NCBI GenBank assembly: GCA_022376925.1
Contig: JAIOJX010000003.1
Span: 36,943,874-37,007,873, forward strand
DNA: 64,000 nt
Direction: 5' to 3'
Origin: Tragulus kanchil
Lineage: Eukaryota; Chordata; Mammalia; Artiodactyla; Tragulidae
The notes under the pieces are model-generated. The model was given only the letters and a program-made list of their open reading frames with translations, searched no databases and had not been told where the DNA came from. Shown one piece after another: positions 1 to 64,000 of the stretch (the stretch's first letter is position 1; each line of letters begins with the position of its first letter). Position numbers and translations under genes: made by a program.

Positions 1-100
1 GAAGGCCTGGCCTAGGTTTATAAAATACTCAATAAAATTTACAGAAAAGGAGAGAAAATGCTAAATAGTCTAAGACAAGCATGACAGGCTGGAATGTGCT

Positions 101-302
101 TAGTTGCTTCAATCACGACTGACTCTCTGCAACCCCATGGACTGTAGCCCGCCAGGCTCCTCTGTTCATGGAATTCTCCAGGCAAGAATACTGGGGTGGG
201 GTGCCACTCCCTTCTCCAGGGGATCTTCCCAACGCAGGAATCAAACCCTGCTCTACAGCATTGCAGATGGAATCTTTACCATCTGAACCACCAGGAAGCC
301 CA
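101..302 (-). mobile_element. Bov-tA-type SINE
   Basis: Complement shows the ruminant SINE order: GGCTTCCTGGTGG-like tRNA head, the 'gaagatcccctggag' core, 'cactccagtattcttgcctgg' body and CATGGAC end. Moderately diverged. It lies in CLN5 intron 1. Confidence 0.85.
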
Positions 303-1000
303 GCAAGCCGGCTGTTCAGTGAGGAGACCACAACAGTGCATCCAGGCTCGAAAAGAGCTGGCTGGCCTATACTAGATTTGATCCCTCCAATAAACTTGAA
401 GTCATTTCTGTACGTTCTTTTTGACTCAGGATATGTGGGGACAGAGACACTGAGCCACTTTCCAAAGATCACACAGCAAGTGATGATGGAGCCTGACTTG
501 ACTGGCTGCGGTCGAGCCTCGATCTTGCTTACCGCCAGGACACAATCCTTCCTTCCAACTCACTATTTTGTCATCCAAAGAAGTTGTGCATTTTCAGCGC
601 CTGCTGGCCTTTCCCCGGCCTGATTTTGGCACCATGTTTTCTTTCTCTTTGCTTAATCATCTCTGATAATTAGGAAATGTAAATACTCTTCTAGTTCAAA
701 GGCTCTAATACGCTTCATACAGCTTCGCATTCTCAGTTTACGGCTAAGACAGAGAACGGATGAGGCGGCGCACTGAGGGGGCGAGGGGATCCCCTAGACG
801 CTGGACTTTCAGTGCTAAAAACGAGAAGTCCCAGGCGAGCGAGGTAAACTGGACCTGCAAATGGGAGGCGCTCAAGATAAGGCAGGGCAGGGTAGAAAAT
901 GCATTATTAAAGGTCTCCGCAAACGATTCAAATGGTCAATGATTTGCATTCTAAAGTCATGCGACGAAATAACATGCCTCGTAACTGACTCAAAGGTCCC
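303..1000. other. CLN5 intron 1 sequence, mostly unique
   Basis: No further coding exon is seen. A MIR-like stretch lies at about 425-500 (GAGACACTGAGCCACTTTCC followed by a CACACAGCAAGTGATG-type motif). Confidence 0.5.
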
Positions 1001-1700
1001 GAGAGGTGGACAGACGCCAGGGCGGCGAGCGACAGAACCAGCCACGCCTCTCGGGCGCTTCACTCCGTTCCTCGCCGCGCCCTCGGGCGCCGCCCCCGCA
1101 CGATCACGCGACCGGGACGCAGCCCCCGGCCGTGCACACGCGCACACACACACACGCACACACGCGGCCCGCGAATCTCGGCCGTGCGCGTCCGCCCCGC
1201 CGCGCACTCACTTGTAGGGCACCGGCCACTGGCGCCGGGAGGGGTCGCCCGCCGCCGCCGCGGTCGCCGCCGCCAGCAAGAGCAGCGCCGGGGCCCAGCG
1301 CCCAGGCGCGCGCTCCGGGCCCGCGCCCCGCCAGCCCCAGGCCCCCGCCGCCTGCGCCATGCGCCGGCTGCCTGCCGCCTCCCCCGCCGCGCGCCCGCGG
1401 AGGGCCGGCGGGCCGAGCATGCGCAGAGCACCGCCCCGGCCCACCCGGGACCCGGGCGCCGTCCAACCTGCGGCCGACTCGGGCGCCCGGGCACGAAGCG
1501 CAGCCGCCGCCGCTCCTCCGCTGTCCCGGGGCGGCTTCCGGACTTGGAGGAGCCGGAAGGCGCTCTGGTCACGCCCCCAGCAGCCCGGACAGGATGTGGG
1601 CCGCCTTCTTCTCGGACTGTCTTCTGTGCCGAATTCTCCTGGGCTCACGGCTCCGCGTTCTTGGAGCTTCTGCTGACCTCCCCCCGACCGCCGCCACCAG
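1000..1700 (-). promoter_or_regulatory. CLN5: CpG-island promoter of CLN5, copy A
   Basis: A strongly GC- and CpG-rich stretch covers CLN5 exon 1 and its upstream flank, with a CA/CG microsatellite at about 1137-1170. No TATA box is evident, so it is a typical housekeeping CpG-island promoter. The duplicate lies at about 2140-2790. It may fire in both directions, but no plus-strand first exon can be proven. Confidence 0.75.
1212..1360 (-). CDS. CLN5: CLN5 exon 1, coding part, copy A (intact frame)
   Basis: CLN5 is a lysosomal glycoprotein whose loss causes a neuronal ceroid lipofuscinosis; it has been reported as the bis(monoacylglycero)phosphate synthase. The exon encodes 49 codons plus two bases, from MAQAAG to SRRQWPVPY, then a GTGAGT donor at 1206-1211. 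The SRR(H/Q)WPVPYK segment matches human CLN5. Residues 23-37 (APALLLLAAATAAAA) form the hydrophobic core of a signal peptide. The frame stays open upstream to 1648 with other ATGs (for example 1418-1420, 20 codons earlier), as in human, where the start has been debated; I chose the ATG matching the short form. Later exons lie left of the window. A second copy at 2308-2455 carries a frameshift. Confidence 0.9.
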
Positions 1701-1776
1701 AAGCAAACACACAGCAGATCCAGCTTTGGGCTCCTGTGGGTTCTCTAGCCCCGGAACTTTTACCTTATCTCTCAGG

Positions 1777-1978
1777 ACTTCCCTGGTAGTTCAAAGGGTA
1801 CAGAATCTGCCTGCCGTGAAGGAAGGAGACCCGGGTTCAGTCCCTGGATCGGGACGATCCCCTGGAGCAAAGGCCTGACAACCCACTCCCGTATTCTTGC
1901 CTAGAAAATACCGTGGAGGGAGGGGCCTTGCAGACGTACACCCCATGGGGTCGCAAAGACTCGGACAGGACTGAGCTC
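1777..1978 (+). mobile_element. Bov-tA-type SINE (copy at 2872-3073)
   Basis: Begins GACTTCCCTGGTAGTTC, with B-box-like GGGTTCAGTCCC and the CCCATGGGGTCGCAAAGACT end. Diverged. Lies upstream of CLN5; the second copy belongs to pair 1. Confidence 0.85.
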
Positions 1979-2139
1979 AGCGATGAATGCCTTCCTCCCG
2001 ACACCATCACCCAGTTCAGAATCAGGGCTAACCTGGCTTGTCTGAAATTCTGGCCAAAATGATAGGGAGACTCAACCTCGCAGGAAAAACGGATGTGTAT
2101 GTTGGGTTTGCAGGGCGTGTATCTGTAGGACAGCCACGG

Positions 2140-2790
2140 CCCCCTCTCGGGCGCTTCACTCCGTTCCTCGCCGCGCCCTCGGGCGCCGCCCCCGCACGAT
2201 CACGCGACCGGGACGCAGCCCCCGGCCGTGCACACGCGCACACACACACACGCACACACGCGGCCCGCGAATCTCGGCCGTGCGCGTCCGCCCCGCCGCG
2301 CACTCACTTGTAGGGCACCGGCCACTGGCGCCGGGAGGGGTCGCCCGCCGCCGCCGCGGTCGCCGCCGCCAGCAAGAGCAGCGCCGGGGCCCAGCGCCCA
2401 GGCGCGCGCTCCGGGCCCGCGCCCCGCCAGCCCCAGGCCCCGCCGCCTGCGCCATGCGCCGGCTGCCTGCCGCCTCCCCCGCCGCGCGCCCGCGGAGGGC
2501 CGGCGGGCCGAGCATGCGCAGAGCACCGCCCCGGCCCACCCGGGACCCGGGCGCCGTCCAACCTGCGGCCGACTCGGGCGCCCGGGCACGAAGCGCAGCC
2601 GCCGCCGCTCCTCCGCTGTCCCGGGGCGGCTTCCGGACTTGGAGGAGCCGGAAGGCGCTCTGGTCACGCCCCCAGCAGCCCGGACAGGATGTGGGCCGCC
2701 TTCTTCTCGGACTGTCTTCTGTGCCGAATTCTCCTGGGCTCACGGCTCCGCGTTCTTGGAGCTTCTGCTGACCTCCCCCCGACCGCCGCC
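2140..2790 (-). promoter_or_regulatory. CLN5: CpG-island promoter of CLN5, copy B
   Basis: Near-identical second copy of the island at 1000-1700, inside duplication pair 1. In the deduplicated locus there should be a single island. Confidence 0.65.
2308..2455 (-). pseudogene. CLN5: CLN5 exon 1, copy B, frameshifted (probable assembly duplicate)
   Basis: This is the same exon as 1212-1360, displaced by about 1.1 kb. It lacks one C in a run of five near codon 7 (minus strand: the frame turns from AAGAWGW to AAGPGAG), so the ATG and the WPVPYK end are in different frames. The donor GTGAGT is retained at 2302-2307. The loss of one base in a homopolymer, in a copy inside a period-1.1-kb duplication, looks like a sequencing or assembly error and not a true pseudogene. 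Confidence 0.8.
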
Positions 2791-3067
2791 ACCAGAAGCA
2801 AACACACAGCAGATCCAGCTTTGGGCTCCTGTGGGTTCTCTAGCCCCGGAACTTTTACCTTATCTCTCAGGACTTCCCTGGTAGTTCAAAGGGTACAGAA
2901 TCTGCCTGCCGTGAAGGAAGGAGACCCGGGTTCAGTCCCTGGATCGGGACGATCCCCTGGAGCAAAGGCCTGACAACCCACTCCCGTATTCTTGCCTAGA
3001 AAATACCGTGGAGGGAGGGGCCTTGCAGACGTACACCCCATGGGGTCGCAAAGACTCGGACAGGACT

Positions 3068-5210
3068 GAGCTCAGCGATGAATGCCTTCCTCCCGACACC
3101 ATCACCCAGTTCAGAATCAGGGCTAACCTGGCTTGTCTGAAATTCTGGCCAAAATGATAGGGAGACTCAACCTCGCAGGAAAAACGGATGTGTATGTTGG
3201 GTTTGCAGGGCGTGTATCTGTAGGATTCTGCGTGGATCTGCACTTGAGCATGGCTTAAAACTAGAGCTTCTGAGACCAGACACTAGAGGGCCACCGTGGA
3301 ACTCCCCATCCTGCTCGGGATTTCCCAGAGCTGCGAAATCAAGCTTCAGGTGGACCTTGGTTGGTAGTGGGGATCTTCCTTTTTGGGGGTGCAGCCTCTT
3401 GACTGCCTGCTGTGAGAAAGCATTCCCTTCTATCAGCCCTAGACCAGGCTCTCAGTAGCTGACAGTAGCTGACATCCTCTGGTTCTGCCTCCTGATCTTG
3501 GCTATGACCCCAGTACCCCAGGCCAAGGATGCCTGAGACCACTGTTGTCTGATCCCTCAACATACTGATTACTTATCTCTGGTCCGAGGCTTTTAAACTT
3601 TGAAGACCCAACAGATAGACTGAATTTTAATTTGGGGTTTCTCCTGGGGGTTCCAATTAGCCCTAAGACCACAAGAGTGAACCAGTACTGTAGTAAACAG
3701 TAAAACATTTATTAACTGTTGTGTTGTGGGAGATTGTACACAGAGGACAGCTTAGCATCTCCCCAAACAAAGGAAACACAGAGTTATAGGATTCTAGAGT
3801 AGCATGGAGTTTAGATGAAATCTAGGTGAGCTGTATTTTGGTAGACTCAAAGCAAGGCTGTGTGTTAACACAGAGTCAATGTGAAGTCTAGACAACAAAG
3901 TGAGCCTGGGGTCCTATTTCCTTGAAAACTACAGAGTTAAAACAGAGACGAAATCTTTGTGTCTAGAAGGCCCTAATTGGGAGCTCTGCACCTGGGTTAT
4001 AAAGCTTGTAAGTAAAGCTGCCTCTCTGTGTCAAGGGACCGAGAAGCTCCAGGCAAAGGTGGGCTGTTTCCTTCTCACTGATATAATTTCAAGAGCCCAA
4101 ACACTCTAAATCTTTATCTTTAGAGAACAAACCGGACTGAGATGCCTTGAGCTCAGCGATGAATGCCTTCCTCGACACCATCACCCAGTTCAGAATCAGG
4201 GCTAACCTGGCTTGTCTGAAATTCTGGCCAAAATGATAGGGAGACTCAACCTCGCAGGAAAAACGGATGTGTATGTTGGGTTTGCAGGGCGTGTATCTGT
4301 AGGATTCTGCGTGGATCTGCACTTGAGCATGGCTTAAAACTAGAGCTTCTGAGACCAGACACTAGAGGGCCACCGTGGAACTCCCCATCCTGCTCGGGAT
4401 TTCCCAGAGCTGCGAAATCAAGCTTCAGGTGGACCTTGGTTGGTAGTGGGGATCTTCCTTTTTGGGGGTGCAGCCTCTTGACTGCCTGCTGTGAGAAAGC
4501 ATTCCCTTCTATCAGCCCTAGACCAGGCTCTCAGTAGCTGACAGTAGCTGACATCCTCTGGTTCTGCCTCCTGATCTTGGCTATGACCCCAGTACCCCAG
4601 GCCAAGGATGCCTGAGACCACTGTTGTCTGATCCCTCAACATACTGATTACTTATCTCTGGTCCGAGGCTTTTAAACTTTGAAGACCCAACAGATAGACT
4701 GAATTTTAATTTGGGGTTTCTCCTGGGGGTTCCAATTAGCCCTAAGACCACAAGAGTGAACCAGTACTGTAGTAAACAGTAAAACATTTATTAACTGTTG
4801 TGTTGTGGGAGATTGTACACAGAGGACAGCTTAGCATCTCCCAAACAAAGGAAACACAGAGTTATAGGATTCTAGAGTAGCATGGAGTTTAGATGAAATC
4901 TAGGTGAGCTGTATTTTGGTAGACTCAAAGCAAGGCTGTGTGTTAACACAGAGTCAATGTGAAGTCTAGACAACAAAGTGAGCCTGGGGTCCTATTTCCT
5001 TGAAAACTACAGAGTTAAAACAGAGACGAAATCTTTGTGTCTAGAAGGCCCTAATTGGGAGCTCTGCACCTGGGTTATAAAGCTTGTAAGTAAAAGCTGC
5101 CTCTCTGTGTCAAGGGACCGAGAAGCTCCAGGCAAAGGTGGGCTGTTTCCTTCTCACTGATATAATTTCAAGAGCCCAAACACTCTAAATCTTTATCTTT
5201 AGAGAACAAA
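3068..5210. repeat. Direct duplication pair 2 (3068-4131 / 4149-5210)
   Basis: Two copies about 1,080 bases apart, otherwise unique DNA with no recognised gene. The left end overlaps copy B of pair 1, so the segment 1974-2130 occurs three times (again near 3069 and 4150). Copy B lacks two bases in a CCCG run near its start. Bases 4132-4148 at the junction match neither flank cleanly. Confidence 0.95.
3279..3292 (+). promoter_or_regulatory. CTCF-like motif, weak (copy near 4360)
   Basis: ACACTAGAGGGCCA fits 11 of 14 positions of the CTCF core CCASYAGRKGGCRS. It lies upstream of the CLN5 promoter, in forward orientation on the plus strand. Confidence 0.35.
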
Positions 5211-5300
5211 TTTTCTCAATGAGTCAGAAAGCAGAAGGTGTTGCTGACATTTTACCACTCCACTGTGCTTGTGGAGAAAGATTGTTTTTAATATTCTGGG

Positions 5301-5775
5301 CTTCCCAGGTGGCGCAGTGGTAAAGAATCCACCTTCCAATGCAGGTGATGCGAGAGTTCGATCCCTGGGTCAAGAAGATCCCCTGGAGAAGTGAATGTCA
5401 ATCCACTCCAGTATTCTTTTTCTTTTTCTCCATCATGCCTCTTTTATTTATTTTCATCCATCTTTTTATTCTTTGGCCCGTGTGGGCCTCCCATCGCAGT
5501 GGCCTCTCCCACTGCAGAGCACCGACTCTGGGCGCATGCGCTCCAGAGCACTGGCTCGTAATTGGACACACTGGTCCAGCCGCTCCGCTGTTCGTGGGAT
5601 CTTCCCAGGCCAGGGATCGAACCGGCGCCCCTTGCACTGCAAGGCAGACTCTTAACCCACTGGACCACCAGGGAAGCCCACTCCAGTATTCTTCTCTGGA
5701 GAATCCCATGGACAGAGCAGCCTTGCGGGCTACAGTTCATAGGGTCTCAAAGAGTTGGACATGACTGAGCACACA
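5301..5775 (+). mobile_element. Bov-tA-type SINE split by a younger SINE
   Basis: Left part 5301-5418 and right part 5679-5775 join into one ordinary Bov-tA. Between them lies a minus-strand CHR-like SINE. The 15-base sequence at 5404-5418 is repeated at 5679-5693 as the target-site duplication. Confidence 0.9.
5419..5678 (-). mobile_element. CHR-like tRNA-derived SINE nested in a Bov-tA
   Basis: On the minus strand it starts GGCTTCCCTGGTGGTCCAG, has a tRNA-like head with GGTTCGATCCCTGG, then GAGCGGCTGG and GAGCGCATGCGCCC body blocks, and ends with GATGAAAATAAATAAAAG. The perfect 15-base flanking duplication (5404-5418 / 5679-5693) proves insertion after the host Bov-tA. Confidence 0.9.
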
Positions 5776-6156
5776 CACAAAGTATTTTATGTTAATTTTT
5801 GCTACTAGTTTTATCAGTCTTTTATTCCAGGCTATAGAATGGCGGGGCAGAGTGTACGGTCCAAGCTAATTTTACTTTCTCATTTATGATGAAATAAAAA
5901 TTCATATTTTAAGGCAGGACAAGAAAACTTAAATGTAATTTTTCTCTCTGTCATTTGGGCCTCCTCCCTTCCGATCTAGTGTGTGTTGTACAGCTGGCTG
6001 AGGGGTTGAGGAGACCTCCCTAGTGGCAGAAATACCAGCTCAACCACAAAGATCAGCTTTTCTTCTTCTGGTATCAGCCATGTTCTTAGAGGGTGTAATT
6101 CTTTTCTCAATCCTGTAAGGACTCACAAGACCCACCAGTGACCTTGGACTTCCTGT
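5776..6156. other. Intergenic unique sequence
   Basis: No gene, RNA or recognisable repeat seen. Confidence 0.4.
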
Positions 6157-6470
6157 GAAAGTGGAAGTCACTCAGTCATGTCTGACTCTTGGCAGCCACA
6201 GAGACTCTAACTGGCCAGGTTCCTCTGTCCATGGAATTCTCCAGGCAAGAATACTGGAGTGGACATGTGCATCCCTATGGCTGATTCAGGTTGATTTGTG
6301 GCAGTAAACAACAAAACTCTGTAAAAGTAAACAAAAAACCCCCCCAAAACAAAAAAAGAATACTGGAGTGGGTTGCCATTTCCTTCTGCAGAGAATCTTC
6401 CCGACTCAGGGATCGAACCTGTATCTCCTGCATTGTAGGCAGATTCTTTACCCCTGAGTTCTCAATCTAG
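6157..6470 (-). mobile_element. Bov-tA-type SINE split by a short L1 insertion
   Basis: Minus-strand SINE in two parts, 6157-6262 and 6356-6470, with the 16 bases at 6247-6262 repeated at 6356-6371. The intervening 93 bases are an L1 3' end. Confidence 0.88.
6263..6355 (+). mobile_element. Severely 5'-truncated L1 3' end (93 bases) with target-site duplication
   Basis: Contains the GGCAGTAAACAACAAAACTC motif typical of artiodactyl L1 3' ends, then an A-rich tail interrupted by a C run. It is flanked by a 16-base direct repeat within a Bov-tA. It shows how short an L1 insertion can be. Confidence 0.85.
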
Positions 6471-7654
6471 TAATCTTGGATTTTCACTCTTTTACTTGTT
6501 ACATTAAATCTTTTAAACAGGTCTTTACAATCTTGTGGTCGTTTATTGAATCTATTTTCTGCTTCTGTTATGGACAAAAACCATCTTCAGAACAAAAAGT
6601 TCTCTTTTCTTTCATGTATATTGAGCAAAAGGAGTCAGTGCCTACCATTCAGTGAGCTGAAATACCACAGCCCTGTGGAAAAGGTGCTAGTTCCCTCTTT
6701 CAGACTGAGAAGACATAGAGATTTTAGTGACCTTCCTAATATCACTCCAGGTAGGCCCCCAGCAGGCAGATCCGGAGTCTGCTCCTCCCACCAGGCTATC
6801 CTGCTTCTCCAGGTGACTAATATGCCCCTCCTTCTTTCTCTCTTCCTCCTCAATCGCAGTCATATGAACAGATACACAGGTGTTTCCATAGGCAGCTGAT
6901 CTTCCCCGGCCTCATGTTGCGACCATGTGCACTTCCTCTTTCTAGATTTAGGCATCCCTGTCAGTCTTTGGCTGAGAAAATGTCTTGCTGGGTCAAAAGT
7001 TAGAATCAGTCTCATGGGTTCGTAGTCTTCCATCCATGACTTCTGACCAGGACCTAGCTCTAGGATAAGAAACTTAGGTTTCTTCTTGAAAGTAGACGCT
7101 TTATTTAGCACATGGCACATAACAAGGGCTTAGTAAGTCTTTGTTGGTGGAAGTCAGGGTTAATAAAGATCTAATAGGGGAAGTGGAGGTGTAATTGATG
7201 GAGATTGTAAATTTCACTCTTTAACAATACAAGACTAAGTTTCTTTGAAATATCTGGTCAAGGTCTAAAATTTTACAAAAGAAACTCAGGGAGTATTCTA
7301 ACTGAACCCAGGTAAGCACATTCTTTGCTATTTCTTTCCTAGGATCATAGAAGAAAACTAGGTTATTTATATGGATATTGGACATTCTAAAAAACATGCT
7401 ATATTTGAAATACAAAATATCACAGTCAGCACTGTGTCCTGGCCAAGACTGCCTCCTTTCTCTGTTCTTGGTTGCAGTCCACGCTGTATTGGGTCATCAG
7501 CCTTTCCATTGTAAGTGTCCTAAGAAATTATCAGTGCTCATACAGATGAAAGTGTGCAGTGGACCTTCTCACCCAGTTTTTTTCCTGTCAAAAGCACCCT
7601 TTTGATTTCCAGATTTTAAGCCTAGTACTTAAAGGCTCTATTGTATATGATTTA
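6471..7654. other. Intergenic DNA, mostly unique
   Basis: A MIR-like piece lies around 6695-6790 (GACTGAGAAGACATAGAGAT and ACCTTCCTAATATCACT). Small ORFs here (for example 6546-6899) have no recognised domain. Confidence 0.4.
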
Positions 7655-7985
7655 AAAAAACTCTTTAATTGAAGTATAGTGGATTTGCATTATTGTGTTA
7701 GTTTTAAGTATACAGCACAATGATTCAGTTACACATATATAAAAATACTTTTCAGATTATTTCCCATTATCGGTTAGTAAAAGATGTTGAATATAGTTCC
7801 TTGTGTTAATGAGATAAATCCTTGTTGCTTATCTATTTTATATAAAGTGATTTATGTCTATTAATCCTGTACTCCTAATTTATTCCTCTCCTCCCTTTCC
7901 CCCTGTGGTAACCATAAACTTGCTTTCTATGTCTGTGAGTCTGTTTCTGTTTTGAATGTGAATTCATATGTGCTATTGAATATTT
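7655..7985 (+). mobile_element. Artiodactyl L1 3' UTR fragment
   Basis: Recognised from TTAATTGAAGTATAGTGGAT, CAATGATTCAGTTACACATA, and GGTAACCATAAACTTGC with TGTCTGTGAGTCTGTTTCTG. Pair 3 repeats the part after 7786 at 8887-9086. Confidence 0.85.
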
Positions 7986-8149
7986 TAAATTATAAAAATT
8001 ATTGTATATAAATATTGATGTTCTCTTTTGAAATAAGTTGCATGGAAGTCACTGTAGTCCACCGAAAGGTAGAAATTCATTTTTTCCCTCCTCTTAACTG
8101 TAAAGATAATTTTGAAATGAGTTTCTGGCTAATAAAATCTGGGTTACAG

Positions 8150-8535
8150 CTCCCTCGAACACCTTTTCTTCCCTCCTCGCACAAAGCACAGAACAGCTGC
8201 AGCTACTCGCTTCTGGATGCGCGGGGTCAGCAGGTGGGCTCTCTCGCCCACCAGACTGTGACCCCAGGTCAACATTGCCTCCGGCAGGCTGTGCGTAGGC
8301 CAGCCCGCCGCTAGGCGGCGCTTGAGTGCTGCCCGCTCTGCGCACCAGGCTGCGAGGCTCAACTGCCCCGCCCACTTCCTGTCGGCTGGGACGTTCTGTG
8401 GGGGCCAAGGGCGTCAAACTTCGGCCGGGCTGGTGCTCCTGAGGCAACCAGGGCAAGGTCAGGACAGACTGCGGGTGGCGGTGGAGGCGGAGAGTTGGGG
8501 GGTTGGCGGGTTTCCACTCTTCAGCCTGCGGAGTT
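8150..8535. promoter_or_regulatory. GC-rich candidate regulatory segment (copy at 9250-9635)
   Basis: CpG-enriched unique DNA in AT-rich surroundings, with a CCCCGCCCAC Sp1/KLF-like box, ACTTCCTG ETS-like site and a CTCF-like motif at 8308-8321. It could be a distal promoter or enhancer. No transcript is proven. Confidence 0.4.
8308..8321 (+). promoter_or_regulatory. CTCF-like motif (copy at 9407-9420)
   Basis: CCGCTAGGCGGCGC fits 12 of 14 positions of CCASYAGRKGGCRS, within a GC-rich segment. Forward orientation on the plus strand. Confidence 0.45.
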
Positions 8536-8658
8536 GTGGGCCAGACGCATCTGAAAACTTTTTCCTTTCCTGCAGTTTATTTCTTTATAATGTTGAACTG
8601 TATCACATGCTCTTTTGTCCCGTCTGTTTGGTCATCAGCTACTGAACTGCACTTTAGA

Positions 8659-8705
8659 CAGAAAAAAAAAAAAAAAAGAGAGAGAGAGAAAATAGAAAGG
8701 AAAAA
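8659..8705 (+). repeat. A-tract followed by GA repeat (copy near 9760-9800)
   Basis: About 16 A then (GA)n and A/G-rich DNA. Both copies have the same length, which is notable because such tracts usually vary between real paralogues. Confidence 0.8.
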
Positions 8706-10079
8706 GAAAACCGGGCCGGCAGTGTTCACCATTTTAGTGGATTTAAGGGTTGGAGGCAAGGGAACTGCAGTGACCCCCTGCCCTTCCATGAGTTTCTGGT
8801 GGCAGCCAGGGTAGGAGGGAGCTGGGGGAGGCTTGCTAATCCAGAGCTTACGGGCATGTGACCCCTGCCCTTCCTGGTAAATGGAAGTTGAATATAGTTC
8901 CTTGTGTTAATGAGATAAATCCTTGTTGCTTATCTATTTTATATAAAGTGATTTATGTCTATTAATCCTGTACTCCTAATTTATTCCTCTCCTCCCTTTC
9001 CCCCTGTGGTAACCATAAACTTGCTTTCTATGTCTGTGAGTCTGTTTCTGTTTTGAATGTGAATTCATATGTGCTATTGAATATTTTAAATTATAAAAAT
9101 TATTGTATATAAATATTGATGTTCTCTTTTGAAATAAGTTGCATGGAAGTCACTGTAGTCCACCGAAAGGTAGAAATCCATTTTTTCCCTCCTCTTAACT
9201 GTAAAGATAATTTTGAAATGAGTTTCTGGCTAATAAAATCTGGGTTACAGCTCCCTCGAACACCTTTTCTTCCCTCCTCGCACAAAGCACAGAACAGCTG
9301 CAGCTACTCGCTTCTGGATGCGCGGGGTCAGCAGGTGGGCTCTCGCCCACCAGACTGTGACCCCAGGTCAACATTGCCTCCGGCAGGCTGTGCGTAGGCC
9401 AGCCCGCCGCTAGGCGGCGCTTGAGTGCTGCCCGCTCTGCGCACCAGGCTGCGAGGCTCAACTGCCCCGCCCACTTCCTGTCGGCTGGGACGTTCTGTGG
9501 GGGCCAAGGGCGTCAAACTTCGGCCGGGCTGGTGCTCCTGAGGCAACCAGGGCAAGGTCAGGACAGACTGCGGGTGGCGGTGGAGGCGGAGAGTTGGGGG
9601 GTTGGCGGGTTTCCACTCTTCAGCCTGCGGAGTTGTGGGCCAGACGCATCTGAAAACTTTTTCCTTTCCTGCAGTTTATTTCTTTATAATGTTGAACTGT
9701 ATCACATGCTCTTTTGTCCCGTCTGTTTGGTCATCAGCTACTGAACTGCACTTTAGACAGAAAAAAAAAAAAAAAAGAGAGAGAGAGAAAATAGAAAGGA
9801 AAAAGAAAACCGGGCCGGCAGTGTTCACCATTTTAGTGGATTTAAGGGTTGGAGGCAAGGGAACTGCAGTGACCCCCTGCCCTTCCATGAGTTTCTGGTG
9901 GCAGCCAGGGTAGGAGGGAGCTGGGGGAGGCTTGCTAATCCAGAGCTTACGGGCTGGATGCATGGAAGGGGCCCACGTGAGAGCTTCCAAATCTGCTCCT
10001 GGTAATAAAAGCCCTGGGATAGTCACTCTGAGCTCTAAGGTGTTTCAGATCCCATTTGCTTTAGGTCCTCAATTGCCAA

Positions 10080-10150
10080 CCTGATAAATGGAATCGCTTG
10101 GGGAGATTTTAAGCCATACCAGTGCCTGGACTAGCACTTGCCTCTCGGAG
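10080..10150. mobile_element. MER5-like fragment (copy near 11200)
   Basis: Contains AAATGGAATCGCTTGGGGAG followed by TTTTAAGCCATACCAGTGCC, resembling the arms of the hAT-derived MER5A element. Old and short. Confidence 0.4.
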
Positions 10151-10355
10151 GTTCCCATGTACATAGTCTCTTTGGGCCTCAAACACCCCAGGGCTGCATC
10201 AGGATGCAGCCAGGATCGACAATCACTACTTTGAACGATTTCAAGGGCCGATTTCATTTTTCTCCCGTTGTTTTGGGGCCCTCTATGTTCCAGTCTATAA
10301 AACTGGATCCTTTCTTCCACCGCTTTAGAAAGCATACGTATAGGTGCTTTAAATG

Positions 10356-10375
10356 CACACACACACACACACACA
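10356..10375 (+). repeat. CA microsatellite (copy at 11473-11492)
   Basis: Ten CA units followed by (CATA). The identical unit count in both duplicate copies fits a recent or artefactual duplication. Confidence 0.9.
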
Positions 10376-10645
10376 TACATACAAGCGACAAACCTCCTTC
10401 TGTTCTGTTCTCTTTTTATGGAAGCTAATTTATAGCGCTATTGTTTTTTCCCCTCTAGGAATTCCCTGCAATTTCTCCCTAGCCTTCGAGCTGTAGTATT
10501 TACAGCTGGTGTTGGCCCTGAAGGTGCACACAGAATGATTTAGTGGTTTTCTGACTTTCCTTTCTGGTTTAGGCTCTGAGATAGACTGGCTTGATTGTTT
10601 TCCTAGAGGCAATGACATCATTTGTTTTTATTTCTATTTTTGAAG

Positions 10646-10816
10646 GTGAAGATATTTGCTCCTCATGCTGAGCAGAGGCACATCATTAATCCGTTGAAAG
10701 AGAGCCCAACTGAAGAGAAGAGAAATGTGCTGGAGGAACGTGCCAGGCGGGCCCACGGGATGCCCAAGACTTGGCAGACCTGAACTCCAGCGAGCTCAGG
10801 GCTGTCAGCGGACCTG
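10646..10816 (+). ncRNA. Candidate spliced exon of an unannotated plus-strand transcript (copy at 11763-11933)
   Basis: Preceded by a T-rich tract ending TTGAAG at 10645 and followed by a strong GTGAGT donor at 10817. The frame starting at the first base is open for 45 codons, then stops, so it may be noncoding. No family similarity recognised. It lies about 2.1 kb past the GC-rich segment at 8150-8535 on the same strand. Splice signals are the only support. Confidence 0.3.
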
Positions 10817-10914
10817 GTGAGTGAGCCGAAAGCAGCGAGGCCAACTGTTCATTTTAATTAATGCTCACGGACTTCCCGGCCATCTTCCCGAAAGAGTGGT
10901 ACAGGCTTAGCGAC

Positions 10915-11000
10915 CATTTTGAACCCCTGTTCCAGGCTCTGGGTCTGCAGCACGTGAGAAACACTTGGAGAGTTTTTAAAACCTCCTGATGCCTAGGTTG
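10915..11000. mobile_element. MER5-like fragment (copy near 12032-12115)
   Basis: Contains GAGAAACACTTGGAGAGTTT then TTAAAACCTCCTGATGCCTA, an arm of a MER5A-type hAT element. Confidence 0.45.
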
Positions 11001-12116
11001 GGCTTCCTTCGTGGCTCAGACAGTAAAGAATCTGCCTCGGAACTGGGTCGATGGGACTTGAAGAGCTTACGGGCTGGATGCATGGAAGGGGCCACGTGAG
11101 AGCTTCCAAATCTGCTCCTGGTAATAAAAGCCCTGGGATAGTCACTCTGAGCTCTAAGGTGTTTCAGATCCCATTTGCTTTAGGTCCTCAATTGCCAACC
11201 TGATAAATGGAATCGCTTGGGAGATTTTAAGCCATACCAGTGCCTGGACTAGCACTTGCCTCTCGGAGGTTCCCATGTACATAGTCTCTTTGGGCCTCAA
11301 CACCCCAGGGCTGCATCAGGATGCAGCCAGGATCGACAATCACTACTTTGAACGATTTCAAGGGCCGATTTCATTTTTCTCCCGTTGTTTTGGGGCCCTC
11401 TATGTTCCAGTCTATAAAACTGGATCCTTTCTTCCACCGCTTTAGAAAGCATACGTATAGGTGCTTTAAATGCACACACACACACACACACATACATACA
11501 AGCGACAAACCTCCTTCTGTTCTGTTCTCTTTTTATGGAAGCTAATTTATAGCGCTATTGTTTTTTCCCCTCTAGGAATTCCCTGCAATTTCTCCCTAGC
11601 CTTCGAGCTGTAGTATTTACAGCTGGTGTTGGCCCTGAAGGTGCACACAGAATGATTTAGTGGTTTTCTGACTTTCCTTTCTGGTTTAGGCTCTGAGATA
11701 GACTGGCTTGATTGTTTTCCTAGAGGCAATGACATCATTTGTTTTTATTTCTATTTTTGAAGGTGAAGATATTTGCTCCTCATGCTGAGCAGAGGCACAT
11801 CATTAATCCGTTGAAAGAGAGCCCAACTGAAGAGAAGAGAAATGTGCTGGAGGAACGTGCCAGGCGGGCCCACGGGATGCCCAAGACTTGGCAGACCTGA
11901 ACTCCAGCGAGCTCAGGGCTGTCAGCGGACCTGGTGAGTGAGCCGAAAGCAGCGAGGCCAACTGTTCATTTTAATTAATGCTCACGGACTTCCCGGCCAT
12001 CTTCCCGAAAGAGTGGTACAGGCTTAGCGACCATTTTGAACCCCTGTTCCAGGCTCTGGGTCTGCAGCACGTGAGAAACACTTGGAGAGTTTTTAAAACC
12101 TCCTGATGCCTAGGTT

Positions 12117-12330
12117 GGGCTTCCTTCGTGGCTCAGACAGTAAAGAATCTGCCTGGAATGCAGGAGACCTGGGTTCGATGCCTGGGTCGGGAAGATCCTC
12201 TGCAGAAGGATAGTGGTAACCCCCTCCAGTATTCTTGCCTGGAGAATTCCAGGGACAGAGGAGCCTGGTGGGCTACAGTCCATGGGGTTGCAAAGAATCA
12301 GACACGACTGAGTGACTGACACACACACAG
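12117..12330 (+). mobile_element. Bov-tA-type SINE (head also at 11000-11037)
   Basis: GGCTTCCTTCGTGGCTCAG head, GGGTTCGATGCCTGG B box, body and GACACGACTGAGTGACTGAC end with a CA tail. Full length. Copy A of pair 4 stops 37 bases into this element. Confidence 0.92.
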
Positions 12331-12461
12331 ACCAGTTCCATCAGGCTCTGGGTATAGAAACAGACCTTAGTGGGGTTTTTTTTGTTGTTTTTCCTAATGT
12401 TCCCAGATGACTCTACGGTGCAGCCAGATTTGAGACCCAGTGCCCTAGCTCCAGTGACCAG

Positions 12462-12655
12462 TGGTTCCTAGACGTGGCTGCACCTGGAATCACCCGGTTG
12501 ACTTCAAAATCATCAAGGCCTATGTCCTTCTGACCTGGGTATTGGAATTAAGATGCCCAGATGATTTTCATATGCAGACAAGTTTGGGAGCCATCCGCCT
12601 AGGCCAGTGTGTCTCTATCTTTAAAAGAGGACATGAATCACCTGGAGTCTCGTTG
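12462..12655. mobile_element. MER5A-like element
   Basis: Contains GGCTGCACCTGGAATCACCC, GGTATTGGAATTAAGATGCCC and GACATGAATCACCTGGAG, the pattern of the hAT-Charlie MER5A. Diverged and old. Confidence 0.55.
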
Positions 12656-12948
12656 CACTGAAGATTCTGACTGGGCTCCTCGGCGATGGGTGGCCTCTGG
12701 ACGGCAGCCCACATTCTGGCTCTGCAGTCGCAGCAGAGGACTGTTTTTGGACCTTTTCTGTGCAGGAATCACTTACAGAGAGACGACTCCATCTTTTCAA
12801 AGAAAAGATTGATTTACAAGTTTGACTGTCTTAGATGTTTTGATTTTTTAAAATGAGTTCCTTTCAGACGGATCTATATGTTATATATTTCTTTTTCAAA
12901 CTAAATAATTAAAATCACTTTTAGGATTATTTAAAACGTTCACAGGGG

Positions 12949-13080
12949 GCTTCCCTGGTGGCTCAGATGGTAAAGAATCTGCCTGCAATGCAGGAGACTT
13001 GGGTTTGATCCCTGGGCTGGGAAGATCCTCTGGAGAAGGGAATGGCACCCCCCTCCAGTATTTTTGCCCAGAGATAGTGG
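12949..13080 (+). mobile_element. Bov-tA-type SINE, 3'-truncated
   Basis: GGCTTCCCTGGTGGCTCAG head through CCTCCAGTATTTTTGCCC, then unrelated DNA. The last third is missing. Confidence 0.88.
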
Positions 13081-13140
13081 CGGGGGTTGCAGACATCCGA
13101 AGGCTTTGCTGGGCTGGAAAACACCACAAGTCATCACTCC

Positions 13141-15378
13141 CAAGCCTGGTGCCTGAGCTAAGATCGGCTGCAATAGTTGAGGGCTGGTTGTGTGGCCATG
13201 TGGGCCTTGCCTGTGGCCATCTTGGGCTTCCTTAGAACCCATGGACCTCAGGTGCTCAGGTTGCTCATGTGAGAGCTGGCATCGTTTAAAACAAGCATTC
13301 CAAGAAAACTCGGCTTTCCTCTTCGGATTTATCCAAGAAGTTCCTTAGCATTGTTTCCGCTACATTGTTAAGATCACAGTGAGACCAGATTCAAAGCAAG
13401 GAGACTATAAAAGGCCCAGAGTACTGGGAGGCGTGAGTGCTGGGACACTGTCTTTGGAAGCTTGCTGTACATTATATGTATACAAAGTTTATTATGTAAA
13501 CAAATTTAAATACCTATTTAGAAAACCCCATGCAGGGTGAGGGAAAGTGATTGTATTTGAAAGTGACTGGTGTTTTGAAATTTTACTCTTCTTCCATTGC
13601 AGATAGATTTGCCTTAAGATACCTTTAGGGCTTCACAGGTGGCTTAGTGGTAAAGAATGCAGGAGCTGTAGAAGACATGGGTTCGATCCCAGGGTCGGGA
13701 AGATCCCCTGGATAAAGAAATGGCAACCCACTCCAGTATTCTTGCATGGAGAATCCCATGGACAGAGGAGCCTGGTGGGCCACAGTCCATGGGGGCACAA
13801 AGAGCTGGACACTACTGAGTGACTGAGCATGGAAGCAAGACAACTTTAGAAAGATAATCACCCATCAGTTGCTAAAATTTAGTGTCTTCACATCTAAGAC
13901 AGTATTACTTGTAAATCGATAAAAAATTACTGCTATTAAAAAATGTTATTCTAGCACATAAAGAGAGGTTTTTGTTTTTAGGAGAAATAAAATTATCTCA
14001 GGAAATCTATAGTTCTACTTTGTACCAAAATTGAAATGTTTAGTAAAAATTAGCATCAGGATGGGTATCCCAGCTTGCGATTCAGAATTTCATACTATTG
14101 ATGCGCAATGCTTGTTAGCTTTATTATGATTAGGTTAATAGAAACCCTTTGTCTGTCTATAATGTGCATTTGCTACAAGGGCTACACTGAAGCCATCAGG
14201 ATTAGGTCTGGGTTCTGGAATGCGGCACCGATTTACAAACATCTCTGAATGCGCTACACGAGTTTAATACAAGCCTGGTGCCTGAGCTAAGATCGGCTGC
14301 AATAGTTGAGGGCTGGTTGTGTGGCCATGTGGGCCTTGCCTGTGGCCATCTTGGGCTTCCTTAGAACCCATGGACCTCAGGTGCTCAGGTTGCTCATGTG
14401 AGAGCTGGCATCGTTTAAAACAAGCATTCCAAGAAAACTCGGCTTTCCTCTTCGGATTTATCCAAGAAGTTCCTTAGCATTGTTTCCGCTACATTGTTAA
14501 GATCACAGTGAGACCAGATTCAAAGCAAGGAGACTATAAAAGGCCCAGAGTACTGGGAGGCGTGAGTGCTGGGACACTGTCTTTGGAAGCTTGCTGTACA
14601 TTATATGTATACAAAGTTTATTATGTAAACAAATTTAAATACCTATTTAGAAAACCCCATGCAGGGTGAGGGAAAGTGATTGTATTTGAAAGTGACTGGT
14701 GTTTTGAAATTTTACTCTTCTTCCATTGCAGATAGATTTGCCTTAAGATACCTTTAGGGCTTCACAGGTGGCTTAGTGGTAAAGAATGCAGGAGCTGTAG
14801 AAGACATGGGTTCGATCCCAGGGTCGGGAAGATCCCCTGGATAAAGAAATGGCAACCCACTCCAGTATTCTTGCATGGAGAATCCCATGGACAGAGGAGC
14901 CTGGTGGGCCACAGTCCATGGGGGCACAAAGAGCTGGACACTACTGAGTGACTGAGCATGGAAGCAAGACAACTTTAGAAAGATAATCACCCATCAGTTG
15001 CTAAAATTTAGTGTCTTCACATCTAAGACAGTATTACTTGTAAATCGATAAAAAATTACTGCTATTAAAAAATGTTATTCTAGCACATAAAGAGAGGTTT
15101 TTGTTTTTAGGAGAAATAAAATTATCTCAGGAAATCTATAGTTCTACTTTGTACCAAAATTGAAATGTTTAGTAAAAATTAGCATCAGGATGGGTATCCC
15201 AGCTTGCGATTCAGAATTTCATACTATTGATGCGCAATGCTTGTTAGCTTTATTATGATTAGGTTAATAGAAACCCTTTGTCTGTCTATAATGTGCATTT
15301 GCTACAAGGGCTACACTGAAGCCATCAGGATTAGGTCTGGGTTCTGGAATGCGGCACCGATTTTTACAAAAACATCTC
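13141..15378. repeat. Direct duplication pair 5 (13141-14245 / 14270-15378)
   Basis: Offset about 1,129, with almost identical copies containing one Bov-tA each (13629-13830, 14758-14960) and AT-rich unique DNA. Twenty-four unmatched bases separate the copies. Confidence 0.95.
13629..13835 (+). mobile_element. Bov-tA-type SINE (copy at 14757-14965)
   Basis: GGCTTCACAGGTGGCTTAG head, GGTTCGATCCCAGGG, full body and CACTACTGAGTGACTGAGCA end. The region between it and 14245 is AT-rich, with no recognised feature. Confidence 0.92.
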
Positions 15379-17310
15379 CGAGTCACTCTGAGAAACATAG
15401 ATGGCTATCCTGACTTTAATGCATTAAGGTCTTATCAACTCCGGAAGACGTTAAAGAAATGCTCTTTTTTCCGTCCAGCTCATATGTATTGCTCTTGCAT
15501 GTCTTTATTGTTTGCTTAAGAACAAATTGTTCCCAGGTTTGTTTTGTCCGCTGTCTCAGAGGACCCCGGGTCTGCTGTCTTTGCAGGTGGTCTGGGGTGG
15601 CCCAGAACTGAACAGCCCACAGGTCTGCGGAGGACACCCCAAGCCTCCTGCTGTGCTCAGAAGCCCACGAGCTGGTGCCGCGTTTCCCTGTGCGGGCGGC
15701 CGAAGCCTTCCTGCCTGGGAAGCCGCAGCGGGTCCAGAGGGATAGAAGAGGATGAAAGGCTTCCTGTTGGGTAAGCACGTTCCTATTTCCTTTCCTCCCG
15801 ATGCGTGTGAATGGGACTGCTTTTCTGATCGTTTCACGAATTCGCTTTCGTTGCGGGACTGCGGTGTTTGGTGACGGGCATTAATGCGGGGGTGGACGTG
15901 GCAAGGGACGGTCGTTCCAAGTGACGAGACCCGGTGGCGTTGAATCATGAGAAGAGGTAGCCTCTGAAATACTCTGGCTTAGTCTCTAAGAAAACCGTTT
16001 CCATATAGCAGTTTTCTCGTAGGCGATCGTTCCGCTGTATGGATCCACGTGCGCTGACTTGAATGGGTTCCTGCGGGTCCTCCTGCGCGTAGCCTTCTTT
16101 TCTCTTCTGGATACTTCACTGAAGCTTCCTATTGGGACAGACCTCTGTGCGCGCTGCCTGTGAGCTTTCCTTCTGAGTGCTGCAGTGTCTGAGAGGCCAG
16201 CGTGAGCCGTCATTTCAGCTCTCTTCACCGTCATGCTGTCAGGTGCCTGAGGGGCATTTTCGCCCCCTCGGTCAGATCTCCCCTGCTCATAGGGTTGCTG
16301 ATGCACATGCAGCAGACGTGGCCGCGGGGGCGGGAGGCGATCCTGCCACTTCCCAAGTGGCACCGACAGGCGCCTTGGTGGCGTGGCCCCTCATGGGAAA
16401 ATTGTGATGGAACAGGAAAAATGATGGGGGGTGAGGGGGGTATTTTCTAATGTGTTTGAAAAGTGTGATAGTATTTGGAAGACATGGCTCAAGGAGAAGT
16501 ATCTTAGCTCCAATCCGTTTCATCACACGCTGTACTCATCGATTATGGGTACTTTCCACGTGATCTTGACTCACAGATGAAAGAGCTGGCGTGGAGAGCC
16601 ATGGTTTTTGGACCAGCACGTTGTCACTGTGGTTTTTTTTATTTGTGAAAGTCAGAAGTAATACTTTCATGCCACGTTTCGCACAGATGGACACGGGGCT
16701 GTTCCAGAGACTTTACCCGGTTCAGTCCAGCTTGGTGCCTGCCCAGCCTCCGCTGTCACTGGGTCGTGGGTGGGTGGGTGCTTGACCTGTTCTTAGAAAT
16801 CACTGCAACAGGAAGCTAGGGGAGGTTTATAAGTGAGACGATGATATCAAGCATTGATATCTTTCTTAGCAATGGCATACGGCTACTTTTCATTATATCT
16901 GTGAAGGTATTTATTCTCTTCTGTATGATCAGATAAAGCCATGACACGTTAAATATCATATGGATACCTTTTTTGATTGTAATATAATGGATTTTATCCT
17001 AGGTGGAATGACACTTATTCATCTGATAGATCTGTGTTTATTATAAAATCAAATGAATTAGTAAAAGGTGGAGACATAAATGAACCATAAAGACAAGGGC
17101 CAAAGTCACCTAAAGGTTTGCCTGTTAAGTTGGCACGAGTGTTAACATCCTGGCGTATTTTCATCTGGCCTCACATGATGGTGTAAAGCTCATGTTGAAT
17201 ATACAGTTCTCTTGCTACGTTCTTTTGATATGCTGCGCTGCTGTCACCTGATGGGCAGGGTTCCATCAGGGGCTAGAGTAGTAGGTTTTGACACACTCAC
17301 CTGCTTTGGA
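15379..17310. other. Intergenic unique sequence
   Basis: No repeat recognised over most of this stretch. It has modest CpG content around 15830-16340, open frames on both strands without domains, and a candidate exon at 15587-15770. It may contain conserved noncoding DNA but sequence alone does not show function. Confidence 0.4.
15587..15770 (+). ncRNA. Candidate second exon of the unannotated plus-strand transcript
   Basis: Acceptor: pyrimidine tract ending TCTTTGCAG at 15586. Donor: GGGTAAGC starting at 15771. 184 bases. It could splice to the candidate exon at 10646-10816. No protein family recognised. Confidence 0.3.
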
Positions 17311-17599
17311 TGTCTTTTTTTTTTTTTTAAGATATCTACAATTCATTTTATTTTATTCATTTGCTTGTTTTATGTTTGCCTGTGCTGCGTCTTCGTCTTT
17401 CAGTGATGAAATACATCGGTGACAGAGGTCGAGCGCTACAGGGCAGAGACAGGTTTTTTTGTTTTTGTTTTTGTTTTTTTTTTAATTTTAACGACTCAAC
17501 AACAACAACAAAGTGATTACTCTTCCTGGACTGCTTGGGGGCAGTGCCCGTACAGTGTGCCCTGGACTTACGCCGGGTTTTCTCCCCTCGATTTCTTTC

Positions 17600-18050
17600 G
17601 AAGCAGACACCATTGCGCCCATTTTACAGGTGAAGGCAATGAGGTTCAGCTGGAGGAAGGTTCCGATAGCAGGGTCGGGCGCAGCAGGAACTCGGGCTGC
17701 CTCCGTGGGAAGCTCCCCGGACGGCACTGGCACCCGTGGCCTCTCAGATGCCCACGGATCTTCTCGGGGGCGCCTGGGAGGATGGATTCCGCCGGTCGGG
17801 GAAGGGCGTGCGACTTCGAATCCTGCCGGCTCGCTGCAGCTGCGGGGCTAGGCAGGGGTCTCAGTTCTCCCACGTGGGGAGAGGGCCCCCTCCCAAGCCT
17901 TCTGAACGGCAGCCGGAAGCCTGGGCCTTGGGCCCTCGGAGCCTGTGCATCTCCGGTCGCGCACACAGCCCTTACCTTCGAGCCTCAGCCCCGAGTCGCG
18001 GCGTCCGTCCCGCGGTGGGGCCTGGCCGGGCCCTGGCCACACTGTCCCCC
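17600..18050. promoter_or_regulatory. CpG-rich segment of unknown role
   Basis: GC- and CpG-rich unique DNA next to an (AAC)n tract and T runs at 17455-17515. A MIR-like word (GCCCATTTTACAGGTGAAGG) occurs near 17617. ORFs across it are compositional. It might be a small CpG island. Confidence 0.35.
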
Positions 18051-18172
18051 TCGAGACAGTTCTTAAAGTGGAGGCAGCATCCAGTTTTTCTGATTCATCT
18101 TTCTGCCCTACAAAGTCACACGAACAGGAAGGGAAGGCGTTCCAGGATGGAATAAGACGTGCAGAAAAGGGC

Positions 18173-18325
18173 CTCCCTGGTGACTCAGATGGAAAAGAAT
18201 CCACCTCCAGTGCAGGAGACCTGGAGTCAATCCCCAGTCGTCTTGCCTGGAGAATTCCATGGACAGAGGAGCCTGGCAGGCTACGGTCCGTGGGGTCGCC
18301 AAGAGGCAGAGGTGACTGAGCCATC
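18173..18325 (+). mobile_element. Bov-tA-type SINE with internal deletion
   Basis: GCCTCCCTGGTGACTCAG head, then a jump from AATCCCCAGTCG to TCTTGCCTGGAGAATTCC, so about 50 bases of the core are missing. The end is GGTGACTGAGC. Confidence 0.85.
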
Positions 18326-18329
18326 TTCA

Positions 18330-19385
18330 CTTTCATTTTTTTCTGCTAGAGAAAGAGGCTCGTTCAGGTGGCTCCTCACTGGAAGGAAGGAGCCTGCAGG
18401 TCTCTGCAGGGCGGCCTGCAGACTCCACCTGGGTCTTTTCCTCTTGTCGGTCTTACCATGCACCTTTCACTGCAGTAAACCTTAGCCATGAGCATAGCCT
18501 CGTGCAGGGCCCCCTGAGTTCTTCTGGGGCACACCCGAATGTGTGCGTGATCTTAGGGGTCCCCCCCCCCCAGTATATACCAGCACGGGGGCTCCCCAGA
18601 GCTGGCAAAGGGGTTTCTGAGGACTGAGGAATGTTGGCTCAAGACCACAGACCTGGGCCGAGGATGCAGAAATACAGAGAAGGAGCTGGAATAAGCCTCT
18701 CTTTGTGAGCTGGAGCCCTGGGCCCCGTCTCATGGTGGCTTTTCTCCCTGAGTGTCTAGTCTGTCATACGAACAGTGGGCTGAGCTGCATCCTCGCTGCT
18801 GTCCCCGAGGAGAAGGAAGGGAGGGAGGGAGCATTTGCCGCGATGCCCGGACATCGCATCAGAGCTGCCTGAGCCCCGTCTTGGGCTTTCTTAAGGTGGA
18901 AGAGCTCCCAAGCTGTTCTTGCCCCCCAGCCTCATGGAAGAAAGGACAAGGGCTTAGCTTTATTTTCGTCATTCTGTCCAAAGTCTCCACCAGCATCGTG
19001 GCTCTCGAATGCCCCAGCTTTCTTAGAGGAATCATCTAGAAAAGAATGTGGGGGGCCAGTCTCTCTCTTCCTCTCCCTCCTCTGTTTCTTTTTTGTATGT
19101 GATAAGGTGAGGGTAGATGGTGTGCAGGGCTGTTAGCAAAGAGGATACTTCAGCTGCCTCTACTGACTCGTGTTCCCGCAGGTCTTCTGCCTTCATTGTA
19201 CTCAGTGGGCATCACAGCCAATATCAAAGTCACCTTGAGTGACACTGTCCCCCTCGGGAGAGACTGTCTTCACCAACCCCTCCTGCTGCTCTGAAGCAAC
19301 CTTCAGGGGTGTTGAAAAATAAACAGAGTCATATAAAAATTTTAAAAGAGTTCAGTTAAGCAAAAATGGATCTGAATCATGTAGC
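18330..19385. other. Intergenic DNA without recognised repeat (copy at about 19591-20530)
   Basis: Includes a 13-C run at 18560-18572 that is reduced to three C in copy B. No gene recognised. Confidence 0.4.
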
Positions 19386-20735
19386 CCTCCGGGCTTCCCT
19401 GGTAGCTCAGCTGGTAATGAATCTGCCTGCAGTGCAGGAGACCCTAGTTCGATTCCTGAGCTGGGAAGATCTCCTGGAGGAGGGCATAGCCACCCATTCC
19501 AGTGTTCTTGCCTGGAATCCCCATGGACAAAGAAGTCCATGGGGTCGCAAAGAGACAGACACAACTGAGTAGCCACAACACAGCTTGCATACCTGGGTCT
19601 TTTCCTCTGTCGGTCTTACCATGCACCTTTCACTGCAGTAAACCTTAGCCATGAGCATAGCCTGCAGGGCCCCTGAGTTCTTCTGGGGCACACGAATGTG
19701 TGCGTGATCTTAGGGGTCCCAGTATATACCAGCACGGGGCTCCAGAGCTGGCAAAGGGGTTTCTGAGGACTGAGGAATGTTGGCTCAAGACCACAGACCT
19801 GGGCCGAGGATGCAGAAATACAGAGAAGGAGCTGGAATAAGCCTCTCTTTGTGAGCTGGAGCCCTGGGCCCCGTCTCATGGTGGCTTTTCTCCCTGAGTG
19901 TCTAGTCTGTCATACGAACAGTGGGCTGAGCTGCATCCTCGCTGCTGTCCCCGAGGAGAAGGAAGGGAGGGAGGGAGCATTTGCCGCGATGCCCGGACAT
20001 CGCATCAGAGCTGCCTGAGCCCCGTCTTGGGCTTTCTTAAGGTGGAAGAGCTCCCAAGCTGTTCTTGCCCCCCAGCCTCATGGAAGAAAGGACAAGGGCT
20101 TAGCTTTATTTTCGTCATTCTGTCCAAAGTCTCCACCAGCATCGTGGCTCTCGAATGCCCCAGCTTTCTTAGAGGAATCATCTAGAAAAGAATGTGGGGG
20201 GCCAGTCTCTCTCTTCCTCTCCCTCCTCTGTTTCTTTTTTGTATGTGATAAGGTGAGGGTAGATGGTGTGCAGGGCTGTTAGCAAAGAGGATACTTCAGC
20301 TGCCTCTACTGACTCGTGTTCCCAGGTCTTCTGCCTTCATTGTACTCAGTGGGCATCACAGCCAATATCAAAGTCACCTTGAGTGACACTGTCCCCCTCG
20401 GGAGAGACTGTCTTCACCAACCCCTCCTGCTGCTCTGAAGCAACCTTCAGGGGTGTTGAAAAATAAACAGAGTCATATAAAAATTTTAAAAGAGTTCAGT
20501 TAAGCAAAAATGGATCTGAATCATGTAGCCCTCCGGGCTTCCCTGGTAGCTCAGCTGGTAATGAATCTGCCTGCAGTGCAGGAGACCCTAGTTCGATTCC
20601 TGAGCTGGGAAGATCTCCTGGAGGAGGGCATAGCCACCCATTCCAGTGTTCTTGCCTGGTGAATCCCCATGGACAAAGAAGTCCATGGGGTCGCAAAGAG
20701 ACAGACACAACTGAGTAGCCACAACACAGCTTGCA
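18427..20735. repeat. Direct duplication pair 6 (18427-19589 / 19591-20735)
   Basis: Offset 1,164 at the left and 1,146 at the right. The difference comes from deletions in copy B, nearly all within its first 200 bases and in C/G runs; for example a 13-base C run shrinks to three. The unit ends in a Bov-tA. Confidence 0.95.
19391..19580 (+). mobile_element. Bov-tA-type SINE (copies at 20537-20725 and, 3' part only, 21750-21855)
   Basis: GGCTTCCCTGGTAGCTCAG head, GTTCGATTCCTGAGC, body and GACACAACTGAGTAGCC end. It is shared between pairs 6 and 7, hence two and a half copies. Confidence 0.92.
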
Positions 20736-22887
20736 ATTGAATAGGTAGAAAGGAGCTGTAAGGAGCTATGCTAAGGAAAGACTTTTATAGGCAGAAGGGA
20801 GTGGAAACAGGAATGTTAACGCTAGGCTAAAAAAACCCTGCATTGCCAAGTTACTTTCCTTAGAGAATGGCAGGGATCTATCAGGTTCACTGGTTCAACA
20901 TTCTAGGTATGGAGGAGTAGAAACTAATTCAACTAAGCCTCAATTTGGTGGATGTGGGCTTAGAAGAAACCATTCCATTTTGGGTTCTCTGTCTTGGTTT
21001 TGTAAAAAATTTATTTTTAATTGGAGGATAATTGCTTTACACTGTTGCATTGGTTTCTGCCAGACAATAATGTGAGTCGGTCGTTCAGTGTAGACGTATC
21101 CCTGGGGCTTCCCAGGTGGCTCAGTGGTAAAGAATCTGCCTGCCAGGTGGGAGACATGGGTTTGATCCCTGGGTCACGAAGGTCCCCTGGAGGAGGAAAT
21201 GGCCGCCCCTTCCAGTCGCCTCGCCTGGAGAATCCTGTGGGCAGAGAAGCCTGAAGGGCTACGGTCCACAGAGTCATGAGAAGTCAGATATGACTGGACA
21301 TGCACGCGTAAGCGTGTGTCCCCTCCCTCTTGAACCTTCCTCGCACGCCCCCAGCCCCCCTCTAGGTTGTCAGCACTCAGGTGAGCTCCCTGTGCTGCAC
21401 AGCAGCTTCCACTTGCTATCTGTTTCACATGTGGTGTTGTGTATGTTTCTATGCTTTTCTTTCAACTCCTCCCCTCTTCTTCCCCTATGGTGTCCACTAG
21501 TCTGTCCTCTATGTTTGCATCTCTGTTGCTGCCCTGCAAATAGGTTCAGCAGTACCGTTTTCCTAAATTTCATGTGTATGCATCATATACAATATTTGTT
21601 TTTCTTTCTTACTTACTTCACTCTGTATAACAGACTCTAGATTCATCCACCTCATTAAAACTGACTCAGAGATGCCCCTTTTCATGGCTGAGTAATATTC
21701 CATTGTACCTATGTACCACAGTTTTTTGTATTTTTTAAAAATCCATTCATCTCCTGGAGGAGGGCATAGCCACCCATTCCAGTGTTCTTGCCTGGGAATC
21801 CCCATGGACAAAGAAGTCCATGGGGTCGCAAAGAGACAGACACAACTGAGTAGCCACAACACAGCTTGCAATTGAATAGGTAGAAAGGAGCTGTAAGGAG
21901 CTATGCTAAGGAAAGACTTTTATAGGCAGAAGGGAGTGGAAACAGGAATGTTAACGCTAGGCTAAAAAAACCCTGCATTGCCAAGTTACTTTCCTTAGAG
22001 AATGGCAGGGATCTATCAGGTTCACTGGTTCAACATTCTAGGTATGGAGGAGTAGAAACTAATTCAACTAAGCCTCAATTTGGTGGATGTGGGCTTAGAA
22101 GAAACCATTCCATTTTGGGTTCTCTGTCTTGGTTTTGTAAAAAATTTATTTTTAATTGGAGGATAATTGCTTTACACTGTTGCATTGGTTTCTGCCAGAC
22201 AATAATGTGAGTCGGTCGTTCAGTGTAGACGTATCCCTGGGGCTTCCCAGGTGGCTCAGTGGTAAAGAATCTGCCTGCCAGGTGGGAGACATGGGTTTGA
22301 TCCCTGGGTCACGAAGGTCCCCTGGAGGAGGAAATGGCCGCCCCTTCCAGTCGCCTCGCCTGGAGAATCCTGTGGGCAGAGAAGCCTGAAGGGCTACGGT
22401 CCACAGAGTCATGAGAAGTCAGATATGACTGGACATGCAGCGTAAGCGTGTGTCCCCTCCCTCTTGAACCTTCCTCGCACGCCCCCAGCCCCCCTCTAGG
22501 TTGTCAGCACTCAGGTGAGCTCCCTGTGCTGCACAGCAGCTTCCACTTGCTATCTGTTTCACATGTGGTGTTGTGTATGTTTCTATGCTTTTCTTTCAAC
22601 TCCTCCCCTCTTCTTCCCCTATGGTGTCCACTAGTCTGTCCTCTATGTTTGCATCTCTGTTGCTGCCCTGCAAATAGGTTCAGCAGTACCGTTTTCCTAA
22701 ATTTCATGTGTATGCATCATATACAATATTTGTTTTTCTTTCTTACTTACTTCACTCTGTATAACAGACTCTAGATTCATCCACCTCATTAAAACTGACT
22801 CAGAGATGCCCCTTTTCATGGCTGAGTAATATTCCATTGTACCTATGTACCACAGTTTTTTGTATTTTTTAAAAATCCATTCATCTC
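20613..22887. repeat. Direct duplication pair 7 (20613-21753 / 21749-22887)
   Basis: Offset about 1,135. The copies overlap by five bases (ATCTC) at the junction. Copy A starts inside copy B of pair 6, so the SINE 3' part occurs three times (19470, 20614, 21750). The unit contains L1 minus-strand sequence and a Bov-tA. Confidence 0.95.
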
Positions 22888-23264
22888 TTGATGGACATCA
22901 AGGTTGTTTCTATGTCCTGGCTATTGTAAATAGTGCTGCACTGACCATTGGAGGACACGTGTCTTTCTCAGTTATGGTTTCTTCAGGGTATATGCCCAGT
23001 ACTGGGATTGCTGGGTCATATGGTAGTTTTATTCCTAGTTTTTACATCTCCACACTGTTCTCCATAGTGGCTGTATCAATTTGCATTCCACCAGCAGTGC
23101 AAGAGGGTTCTTTTTTCTCCACACGCTTCCAGCATTTTTTGTTTGTATATTTTTTGATGATGGCCATTCTGACCAGTGTGAAGGGATGTCTTGTTTTTAA
23201 CAGGGGTTATTTGAGGATGTTATTAATGGTCCTCAGATCTTGACCCTAGAAACTTCTGAAATGA
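21003..23264 (-). mobile_element. L1, end of ORF2 and 3' UTR (minus strand), with false duplications
   Basis: On the minus strand the end of ORF2 is recognisable, including the peptide MEYYSAMKR and the SEVSKKEKQ region near 21600-21700, and the antisense of the typical 'gggtatatgcccagtactggg' block. The 3' end, with TCCAATTAAAAATAAATTTT, is at 21003-21030. The frame is broken by mutations and by pairs 7 and 8. A further copy of the ORF2 end lies at 23853-24355. Confidence 0.85.
21108..21297 (+). mobile_element. Bov-tA-type SINE inserted in L1 (copy at 22242-22432)
   Basis: GGCTTCCCAGGTGGCTCAG head, GGTTTGATCCCTGGG, body, then GATATGACTGGACATG. It sits within the 3' UTR of the minus-strand L1. 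Confidence 0.9.
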
Positions 23265-24928
23265 ATTAAGACAGGATAATCAAATTTAACCTCAAGGTCA
23301 CAGTGGAAATCCCCTCTTCTTTTCCTCATATTAACCTTGTTTGGATTCATCTAGGTGAACATGATATGTTCTATGGAACAGCATGACCCATGTAATACAG
23401 AGCCAACAATAGACAATTCTATGCGTTTCTAAGTACTGCTTTTGTTATATTATATACATTTGGATATATGGCATTTTTGTTATTGGTTAGTTCTAAACAA
23501 TATATGATTTTCTCTATAATTTCTTTTGTGATTTGAGTTATTTAGAGGAATGTTTACTTATAAACACTTCAGGCCTTTTAAATTGTATTTTTATATTGAT
23601 TTTTTTCAGCTTAAATTTTTAAAACATTTTAGTTTAAAATTTGTGTTGATTTAGGTATAGTTGATTTACGTTATTGTGTTCGTTTCAACAGAGTGAATCA
23701 GTTTAACATATACATATCCACTCTTTTTTTTTTAAATTCTTTTCCCATATAGACCATTACAGAGTATTAAGTAGCATCCCTGGGCTACACAGTAGGTCCT
23801 TCCTGGTTATCTGTTTATATATGGTAGTGTGTTTGGGTTCCAATTTTTTTTTTGTATAACAGACTCTAGATTCATCCACCTCATTAAAACTGACTCAGAG
23901 ATGCCCCTTTTCATGGCTGAGTAATATTCCATTGTACCTATGTACCACAGTTTTTTGTATTTTTTAAAAATCCATTCATCTCTTGATGGACATCAAGGTT
24001 GTTTCTATGTCCTGGCTATTGTAAATAGTGCTGCACTGACCATTGGAGGACACGTGTCTTTCTCAGTTATGGTTTCTTCAGGGTATATGCCCAGTACTGG
24101 GATTGCTGGGTCATATGGTAGTTTTATTCCTAGTTTTTACATCTCCACACTGTTCTCCATAGTGGCTGTATCAATTTGCATTCCACCAGCAGTGCAAGAG
24201 GGTTCTTTTTTCTCCACACGCTTCCAGCATTTTTTGTTTGTATATTTTTTGATGATGGCCATTCTGACCAGTGTGAAGGGATGTCTTGTTTTTAACAGGG
24301 GTTATTTGAGGATGTTATTAATGGTCCTCAGATCTTGACCCTAGAAACTTCTGAAATGAATTAAGACAGGATAATCAAATTTAACCTCAAGGTCACAGTG
24401 GAAATCCCCTCTTCTGTTTCCTCATATTAACCTTGTTTGGATTCATCTAGGTGAACATGATATGTTCTATGGAACAGCATGACCCATGTAATACAGAGCC
24501 AACAATAGACAATTCTATGCGTTTCTAAGTACTGCTTTTGTTATATTATATACATTTGGATATATGGCATTTTTGTTATTGGTTAGTTCTAAACAATATA
24601 TGATTTTCTCTATAATTTCTTTTGTGATTTGAGTTATTTAGAGGAATGTTTACTTATAAACACTTCAGGCCTTTTAAATTGTATTTTTATATTGATTTTT
24701 TTCAGCTTAAATTTTTAAAACATTTTAGTTTAAAATTTGTGTTGATTTAGGTATAGTTGATTTACGTTATTGTGTTCGTTTCAACAGAGTGAATCAGTTT
24801 AACATATACATATCCACTCTTTTTTTTTTAAATTCTTTTCCCATATAGACCATTACAGAGTATTAAGTAGCATCCCTGGGCTACACAGTAGGTCCTTCCT
24901 GGTTATCTGTTTATATATGGTAGTGTGT
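22759..24928. repeat. Direct duplication pair 8 (22759-23832 / 23853-24928)
   Basis: Offset about 1,095. It duplicates the minus-strand L1 ORF2 end and older L1 sequence. It chains from pair 7, so 21625-21753 is triplicated. Twenty junction bases (23833-23852), mostly T, are unmatched. Confidence 0.95.
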
Positions 24929-25468
24929 ATGTGTCGATTCCAATCTCCTGATTTATTATATTGATTTTTAACTTGATTGGATTGCGATTAGAGAAGATGA
25001 TCTGGATGATTCAGTGCTTTCAAAAGTTAAGAACTGCTTTATGCCCAAGTACATGGTCCATTTTTTGTAAGTGTTCTATGAGATTTTTAAAAGATTGTGA
25101 ATTCTCTAGTTGTTGAGTACAAAGCCCTCTATATGTCTCTTAAATAAGCCATGTTGATTGTGTTTAAAGCTTTTATACTCTATTTATTTTGGTTTGCTTG
25201 AAACATAAACTACTGGAGAGACGTTAATATTTTCTCACTATAGTGTTGAGTTTATTCCTCTTTAAATTATTTTAACTACCTCGTGATTTCAATTTAGCAT
25301 TATTATTTTTTCTCTAGCAGTGCTTTTTTTGGCTTGAAATCTTTTTATATTAAAATTTATTTATTCTAGTTCACTTTTGTTAGTACTGAATCTATGTTTC
25401 CCTCATCTTTTTTACTTTCAACTTTTCTGCAGCTTTATGTGTCTTCATTAAATCACATACCTGGATTT
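23265..25468 (-). mobile_element. Older L1/HAL1-type sequence, antisense, fragmented
   Basis: Contains the antisense L1 word TTGATTGGATTGCGATTAGA followed by AGAAGATGATCTGGATGATT, and another L1-like 3' UTR start near 23640 (AATTTGTGTTGATTTAGGTA). AT-rich with many stops. Exact family is uncertain. Confidence 0.6.
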
Positions 25469-25739
25469 TAAAAAATTTTTGGCTTCTTTTATTGGTTTTT
25501 CATTTATTTATTTTCATCCACCTTTATTCTTTGGCCTGTGTGGGCCTCTCATCACAGTGACCTCTCTCTCTCCCAGAGCACTGGCTCTGGGCTCATGCAC
25601 TCCAGAGCACTGACTCATAGCTGGACACACTGGCCTAGCTGCTCCGCGGCACGTGGGATCTTCCCAGGCGAGGGATCGAACTGGGGCCCCTTGCACTGCA
25701 AGGTGGACTCTTTACCAACTGGACCACCAGGGAAGCCCC
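25469..25739 (-). mobile_element. CHR-like SINE, first of two at one target
   Basis: Complement has the tRNA-like head, GGGGCCCCAGTTCGATCCCT-type B box and GATGAAAATAAATAAATG tail. Flanks: 25455-25468 and 25740-25753 agree at 13 of 14 bases. Confidence 0.88.
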
Positions 25740-25753
25740 CATAACTGGATTTT

Positions 25754-26056
25754 TTAAAAAATATCTGTCTTTTCCCTTTTTTAAATTTTACCCCCCTCCT
25801 TCATTTTTTTTTAATTGGTTTCTTATTTATTTATTTTCATCCATCTTTATTCCTTGGTCTATGGGCCTCCCATTGCAGTGGTCTCTCATTGCAGAGCACT
25901 GGCTCTGGACACATGTGCTCCAGAGCGCTTGCTCACAACTGGACACACTGGTCCAGCCGCTCTGCGGCATGTAGGACCTTCCGGGACCAGGGATCGAACC
26001 AGTGCCCCCTGCACTGGAAGGCGGACTCCCTAGTCACTGGACCACCAGGGAAGCCC
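25754..26056 (-). mobile_element. CHR-like SINE, second at the same target
   Basis: Same family and orientation as 25469-25739. It is flanked by 25740-25753 and 26057-26070, which are identical. Together with the first element this gives three copies of one target sequence. Confidence 0.88.
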
Positions 26057-26144
26057 CATAACTGGATTTTAAAAATGCCTTTTAGAAACTCCAGAAGTAG
26101 ACACAAAAATTATTTTTAAAAATGGTAAAATGGGGCTTCCCTTC

Positions 26145-26475
26145 AATCCAGCTGCACTTTAACCAGTGCGTGAGTAAACAGAATATGGTGTATCCACATA
26201 ATGGAACGCTCCTCGGCACAGAAAGGAAATGAAATACCAATACAAATGTGGAAAAACCTTAACATTATTGTGCTAAATGAAGGAGCCAGATACATAAGTA
26301 TGTATTGTATGATTCCATTTATATGAAATGTTGGAAAAAGAGATAGAAAGGTGATTGTTGGCTGCTGAGGACTGGAGATGGGAGTGGGAATTGAGCAAGC
26401 CTGAAGAATGTTTGCAAGGGATACAAATTTTCTAAAACTGGATTGCAGTGATAGTTGTACAACTCTATGCATTTA
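26145..26475 (+). mobile_element. Old L1 (L1M-type) fragment (copy at 27232-27565)
   Basis: Contains GGTGTATCCACATAATGGAA, TATGATTCCATTTATATGAA and GATTGCAGTGATAGTTGTAC, words typical of L1M 3' regions. Diverged. Confidence 0.75.
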
Positions 26476-26477
26476 CT

Positions 26478-26690
26478 GGACTTCCCCTCGTAGCTCAGTC
26501 AGTAAAGACTCCGCCTGCAGTGGAAGAGACTTGGGTTCGATTCCTGGGTCGGGAAGATCCCCTGGAGAAGGAAATGGCAACTCACTCTAGTATTGTTGTC
26601 TGGAGAATTCCATGGAAAGAGGAGCCAGGCAGGCTACAGTCCGTGGGGTCACAAGAGTTGGCCACGACTGAGTGACTAAGCCACCACCAC
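26478..26690 (+). mobile_element. Bov-tA-type SINE (copy at 27567-27775)
   Basis: GGACTTCCCCTCGTAGCTCAG-like head, GGTTCGATTCCTGGG, body and GGCCACGACTGAGTGACTAA end. Copy B has single-base losses in GGG and CCCC runs. Confidence 0.9.
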
Positions 26691-26748
26691 CGCACAGTGA
26701 ACAAGAGTAAAGTTGCATTTACTATAAACTCATAAAATGTAAAATGGA

Positions 26749-27011
26749 GGGCTCCCCCTGGTGGTCCAGTTGGTAAACAGTCCACCTTGCAGTGCAAGGG
26801 GCGCCGATTCGATCCCTGGCCTGGGAAGATCCCACGTGCCGCGGAGCGGCTGGACTGATGTGTCCAATTCCAGCGCTCTGGAGCGCATGTACCCAGAACC
26901 GGTGCTCTGCAATGAGAGGCCACTGCAATGGTAGGCCCACATGGGCCAAAGAATAAAAGATAGATGAAAATAAATAAAAGAGGCATGATGGGGAAAAAGA
27001 TAAAATATTAA
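26749..27011 (+). mobile_element. CHR-like SINE with target-site duplication (copy at about 27838-28100)
   Basis: Head GGCTCCCCCTGGTGGTCCAG, B box CGATTCGATCCCTGG, GCCGCGGAGCGGCTGGAC and GAGCGCATGTACCCAGAACC blocks, and GATGAAAATAAATAAAAGAG tail. Flanked by the 15-base repeat at 26734-26748 and 27012-27026. Confidence 0.9.
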
Positions 27012-28137
27012 AAAATGTAAAATGGATGAATTGTGACAAGTAAAGTAGGCAATGAATTTTGGGAAAAAGTCAAAAAATATTTAAAAACCAGTGCCCCTGC
27101 ACTGGAAGGCGGACTCCCTAGTCACTGGACCACCAGGAAGCCCCATAACTGGATTTTAAAAATGCCTTTTAGAAACTCCAGAAGTAGACACAAAAATTAT
27201 TTTTAAAAATGGTAAAATGGGGCTTCCCTTCAATCCAGCTGCACTTTAACCAGTGCGTGAGTAAACAGAATATGGTGTATCCACATAATGGAACGCTCCT
27301 CGGCACAGAAAGGAAATGAAATACCAATACAAATGTGGAAAAACCTTAACATTATTGTGCTAAATGAAGGAGCCAGATACATAAGTATGTATTGTATGAT
27401 TCCATTTATATGAAATGTTGGAAAAAGAGATAGAAAGGTGATTGTTGGCTGCTGAGGACTGGAGATGGGAGGGGGAATTGAGCAAGCCTGAAGAATGTTT
27501 GCAAGGGATACAAATTTTCTAAAACTGGATTGCAGTGATAGTTGTACAACTCTATGCATTTACTGGACTTCCCCTCGTAGCTCAGTCAGTAAAGACTCCG
27601 CCTGCAGTGGAAGAGACTTGGGTTCGATTCCTGGGTCGGAAGATCCCTGGAGAAGGAAATGGCAACTCACTCTAGTATTGTTGTCTGGAGAATTCCATGG
27701 AAAGAGGAGCCAGGCAGGCTACAGTCCGTGGGGTCACAAGAGTTGGCCACGACTGAGTGACTAAGCCACCACCACCGCACAGTGAACAAGAGTAAAGTTG
27801 CATTTACTATAAACTCATAAAATGTAAAATGGAGGGCTCCCCCTGGTGGTCCAGTTGGTAAACAGTCCACCTTGCAGTGCAAGGGGCGCCGATTCGATCC
27901 CTGGCCTGGGAAGATCCCACGTGCCGCGGAGCGGCTGGACTGATGTGTCCAATTCCAGCGCTCTGGAGCGCATGTACCCAGAACCGGTGCTCTGCAATGA
28001 GAGGCCACTGCAATGGTAGGCCCACATGGGCCAAAGAATAAAAGATAGATGAAAATAAATAAAAGAGGCATGATGGGGAAAAAGAAAAAAAATATTAAAA
28101 AAAATGTAAAATGGATGAATTGTGACATGTAAAGTAG

Positions 28138-28440
28138 ATTTGAATAAAACACATATCTAAAAGAATGTGTTCCTGGTTGTTGCATTTTTTTATGTGGAGC
28201 ACTTAGTCCACATTTTTTTTTTTCTAATTATGGGTATATCTGGATTTTTTCTATTATTTTCTATTATACATTCTGTTTATTCTGCCTTTTCTAGATTTCT
28301 TTTCCCCTTCCTTCCTTGATTTTCTTCAGATTATTTTTCCCTAATTCCATATTTCTACCTGTATTAACCTGGAAGTGATACATTCTACTGTTGTTTTATA
28401 ATATACTCACCCTAGAAATGTTAACATATATATATGAATA
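28138..28440. other. AT-rich, L1-like antisense DNA
   Basis: T-rich, with no intact feature. It resembles antisense L1/HAL1 but I cannot fix the family. Confidence 0.35.
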
Positions 28441-28452
28441 TATATATATGTA

Positions 28453-28747
28453 TGAAAGTTGCTTAGTCATGTCTGACCCTTTGAGATCCCATGGATGAAC
28501 GGTGGAATTCTCTAGGCAAGAATACTGGAGTGGGCCCTTCCCTTCTCCAGGGGATCTTCCTAACCCAGGGATTGAACCCAGTCTGTTGCATTGCAGGAGG
28601 ATTCTTTACCGTCTGAGCCACCAGGAAAGCCCAAGAATACAGGAGTGGGTAGCCTATCCCTTCCCCAGGGGATTTTCCTGGCCCAGGAATCAAACTGGGG
28701 TCTCCTGCATTGCAGGTGAATTGTGTACCAGCTGAGCTACAAGGGAA
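28453..28747 (-). mobile_element. Bov-tA-type SINE plus a second partial unit
   Basis: 28453-28625 is a full minus-strand Bov-tA. It is followed directly by a second head and core (28632-28747), starting in AAGAATACAGGAGTGGG. Looks like tandem insertion or internal duplication. Confidence 0.8.
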
Positions 28748-28832
28748 TACTTACAAATCAAAGTCTGGAGTTAATAGCCTGCCCTTTTCTTAGACAACAT
28801 AGAATTTAGAGTACCTAAGCTATAGTAACCTC

Positions 28833-28905
28833 ATGCTCTTATATAAGAGCATAGGGTTATTATATACATATATAATATATAGCCTATATATTATATAATT
28901 GTATT
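28833..28905. repeat. AT-rich palindromes
   Basis: 28833-28852 is a perfect 20-base palindrome. 28869-28897 is a 29-base hairpin with 14-base perfect arms and a single-base centre. Flanked by TA-rich tracts to about 29005. Confidence 0.85.
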
Positions 28906-29005
28906 GTATATATAATGTATAATGTTGCAATTTGTGACCCCACAGTATATTTTGATATTTATACAGTTTAATATTTATTTGGCTATCCATATATATATAT
29001 ATATA

Positions 29006-29728
29006 CTATGTTTTGGCTGTCATTCTTCATTACATCTCATCTGTGATATTTGTCTCAAACCCCATTTTTTGTAATGAAAGGTGAAATAATTACAAAAATC
29101 TTTTGCAGTGAAAGAGTGTGTTGAATAAGAATACAGCTCCTAGAGTTAAAGGGCTTTATTTTTAGACTTTGAAAAAGATTTTTATGCTTTAAAAATAAAG
29201 TATTCCTAGAGGGATACCCTGAACCATGCTCAGGGGTCACATCTAGCCAGTGGCAGAGGCAGGGTTTGAACTCATGAAGCTCTTATTGTAAACCCAGTAG
29301 CATCCATTGTGAAGGGCTTCTGATAGTGCAGAGTCTGAGGAGTCAGGACCCCCTTCCCTGTCAGCAAGTAGTCTAGGCGTTCAGATCCCTCTCATGTTCG
29401 AGATTGTTGAGGCTCATAAATAACTCCTCTGAAGAGTTTACGCAAACCGTGGGTGACTTGGATTTCAGCCTTATGAATGCTTATAACATACATTTTTATG
29501 TTTCTTATGTCTTTATTATCTCACTAAAATAGGTAACTGGAATGGTCTTGCAAAATTTACAGCGCAAGACTCCTTCCACGTGCATCCAGTTCCGTGCTGG
29601 GGCTCTCTTCAGTGTGCTGTGTGTATTCGCAGGCAGCCCCGTGTTCTCTAAGCAGAGCACTGAATTTCCCCCGATACAAAGTCACGTCCATGTGGTCAAG
29701 CTGCAGGAGAGACTGTGTGCTGCAATTG
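29006..29728 (-). other. ACOD1 3' flank and probable 3' UTR
   Basis: Downstream of the ACOD1 stop codon on the minus strand. It contains candidate AATAAA signals near 29512 and 29155, and no recognised repeat. Confidence 0.45.
29512..29517 (-). terminator. ACOD1: Candidate ACOD1 polyadenylation signal
   Basis: AATAAA on the minus strand about 210 bases past the stop codon. A second AATAAA lies near 29155-29160. Which one is used, and the true 3' UTR length, cannot be decided from sequence alone. Confidence 0.4.
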
Positions 29729-30677
29729 TTACATGCTAGATTTTGAAGCTATCTTTGCGGGGGAGGGTTCTTTCAGAAGGGTGGCCAGCACCGCGTACTC
29801 TTCCAGGTCTTCGAGGTTTTCGATCACCTCTATAAGCCTTTCCACCGCGTGGCTGGGCAGCGTGCTGCCGGCGTTGGCTCTGAACTTGTCCCGTAGGTCC
29901 TTCTGGCTCAGAGGCTTCCTCCAGTGACCGTAGAAGGTGTCCGAACGCTCGGTGAGCACGGCGCCGTCCTCTAGAGCCACGCTCACCTCGCAGTACAGCG
30001 TGTCGAAGTTGGGTCGGTTGTCCCGAGGGTGCTCCAGCTCCACCTTGCCCAGCAGCTCTCTCACCTGCGGCCTGCTGACCTGGCGTGCGTGGAAGGATGG
30101 GACCGTGATGGCCCCATCCAGCAGCGTGGCACAGGCCACGTACTGCAGCGAGTGGCGGGCTTCGTGCTCGGAGCCGGGGAAGGGCCTGTTCACGTACTGA
30201 ATGTCTGGAATTCTAAGCACGATCCTCGCAACGTGGTCGGCAGGGAGCGGGGCTCTGTCCGGGACCAGGTGCTTTCTCACCGAGGCGGCTGCGTCGGCCA
30301 CCCAGTGGGTGGCCAGATGGGCCGGGAAACTCTTGAAGGCCACGTCCTGCTGGTCCAGCAGCCAAGTGTGCGAATCTAGGTCTGGAAGGACGTTGGGCGA
30401 ATAGTTGGCATAGAAGGCCCCAAACCCGGTCTCCAAGTCCAAGACCCGTCTGTTTCCCTGGAGACCCAGCCTGGCCAGAAGAACGGCTTCCAGCCCGTGC
30501 CTGGCAGCATTGCCCATGTGAAGTGGCTTGATCTGCGTGGCGGCATTTGCCATGGGTGCCCCCGCCTGAGAAACAGCGATGGCCAGGGCCTCGTGGCACT
30601 CGGTCACGCTGAGCCCCAACAGCTTAGAGGCTGCAGCCGCACTCCCCAAAGTTCCCACCACGGAGGGGGGATGGAAT
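29729..30677 (-). CDS. ACOD1: ACOD1 coding exon 5 (last exon)
   Basis: 949 bases coding for residues 157-472 and a TAA stop at 29729-29731. The acceptor is a long pyrimidine tract ending TTTTCAG just above 30677. It includes His159 (FHPPSVVG), Lys207, the DQQDVAFKSFPAH block with Lys272 and His277, and Tyr318. The C-terminus ends SKSSM, about nine residues earlier than human. The frame is fully open and conserved, which argues for a functional gene. Confidence 0.96.
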
Positions 30678-33600
30678 CTGAAAAGAGAAGGAAGACAGAG
30701 ACGGTGACTTACCAACGTCGGCCACCAGGGGGCAGTATAGTACAGTGGTTAGGCGCTTAGCGGATGAAGCCCTAATGCCTACATTCAAATGCCAGCTCCT
30801 CCTCCTATGAGCTAGGTGATCTTGGAAAAGTTATTTAACTTCTCCGTAGCGTTTTCCCTTACATGAAATGGTCATACGAATGGTATCTCCCTTATAGGGT
30901 TTTTTGAGTTTTGAATAAATTCATATAATTACAACAGGGCCTGACACAGAGTAAATGATTTATAAATGATACTATTACAGTTATTGCCAAAAAGACACGA
31001 GTTGTTGGTTGTTGAAAGCCTATGTCAGTAACTGTAAAAAGTGAATACAAACTGTGAAAGTTCCCTCAGGATTCTGATTTACTTCTTCCCCAGCAGACTG
31101 GACCAAATGGCCAAATAAATATTAGATGCAACCATAGGATACAGCCAGTATTTGACCATTTTTGATCTATGGGTTGAGTCGTCAGGGTTAGGATAGTCTT
31201 AATGTTCTCGTTAGTCTAAAGGACCTAGAAATACCAGAGTAGATTCTGCTGGGAGATGAGCCGAGCTCTATCTGGAGGGTCCACGGAGGCTAGCATGGCA
31301 TGGTCGCCTTGGGGTCAGAGATTTGCTCGTGGTCCTGGTTGCCTGACTGGTTCTCTAAACCCGGAGATTACCCGTAGCACTTCTGAGGGCACATCTTTCT
31401 GTACGGAATATACGGTTTGCTATCTCATTGACTCATCTGCCAGGACTTAATGTCAACGTCTTCAGCTGAGCCGATCTGTGTATCAAGAAGGAGCTAACAG
31501 AGCTAACAGGAATGGATGCGGGGGCGTGGCCGCCTCAGGAGGGGGCGCACTTTCTCCATACCTCTTTGGTATGTCCTGCGCTTCTTTGGAGAAACGCAGT
31601 AATCGGCCTTGCACTTCAATACCAACGTTGAACGCCAACAGCAGGTCCAGGCCGGAATGCTTTGGACTTGGCAGCAAGGCGTCTGATAAAGCCATGAGGA
31701 CAGGAAGGACGGCTCCAGAAGGGTGGGTGGCAGGGTGCCACGTGTCATCAAAATCCATTGAGTGAATCTGTGTGGACAGACACACAGCCAGAGCTAAACA
31801 TGCTTCCCTCACAGCAGTGGCTTTTGACCTAGTCAGGGCTTATGTCTGTGAGATTTTTAGATCAGATCGTCTGAGAATGAAGCTTGTAAACTGACTGGCA
31901 TGCTCAGTCACCTGGCTGGGCGCTAGACATGCTGTCTTCTGGCCAGATTGGGGGGACCTTCAGGAGCAGCTCGTGAGCGGCAAGGAGCTTGGGTCTTAGT
32001 CATGGGCCACAGTTGGAAAGATCTATACCTTCCTTAAAAACAAAGCTGTAGAATTAGGTGGCTGCTCCTCCCTGCCCCCCTCCATCTTTCACCTTTCAAC
32101 AAGTCACATGAAAAGTTTAATGTCATTTATTCCCTCTCCAGCCATATTTTCTGAGCGCTTTTATTATGAAATAATTTCAAACTTATAAAGCAGTTGCAAG
32201 AACTCTTGAACCCAGATGAACTATTAAACAATATTTTAAAATCATTATTTTCTGCTATAAGGCTTTATTCCTCTTCATCCCAGTCATTTGCTTTTCCCTT
32301 AAATGAAATTGTAATAACCAGAAGTGCATTTCCAAAGAGATTTTTGTCTCCTCGTTGTGACTGGTATCTTTCCCACTGATTACTGGATGTTTACTTGTGG
32401 GTGAACCATCAGATTTGACTTTCCATATTCTGAATCACTAACACCGTAAAGCATAAAAATATCTCAGAAATGCCAATGTCCAAATGATATCTCATAGACT
32501 GCTCCTGACACACAGAAAAGACCTACAAATGATCTGTCCGATGAAAAGGGCTGACTTTTGGTTCAGAAAATATAGACACCAGAGGCCCATTGTTTCTATC
32601 TTAATAACCATCTGTTGATTGAATGAAAGGCTGGCTACCGAACAGAAAGCATTACTGGCCACAACAGGAAGAATTGAGTCTGATGTTTAATTTAGAGTTG
32701 AGATAACATAGGGACATTTTTACCGAAAAGTTTACATCTTATTTCTTCTACTTCACAATTTGTTTGAAAAGCATCAGTTCACGGTAAAAACATGAAAATC
32801 GAAATGACTTCATAGGAGAGAGAGCAGGCCGCTTCACCTCTCTGAACCTCAATGATTTCATCAGTAAGATGTGGAGATTGGGCAATTTCTAAGATATTTT
32901 CTGGCTCCGAAATTATTCTAATTACTCAACAGTACAAAAGACATGGAGATCTCCTTACAGCCACACCGTTAACGAAAGCAGCGTATGTTGGTGGGAGCCT
33001 CAGTTCCGGCTGGCCCCAAACAGTGCTGGTTACATTGGAACTGTAGATCTGAAACAAAAGAACGTCAACTGCTGATTGACCCCACCATACCAAGTCACCA
33101 TGTCAAGAGTTGTTCTTCATCTTTGAAGACACTACTTTAATACTCTTTCTTGAGTGCTCTGTGCTAGATTGAAGCCCCCGTTATTGGCTTTCTCTCTTCC
33201 CTGTAGAAGAAAATACGACTTTCTCCATGGAAAGGAGAGAAGATGCTGTCATTCAATCTCAGACTGTGATTCTTAAATGCACCAAGGAATGAAGTCTGAG
33301 TTTACTCTTATTTACTTCTTGAAGTTATATTTATCTAGGTAATGTGAATGAATCATGTATGTCAACATATTTTTTGGAGAGTTGATGCTGTATCCTTTGG
33401 TAAATACCTGCTCTCTGCTTAGGAGTCTGGTCCAAGCTTGTCTCCAGAAAATCTTAAAGTCTTTACATGAGCAAATGGCGTGGTGTTACAGCTGCCGTGA
33501 CTTTCAGGTAACAATGCGCTTTCAGTTAAAATAGTAATCCACTTGAGATATTGCTAGCCTTAAGAGTAAGACTGGCCTTAAGAGAGTGACTTAGCAAAGG

Positions 33601-36600
33601 ATGTGCATGAATATTAAGACTTAGGTAATACAGCATAGACGAGCATAAAACTGTACACCAAAGTGCTATATACAGCAAGGACAGTCTCTAAAACGAGGAG
33701 CAGAGCATAAACGCCTGTCCCTGGGTGCGCTGCTGGGTGCACGTCACCAACAGGTGTGTGTGCACCGCTGGTGTCAGCTCTCAAGTAGACACGGAGCGTC
33801 TTACTTTACTGTATTCACTGGCTTTGTGAAACACGTCTGTGCTGGTCCCCAGGAACCCGACGCCCAGGGCATCCAGAATCATCCTCTTGCTCCTCTGGAT
33901 GACGTGATCTGTCAGGTGTCCCGCCTTCAAGCCGTGGATCACTTTGGCAAAGCTTTCTGTGACAGACTTGAAAGGGAAGCATGTTAGAACAGTGCTGTCA
34001 CCACTAGGATTTCACATACTTCCTTTCTACGTAAGAACTCAAGGTCCTTCTACGTAAAGAGTTTCTTCCACTACAGGAAACCCAGTTGGTCCAGTTAAGT
34101 GCAGATCCTAAAAAGTGCTGCACACTGAAGACGTCTGTGAGGCAGAGGGTTTGGAAATGTAGTTTCTCTTTCGTCAAGCTGAGGACACAGAGTAACAAGC
34201 AGATAATGGCCACAGAGCATGATAGGCTCCGGTGGAGGCAGGAAGAGACTGAGAAGGGGGAAGATGGAAGGGATGTCTCACCAGTCAAGTGAGCATGCCT
34301 AGACGTGGAGTAGGACCCGGGGACTTCCCTCATGGTCCAATGGTTAAGACGTCCCCTTCCAGTGTTGGGGGTGAGGGTTCAGTCCCTGGTTGGGGAGCAG
34401 AGATACCACATGTCTTGGGACCAGGAAATCCACACATAAAACAGAAGCAATATTGTAACCAATTCAAAAAAGACTTTAAAAATGATCCACATAAAAATCT
34501 TAAAGGGCTTCCCAGGTGGTCCCGTGGGTAAAGAGTCCACCTTGCAGTGCATGAGGCACCGGTTCGATCCTTGGCACAGGAAGAGCCCATGAGCTGCAAA
34601 AGCACCGTCTGACCAGCCCGTAATCCACTTGAGATATTGCTAGCCTTAAGAGTAAGACTGGCCTTAAGAGAGTGACTTAGCAAAGGATGTGCATGAATAT
34701 TAAGACTTAGGTAATACAGCATAGACGAGCATAAAACTGTACACCAAAGTGCTATATACAGCAAGGACAGTCTCTAAAACGAGGAGCAGAGCATAAACGC
34801 CTGTCCCTGGGTGCGCTGCTGGGTGCACGTCACCAACAGGTGTGTGTGCACCGCTGGTGTCAGCTCTCAAGTAGACACGGAGCGTCTTACTTTACTGTAT
34901 TCACTGGCTTTGTGAAACACGTCTGTGCTGGTCCCCAGGAACCCGACGCCCAGGGCATCCAGAATCATCCTCTTGCTCCTCTGGATGACGTGATCTGTCA
35001 GGTGTCCCGCCTTCAAGCCGTGGATCACTTTGGCAAAGCTTTCTGTGACAGACTTGAAAGGGAAGCATGTTAGAACAGTGCTGTCACCACTAGGATTTCA
35101 CATACTTCCTTTCTACGTAAGAACTCAAGGTCCTTCTACGTAAAGAGTTTCTTCCACTACAGGAAACCCAGTTGGTCCAGTTAAGTGCAGATCCTAAAAA
35201 GTGCTGCACACTGAAGACGTCTGTGAGGCAGAGGGTTTGGAAATGTAGTTTCTCTTTCGTCAAGCTGAGGACACAGAGTAACAAGCAGATAATGGCCACA
35301 GAGCATGATAGGCTCCGGTGGAGGCAGGAAGAGACTGAGAAGGGGGAAGATGGAAGGGATGTCTCACCAGTCAAGTGAGCATGCCTAGACGTGGAGTAGG
35401 ACCCGGGGACTTCCCTCATGGTCCAATGGTTAAGACGTCCCCTTCCAGTGTTGGGGGTGAGGGTTCAGTCCCTGGTTGGGGAGCAGAGATACCACATGTC
35501 TTGGGACCAGGAAATCCACACATAAAACAGAAGCAATATTGTAACCAATTCAAAAAAGACTTTAAAAATGATCCACATAAAAAAATCTTAAAGGGCTTCC
35601 CAGGTGGTCCCGTGGGTAAAGAGTCCACCTTGCAGTGCATGAGGCACCGGTTCGATCCTTGGCACAGGAAGAGCCCATGAGCTGCAGAGCAGCTGGACCG
35701 GTCTGACCAAGCCCGAGCCGGCACTCTGGAGCGCATGTACCCAGAACCGGTGCTCTGCAATGAGAAAGGCCACTGTGATCAGAGGCTCACACAGGCCAGA
35801 GAATTCGGATGGATGAAAATAAATAAATGAAGGACCAATAAAAGAGGTCAAATTTAAAAAAAAAAAACCTTAAAAAAAAAAATGGCCCCAATGGATCCCC
35901 TGACAAGTCGTGAACACCACCTCCTGTGCCACGGAGCAAATGACTTCTCTCTGGCCCCCGAGGAAGGAAATACTAGGAAAGAAACACGCTAGTGCTCAGC
36001 TGTCTTTCACCTTGTGCCATCTATCTCTAAAACATCTTTTCAGTCTTCCTGATTTTCTCCTGGTGTTCACCTCTGTTCCTAGTAAAATACTGTGATTAAT
36101 GCATCCTTTACAGTTAAATAAAGAACGTGGGTTTGATCCCTGGGTCGGGAAGATCTCCTAAAGAAGGGAATGGCAACCCACTCCAGTATTCTTGCCTGGA
36201 GAATCCCATGGATGGAGGAGCCTGGCAGGCTGCAGAGCATGGAGTCGCAAAGAGTTAGACATGACTGAATTGACTTAGCGTGCACGCATGCAATTAGTCA
36301 ATAAATATTTCATGAGCTCTTGCTACGTGTCTGCCCTGTGCTAAGCACTCTAGAATACCAAACCAAAGATGTTATGGTTCCTGCCACACACACAAAAAAA
36401 CAAATCCATAAAACTCAGTTTCTCCAGGGGGCCAAGGAAGGTAGACAGATCATTAGAAAAGCAATCTGGCAATGCCATAACGGACACATGCCACACTAGA
36501 AGATTAAAATTCCATGAACTTATAGTGATTCATTTTCTTCCTATTTTTTTAATCAGAGAATTACATCTATTCTTGGTAAAACATTGATGAAAATTAAGAT

Positions 36601-36768
36601 GCAGTTAATTAGACCACCAGAGGCTATGAGAAATATGAAAGTGACATTTTAAAAGTAGAAGCAGGGAGCTCTTCGAAGAAGAGGAACTGAGGAAGCTGAG
36701 GAGAAAAGGAAAGCTAGAAAAATACATACATAAGCCACAGTGAAAGGAGACAATACCTTGAGCTTCAT
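29729..36768 (-). CDS. ACOD1: ACOD1 (IRG1), cis-aconitate decarboxylase, complete five-exon coding region
   Basis: The enzyme decarboxylates cis-aconitate to itaconate in mitochondria of activated macrophages; itaconate is antimicrobial and immunomodulatory (established for the family). It belongs to the MmgE/PrpD fold family. Coding exons read on the minus strand: 36757-36768, 33805-33966, 32959-33048, 31562-31767 and 29729-30677, all with GT/AG borders and matching phases. Joined, they give 472 residues, about nine fewer than the human protein (481), because the frame stops early at the C-terminus. With human numbering the active-site residues Asp93, Thr97, His103, His159, Lys207, Lys272, His277 and Tyr318 are all present. 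No internal stop or frameshift is seen. Exon 2 occurs a second time at 34891-35052, which I attribute to a false duplication. CLN5 lies downstream on the same strand, as in human. Identification is from recognised similarity, not a database search. Confidence 0.95.
30722..30735 (+). promoter_or_regulatory. Canonical CTCF core motif in ACOD1 intron 4
   Basis: CCACCAGGGGGCAG fits all 14 positions of the CTCF consensus CCASYAGRKGGCRS. It lies 45 bases from the exon 5 acceptor. Forward orientation on the plus strand. Binding is not proven by sequence. Confidence 0.65.
30733..30975 (+). mobile_element. MIR SINE
   Basis: ACAGTGGTTAGGCGCTTAGC head, AGCTAGGTGATCTTGGAAAA core with TTATTTAACTTCTCCG, and GGCCTGACACAGAGTAAATG end. 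Nearly full length, in ACOD1 intron 4. Confidence 0.88.
31562..31767 (-). CDS. ACOD1: ACOD1 coding exon 4
   Basis: 206 bases: 68 codons (residues 89-156) plus two bases of a split Arg157 codon. It carries the family signature MDFDDTWHPATH with Asp93, Thr97 and His103, known active-site residues, followed by the LLLAFNVGIEVQGR helix. The acceptor CACACAG and donor GTATGG are clear. The split codon is completed by the first base of exon 5. Confidence 0.94.
31768..32958 (-). other. ACOD1: ACOD1 intron 3
   Basis: Mostly unique. A MIR-like 3' part lies near 32830-32935 (CACCTCTCTGAACCTCAATG). No other gene seen. Confidence 0.6.
32959..33048 (-). CDS. ACOD1: ACOD1 coding exon 3
   Basis: 90 bases, 30 codons, phase 0-0, residues 59-88. 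It begins IYSSN and ends AAFVNGVA. The acceptor is TTTGTTTCAG and the donor is GTAAGG at 32953-32958. It contains the STVWGQP segment recognisable from human and mouse ACOD1. Confidence 0.92.
33805..33966 (-). CDS. ACOD1: ACOD1 coding exon 2, copy A
   Basis: 162 bases, phase 0 at both ends, encoding residues 5-58 (starts SVTESFAKVIHGLK, ends ASEYSK). The acceptor is a pyrimidine tract ending CAAG at 33967-33970, and the donor is GTAAGA directly after the last codon. This is the N-terminal helical part of the MmgE/PrpD fold. An identical copy lies 1,086 bases away at 34891-35052. Only one copy is expected in the true gene. Confidence 0.92.
34321..34500 (+). mobile_element. CHR-type SINE, diverged (copy at 35407-35590)
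   Basis: GACTTCCCTCATGGTCCAATGG head, GGTTCAGTCCCTGG B box and an A-rich tail with ACATAAAACAGAAGCAAT. Older than the CHR-like element that follows it. Lies in ACOD1 intron 1. Confidence 0.75.
34891..35052 (-). CDS. ACOD1: ACOD1 coding exon 2, copy B (probably a false duplicate)
   Basis: This copy encodes the same 54 residues as 33805-33966, with the same splice signals. It lies inside a 1.07 kb direct duplication (33534-34598 against 34620-35685). Because the exon is phase 0-0, splicing both copies would keep the frame and give 526 residues with a repeated N-terminal segment, which no known ACOD1 has. The window-wide pattern of equal-length duplications makes an assembly artefact much more likely than a real exon duplication. 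Confidence 0.8.
35592..35850 (+). mobile_element. CHR-like SINE (truncated copy at 34505-34620)
   Basis: GGCTTCCCAGGTGGTCCCG head, GGTTCGATCCTTGGC, GAGCGCATGTACCCAGAACC and GATGAAAATAAATAAATG tail. Lies next to an older CHR SINE in ACOD1 intron 1. The copy A version stops after about 95 bases and ends in a degraded segment. Confidence 0.88.
36121..36292 (+). mobile_element. Bov-tA-type SINE lacking its head
   Basis: Begins at GGGTTTGATCCCTGGG and runs to GACATGACTGAATTGACTTA and GTGCACGCA. The 5' part is missing. Lies in ACOD1 intron 1, about 0.5 kb from the promoter. Confidence 0.88.
36757..36768 (-). CDS. ACOD1: ACOD1 coding exon 1 (start codon)
   Basis: Four codons (Met-Lys-Leu-Lys) precede a GTATTG donor at 36751-36756. 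The human protein begins Met-Met-Leu-Lys, so position 2 differs here. The start has A at -3, a favourable context, and sits about 50 bases downstream of a TATA box. The first exon ends in phase 0, which fits exon 2. Such a short coding exon is missed by simple ORF scanning. The call rests on position, phase, donor and similarity to the human N-terminus. Confidence 0.85.
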
Positions 36769-36818
36769 GTTGCCTCTGGAGTGAACGGGAGAGACACCTG
36801 GTCGCTGGATGACGACTG

Positions 36819-36826
36819 TTTTTATA
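36819..36826 (-). promoter_or_regulatory. ACOD1: TATA box of ACOD1
   Basis: TATAAAAA on the minus strand, 51 bases above the start codon. A TATA-driven start about 30 bases downstream would give a 5' UTR of only some 20-30 bases. A TATA promoter suits a strongly inducible gene such as ACOD1, which is silent until macrophage activation. The transcription start is inferred, not measured. Confidence 0.7.
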
Positions 36827-36913
36827 CCTCTCTCTTCTCTCACACACATTCTCTTTTGCTTTTTTCTAACTCAAAAATCTCCACCATTTCAACACTTCCC
36901 AGCCAAAAATCGC

Positions 36914-36923
36914 TTCAGCTTTC
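36914..36923 (-). promoter_or_regulatory. Possible IRF/ISRE-like element upstream of ACOD1
   Basis: On the minus strand this reads GAAAGCTGAA, two GAA(A) half sites spaced like an interferon-response element, about 90 bases above the TATA box. IRF1 is reported to drive ACOD1/Irg1 in macrophages. The match is imperfect, so this is a weak candidate only. Confidence 0.3.
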
Positions 36924-37339
36924 TCTCTAGGGCGTTGCTTAACTTGCTGGCAAAATAACATAATAACTTTAGGAAGTACAGACGCGATGGCCAAATGGTT
37001 ACTCACAGATATCACAAAAGCACTTTGATGGCAGAAGTACGCCCAGGTCTGGTGCCTAGACGCCATGCGTCAAAAAAGAGAAAAATATTCGCACTCTTTT
37101 TTCTAGGTATTCTAAAATTCATTCTAGGGAAATAGTCGGATTTATGGAAAATATGCACAATAAAATAAAATAAAATTCATAGACTGACTTACCGTAATAT
37201 AGTAAAAATTGAAAAAAACCCTGCATGCCCCCCAGGAGTGACTCGGTTAAGTAAAATATGGCAGATACAAAGATTTAAAGTACACTCTCATTCTTCCCTT
37301 CCGTAAGTTTCTGGTAGCTTGAGATTAAGAACTAGAAGG

Positions 37340-37568
37340 GTGTGTGTGCATGCTAAGTTGCCTTCGTCATGGCCAACTCTTTGCGATCCTGTGAACTGTA
37401 GCCCACCAGGCTCCTCTATGCGTGGATTCTCCAAGCAAGGATACTGGAGTGCATTACCATGCCCTCTTCCAGGGGATCTTTCTGACCCAGGGATCAAAGC
37501 TGTGTCTCTTATCTATCCCTCATGGGCAGGTGGGTTCTTTACCACTAGCGCCACCCGGAAAGCCCACC
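37340..37568 (-). mobile_element. Bov-tA-type SINE upstream of ACOD1 (head duplicated at 38616-38660)
   Basis: Complement gives the GGCTTTCCGGGTGGCGCTAG head and full body. Pair 11 begins inside it, so only the head recurs. Confidence 0.88.
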
Positions 37569-39669
37569 CGGAAGGGCACTGGGCATGAATCACACTCTCT
37601 CATCCTGCTACCGAAGAGAGAGTTTGAGACCAAGAGAAACGAAACCGCCCCGCCTAAAAATGCAAAAGGCTGTCTTTCCCGTGATCAGAGAGTGTCTCTC
37701 AGAGGAGAGGGTAAGTGGTTTGCTGCTCTTGGTTGGAGCCTGTGAAGAGTGTGGGGCACTGGAAACAAGGTCAAAGGGAGGGTCGCTGGGATCCCCTATG
37801 GACCGAGGGGGTGATACCCCGGTTATAAGTCAGAACCGCACATGGGTGGGGGCTGAGGCTGGAGAACCCCATGCAGAAAGACGCAGGCAGACAGATTTAA
37901 GGAGCAGTGGAGTCAAACATCTGACTTCAGGTTTTCCTTTACAATTTAGTAGTTGTTTGTCATCCTCGGGAAAGTTTGTTACATACTACAACCTCTGGCA
38001 GCCGTGCTTTGGGGAGTGATGGCAGCGCGATTGTTTATGTATAAATAAGGGTGGGGGACACCAGTCAGAGAGAGAAGTGACCAGCAGCAACGTTGGGGTG
38101 GGGTGGAGGTACTTTTTGGTTGTCCTAAGTAGTTACAAAAATGTGAAAGGAAGGGGATCTGATTGTATCTAGCCGAATGAGGCAGGGAAGAGGGACCTGA
38201 AAGGATGACCCTGGGCATGTTTGATCTCTCTTCTTACACCACCTGCTGACTCAAGCGGGGTTTCCAACCATGGCCCAGACTGGGGAAACCCAGAGCCAGG
38301 CTCTGTATTGGTGCACACGGTGGTGGAAGGCATCAGGGTACCATTTCAGACAGTGGACTCAAAAGTGAGGTTATGGTGGACGGGTGAGTTTCTGCATCCA
38401 GGAGTAAAATGAATATTTGGGTGAAAGGGGCAAGATGGGTATTGGGGGCCATTAGGATAGACCCCGACAAATAAGAACCATCACCTTATAAGATTTTGTG
38501 ATTTATTTCTGCACACTTGACATAAAATGGTGATCAGAGTGATCTCACTGAGTTGAAAGGGAACAGTTAATCTCGTTTTTGTTTAGCTTACACTCTTATT
38601 TTAATCCCTCTTTTTGGGCAGGTGGGTTCTTTACCACTAGCGCCACCCGGAAAGCCCACCCGGAAGGGCACTGGGCATGAATCACACTCTCTCATCCTGC
38701 TACCGAAGAGAGAGTTTGAGACCAAGAGAAACGAAACCGCCCCGCCTAAAAATGCAAAAGGCTGTCTTTCCCGTGATCAGAGAGTGTCTCTCAGAGGAGA
38801 GGGTAAGTGGTTTGCTGCTCTTGGTTGGAGCCTGTGAAGAGTGTGGGGCACTGGAAACAAGGTCAAAGGGAGGGTCGCTGGGATCCCCTATGGACCGAGG
38901 GGGTGATACCCCGGTTATAAGTCAGAACCGCACATGGGTGGGGGCTGAGGCTGGAGAACCCCATGCAGAAAGACGAGGCAGACAGATTTAAGGAGCAGTG
39001 GAGTCAAACATCTGACTTCAGGTTTTCCTTTACAATTTAGTAGTTGTTTGTCATCCTCGGGAAAGTTTGTTACATACTACAACCTCTGGCAGCCGTGCTT
39101 TGGGGAGTGATGGCAGCGCGATTGTTTATGTATAAATAAGGGTGGGGGACACCAGTCAGAGAGAGAAGTGACCAGCAGCAACGTTGGGGTGGGGTGGAGG
39201 TACTTTTTGGTTGTCCTAAGTAGTTACAAAAATGTGAAAGGAAGGGGATCTGATTGTATCTAGCCGAATGAGGCAGGGAAGAGGGACCTGAAAGGATGAC
39301 CCTGGGCATGTTTGATCTCTCTTCTTACACCACCTGCTGACTCAAGCGGGCTTTCCAACCATGGCCCAGACTGGGGAAACCCAGAGCCAGGCTCTGTATT
39401 GGTGCACACGGTGGTGGAAGGCATCAGGGTACCATTTCAGACAGTGGACTCAAAAGTGAGGTTATGGTGGACGGGTGAGTTTCTGCATCCAGGAGTAAAA
39501 TGAATATTTGGGTGAAAGGGGCAAGATGGGTATTGGGGGCCATTAGGATAGACCCCGACAAATAAGAACCATCACCTTATAAGATTTTGTGATTTATTTC
39601 TGCACACTTGACATAAAATGGTGATCAGAGTGATCTCACTGAGTTGAAAGGGAACAGTTAATCTCGTTT
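37524..39669. repeat. Direct duplication pair 11 (37524-38578 / 38616-39669)
   Basis: Offset about 1,092. It duplicates mostly unique DNA upstream of ACOD1, plus the end of a Bov-tA. Thirty-seven T-rich junction bases match neither flank. Confidence 0.95.
37570..38610. other. Unique DNA upstream of ACOD1 (copy at 38660-39669)
   Basis: No repeat or gene recognised. Frames such as 37585-38019 are open in both copies but show no domain and no CpG island. Confidence 0.4.
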
Positions 39670-40302
39670 GAAAAACACGCAGAGTAGAACTCTCAAAGCA
39701 GTGGGATGTTCTGGAGTTTTCAGCTTACTTAGATATTTAGAGAAATCTCCTAGGATTATTTGTACATGAAAGCAAAGAACAGGCTTTAAGAGTTTCAGCC
39801 ACCCCACCATGGAAGAACGACAAAGTGAGGACAAGCGTTATGAAGGTTGATGTGCTTTGATGAACATGCTGTCATTTGGCTTTTCTGGGCTCACTTTTAG
39901 TCACTAGTATTGAGTTTGAAGATGTGTTAGTTCACCTATTTCCTGGCTTAATTACTTTGTGCTCTTGTGAAACAGTGACCACCTTAAAGACTAAGGCCCT
40001 CTTTAATGAGAGTCACTTCCTATTTAGTTAGGGGCTTAGAGGATATATTGTAGATTGATCAGCATTTATAAAAAAGAATTGATGGCTTCCAGTAGCCTCT
40101 TGCTCTTAGCTCTACGGATTAATAGAAGCCAGATTATATTTAAAAACAGATTTGATCTTCCATCACATCCAGGAAAGGAGACAGTGTAGACAGCAGCCCC
40201 ATGAAAGCCCACGTAGAGAGAAATGGAAGCCTTCTTCTCATGGTAAGTTGGGGCACACATCTCTCCACAGTGAATTCAGCCTTCAGAGACCTGGCTGGTG
40301 GC

Positions 40303-40495
40303 GTGTTGTTGTTTAGTCCCTAAATTGTGTCCAACTCTCCTGAGACAGGCTCCTCTGTCCTTGGGATTCTCTAGGCAAGAATACTGGAGTGGGTTGCCAT
40401 TTCCTGTTCCAGGGGTTCTTTCCAACTCAGGGATCAAACCTGCAGTCTGTTGCTCTGGGAGGTGAATTTGTTTCCATTGAGTCACTGCTGAAACC
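40303..40495 (-). mobile_element. Bov-tA-type SINE
   Basis: TGTCCAACTCTCCTGAGACA, CCTTGGGATTCTCTAGGCAA and AACTCAGGGATCAAACCTGC in minus-strand order. Head diverged. Confidence 0.85.
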
Positions 40496-40734
40496 TTCTG
40501 GAAATCTTACCTCGTGCTTCCCAGCGAGGCTGCCCCAGGCATCCCGATCGTTAGAAGTTGTTAAGACCGGAAGGTTTCTTAAGTGGCAAAGCCTTGAGGG
40601 TGTTTTGTTTCACAGTAACAGAGAACACACACTGCTGCCTGTGACTATGGCTCACCCAAGCCCTCAGGATCTGACCAGAGTTCTGTCTTCATTCTTACAT
40701 TGGGGTTAGCACCTCCCCTCCCCCCACGGAGTCA

Positions 40735-40860
40735 GGGTCTTCCTGCCTCAGGACCTTTGTGCCAGGGATCCCCTCTCACTTCCCGGACCTTCTTCCCACC
40801 CCAGACTCCTTTCATCCCCCTCACTGTACAGCTTCCTTCTCCTCATCCTGCTTCTAAGTC
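40735..40860 (-). mobile_element. L2-like fragment
   Basis: CTGCCTCAGGACCTTTGTGC and similar pyrimidine-rich words resemble antisense L2 3' ends. Old and diverged. Confidence 0.45.
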
Positions 40861-40954
40861 AGTGAGCCAGAGATGAGTTGTCCCCCAAGGAACATTTGGC
40901 CATGTCTGGAGTTAGTCACCAGGCTAGGGCATCTAGTAGGTAGGTTCCAGTATG

Positions 40955-41150
40955 TGTTCAGTCACTTAACTTGTGTCTGATGAGCCCTCCAGGCTTCTCC
41001 ATCTATGGGGATTCTCCAGGCAAGAATACTGGAGTGGGTTGCCATTTCCTTCTCCAGGGAACCTTCCTGACCCAGAGATCGATCCCAGGTCTCTTGTGTC
41101 TCCCGCACTGTAGGTGGATTCTCTACCCACTGAGACATTGGGGAAGCCTG
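40955..41150 (-). mobile_element. Bov-tA-type SINE
   Basis: Contains GGCAAGAATACTGGAGTGGG, CCCAGAGATCGATCCCAGG and a CACTGAGACATTGGGGAAGCC head in complement. Confidence 0.88.
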
Positions 41151-41597
41151 GTAGGGTCCAGGGATGCTACTAAATCTCATACAATGTACAAAACAGCTCC
41201 TGGCAACAGCAAATGAACGGACTCAAAATGTCAGTGGTATTGAAGTTGAGAAGCCCTGCCAAGTGTAGAGGTACATCTAGAAGGCCTCCAAACACCCTAA
41301 GTTTAGGTCAGTAAGCCCAGCTGCATGTTTCCATGGAGCAGAGTTTCCCTCTTTATATTCCTTACTAGGCAGGGACGTTCTGTTTAGGAAGGGAACCGAT
41401 CTACCTCCTGGAACACTACATCCAGGGTCACCATACACAGTAGGTGCTCAATAAATTTGTGTTGAATGAACTAATGCAAACCCAATGCTTTTAATCAGTC
41501 AGTCATACTAACACACGGATGAAATTTAATCCCTCTTTATTCCCAAGGCAAATGTGCCAGGAAGGGGTTTTTTTTTTTAATGAGTGTGGTTTTGTTT

Positions 41598-41860
41598 TTT
41601 GAATTTTGGCCTCTTTTATTGGTCTTTCATTTCATTATTTTCATCCATCTTTGTTCTTTGGCCTGTGTGGGTCTCCCATTGCAGTGGCCTCTCTTGTAGC
41701 AGAGCACCATCTCTGGGCACCTCTGCTCCAGAGCACTGGTTTGTAACTGGACACACCGGTCCAGCTGCTCTGTGGCACGTGGGATCTTCCTGTGCCAGGG
41801 GTGGAACCGGCGCCCCTTGCACAGCAAGGCGGACTCTTCACTGGGCCACCGGGGAAGCCC
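41598..41860 (-). mobile_element. CHR-like SINE
   Basis: GCCTCTTTTATTGGTCTTTC tail side, TTCATCCATCTTTGTTCTTT, and a GGGGTGGAACCGGCGCCCC B-box side. Same family as the nested element at 5419-5678. Confidence 0.88.
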
Positions 41861-41947
41861 CATGGCTGTGGTTTTACAGCAAGTAGAATACAATGAACAG
41901 AAGCCCCATGGCTGTGGTTTTTACAGCAAGTAGAACACACTGAACAG
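41855..41947. repeat. 46-base tandem duplication beside a SINE
   Basis: 41855-41900 and 41901-41947 are two head-to-tail copies, about 93 percent alike, that include the first bases of the SINE. This short period differs from the 1.1 kb series. Confidence 0.85.
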
Positions 41948-41949
41948 AT

Positions 41950-43155
41950 GTTTCCCTTTCTCTTGATAACATCAGGCCAACTCTAAGGGATGGCTTGTGA
42001 AGGTGAGCTCTCAAAATAAATCAGGAATATCTGAAATAACAAATCAGAAATGTGAGACTCTATTTCTTAAAAAGAAAAACATGCAAGTCTCTCTTTGCCC
42101 AGAATAGCTGATTTGACATATTTGAATTTTAGTTTTCTTTTTCCTGCCTTGCCCTTCCTGTGCAGTCTGATGAGTCAGTCTCTGGGTGACAATTATTAAG
42201 TTTAATTTTTTTGGAAAGTTTATGCCTTATCCAAGGGCAAGTGGTAGCAACCAAGGTCCTTTCCCTGGTTAGTGTTTTGTTATTCTTTTGGTATGTTGAA
42301 ACATACTTAGCATAAGAATGTTTTGTAAAGGAGAAAACTTCACAGTAAAGTGCATTTAATTTCCTTACAACACCACAACAGCGATAACAACTGTCAGAAT
42401 CACCAAGGCTTAAGCTATGGTCTGTCTGCCTTTGTCCCGTTTCCATTTTCCCCAGGCCCTAGACATAAGATAAAAGCAAATTTTTACACGAAAGCATCAG
42501 GAAGGAAGATGTTCTAAAGCAATATTTAAGAGACTGCCTCACAGAGTCAATGGGTACTTTATGAATACATGTTCACTACATGTTGTGTGTGTGTGTGTGA
42601 GTTATTCTTTACCAACTTATTATATTTTGGATGGAATTTACAAAGTGTTCAGGCAGGAATTAAGTTCCTATGAAGCTAGGACTTTGAACTATCGAAGCTA
42701 TAAAATGGCTATAAAATTACTGCTTCAATAGAATGGACTCAACCTATTTCACTGTGATGACATCTTTCCCTTTGTGGAAGCTCAAGGTGGTTACAATTTA
42801 TCTTCTAAAGCACTCTACCTCAAAGAAAAGTATGGTTTGTAGCTTTTCTCAAGAGCACAAAATAGCTACTCATGGTTTCTAAGTAAAGTGGTAACTACTG
42901 TGTGATTATCCACCAGCTGTATTGCCCTGCATCAAATGTTGGCATAAAGAATTAAATGGATGGATGTCTTATTGACAGAAATCTGGTAGACATTGAAACG
43001 ATATTCCATGCAGAAATTGTGTATGCCTGTTGCTCAGGCAGAATAGCTTCTAGGTACTTCCTTCTTTTTTTGAAGATCTATTTATAGAATTATGGATCTC
43101 AAAAGAAATGTGGTTAAGCATTACAGCAGGAAAGATTCAGTTACCTCCTTATTTT
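41950..43155. other. Intergenic unique sequence with a GT microsatellite
   Basis: (GT)n at 42584-42599. No gene recognised. The minus-strand frame 42129-42446 has no domain. Confidence 0.4.
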
Positions 43156-43159
43156 TTTT

Positions 43160-43415
43160 CTGTATTTTTTTTTACTTATTTTTGGTTGCACTGGGTCTTT
43201 GTTTCTGAGCAGTGTGTGGGCTTCTCACTGCAGTGGTGTCTCTTGTTGCAGAGCACGGGCTCTAGGCCAGTGGGCTTCAGTAGTCGCGGCTTGCGGGCTC
43301 TAAAGCGCAGGCTCAATCATCACACGGGCTTAGTTACTTTCAGATCAGGGGTCAGACTCGTGTTTCCTGCATTGGGAGGCAGATTCCTTACCTCTGCGCC
43401 ACTAAGGGAAGCCCT
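43160..43415 (-). mobile_element. CHR-2-type SINE (cetartiodactyl)
   Basis: Complement shows GGCTTCCCTTAGTGGCGCAG, GAGCCCGCAAGCCGCGACTA and GAGAAGCCCACACACTGC-like blocks of CHR-2. Distinct body from the CHR-like family found elsewhere in the window. Confidence 0.75.
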
Positions 43416-43744
43416 GGTTAGTCACTTCCTATGACAGTCCCATTTCACATCAGAGGCTCTTTATCAGATGTTGTAGTCTTTCTTCAGCTCAAGGAAATTT
43501 TCTTCTGTTCTGTTCTTGATTCAGCACCCTATCTATTCTCCTTCTGAATTTATCTTAGGTAGGAAGTGTTTCTCTTGCCTTAATCCTACAGGTCTCCACT
43601 TGATTCTTGGTATTTCCATATTTTTCCTTTCTGTTGAATGCTCTGGTAAGATTGCATGACTTGGTCTTCCAGTCACTAAGTTAGTCTTCATGTGCCCATT
43701 CTGCTTATTTGGGCAATAATTCTTTTTTTTAATTATTTTGTATG

Positions 43745-43917
43745 GGCTTCCCTGGTGGTTCAGATGGTAAAGAATCTGCCTGCAAGGCCGGAGACCTGGG
43801 TTCCAATTCTGGGTCTGGAAGATTCCCTAGAAGGCTACTCACTCCAGTATTCTTGCGTGGAGAATACTGCGTCCATGGGTCATAAAGAGTCGGACACAAC
43901 TGAGTGACTTTCACTAA
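43745..43917 (+). mobile_element. Bov-tA-type SINE
   Basis: GGCTTCCCTGGTGGTTCAG head to GACACAACTGAGTGACTTTC end, with a 25-30 base internal deletion around AGATTCCCTAGAAGG. Confidence 0.88.
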
Positions 43918-46740
43918 CAAATCTTACTTGTTCTCTGATTAACATTTTCTTATTTTATGATCACTTGTAATTTAATGTCCTTGAGAAAATTACTTGAAAA
44001 TTAATTTTTTTCCCTTTTTCTCCTGAGATCATTAACAATACTTCTTTATCTGGTACCTCTCCTTCAGGCTGGGGGGTTTCCTTCTGTTTAGTGATGATGG
44101 GTCCCACGTGAATCGGGCTGCTCACTCACGTTGGGACCTGACTCTTGACTGCAGCAGCCTCTGTCTAGGGTCACCACACTTCCACCAGATCACTCCTGCA
44201 ATCTAGAATGATGACTCTTAGGCTTGGAGACCATGGGGCCTTCCTGGCCAGATCTTAAGGAAGCTCTCCAACTCTACTAAGGTGAGAGGTATGGTCAGAA
44301 TACAAAATATGAGGGTCAACATGATCAGCCATGCTTGCATATGACAATTTTAACTAAAAAAAAATGTACAGGACACAGAACCTACAGAGAGAACTTGAGG
44401 TTTACTCACTACCGTCTCACTTTGGTAGAAATTTTGGATCAAACCACCACCAGACTACTGGTGGTCTCCAGATCAGTGTCTACTGCTGGGCCGGTCCATC
44501 ACAGCAGGGATGCTGGGGTCTTTGTGGGACTGTGTGGTCCCTTGGTCTTCAGAGGGGGCCCATGGGTGTGCCGTGTGTTACTTGATGTGTCTTCTCAGGT
44601 GTGATGATCTTTTCCTAAGAGTGGTCATCGCCTGCTTTTCACATTCTCATCTTTCATGTGGCTTCGACTGCTCACATTCAGTTGAACGTAGACCATTAAG
44701 CGGGATGTTTTGCTGAAGTCTCCGTGATTTTATCCCCTTGATTTCCATTTGTGTATTTTCTTCATGGTGGATAAACTAGAGCTCTAAAACTTGCTTTATG
44801 AATTTAGGGTGGAGAGAAAGGGAGAACAAAGAGAGATCAAGTGACAGCTGGGTCGGCCCTGTGGGGCATCAGCTATGGGCTCACCTTGGCACGTGAGCAT
44901 GCTCACAGGACTGGTTATCATGTGGGCGGGTCTTTTTTAAATCAGTACCTATGATCATCTTGAGTCTTGGGGGCTTACTTTCACAAACCCCAATTATTTG
45001 AGAACTGTGAGTCAGTCAGAATGTCATGTTTTTAGTTTATATTTATCAGAATTCCATATGGTCTTCTATCAAGCCCTTTTCTGTGATCCAGGGGGGTCCC
45101 TTTTCTCCTGAGATCATTAACAATACTTCTATGGTACCTCTCCTTCAGGCTGGGGGGTTTCCTTCTGTTTAGTGATGATGGGTCCCACGTGAATCGGGCT
45201 GCTCACTCACGTTGGGACCTGACTCTTGACTGCAGCAGCCTCTGTCTAGGGTCACCACACTTCCACCAGATCACTCCTGCAATCTAGAATGATGACTCTT
45301 AGGCTTGGAGACCATGGGGCCTTCCTGGCCAGATCTTAAGGAAGCTCTCCAACTCTACTAAGGTGAGAGGTATGGTCAGAATACAAAATATGAGGGTCAA
45401 CATGATCAGCCATGCTTGCATATGACAATTTTAACTAAAAAAAAATGTACAGGACACAGAACCTACAGAGAGAACTTGAGGTTTACTCACTACCGTCTCA
45501 CTTTGGTAGAAATTTTGGATCAAACCACCACCAGACTACTGGTGGTCTCCAGATCAGTGTCTACTGCTGGGCCGGTCCATCACAGCAGGGATGCTGGGGT
45601 CTTTGTGGGACTGTGTGGTCCCTTGGTCTTCAGAGGGGGCCCATGGGTGTGCCGTGTGTTACTTGATGTGTCTTCTCAGGTGTGATGATCTTTTCCTAAG
45701 AGTGGTCATCGCCTGCTTTTCACATTCTCATCTTTCATGTGGCTTCGACTGCTCACATTCAGTTGAACGTAGACCATTAAGCGGGATGTTTTGCTGAAGT
45801 CTCCGTGATTTTATCCCCTTGATTTCCATTTGTGTATTTTCTTCATGGTGGATAAACTAGAGCTCTAAAACTTGCTTTATGAATTTAGGGTGGAGAGAAA
45901 GGGAGAACAAAGAGAGATCAAGTGACAGCTGGGTCGGCCCTGTGGGGCATCAGCTATGGGCTCACCTTGGCACGTGAGCATGCTCACAGGACTGGTTATC
46001 ATGTGGGCGGGTCTTTTTTAAATCAGTACCTATGATCATCTTGAGTCTTGGGGGCTTACTTTCACAAACCCCAATTATTTGAGAACTGTGAGTCAGTCAG
46101 AATGTCATGTTTTTAGTTTATATTTATCAGAATTCCATATGGTCTTCTATCAAGCCCTTTTCTGTATCCAGATCACCAAGAAGTTAAGTTAGTGATGGTT
46201 ACTTGATCAGTAGCCAGGACAGGGAGCTGAGAATTGCCTTATCCAGATTGTGGAAGAGCTTCTCTCCTTTCCCTGGGAAATCTCCTACCTTCCTGATGCC
46301 CAGACACATGCGTCCATTGGATTCTCTGCCAGATACGGTTGGCCAGATTTTTATTTTGCTCTCCATAGATTACCATTATGTTGTCAGTCTTTGTTCTATG
46401 AAGACACGATGCTCACGTATAGCACAATGCAATCAGACATTCCTGGGCTTTATATTTTATGTTCCAAACCTCTGACTTGCCTGTCGGCAGGCTAGGTGAG
46501 CTCTTTACACGCTATATTTACTCTAAAACACATCTTTGAGCACATCTTTGAGTGGCCAAAGCATGACCACAGGAAAAACTCACTGCTTCCATAAGAGAAA
46601 AATTCCTGTCAGTCGAAATGTCTGTCATGATTCATTCAAAATATACAAATTAGCAGTGTATTTCAACATCTTAGTAGTTCCTCAAATTTTTGAAAAATAG
46701 AGATGTGACCTCTTCTGATTTTTCTGAGACTTGGCATTTC
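43918..46740. other. Intergenic DNA, no gene seen
   Basis: After removing pairs 12 and 13 about 1.7 kb of unique sequence remains. Parallel ORFs (44335-44604, 45416-45685) are duplicates of one another and lack domains. Confidence 0.4.
44011..46165. repeat. Direct duplication pair 12 (44011-45084 / 45097-46165)
   Basis: Offset 1,081-1,086 in unique-looking DNA. Copy B lacks the four-base CTTT-type segment of 'tctttatctggtacc' near its start. Twelve junction bases (45085-45096) end in a G run. Confidence 0.95.
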
Positions 46741-48125
46741 CTTTTTTTTTTTTTTTTTAATATTTAATTTTATTTTTATTTTTATTTTTTGTCAGCAGCT
46801 GTCTCCATCTCTTTTTATTTTTTTAACTTTTATTTTACTTTTAACTTTTATAGAGTTTTGTTGTTTACAGATATGTATGTTCCCAGATTAGTCATATATA
46901 TATATATCCCCCCCATTCTACCCCTCCAGACTGTCACACAGCACTCCTGCAGGATCCCTTTTTCTCACAGAGCAAAGACTATAGCTGTTTTCCTAACATA
47001 TGACCGTACAGCATCACTCTTATCCGAGATCAAGTGACAGCTGGGTCGGCCCTGTGGGGCATCAGCTATGGGCTCACCTTGGCACGTGAGCATGCTCACA
47101 GGACTGGTTATCATGTGGGCGGGTCTTTTTTAAATCAGTACCTATGATCATCTTGAGTCTTGGGGGCTTACTTTCACAAACCCCAATTATTTGAGAACTG
47201 TGAGTCAGTCAGAATGTCATGTTTTTAGTTTATATTTATCAGAATTCCATATGGTCTTCTATCAAGCCCTTTTCTGTATCCAGATCACCAAGAAGTTAAG
47301 TTAGTGATGGTTACTTGATCAGTAGCCAGGACAGGGAGCTGAGAATTGCCTTATCCAGATTGTGGAAGAGCTTCTCTCCTTTCCCTGGGAAATCTCCTAC
47401 CTTCCTGATGCCCAGACACATGCGTCCATTGGATTCTCTGCCAGATACGGTTGGCCAGATTTTTATTTTGCTCTCCATAGATTACCATTATGTTGTCAGT
47501 CTTTGTTCTATGAAGACACGATGCTCACGTATAGCACAATGCAATCAGACATTCCTGGGCTTTATATTTTATGTTCCAAACCTCTGACTTGCCTGTCGGC
47601 AGGCTAGGTGAGCTCTTTACACGCTATATTTACTCTACACACACATCTTTGAGCACATCTTTGAGTGGCCAAAGCATGACCACAGGAAAAACTCACTGCT
47701 TCCATAAGAGAAAAATTCCTGTCAGTCGAAATGTCTGTCATGATTCATTCAAAATATACAAATTAGCAGTGTATTTCAACATCTTAGTAGTTCCTCAAAT
47801 TTTTGAAAAATAGAGATGTGACCTCTTCTGATTTTTCTGAGACTTGGCATTTCCTTTTTTTTTTTTTTTTTTAATATTTAATTTTATTTTTATTTTTATT
47901 TTTTGTCAGCAGCTGTCTCCATCTCTTTTTATTTTTTTAACTTTTATTTTACTTTTAACTTTTATAGAGTTTTGTTGTTTACAGATATGTATGTTCCCAG
48001 ATTAGTCATATATATATATATCCCCCCCATTCTACCCCTCCAGACTGTCACACAGCACTCCTGCAGGATCCCTTTTTCTCACAGAGCAATGACTATAGCT
48101 GTTTTCTTCACATATGACAGTACAG
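45914..48125. repeat. Direct duplication pair 13 (45914-47011 / 47026-48125)
   Basis: Offset about 1,113. It chains from pair 12, so 44830-45084 is present three times. The unit contains an L1 3' end on the minus strand. The right end of copy A has several mismatches not seen in copy B. Confidence 0.95.
46741..47011 (-). mobile_element. L1 3' end (copy at 47853-48125, extending to 48282)
   Basis: Complement has the CTGTAAACAACAAAACTCTA motif, AT-rich tail, and in the longer copy GTGGGGAATGAACAGTGG and AGTAGGATGGTGATGATGGC. Same L1 3' end type as 52590-52975. Confidence 0.75.
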
Positions 48126-48597
48126 GCCTTCATGCTACTTTCTTTATGCCTCCCACCCACTGTTCATTCCCCACAATGTCCATATGTCCACTGTCCATGT
48201 CTGTCTTTCCGTTGCTTCACTGCATGTGCCATCATCACCATCCTACTAGATTCCATATATATGTGCTAGTATGTTGTACTTGAGACTTGGCATTTTCCAT
48301 CTGACTGCTTGGGTTCTCTCCTCTGGAATTCCTACATAGCCCTGTGTCTTCCCTTTCCTCCTGTACAATTCACAAAGAACATTTTCATTTTTTTTTTTTG
48401 CCATTTAACAAAGGTAACTAAATCCAGTTTGCAGAGCTTTTAAAACTTTCTGCCTGTGGTTTCATTCCTTGAATTATTCTTTCTTTCTATCAACTAAAAA
48501 AAATTTTGTCTTGGTCTCAGGTGTGTGAAAAATGGGAAAAGGAGTAGTGAAAATTCACAAAGCCTCTTCTGTCTGTGGGAAAACAATGTGCTAAGGG

Positions 48598-49096
48598 CTG
48601 TGAATGTGGAAGTGAGAGAAGGGAAGAGGGCAAAGCACAACCAGTACCACTGAGGAAACAACAAAAACTGGTCAGAACCTATCTGTCCAAGATGGCGGAA
48701 GAGTCAACTTCCAGGAGACCTCATGACCGTGAGCCTCACTATATTAGCCTATGATAAATGATACACCTGCTGGTGCCATGACAGGTATGAGATTGACCAT
48801 GAAAGGCCAAAAAAGTGGGCAGTGGCCTAGTTCCTGGAAATCTCCACTCTTCCCCCAGACAGTGGAATAATCCTCATACTTATTAGTACTCAGCCCATAA
48901 ATGTTAGCCACTCCATCATTCGGGGCCACCTCTCTCCTTCTGAGGTGGCCCACACTCTGTCTATGCAGTGTGTATCTACCTGAATAAACTTGCTTTCACT
49001 TTGCTATGACTTGCTGTTGAACGCTTCCCTGCACAAAACCAAGGACCCTCCCTTGGTGGTTCCATCCCAGGGACTCACCCCCATTTTCCTGCAACA
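48598..49096 (+). mobile_element. ERV1-like solo LTR (copy at about 49707-50204)
   Basis: Has a U3-like stretch, AATAAA at 48983-48988, and a U5-like CTTGCTTTCACTTTGCTATG following. No gag, pol or env frame is next to it, so it is a solo LTR. Exact ends and target duplication could not be fixed; boundaries are approximate. Confidence 0.6.
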
Positions 49097-49670
49097 GAAT
49101 AATAAGATGCTGGGAGAAGGTACCTAAAATCAAACTCTCTTAACCCAGAAATCCTCTCCACAGAAGGAACAGAGTGAGCAAACACTTTGTTGAATAAACA
49201 GTGAGCCAGAATGTGATGCCCATCACAGGCAATCTCCAAAGAGATTGCAAAGACAGTAAAGAATCTCACTCCCTTCTACAGCCAACCAGACCCTATGCGT
49301 GGCTTATGTGTTCTTGAAATAATAACTAATTCTCATGTCAGAGGATTTGACATCACCTTTTGTCATACATAATTCATTCTAAATTTACCTGGTGATTGAG
49401 GTGACCATTGGCTAACTGACTTTCTCCGGAGGAAAAACACAGGTCTCATCTCTTCATGAGGAAATATCTTTGCAATTTGGAATAAAGCACCCACCCAAGT
49501 TACATTCCAGGATCTGTTAACAGTCTCTGCCCCTTTTTATGTGAACAAGTGTGTGAGGAGTGCATACATGTGGACCGTGGTTGCATATGGTGGTTCCAAG
49601 TCTCCACCTAGTTCTGATTTTTGACCAGCTGAGAAATTGCATGTTAGTGCTGGGGTTGACATTCCACCTG
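49097..49670. other. Sequence flanking the LTR (copy at 50205-50780)
   Basis: No gene or repeat identified with confidence. Confidence 0.35.
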
Positions 49671-50788
49671 TACATTCTGTCTGTGGGAAAACAATGTGCT
49701 AAGGGCTGTGAATGTGGAAGTGAGAGAAGGGAAGAGGGCAAAGCACAACCAGTACCACTGAGGAAACAACAAAAACTGGTCAGAACCTATCTGTCCAAGA
49801 TGGCGGAAGAGTCAACTTCCAGGAGACCTCATGACCGTGAGCCTCACTATATTAGCCTATGATAAATGATACACCTGCTGGTGCCATGACAGGTATGAGA
49901 TTGACCATGAAAGGCCAAAAAAGTGGGCAGTGGCCTAGTTCCTGGAAATCTCCACTCTTCCCCCAGACAGTGGAATAATCCTCATACTTATTAGTACTCA
50001 GCCCATAAATGTTAGCCACTCCATCATTCGGGGCCACCTCTCTCCTTCTGAGGTGGCCCACACTCTGTCTATGCAGTGTGTATCTACCTGAATAAACTTG
50101 CTTTCACTTTGCTATGACTTGCTGTTGAACGCTTCCCTGCACAAAACCAAGGACCCTCCCTTGGTGGTTCCATCCCAGGGACTCACCCCCATTTTCCTGC
50201 AACAGAATAATAAGATGCTGGGAGAAGGTACCTAAAATCAAACTCTCTTAACCCAGAAATCCTCTCCACAGAAGGAACAGAGTGAGCAAACACTTTGTTG
50301 AATAAACAGTGAGCCAGAATGTGATGCCCATCACAGGCAATCTCCAAAGAGATTGCAAAGACAGTAAAGAATCTCACTCCCTTCTACAGCCAACCAGACC
50401 CTATGCGTGGCTTATGTGTTCTTGAAATAATAACTAATTCTCATGTCAGAGGATTTGACATCACCTTTTGTCATACATAATTCATTCTAAATTTACCTGG
50501 TGATTGAGGTGACCATTGGCTAACTGACTTTCTCCGGAGGAAAAACACAGGTCTCATCTCTTCATGAGGAAATATCTTTGCAATTTGGAATAAAGCACCC
50601 ACCCAAGTTACATTCCAGGATCTGTTAACAGTCTCTGCCCCATTTTATGTGAACAAGTGTGTGAGGGAGTGCATACATGTGGACCGTGGTTGCATATGGT
50701 GGTTCCAAGTCTCCACCTAGTTCTGATTTTTGACCAGCTGAGAAATTGCATGTTAGTGCTGGGGTTGACATTCCACCTGTACATTCTG

Positions 50789-51268
50789 CGATGCTTGGTG
50801 GGTGCTTTTCTAAAAGACTCTGGAATTGCTTGGCATCCATGGACTTCTGGGATATTGGGAACCAGTTCCAGCTCAGGAGCTCACCTGGGGGAAGGATGAA
50901 CATGCACGGTGGGACCAGTTGCCATCAGGGAGTAAGGAAGGGGAGGTTAGAGAGGCCAGCTGGCTGCTCCTGCCATCCTTCCTGAGAAAAAAACGCCTTC
51001 ATGATGTTACCCAGGTGAGCGGGCTGGATCCAGACCTGAGTGCTGAACTCCTTTGGGGCGGGGCCTCACCCCTCGTAGGAGGCTAAGATGTGGACTCACA
51101 TATCACTTACACTTTGGATCTTCCTTTATATCACAAGGGTCACTGTGTTCACGGTGAAGAGTCATTCCCTATGGCAGTGTGGCTGGGGCCTCGAGTGAGT
51201 CATGGGGTGTTACATACTGAACGGGACACTGAAGTACGCAGCGGCAGAAATTTGAGGGCCGTTTACCA
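50789..51268. other. Intergenic unique sequence
   Basis: No gene or repeat recognised. Confidence 0.4.
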
Positions 51269-51270
51269 CG

Positions 51271-51384
51271 GGGCTTCCCTGGTCACCCAGCTGGTAAAGA
51301 ATCTGCCCGCAGTGCAGGAGACCTGGGGTTGATCCCTGGGTCGGGAAGGTGCCCTGGAGAAGGAACAGCTAGCCATGCTAGTAT
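51271..51384 (+). mobile_element. Bov-tA-type SINE, cut by a CHR-like SINE
   Basis: GGCTTCCCTGGTCACCCAG head to GCTAGTATTC, then a minus-strand CHR-like SINE. The rest of the Bov-tA is not found on the far side, unlike the nest at 5301-5775. Confidence 0.85.
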
Positions 51385-51692
51385 TCTTTTTTTTGGTGGA
51401 GGGGCGCGGTTTGGGGAAGGAGAGCGGCGGGTGGGCCACTTCTATTGGTCTTTCATTTACCTATTTTCATCCATCTTTCTTCTTTGGCCCATGTGGGCCT
51501 CCCAGCGCGGTGGCCTCTGTTGTCGCAGAGCACCAGCTCTGGGCGCATGCGCTCCAGAGCTCCGGCTTGGTGATTGGACACATGGGTCCAGCTGCTCCGC
51601 GGCACGTGGGATCCTCTCAGTCCAGGGATCGAACCAGCGCCCCCTGCACTGCAAGGCGGTGTCCTTGCCCACTGGACCACCAGGGGAAGCCC
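51385..51692 (-). mobile_element. CHR-like SINE, GC-rich-tail subfamily
   Basis: Same body as other CHR-like SINEs. In complement the tail continues with CCAATAGAAGTGGCCCACCC and a C-rich stretch before the poly-A. This tail also occurs at 54733-55025 and 60251-60566. Confidence 0.88.
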
Positions 51693-52590
51693 CCCCCCCA
51701 CTTTTTCTTAAATGTTCCTGCCTCGCCATGCAGATGCAGGATCTTCATTCCCCAACCTGCATGTGCCCTGCTGTGGAAGGGTGGCGTCCTAACTGCTGGA
51801 CCCCCCAGGGAGGTCCCCAGAACCTATGCCCTTAGTCCCAGCACTGTGCTCTGTCCTGAAACTCCTTTCCTCTGGACCCAGCCACACCAGGCTCTCCCGG
51901 TTCTCCACCAGCCTCTCTCACCACATTTCTCTGTGTCCCCGTGCTCCCTCCTCCTCAGCTAGACCACTCAGCCTGCAGCTGCCTGAGCTCCACCTAGGCT
52001 TTCTTTGTCTCATGCTTAACGCTTTTACAAGGGCTTCTCTGCAAGGTTCACTCCAGTCAAGGGCGGATGGCTCCTTGTTGGGTCTCCATGGCTATTCCAC
52101 TGGCCCAAGCTTCAGCCTCAGATACTTGGCTGTCTCTTGGCTGCCTCCACCTGGCTGTCCTTGGGCACCTACTTCATTGCCTTTCCCCGTAAAGTGACCT
52201 TTCCTGTGTATTTTCCAGATCTCACGTGGGCCCATCCATGCTGGAAAGCTAGGAGTCATCTTTACTTTCCTCCTGATCTTCCAGTCTTAGAATTCCCCCA
52301 AATTCCAAGTCTGGGGACTTTTTCTCCTGACTGTGGCTCTGGCTGGAGCCCTTATGGTTTCTTATCTTGAGCTGAACAGGCTTCCTAAGTGGTCTTTGCT
52401 TTCAGTCTCTTCCTCTTCACTATATCCTCCTGTAAACAGAGAAAGTCTTCTCTCTAAACATAACTCTTGATTATTTGTTTGTTTGAACCCCTCATTTATA
52501 GAAGTGTTTCCCATCACTTACAGGCTTTCCATCATTTACAGAAGTGTTTCTTAAAAATGTGATTCTTTCAGTCCTAATGAGGTGGCTGGA
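51693..52590. other. Intergenic DNA with pyrimidine-rich stretches
   Basis: Possible old L2-like material around 51840-52330. ORFs such as 51826-52197 show no domain. Confidence 0.35.
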
Positions 52591-52975
52591 TCTAGAACCC
52601 ATTATAAAAAGTGAAGTAGGGGTGAGGGGAAAAAAAAAGTAAAGTAAGTCAAAAAGAGAAGGACAAGTACACATATATATGGAATCTAGTAGGATGGTAA
52701 TGATAACACATGCAGTGAAGCGATGGAAAAACAGACATGGACAGTAGATATATGGACATTGTGGGGAATGAGGCTTGTACTATCATATGTGAAAAAAATA
52801 GCTATTGTCATTGTGCTGTGAGAAAAGGGGATCCTGCAGGGGTGCTGTGTGATGGCTTGGAGGGGTGGGATGGGGGGATATACATATGACTAATCTGGGA
52901 TCATACATATCTGTAAACAACAAAACTCTAAAAGTAAAAAGTAAAATGAAAATTGAAAAAAAAGAGAGAGAAAAA
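52590..52975 (+). mobile_element. Artiodactyl L1 3' end (copy at 53680-54065)
   Basis: TATGGAATCTAGTAGGATGG, GTGGGGAATGAGGCTTGTAC, CTGTAAACAACAAAACTCTA and an A/G-rich tail. Complementary in strand to the element at 46741-47011. Confidence 0.78.
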
Positions 52976-52999
52976 AAATGTGATTCTTGGGCAAGATGC

Positions 53000-53075
53000 A
53001 TTAGAGTCACATGAGAGTTTGTTGAAGTGGAAACTTTCTAGCCCCAGCCCAGATCCACTGGATCAGCACTGCCAG
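53000..53075. mobile_element. MER5-like fragment (copy near 54090-54165)
   Basis: GCATTAGAGTCACATGAGAG and CCCAGATCCACTGGATCAG resemble an arm of MER5A. Confidence 0.4.
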
Positions 53076-53174
53076 GGCTGCTGTGTACGGGCGTGGACTT
53101 CTGTGACACCAGCAGGTTGATCCGTGACCTGCCACCTGGATAAAATATAAGCACCCTAGAAGGACCTGAGTGTT

Positions 53175-53430
53175 CTGATCTATGTTCCTTTCTCCAACCT
53201 CATCTCCTACCAGGCTCCCTGAGTCTCCCCCAAACACCCGGCAGCTTGTCTGTAATACCCAACTCCACGCACACACAAAACTCACTCACTGGGCTGTCCA
53301 CTGTCTCCTCTGCCCAGAAGGCCTTTGCCTTCCTGCATGTTGTCGTTGCTCCTTCCACTGCCCATCTCAGGGATCCATTCCTCTCCTTAGGTCCCTTGAC
53401 TCCCCAACCAAACCATCACAGGCTCAATAC
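53175..53430 (-). mobile_element. L2-like fragment (copy at 54264-54520)
   Basis: CACTGTCTCCTCTGCCCAGA and AGGCCTTTGCCTTCCTGC resemble antisense L2 3' ends. Diverged. Confidence 0.5.
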
Positions 53431-54547
53431 CTTGTGCCCCTTCTGGTTTCTTATCTTGAGCTGAACAGGCTTCCTAAGTGGTCTTTGCTTTCAGTCTCTT
53501 CCTCTTCACTATATCCTCCTGTAAACAGAGAAAGTCTTCTCTCTAAACATAACTCTTGATTATTTGTTTGTTTGAACCCCTCATTTATAGAAGTGTTTCC
53601 CATCACTTACAGGCTTTCCATCATTTACAGAAGTGTTTCTTAAAAATGTGATTCTTTCAGTCCTAATGAGGTGGCTGGATCTAGAACCCATTATAAAAAG
53701 TGAAGTAGGGGTGAGGGGAAAAAAAAAGTAAAGTAAGTCAAAAAGAGAAGGACAAGTACACATATATATGGAATCTAGTAGGATGGTAATGATAACACAT
53801 GCAGTGAAGCGATGGAAAAACAGACATGGACAGTAGATATATGGACATTGTGGGGAATGAGGCTTGTACTATCATATGTGAAAAAAATAGCTATTGTCAT
53901 TGTGCTGTGAGAAAAGGGGATCCTGCAGGGGTGCTGTGTGATGGCTTGGAGGGGTGGGATGGGGGGATATACATATGACTAATCTGGGATCATACATATC
54001 TGTAAACAACAAAACTCTAAAAGTAAAAAGTAAAATGAAAATTGAAAAAAAAGAGAGAGAAAAAAAATGTGATTCTTGGGCAAGATGCATTAGAGTCACA
54101 TGAGAGTTTGTTGAAGTGGAAACTTTCTAGCCCCAGCCCAGATCCACTGGATCAGCACTGCCAGGGCTGCTGTGTACGGGCGTGGACTTCTGTGACACCA
54201 GCAGGTTGATCCGTGACCTGCCACCTGGATAAAATATAAGCACCCTAGAAGGACCTGAGTGTTCTGATCTATGTTCCTTTCTCCAACCTCATCTCCTACC
54301 AGGCTCCCTGAGTCTCCCCCAAACACCCGGCAGCTTGTCTGTAATACCCAACTCCACGCACACACAAAACTCACTCACTGGGCTGTCCACTGTCTCCTCT
54401 GCCCAGAAGGCCTTTGCCTTCCTGCATGTTGTCGGTTGCTCCTTCCACTGCCCATCTCAGGGATCCATTCCTCTCCTTAGGTCCCTTGACTCCCCAACCA
54501 AACCATCACAGGCTCAATACCTTGTGCCCCTTCTGTGTTTCCCTGGC

Positions 54548-55065
54548 CTTCCCTGGTGGGTTCAAGTGGAAAAGAAGTTGCCTGCAATGTAGGAGACGTG
54601 GGTTTGATCCCTAGGTGGGGAGGATCCCCTGGAGAAGGAAATAGCAAGCCACTCCAGTATTCTTGCCTGGGAAATTCCATGAACAGAGGAGCTGGTGGGC
54701 TATAATACTTGAGGTCTCAAGAGTAGGACATGGGGGCTTCCCTGGTGGTTCAGTGGGTAAGGACACCGCCTTGCAGTACAAGGGGCGCCGGTTCCATCCC
54801 TGGCCTGGGAGGACCCCACGTGCCGCGGAGCGGCTGGACCCATGTGTCCAATTACCGAGCCGGAGCTCTGGAGCGCATGCACCCAGAGCCGGTGCTCTGC
54901 GACAACAGAGGCCACTGTGATGGGAGGCCCACAGGGGCCAAAGAAGAAAGATGGATAAAAATAGAGAAATGAAAGACCAATAGAAGTGGCCCGCCCGTCC
55001 CCCTCCCCAACCCGAAAAAAAAAAAAAGAGTAGGACATGTCTGAGCGACGAAACACACACACACA
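54548..55065 (+). mobile_element. Bov-tA-type SINE split by a CHR-like SINE
   Basis: Left part 54548-54732, right part 55040-55065. The 14 bases at 54719-54732 are repeated at 55026-55039. Confidence 0.9.
54733..55025 (+). mobile_element. CHR-like SINE, GC-rich-tail subfamily, nested with perfect target duplication
   Basis: GGGGCTTCCCTGGTGGTTCAG-like head, GGTTCCATCCCTGGC, GCCGCGGAGCGGCTGGACCC, GAGCGCATGCACCCAGAGCC, GATGGATAAAAATAGAG, then CCCGCCCGTCCCCCTCCCC and poly-A. Perfect 14-base flanks. The best-preserved member in plus orientation. Confidence 0.92.
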
Positions 55066-55615
55066 CATACACATACACCTCTGTTTCCGTAACACCCTAA
55101 CCTCTTGCACATCCTGTCCATCCTTATTGTTCCATCCCATAAAAACGCTCCTGCCCTCTGTCTGGTTTATCAACTTCTCGACAGGAGACCATTCATCTTT
55201 CCTTTTCCAGGGGTAGATACAATGTCCGATCCACGCCAGATGCCCAGTAAATATTTGTTGAAAAAAAGAAATGAGTGAATCTAGAGGGTGAGTGCAGAAA
55301 AACGGAGGATACAGACAGAGCTGTGAGGAACCATTGAAGCTGGGGTTACACATCCAGCCTGAAAGAGCCTGGTAGCCGTCAGGGGGGAGGTGATGCTTCA
55401 TAAGGGCCTTCAGGGAAAGGGACTTGGAGAATTTTGCAAGGAAATGGCTGACACCGGGACTTTCAGGGCTCGGTGGGCTCTCTGGCACCTGGGCGACCGG
55501 AGGGGCGCAGCGGCGGGTGAGCTTGGAGGCAGCTTGCATCCAGACTGGCCTGACAAGCCTTCCTGAAGGGGGCTCCGTGGCAGGGTGACTTGGATTGAGC
55601 GACCCAGGGCCAGCA

Positions 55616-55629
55616 GCGCCACCTACTGT
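55616..55629 (-). promoter_or_regulatory. CTCF core motif, reverse (copy at 56721-56734)
   Basis: On the minus strand ACAGTAGGTGGCGC fits 13 of 14 positions of CCASYAGRKGGCRS. It points toward the forward motif at 30722-30735, with the ACOD1 promoter between them. Confidence 0.6.
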
Positions 55630-55834
55630 GCCAGACTGGCGTTCCAGCCCCTTGAGTGAGAAGACACGAGCAAGTCACGCATTATCTTGTCAACAGAGTA
55701 TAAGTTTTAAGCTAAAACCTCTCATAGAATGAGAAAAACCCTGTGCGTGACCCATGAAGCACATTCAGCAGGTGATCATAAGTATTATTCTAATGCCATT
55801 TTCCTGCATTCAGCATTTTGGTTAAGGATATACC

Positions 55835-55917
55835 TACGACTGATGTGGGTTTAGGTATTGCTGTAAACAACAGAGCTCTGTAAAAGCAACATAAAAATAA
55901 TTAATAATAAAAAAAGG
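55835..55917 (+). mobile_element. L1 3' end fragment (copy at 56940-57022)
   Basis: GCTGTAAACAACAGAGCTCT followed by GTAAAAGCAACATAAAAA and an A-rich tail. Short 3' remnant. Confidence 0.65.
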
Positions 55918-57539
55918 GCCTGTCTTTTATTATTTCATGGAACATATCTCACTGGCTTGCATGATTTTCCCTTTACCTCTCTTGACGTTTGCATCTGGAC
56001 GCTCTGCAAGTATCGGAGCCTTAATCGCTGCTGCTACTTTTAGCAACCTCTGTTCACTGTTGAGATTTTTATGTCCATAAAATAGTGACACACCAAGAAG
56101 GATAGCACAATTATTGGTAAAGGTAATTGGAATCTAGCTCTTTCAATATATCTTGTTTTATCAGTAATGCCCAGAGTTAAAAGGGTTATAATCTGCATTG
56201 TATCTGGCAGTTTTGAGCACCACGTGGGGGCTTTGATAAACTAGACTTAGTAGAGAGAGAACATTGCTTTCCATCAGTGTGATCATGTGAGGCACCACTC
56301 GACAGGAGATTTTTTGGGTAGATACAATGTCCGATCCACGCCAGATGCCCAGTAAATATTTGTTGAAAAAAAGAAATGAGTGAATCTAGAGGGTGAGTGC
56401 AGAAAAACGGAGGATACAGACAGAGCTGTGAGGAACCATTGAAGCTGGGGTTACACATCCAGCCTGAAAGAGCCTGGTAGCCGTCAGGGGGGAGGTGATG
56501 CTTCATAAGGGCCTTCAGGGAAAGGGACTTGGAGAATTTTGCAAGGAAATGGCTGACACCGGGACTTTCAGGGCTCGGTGGGCTCTCTGGCACCTGGGCG
56601 ACCGGAGGGGCGCAGCGGCGGGTGAGCTTGGAGGCAGCTTGCATCCAGACTGGCCTGACAAGCCTTCCTGAAGGGGGCTCCGTGGCAGGGTGACTTGGAT
56701 TGAGCGACCCAGGGCCAGCAGCGCCACCTACTGTGCCAGACTGGCGTTCCAGCCCCTTGAGTGAGAAGACACGAGCAAGTCACGCATTATCTTGTCAACA
56801 GAGTATAAGTTTTAAGCTAAAACCTCTCATAGAATGAGAAAAACCCTGTGCGTGACCCATGAAGCACATTCAGCAGGTGATCATAAGTATTATTCTAATG
56901 CCATTTTCCTGCATTCAGCATTTTGGTTAAGGATATACCTACGACTGATGTGGGTTTAGGTATTGCTGTAAACAACAGAGCTCTGTAAAAGCAACATAAA
57001 AATAATTAATAATAAAAAAAGGGCCTGTCTTTTATTATTTCATGGAACATATCTCACTGGCTTGCATGATTTTCCCTTTACCTCTCTTGACGTTTGCATC
57101 TGGACGCTCTGCAAGTATCGGAGCCTTAATCGCTGCTGCTACTTTTAGCAACCTCTGTTCACTGTTGAGATTTTTATGTCCATAAAATAGTGACACACCA
57201 AGAAGGATAGCACAATTATTGGTAAAGGTAATTGGAATCTAGCTCTTTCAATATATCTTGTTTTATCAGTAATGCCCAGAGTTAAAAGGGTTATAATCTG
57301 CATTGTATCTGGCAGTTTTGAGCACCACGTGGGGGCTTTGATAAACTAGACTTAGTAGAGAGAGAACATTGCTTTCCATCAGTGTGATCATGTGAGGCAC
57401 CAGCGTTTCACAGCGCTCTTGCTTTTAAAGGCTAGTTTTTCCTCCCAAATTGCGGGATTAAGTCCTTACGGCTATTCTGGAGGGGAGAAACAGGCAACGG
57501 TGAAGCCAGTTCACTGAGTCTTTACACAGAATCAGAAAT

Positions 57540-58065
57540 TCCTGAAGGCATCCCTTCTTTTCTACTTCCATTTGTTTATTACAATGAGTTGGTTCTCTGA
57601 GTTAGATTTCTTTAGATTCCACATATCAGTGAGATCCTGTGGTATTCCTCTATCTGGTTTATTCACTTCACACAGTGTCCTCTAAATTCATCCATGTTGT
57701 CCCAAACAGCAGGATTTCCATCTTTTTCTATAACTGAATAATACCCCCATATTGTGTGTGTATGTATGTGTATATGTACACGTTATAGAACCAGAAAGTA
57801 ACATGGTGTTTGCCACAGGTTGGGGACTGTTGGGAAGAGGGGGAGATGTTGGTCGAATGGCACAAACTCTCAGTTGTAGGATAAATAATTTCAAGGGGGC
57901 TAATGTATGTCCAGGTGGCTGTAGGTAACAGCACTGTGTTAGGTACTTGCAATGTGTAAGAGAGTAAGTCTCATGTTCCTACCCACCGGCCACATAAACG
58001 GTACCTGTGTGAGGTGATGGATGTATAGATTGTGGTAATCATTACACACTCTGTACTAATGCATA
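57540..58065. mobile_element. Old L1-like fragments
   Basis: AGATTCCACATATCAGTGAG and GAATAATACCCCCATATTGT are antisense L1 words (to about 57775); GGTGTTTGCCACAGGTTGGG and beyond read like L1M in sense. Orientation switch suggests two pieces. Confidence 0.5.
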
Positions 58066-58790
58066 TTAGGGCACTTAGACTAGTCTCTTCTAGTCACCTC
58101 GGTCCTGTTAGTGATTTACCATGGAAACTGCCTTGATCAGCCCAAGCTGTTGAGAGCCGCAGCGGGGTGGGAGGGGACCTTGTGCTGATGTGAGCAGACG
58201 TGCAGACTCGTCTGGTCTTGGCGGTTGCCTCCCTTCAGCCTGCACCTGCTCAGGTGTCCCTAATCCACCTGCCTCCGTGGCACAGGCTGCACTGCTGTCT
58301 GGGGCTAAATCCCCTTGTCATGCCGTGGGACCCTCTGGAGCCTGGCAGCTCTCCAAATCCCATCCACTTCCCTGTCCCTGTGGGCTCAGGAGGACCGTGA
58401 CGCTGGCCAAGCCCATCTCCCAGTGTCCCCACACTTCCGTCTCTCCTTTTTCTTGCTCTGGTGGCTTAGAGGATCGCGGGACAATGGCAGCTCTCCTCTC
58501 AGATCCTAAGCCCCACCTGGAGCCCCTCCCTCCCACCACCCTGTCATCTTCCCTTGAGACTCATCTTCCCAGAGATGGAGAAAGTGGCAGTGGTGCAGGA
58601 AGCCTGCTTCCAGTGACTAAATATTTTTTCATATCTCTGTGCAGGAAGCAGCAGAAAAACAGATGCTGCCTTATTGTGTCTGCCCCCAGATCTTTCTCTC
58701 TCACACCTATACAGGTCAAAATTGCCCTAAAGTCAAGAATGAGATAAATGTATTCGTGCATTCCTCCTGGTTCTCCATTTAGGCGGTGGT
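58066..58790. other. Intergenic DNA
   Basis: The frame 58190-58747 is 185 codons but Pro/Ser/Leu-rich with no recognised domain and no splice or promoter support, so it is not called a gene. Confidence 0.4.
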
Positions 58791-58794
58791 GCAT

Positions 58795-59005
58795 GTGCGC
58801 TCAGTGGTTCAGTCCTGTTTCACTCTTCCCTGACCCCATGGGCTATAGCCTGTCAGGCTCCTCTGTCTGTGGGGTCCTCCAGGCAAGACTACTGGATTGG
58901 GGTGCCATTTCCTTCCCTAGGGGATCGTCCTGGCCCGGGGATCACATCTGCATCTCCTGCATGGGCAGGCAGATTCTTTTGCCACTGAGCCACCTGGGAA
59001 GCCCC
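58795..59005 (-). mobile_element. Bov-tA-type SINE
   Basis: CCCATGGGCTATAGCCTGTC, CTCCAGGCAAGACTACTGG and a GGCTTCCCAGGTGGCTCAG head in complement. Full length. Confidence 0.9.
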
Positions 59006-59601
59006 GTATAGGGGTAGGCCACATGGGTAGATCAAATTCGGGAGAAGCCACATCAACCAGCAACTTGAGGTACCCCGCCCTTTTGATAAGTTCTGTCACG
59101 GGAGCAGATGAGGCCACTTGAGGGTGTGTTGCACAGCAGGACTCCTCAGAGTTTAGATGGCATTGGAGCCACCTAGAGGGCTGGTTCCAACACAGACGAT
59201 GGCTTTCATCTCCAAAATTTCAGGAGCACTGCAGGAGGGTGTTTTGCACTTAGAATGACCAGATTCAGCAAATAAAAACACACGACCCCAATTCAATTTG
59301 AATTTAAGATAAACTGCAAAGGATAAGCATGTCCGGAATCCTACATGGAACATCCTTATCCTGATTTTTTTTTAATCATAAAATGTATGCACTGCTTGTC
59401 TGAAATTCCAGTTTGACTGGGTGTCCTGTATTCTGTCTAGCAACCTAATCTGCATTTCCAGCAAGGGCCCCGGTGATGGGGATGTTGCTGGTCTGGAAAG
59501 CATTGTTTGGAGCACATGTGCAGTCTAGCACGAGTACAGAGTGGTGGGCAATACCAGCATGTAACCAGTGAAAGAATCCGAACAGCAGCATGAGGGCATG
59601 C

Positions 59602-59820
59602 ATGCGTGCGTGTTCAGTCCTGTCCGACTCTTTGCGATCCCATGGACTATAGCCCAGCAGGCCTCTCTGTCCGTGGGATTCTCCAGGCAAGAATACTGGA
59701 GTGGGTTGTCATATCCTCCTCCAAAGGATCTTGCCAACCCAGGGATCGAACCCACATTTCTTGGTGTCTTCTGCATTGGCAGGCTGGTTCTTTATCACTG
59801 AGCTACCTGGAAAGTCCCAC
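59602..59820 (-). mobile_element. Bov-tA-type SINE (head part again at 60877-60920)
   Basis: GTCCGACTCTTTGCGATCCC, GGCAAGAATACTGGAGTGGG and AACCCAGGGATCGAACCC. Pair 17 starts inside it, so only its head recurs. Confidence 0.92.
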
Positions 59821-59829
59821 ATTGATGTA

Positions 59830-59938
59830 TTTGGTTTCAGGGGGTGTTAGTTGTGGCATGGGGATCTTGTTCCTTGAACCTGGGGCTTCTGCATTGGGAG
59901 TGCAGCATCTTAGCCTGTGCCCACCAGAAAAGTCCCAT
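59830..59938 (-). mobile_element. CHR-type SINE fragment (copy at 60932-61040)
   Basis: Minus-strand order of GGGGATCTTGTTCCTTGAAC and CTGCATTGGGAGTGCAGCAT, the tRNA-related half of a CHR SINE. Diverged. Confidence 0.65.
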
Positions 59939-60250
59939 GTAAGGGAGGCAGCAGAATTAAGAGTGTTTTCTCACAACCTAAAGGAGGAAAACGTTTCAAA
60001 GACACAGAGTGATCCACAGCGTCACATGTCACAGAGTTCAGGGGAAGCCGAGGAGTGAAAAGAAGTTAGATTTGGCACCAAGGAGGGCTCTGGGGATCTC
60101 CGTCACCCTCAGCACCTTAGTGGGGAGGGGAGGAGCGTGCAGTGCTGTTGAGAGTGGCATAGGCAGAGTGGAGAGGCCAGTATGCATAGGGCTGGTGGGG
60201 GGCCACTTTGTGAAGTGAAGGAGAGTGGGTGCTGGGGCACTTGAGGGCAG

Positions 60251-60566
60251 TTTTTTTTTTAAGATTTATTTATTTATTTATTTCTGGGCGGGGGTCGGGT
60301 TGGGGAGGGAGGGGAGCTTGGTCTTTCGTTTCTCTCTGTTCATCCGTCTTTGTTCTTTGGCTCCTGTGGGCCTCCCATCGCGGTGGCATCTGTCGTTGCA
60401 GAGCACTGGCTCTGGGCGCATGCGCTCCAGAGCTCCGGCTCAGTAATTGGACACATCAGTCCAGTGGCTCCACGGCACGTGGGATCTTCCCAGGCCAGGG
60501 ATCGAACCGGCTCCTCTTGCACTGCAAGGCGGTGTCCTTACCCATTGGACCACCAGGGGAAGCCCA
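60251..60566 (-). mobile_element. CHR-like SINE, GC-rich-tail subfamily (copy at 61353-61668)
   Basis: Complement: GGGCTTCCCCTGGTGGTCCA head, CCGGTTCGATCCCTGGCC, full body, then CCTCCCTCCCCAACCCGAC and an (AAAT)n tail at 60262-60283. Confidence 0.9.
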
Positions 60567-62089
60567 GGGCATTTTTTTATGAAGGGAGACAGGAAATATA
60601 TTTATAGCCAGAGAAGAAGTCGGTAGAGAAGGAACACCAGAGGTGACACAAGACAGAGAATAGCAGATGGGGCACAAGGCCGAGGGGTCCCCAGCTGGGG
60701 AGGCAGGAGGAAGATGGAAGGAGGGAGAAAAACTGGGAGGGTGATAGCTAGAGGGGTGGAGTCTCAGCCTTTCAGGCCAGGGCAAAGTGTGGGAGGTCAG
60801 TTTACAACTTGGCCCATAAAGGAGAAAGAACATGTGCTTAGGAAGTTCCAATCACTGGTTGCCCCCCCTTCTGGCCATTGGCAGGCTGGTTCTTTATCAC
60901 TGAGCTACCTGGAAAGTCCCACATTGATGTATTTGGTTTCAGGGGGTGTTAGTTGTGGCATGGGGATCTTGTTCCTTGAACCTGGGGCTTCTGCATTGGG
61001 AGTGCAGCATCTTAGCCTGTGCCCACCAGAAAAGTCCCATGTAAGGGAGGCAGCAGAATTAAGAGTGTTTTCTCACAACCTAAAGGAGGAAAACGTTTCA
61101 AAGACACAGAGTGATCCACAGCGTCACATGTCACAGAGTTCAGGGGAAGCCGAGGAGTGAAAAGAAGTTAGATTTGGCACCAAGGAGGGCTCTGGGGATC
61201 TCCGTCACCCTCAGCACCTTAGTGGGGAGGGGAGGAGCGTGCAGTGCTGTTGAGAGTGGCATAGGCAGAGTGGAGAGGCCAGTATGCATAGGGCTGGTGG
61301 GGGGCCACTTTGTGAAGTGAAGGAGAGTGGGTGCTGGGGCACTTGAGGGCAGTTTTTTTTTTAAGATTTATTTATTTATTTATTTCTGGGCGGGGGTCGG
61401 GTTGGGGAGGGAGGGGAGCTTGGTCTTTCGTTTCTCTCTGTTCATCCGTCTTTGTTCTTTGGCTCCTGTGGGCCTCCCATCGCGGTGGCATCTGTCGTTG
61501 CAGAGCACTGGCTCTGGGCGCATGCGCTCCAGAGCTCCGGCTCAGTAATTGGACACATCAGTCCAGTGGCTCCACGGCACGTGGGATCTTCCCAGGCCAG
61601 GGATCGAACCGGCTCCTCTTGCACTGCAAGGCGGTGTCCTTACCCATTGGACCACCAGGGGAAGCCCAGGGCATTTTTTTATGAAGGGAGACAGGAAATA
61701 TATTTATAGCCAGAGAAGAAGTCGGTAGAGAAGGAACACCAGAGGTGACACAAGACAGAGAATAGCAGATGGGGCACAAGGCCGAGGGGTCCCCAGCTGG
61801 GGAGGCAGGAGGAAGATGGAAGGAGGGAGAAAAACTGGGAGGGTGATAGCTAGAGGGGTGGAGTCTCAGCCTTTCAGGCCAGGGCAAAGTGTGGGAGGTC
61901 AGTTTTACAACTTGGCCCATAAAGGAGAAAGAACATGTGCTTAGGAAGATCTCTGCCGACATTGAAGGTGACTACTGCCAAGTAGAAAAACATGTGTGTG
62001 AGTAAGGGAGCTGAATAATATATCAAAAAATTCTGTGTGCTTAAAACAATGTTTTCTTGTTGTAATTTATTCTTTAGAAAAGTTTTTTC

Positions 62090-62268
62090 TTTTCATATTT
62101 ATCTCCATCTATCTTTTTATTCTTTGCGCTCCAGAGCACTGGCTCGCAATTGGACACACCAGTCCAGCCGCTCTGCTGCACGTGAGATCTTCCCGGGCCA
62201 GGGATCGAACCGGTGCCCCTTTCACTGCAAAGTGGACTCTTTACCCACTGGGCCACCCGGGAAGCCCT
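62090..62268 (-). mobile_element. CHR-like SINE with internal deletion (copy at 63214-63388)
   Basis: GGCTTCCCGGGTGGCCCAG head and GGTTCGATCCCTGGC, but the middle block between the GAGCGC word and the AGAATAAAAAG tail (about 65 bases) is missing. The deletion is the same in both copies, as expected from duplication pair 18. Confidence 0.85.
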
Positions 62269-62915
62269 GTAATTTATTCTTTGAGGTTCTCTTGCATTTG
62301 GCTTTGTGAGGCTATAGTCACAGTTTTCTAAAACTGGATTTTCCTCGTGGGCCTTTCTTTTTCTCATGGAGTGAGCCATTTAAATCTTTATTTGGGGGCT
62401 GCGTGTTTTTATTGGTTTGTATCTTATATATGTTCTGGCCGGGCTGCCCTTTGCTGGCTGTGCTTTGTCCACGGACCTCCCTACTCAGCCTCACTGGTTT
62501 GTCTCTGATGCTTTTCGATCTTGCCTTTCCCACTAATGTCTATGTTAAATTAAAAAACAAGTAGTCTTATATATGCAGTAACCTAGGCTGTACCATGTAA
62601 GCACTGATTTCCTCTACAGGATTAAAGCAATCTTAAGGTCAGGTTGTTTAAAAGATCAGTTTCTCTCGTTGTCATCTTGGGAGCATCTGTCCCAGAATCA
62701 TTTACTGACTTTAGGCTTTAAGTGGCGTGCCGAGAGGGACTCTTACGCACCACAGAAAGCCACTTTGAGACATCTCGGAGGAGGAGGAGGCTTTGCGGCA
62801 GTCACCAGGCTCCTCCTACTTGACTGCCTGACTGCTCTGTTCTCTGCTGGGGCCAAGCAGGAAGGAACTCTCCTTTTCTGCTCTATTTCTTTCCTCCTCT
62901 CTTGGGTGGATTAGG
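62269..62915. other. Intergenic unique sequence (copy at 63389-64000)
   Basis: No gene or repeat recognised. A 45-base Bov-tA head (62916-62960) precedes copy B of pair 18. Confidence 0.4.
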
Positions 62916-64000
62916 CAGGGCCTTCCCTGGTGGGGTCCTTGTAAAGAATCCTGGGGAGAAAGGAGGGTGATAGCTAGAGGGTGGAGTCTCAGCCTTTCAG
63001 GCCAGGGCAAAGTGTGGGAGGTCAGTTTACAACTTGGCCCATAAAGGAGAAAGAACATGTGCTTAGGAAGATCTCTGCCGACATTGAAGGTGACTACTGC
63101 CAAGTAGAAAACATGTGTGTGAGTAAGGGAGCTGAATAATATATCAAAAAATTCTGTGTGCTTAAAACAATGTTTTCTTGTTGTAATTTATTCTTTAGAA
63201 AAGTTTTTTCTTTTCATATTTATCTCCATCTATCTTTTTATTCTTTGCGCTCCAGAGCACTGGCTCGCAATTGGACACACCAGTCCAGCCGCTCTGCTGC
63301 ACGTGAGATCTTCCCGGGCCAGGGATCGAACCGGAGCCCTTTCACTGCAAAGTGGACTCTTTACCCACTGGGCCACCCGGGAAGCCCTGTAATTTATTCT
63401 TTGAGGTTCTCTTGCATTTGGCTTTGTGAGGCTATAGTCACAGTTTTCTAAAACTGGATTTTCCTCGTGGGCCTTTCTTTTTCTCATGGAGTGAGCCATT
63501 TAAATCTTTATTTGGGGGCTGCGTGTTTTTATTGGTTTGTATCTTATATATGTTCTGGCGGGCTGCCCTTTGCTGGCTGTGCTTTGTCCACGGACCTCCC
63601 TACTCAGCCTCACTGGTTTGTCTCTGATGCTTTTCGATCTTGCCTTTCCCACTAATGTCTATGTTAAATTAAAAAACAAGTAGTCTTATATATGCAGTAA
63701 CCTAGGCTGTACCATGTAAGCACTGATTTCCTCTACAGGATTAAAGCAATCTTAAGGTCAGGTTGTTTAAAAGATCAGTTTCTCTCGTTGTCATCTTGGG
63801 AGCATCTGTCCCAGAATCATTTACTGACTTTAGGCTTTAAGTGGCGTGCCGAGAGGGACTCTTACGCACCACAGAAAGCCACTTTGAGACATCTCGGAGG
63901 AGGAGGAGGCTTTGCGGCAGTCACCAGGCTCCTCCTACTTGACTGCCTGACTGCTCTGTTCTCTGCTGGGGCCAAGCAGGAAGGAACTCTCCTTTTCTGC

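Follow-up and report, generated by a model that had tools for sequence, protein, structure and literature searches.

Eighteen head-to-tail doublings of one length in 64 kb of Tragulus kanchil DNA, very probably false duplications left by the assembler

When near-identical sequence is written twice in succession again and again along one locus, it must be asked whether the DNA itself was duplicated or whether the assembly repeated it. The question is raised by the 64-kb stretch of DNA analysed here (the window), for which a preliminary description had proposed 18 head-to-tail pairs sharing one period of about 1.1 kb. Self-BLAST of the window recovered all 18 as direct-repeat pairs, 98.1-100% identical (at least 99% in 16 of 18), with copy 1 measuring 1044-1163 bp and copy 2 1039-1145 bp, the shortest copy 2 being cut by the window end. 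The offset from copy 1 to copy 2 proved near-constant, with a mean of 1106.2 bp over the 18 pairs (SD 21.5, range 1081-1164), and matches of more than 1 kb at above 98% identity are no chance event. The previously given starts were correct to within 9 bp for 17 of the 18 pairs, while 55177 should read 55211. The pairs are as follows:

1047..3225 (+), pair 1: copies 1047-2130 and 2143-3225; 12-bp filler, like the sequence before copy 1; contains a CLN5-like exon 1 on the minus strand
3067..5210 (+), pair 2: copies 3067-4131 and 4148-5210; 16-bp filler
7777..9954 (+), pair 3: copies 7777-8855 and 8877-9954; 21-bp filler
9942..12158 (+), pair 4: copies 9942-11042 and 11062-12158; 19-bp filler, like the sequence after copy 2
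13141..15378 (+), pair 5: copies 13141-14245 and 14270-15378; 24-bp filler, like the sequence after copy 2
18427..20735 (+), pair 6: copies 18427-19589 and 19591-20735; 1-bp filler
20613..22887 (+), pair 7: copies 20613-21753 and 21749-22887; 5 bp shared at the junction; overlaps pair 6
22758..24928 (+), pair 8: copies 22758-23832 and 23853-24928; 20-bp filler; overlaps pair 7
25997..28137 (+), pair 9: copies 25997-27048 and 27086-28137; 37-bp filler
33534..35715 (+), pair 10: copies 33534-34620 and 34620-35715; 1 bp shared; doubles an ACOD1 exon
37523..39669 (+), pair 11: copies 37523-38578 and 38615-39669; 36-bp filler, like the sequence before copy 1
44011..46171 (+), pair 12: copies 44011-45091 and 45097-46171; 5-bp filler
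45914..48125 (+), pair 13: copies 45914-47011 and 47026-48125; 14-bp filler
48567..50788 (+), pair 14: copies 48567-49679 and 49675-50788; 5 bp shared at the junction
52349..54541 (+), pair 15: copies 52349-53450 and 53438-54541; 13 bp shared at the junction
55211..57402 (+), pair 16: copies 55211-56297 and 56316-57402, 100% identical; 18-bp filler, resembling the sequence before copy 1 minus some bases
59768..61948 (+), pair 17: copies 59768-60845 and 60868-61948; 22-bp filler
61838..64000 (+), pair 18: copies 61838-62881 and 62962-64000 (to the window end); 80-bp filler; overlaps pair 17

On the plus strand, the self-search (at least 93% identity, E 1e-10) returned 26 rows, namely the 18 pairs, 5 overlaps between adjacent pairs and 3 short matches measuring 49-59 bp; on the minus strand, 2 rows of 48 bp were all that appeared at the same identity. 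A near-identical kilobase-scale duplication of any other length was thus found on neither strand of the 64-kb window at 93% identity or above. Older repeats, of 80-87% identity, are also visible in the self-BLAST. A tandem repeat finder reported periods of 47 bp or less only, its maximum period of 500 making it blind to the 1.1-kb pairs. The window contains zero N bases. Removal of one offset per pair shortens the window by 19,912 bp, to 44,088 bp, in line with the earlier estimate of about 19-20 kb; judged from the sequence, some 19.9 of the 64 kb would be false, that is, nearly a third of the stretch, unmarked by any N.

The doublings had been said to ignore what they cut, and this was borne out for exons, which are among the doubled blocks; the GC content of the blocks spans 0.34 to 0.69. 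Two genes are hit. In pair 1 the first exon of a gene that is presumably CLN5, named after the human protein, is doubled, and a frameshift is present in copy 2. The second gene is ACOD1 (cis-aconitate decarboxylase), whose exon matches (29738..35058, minus strand) were assigned with the human protein:

29738-30679, 31558-31767 and 32953-33051 (minus strand): ACOD1 exons, single
33793-33972 and 34879-35058 (minus strand): ACOD1 exon, doubled within pair 10

The segment 29738-30679 matches cis-aconitate decarboxylase in PDB with an E value of 2.1e-161.

Comparison of the two copies revealed 68 differences over the 18 pairs, comprising 52 indels and 16 substitutions. As many as 32 of the 68 are found no more than 50 bp from the end of a copy, where 6.2 would be expected, and only 5 of the 16 substitutions sit at least 150 bp inside a copy; pair 6 carries 9 indels, including a C run that is 8 bases longer in copy 1. 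A few of the differences could be allelic. Tandem, near-identical copies bearing the marks of sequencing error rather than of haplotypes, by which homotype false duplication is recognised, were found in 18/18 pairs. Real tandem duplications should vary in length and differ mostly by substitutions along the copies; since the differences observed here are indel-rich and end-loaded, and one length recurs in 18/18 pairs, the pairs do not have this appearance.

At the junctions, the BLAST-delimited copies are separated by 1-80 bp of filler in 14 of 18 cases and share 1-13 bp in the other 4; sharing of 5-13 bp, seen at 3/18 junctions, is above chance (P = 0.0003). The filler was compared with its own flanking sequence in two ways, and both results are reported because the scoring was our choice. 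With shuffled filler as control and two flanks per junction (12 junctions with at least 5 bp, pair 18 excluded), P fell below 0.05 for one of the two flanks at 4/12 junctions. With random window positions as control and other gap costs (12 junctions with filler of at least 10 bp, omitting 4 of the 18 that have no filler and 2 with 1 and 5 bp), P was below 0.05 at 6/12 junctions (combined P = 7e-7), the other 6 fillers giving no flank match at that level. For pair 18, the flank beyond copy 2 falls outside the window.

We consider it very probable (about 0.92), on the sequence evidence, that the assembler created the 18 doublings as false duplications, by leaving fixed-length overlaps of consecutive consensus units unmerged. 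An error of this type is already known as homotype false duplication. The contig would have been laid out as a chain of consensus units, the last 1.1 kb or so of each being the start of the next; at 18 joints the common segment would have gone unrecognised in its two versions, and the units would then have been simply abutted or linked through a few bases that matched by chance. Frayed unit ends would remain as filler between the two copies, and the constant block length would be that of the fixed-size segments (nodes) from which the layout graph is built. The end-loaded, indel-rich differences would likewise stem from frayed consensus ends, and the 5-13 bp shared at 3 junctions would look as they do because the units had been joined via a spurious short match. 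We infer that no read would support the copies.

The spacing of the pairs bears on this layout. Once the pairs are collapsed, the 17 unit lengths range from 1915 to 7535 bp and the smallest step between blocks is 817 bp, a minimum that random placement gives with P = 0.0008; neighbouring collapsed blocks overlap by 258-264 bp at the most, roughly one fourth of the 1.1-kb length. Overlaps occur between 6 of 17 neighbouring pairs, where random placement predicts 6.3. Pairs 1 and 2 overlap by 159 bp, so that this stretch occurs three times, and the largest overlap among pairs, 258 bp, joins pairs 12 and 13. The six three-fold regions hold 5 differences, of which 3 place the error in the unit-end copy, as predicted, 1 implicates the inner copy and 1 favours neither, making the three-copy vote a weak one. 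The artefact suspected in the preliminary description is supported by sequence evidence that the description itself lacked: the error spectrum, its concentration at copy ends, the flank-like filler (6/12), the spacing floor and the single duplication size.

That description had left the choice between assembly and gap filling, and unmerged unit overlaps fit better than the latter. If short contigs had been gap-filled or scaffolded, end extensions built across the gaps from long reads or local assemblies could have overlapped the next contig and the overlap been left in, which would suit both the filler between copies, whose origin is unclear, and the errors concentrated at copy ends; false duplications are sometimes joined by read-unsupported sequence, the result of wrongly filled gaps or of other errors, according to the available text of Ko et al. 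(PMC9516828). We nevertheless regard this as improbable, and prefer unmerged unit overlaps, because gap filling does not explain why the overlap should measure 1106 +/- 21 bp in 18/18 pairs; it also requires contigs of merely 1.9-7.5 kb throughout.

Two further explanations are, in our judgement, far less credible still. Haplotype (heterotype) false duplication, in which two parental alleles are written in succession, usually takes the form of tandem near-identical copies, as the available parts of PMC2864568 and PMC9516828 describe it. Alleles, however, should differ mostly by spread-out substitutions, whereas here indels dominate and just 5 substitutions over all 18 pairs lie at least 150 bp inside a copy, nor are allelic stretches expected to have one common length; the single block length and the error spectrum led us to reject it. 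The same two observations led to rejection of real tandem duplication, in which some process that copies a set tract of about 1.1 kb, for example a replication-linked one, would have doubled the locus one block after another. The sequence as given does contain both copies, and the bases shared at 3/18 junctions (P = 0.0003) would suit microhomology-mediated duplication, but the error spectrum, its position at copy ends, the filler and the frameshift in copy 2 of the CLN5-like exon fit sequencing error, and no process is known to us by which 18 unrelated stretches lying close together would each be copied a single time and always over the same length. It would be exceptional for this to be the true origin.

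Given an artefact, the likeliest source among programs would be the wtdbg/wtdbg2 family, to which we give even odds, the program being deduced from the sequence pattern. In wtdbg, the default overlap of neighbouring nodes is limited to about a quarter of the node length (256 bp), and the overlap limit observed here agrees with that rule. In a human benchmark of 23 assemblies, including one made with wtdbg2, false duplication was mostly 0.3-2.3%, the highest values belonging to others (PMC9668749); as the available part of that paper gives wtdbg2 no high value, a standard wtdbg2 run does not seem to do this, and our estimate for the family was lowered. Among the matches listed (titles and abstract openings), we found no published report of such a wtdbg duplication failure, which does not imply its absence from print.

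As biology, the doublings very probably mean nothing, yet they would mislead gene annotation and estimates of genome size. If the entire assembly were alike, errors would follow in its size, in its gene models, in the number of duplicates counted and in the structural variants called from it. The fingerprint, a single offset near 1.1 kb with copy-end indels and short filler, can be sought in any assembly by self-alignment.

Among known systems, wtdbg/wtdbg2 offers fixed graph segments near 1 kb and a separate consensus step, so that successive units would have one segment in common; reads are cut into 1024-bp segments that serve as vertices (PMC10989838, available text). The block offset here (1081-1164 bp, mean 1106) is near-constant and 6-14% longer than that node, an excess which, under a wtdbg origin, needs ragged segment ends or base-calling bias. 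The duplicated overlapping contigs of Kelley and Salzberg (2010, PMC2864568) resemble our pairs in that the end overlap of neighbours is retained twice; as far as the available text describes them, they are separate contigs with haplotype divergence and a median identity of 98.1%, whereas the present copies lie inside one N-free sequence, with 16 of 18 pairs at 99% or above and few haplotype-like variants. Another close parallel is homotype false duplication (Rhie et al. 2021, PMC8081667; Ko et al. 2022, PMC9516828), in which unmerged overlap at contig boundaries is left as tandem copies; in the portions available, these papers describe it as a documented error class, able to double exons and in one case due to an assembler bug (PMC8081667). 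The published cases described there have a duplicated length close to read length and a gap between the copies, whereas here the length is always 1.1 kb, there is no N and at most 80 bp of filler, and the density is very high, at 18 in 44 kb.

Self-comparison of the window recovered all 18 direct, head-to-tail pairs claimed in the preliminary description, with 98.1-100% identity between copies; 17 of the 18 start positions reported there lie within 9 bp of those measured, the remaining one being 34 bp off. Copy length is 1044-1163 bp for the first member of a pair and 1039-1145 bp for the second. The copy-to-copy offset averages 1106.2 bp (SD 21.5; range 1081-1164), and the single common period proposed earlier is borne out, the SD amounting to 2% of the mean over unrelated blocks whose GC content ranges from 0.34 to 0.69. 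Beyond these pairs, at 93% identity or above on both strands, the window yielded 5 overlaps between adjacent pairs, plus five short rows (48-59 bp), and nothing more; it contains no N. A two-copy tandem repeat with a 47-bp unit (93% matches), located at 41854-41948 outside the 1.1-kb pairs, is perhaps a real old duplication.

Adjacent blocks overlap in 6 of the 17 neighbouring pairs, so that some stretches are present three times; the number agrees with the 6.3 predicted under random placement. In collapsed coordinates (one offset removed per pair), overlap never exceeds 258-264 bp and the smallest step between blocks is 817 bp, a value with P = 0.0008 under random placement of 18 blocks.

The doubling touches coding sequence, as judged from matches to the human ACOD1 protein and from a CLN5-like first exon within pair 1:

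29738-30679, 31558-31767 and 32953-33051, minus strand, single ACOD1 matches
33793-33972 and 34879-35058, minus strand, doubled ACOD1 match
about 1211-1360 and about 2307-2455, minus strand, doubled CLN5-like first exon

The largest ACOD1 match (29738-30679), which falls outside all 18 pairs, is open for 314 codons with 75% identity to the human protein, and matches cis-aconitate decarboxylase in PDB (E = 2.1e-161). In the CLN5-like exon, the start and the PVPYK end share one frame in copy 1, while in copy 2 they lie in different frames because of a one-base deletion; the human CLN5 protein gave no match in the window at E 0.01. Four ruminant motifs of SINE type were looked for; two are present (8 and 4 times, strands summed) and two are absent. 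The sequence is likely of ruminant origin.

Between copies, the 18 pairs display 68 differences, comprising 52 indels and 16 substitutions. Old duplicates are expected to show predominantly substitutions, spread over the entire copy. Here, the nearest copy end is no more than 50 bp away for 32 differences (6.2 expected) and no more than 150 bp away for 46 (18.7 expected), part of these terminal differences being alignment-edge effects, since copy ends were delimited by BLAST. As a weak check, five differences in three-copy regions placed the error in the copy at the end of a unit (a stretch of assembler consensus) in three cases and in the inner copy in one, with one undecided.

Filler of 1-80 bp separates the copies at 14 of the 18 junctions, while 1-13 bp are common to both copies at the other four. 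The filler resembles sequence before copy 1 or after copy 2 at 6 of 12 testable junctions (P < 0.05 each; combined P = 7e-7; 4 of 12 in an earlier version of the test), most clearly at pairs 16, 5, 1 and 4; the match at pair 8 is T-rich. A unit running slightly past the shared segment with poor consensus would leave such filler. At least 5 bp are common to both copies at three of the 18 junctions, against a chance of 0.8% per junction (P = 0.0003):

21749-21753, shared bases
49675-49679, shared bases
53438-53450, shared bases

It is as if a short spurious match, and not the true overlap, had served to join units here, although real microhomology would look alike. Taken from sequence, the 18 doublings are very probably (about 0.9) an assembly artefact, units with a shared segment having been left unmerged, because the offset is nearly constant over unrelated blocks, the differences are indel-rich and loaded at copy ends, the junctions carry flank-like filler or short shared bases, and the collapsed blocks keep their 817-bp minimum step with limited overlap.

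The contig would have been laid down as a chain of consensus units, consecutive ones having in common a segment of fixed length, about 1.1 kb, which at the 18 joints would have failed to merge, giving two copies; the 17 units between these joints would measure 1.9-7.5 kb. The wtdbg2 consensus step joins units overlapping by one node, and by default a quarter overlap is allowed between neighbouring nodes. In wtdbg2, reads are described as being cut into 1024-bp segments serving as vertices (PMC10989838); the observed offset is 6-14% above this length, an excess that could be due to ragged ends of the segments. What speaks against wtdbg2 is a benchmark on human data that includes one such assembly: most assemblies have 0.3-2.3% false duplication there, and it is others that reach the highest values (PMC9668749). 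A standard run therefore does not produce such doubling. None of the literature matches listed, subscription papers being mostly outside coverage, described the pattern for wtdbg2. Given an unmerged-unit artefact, we put the odds that the program was of the wtdbg family at roughly even.

Rhie et al. (2021) define homotype false duplications, a class that includes contig-boundary overlaps left in tandem duplicate on either side of a gap, and mention one case caused by an assembler bug (PMC8081667); Ko et al. (2022) recognise false duplications by depth that is low or halved, by gaps separating the copies and by discordant read pairs, and report false exon gains (PMC9516828); and Kelley and Salzberg (2010) describe duplicated overlapping contigs (PMC2864568). 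The pairs in the window look to belong with these false duplications, their one single length and the absence of a gap at the joints being two unusual traits.
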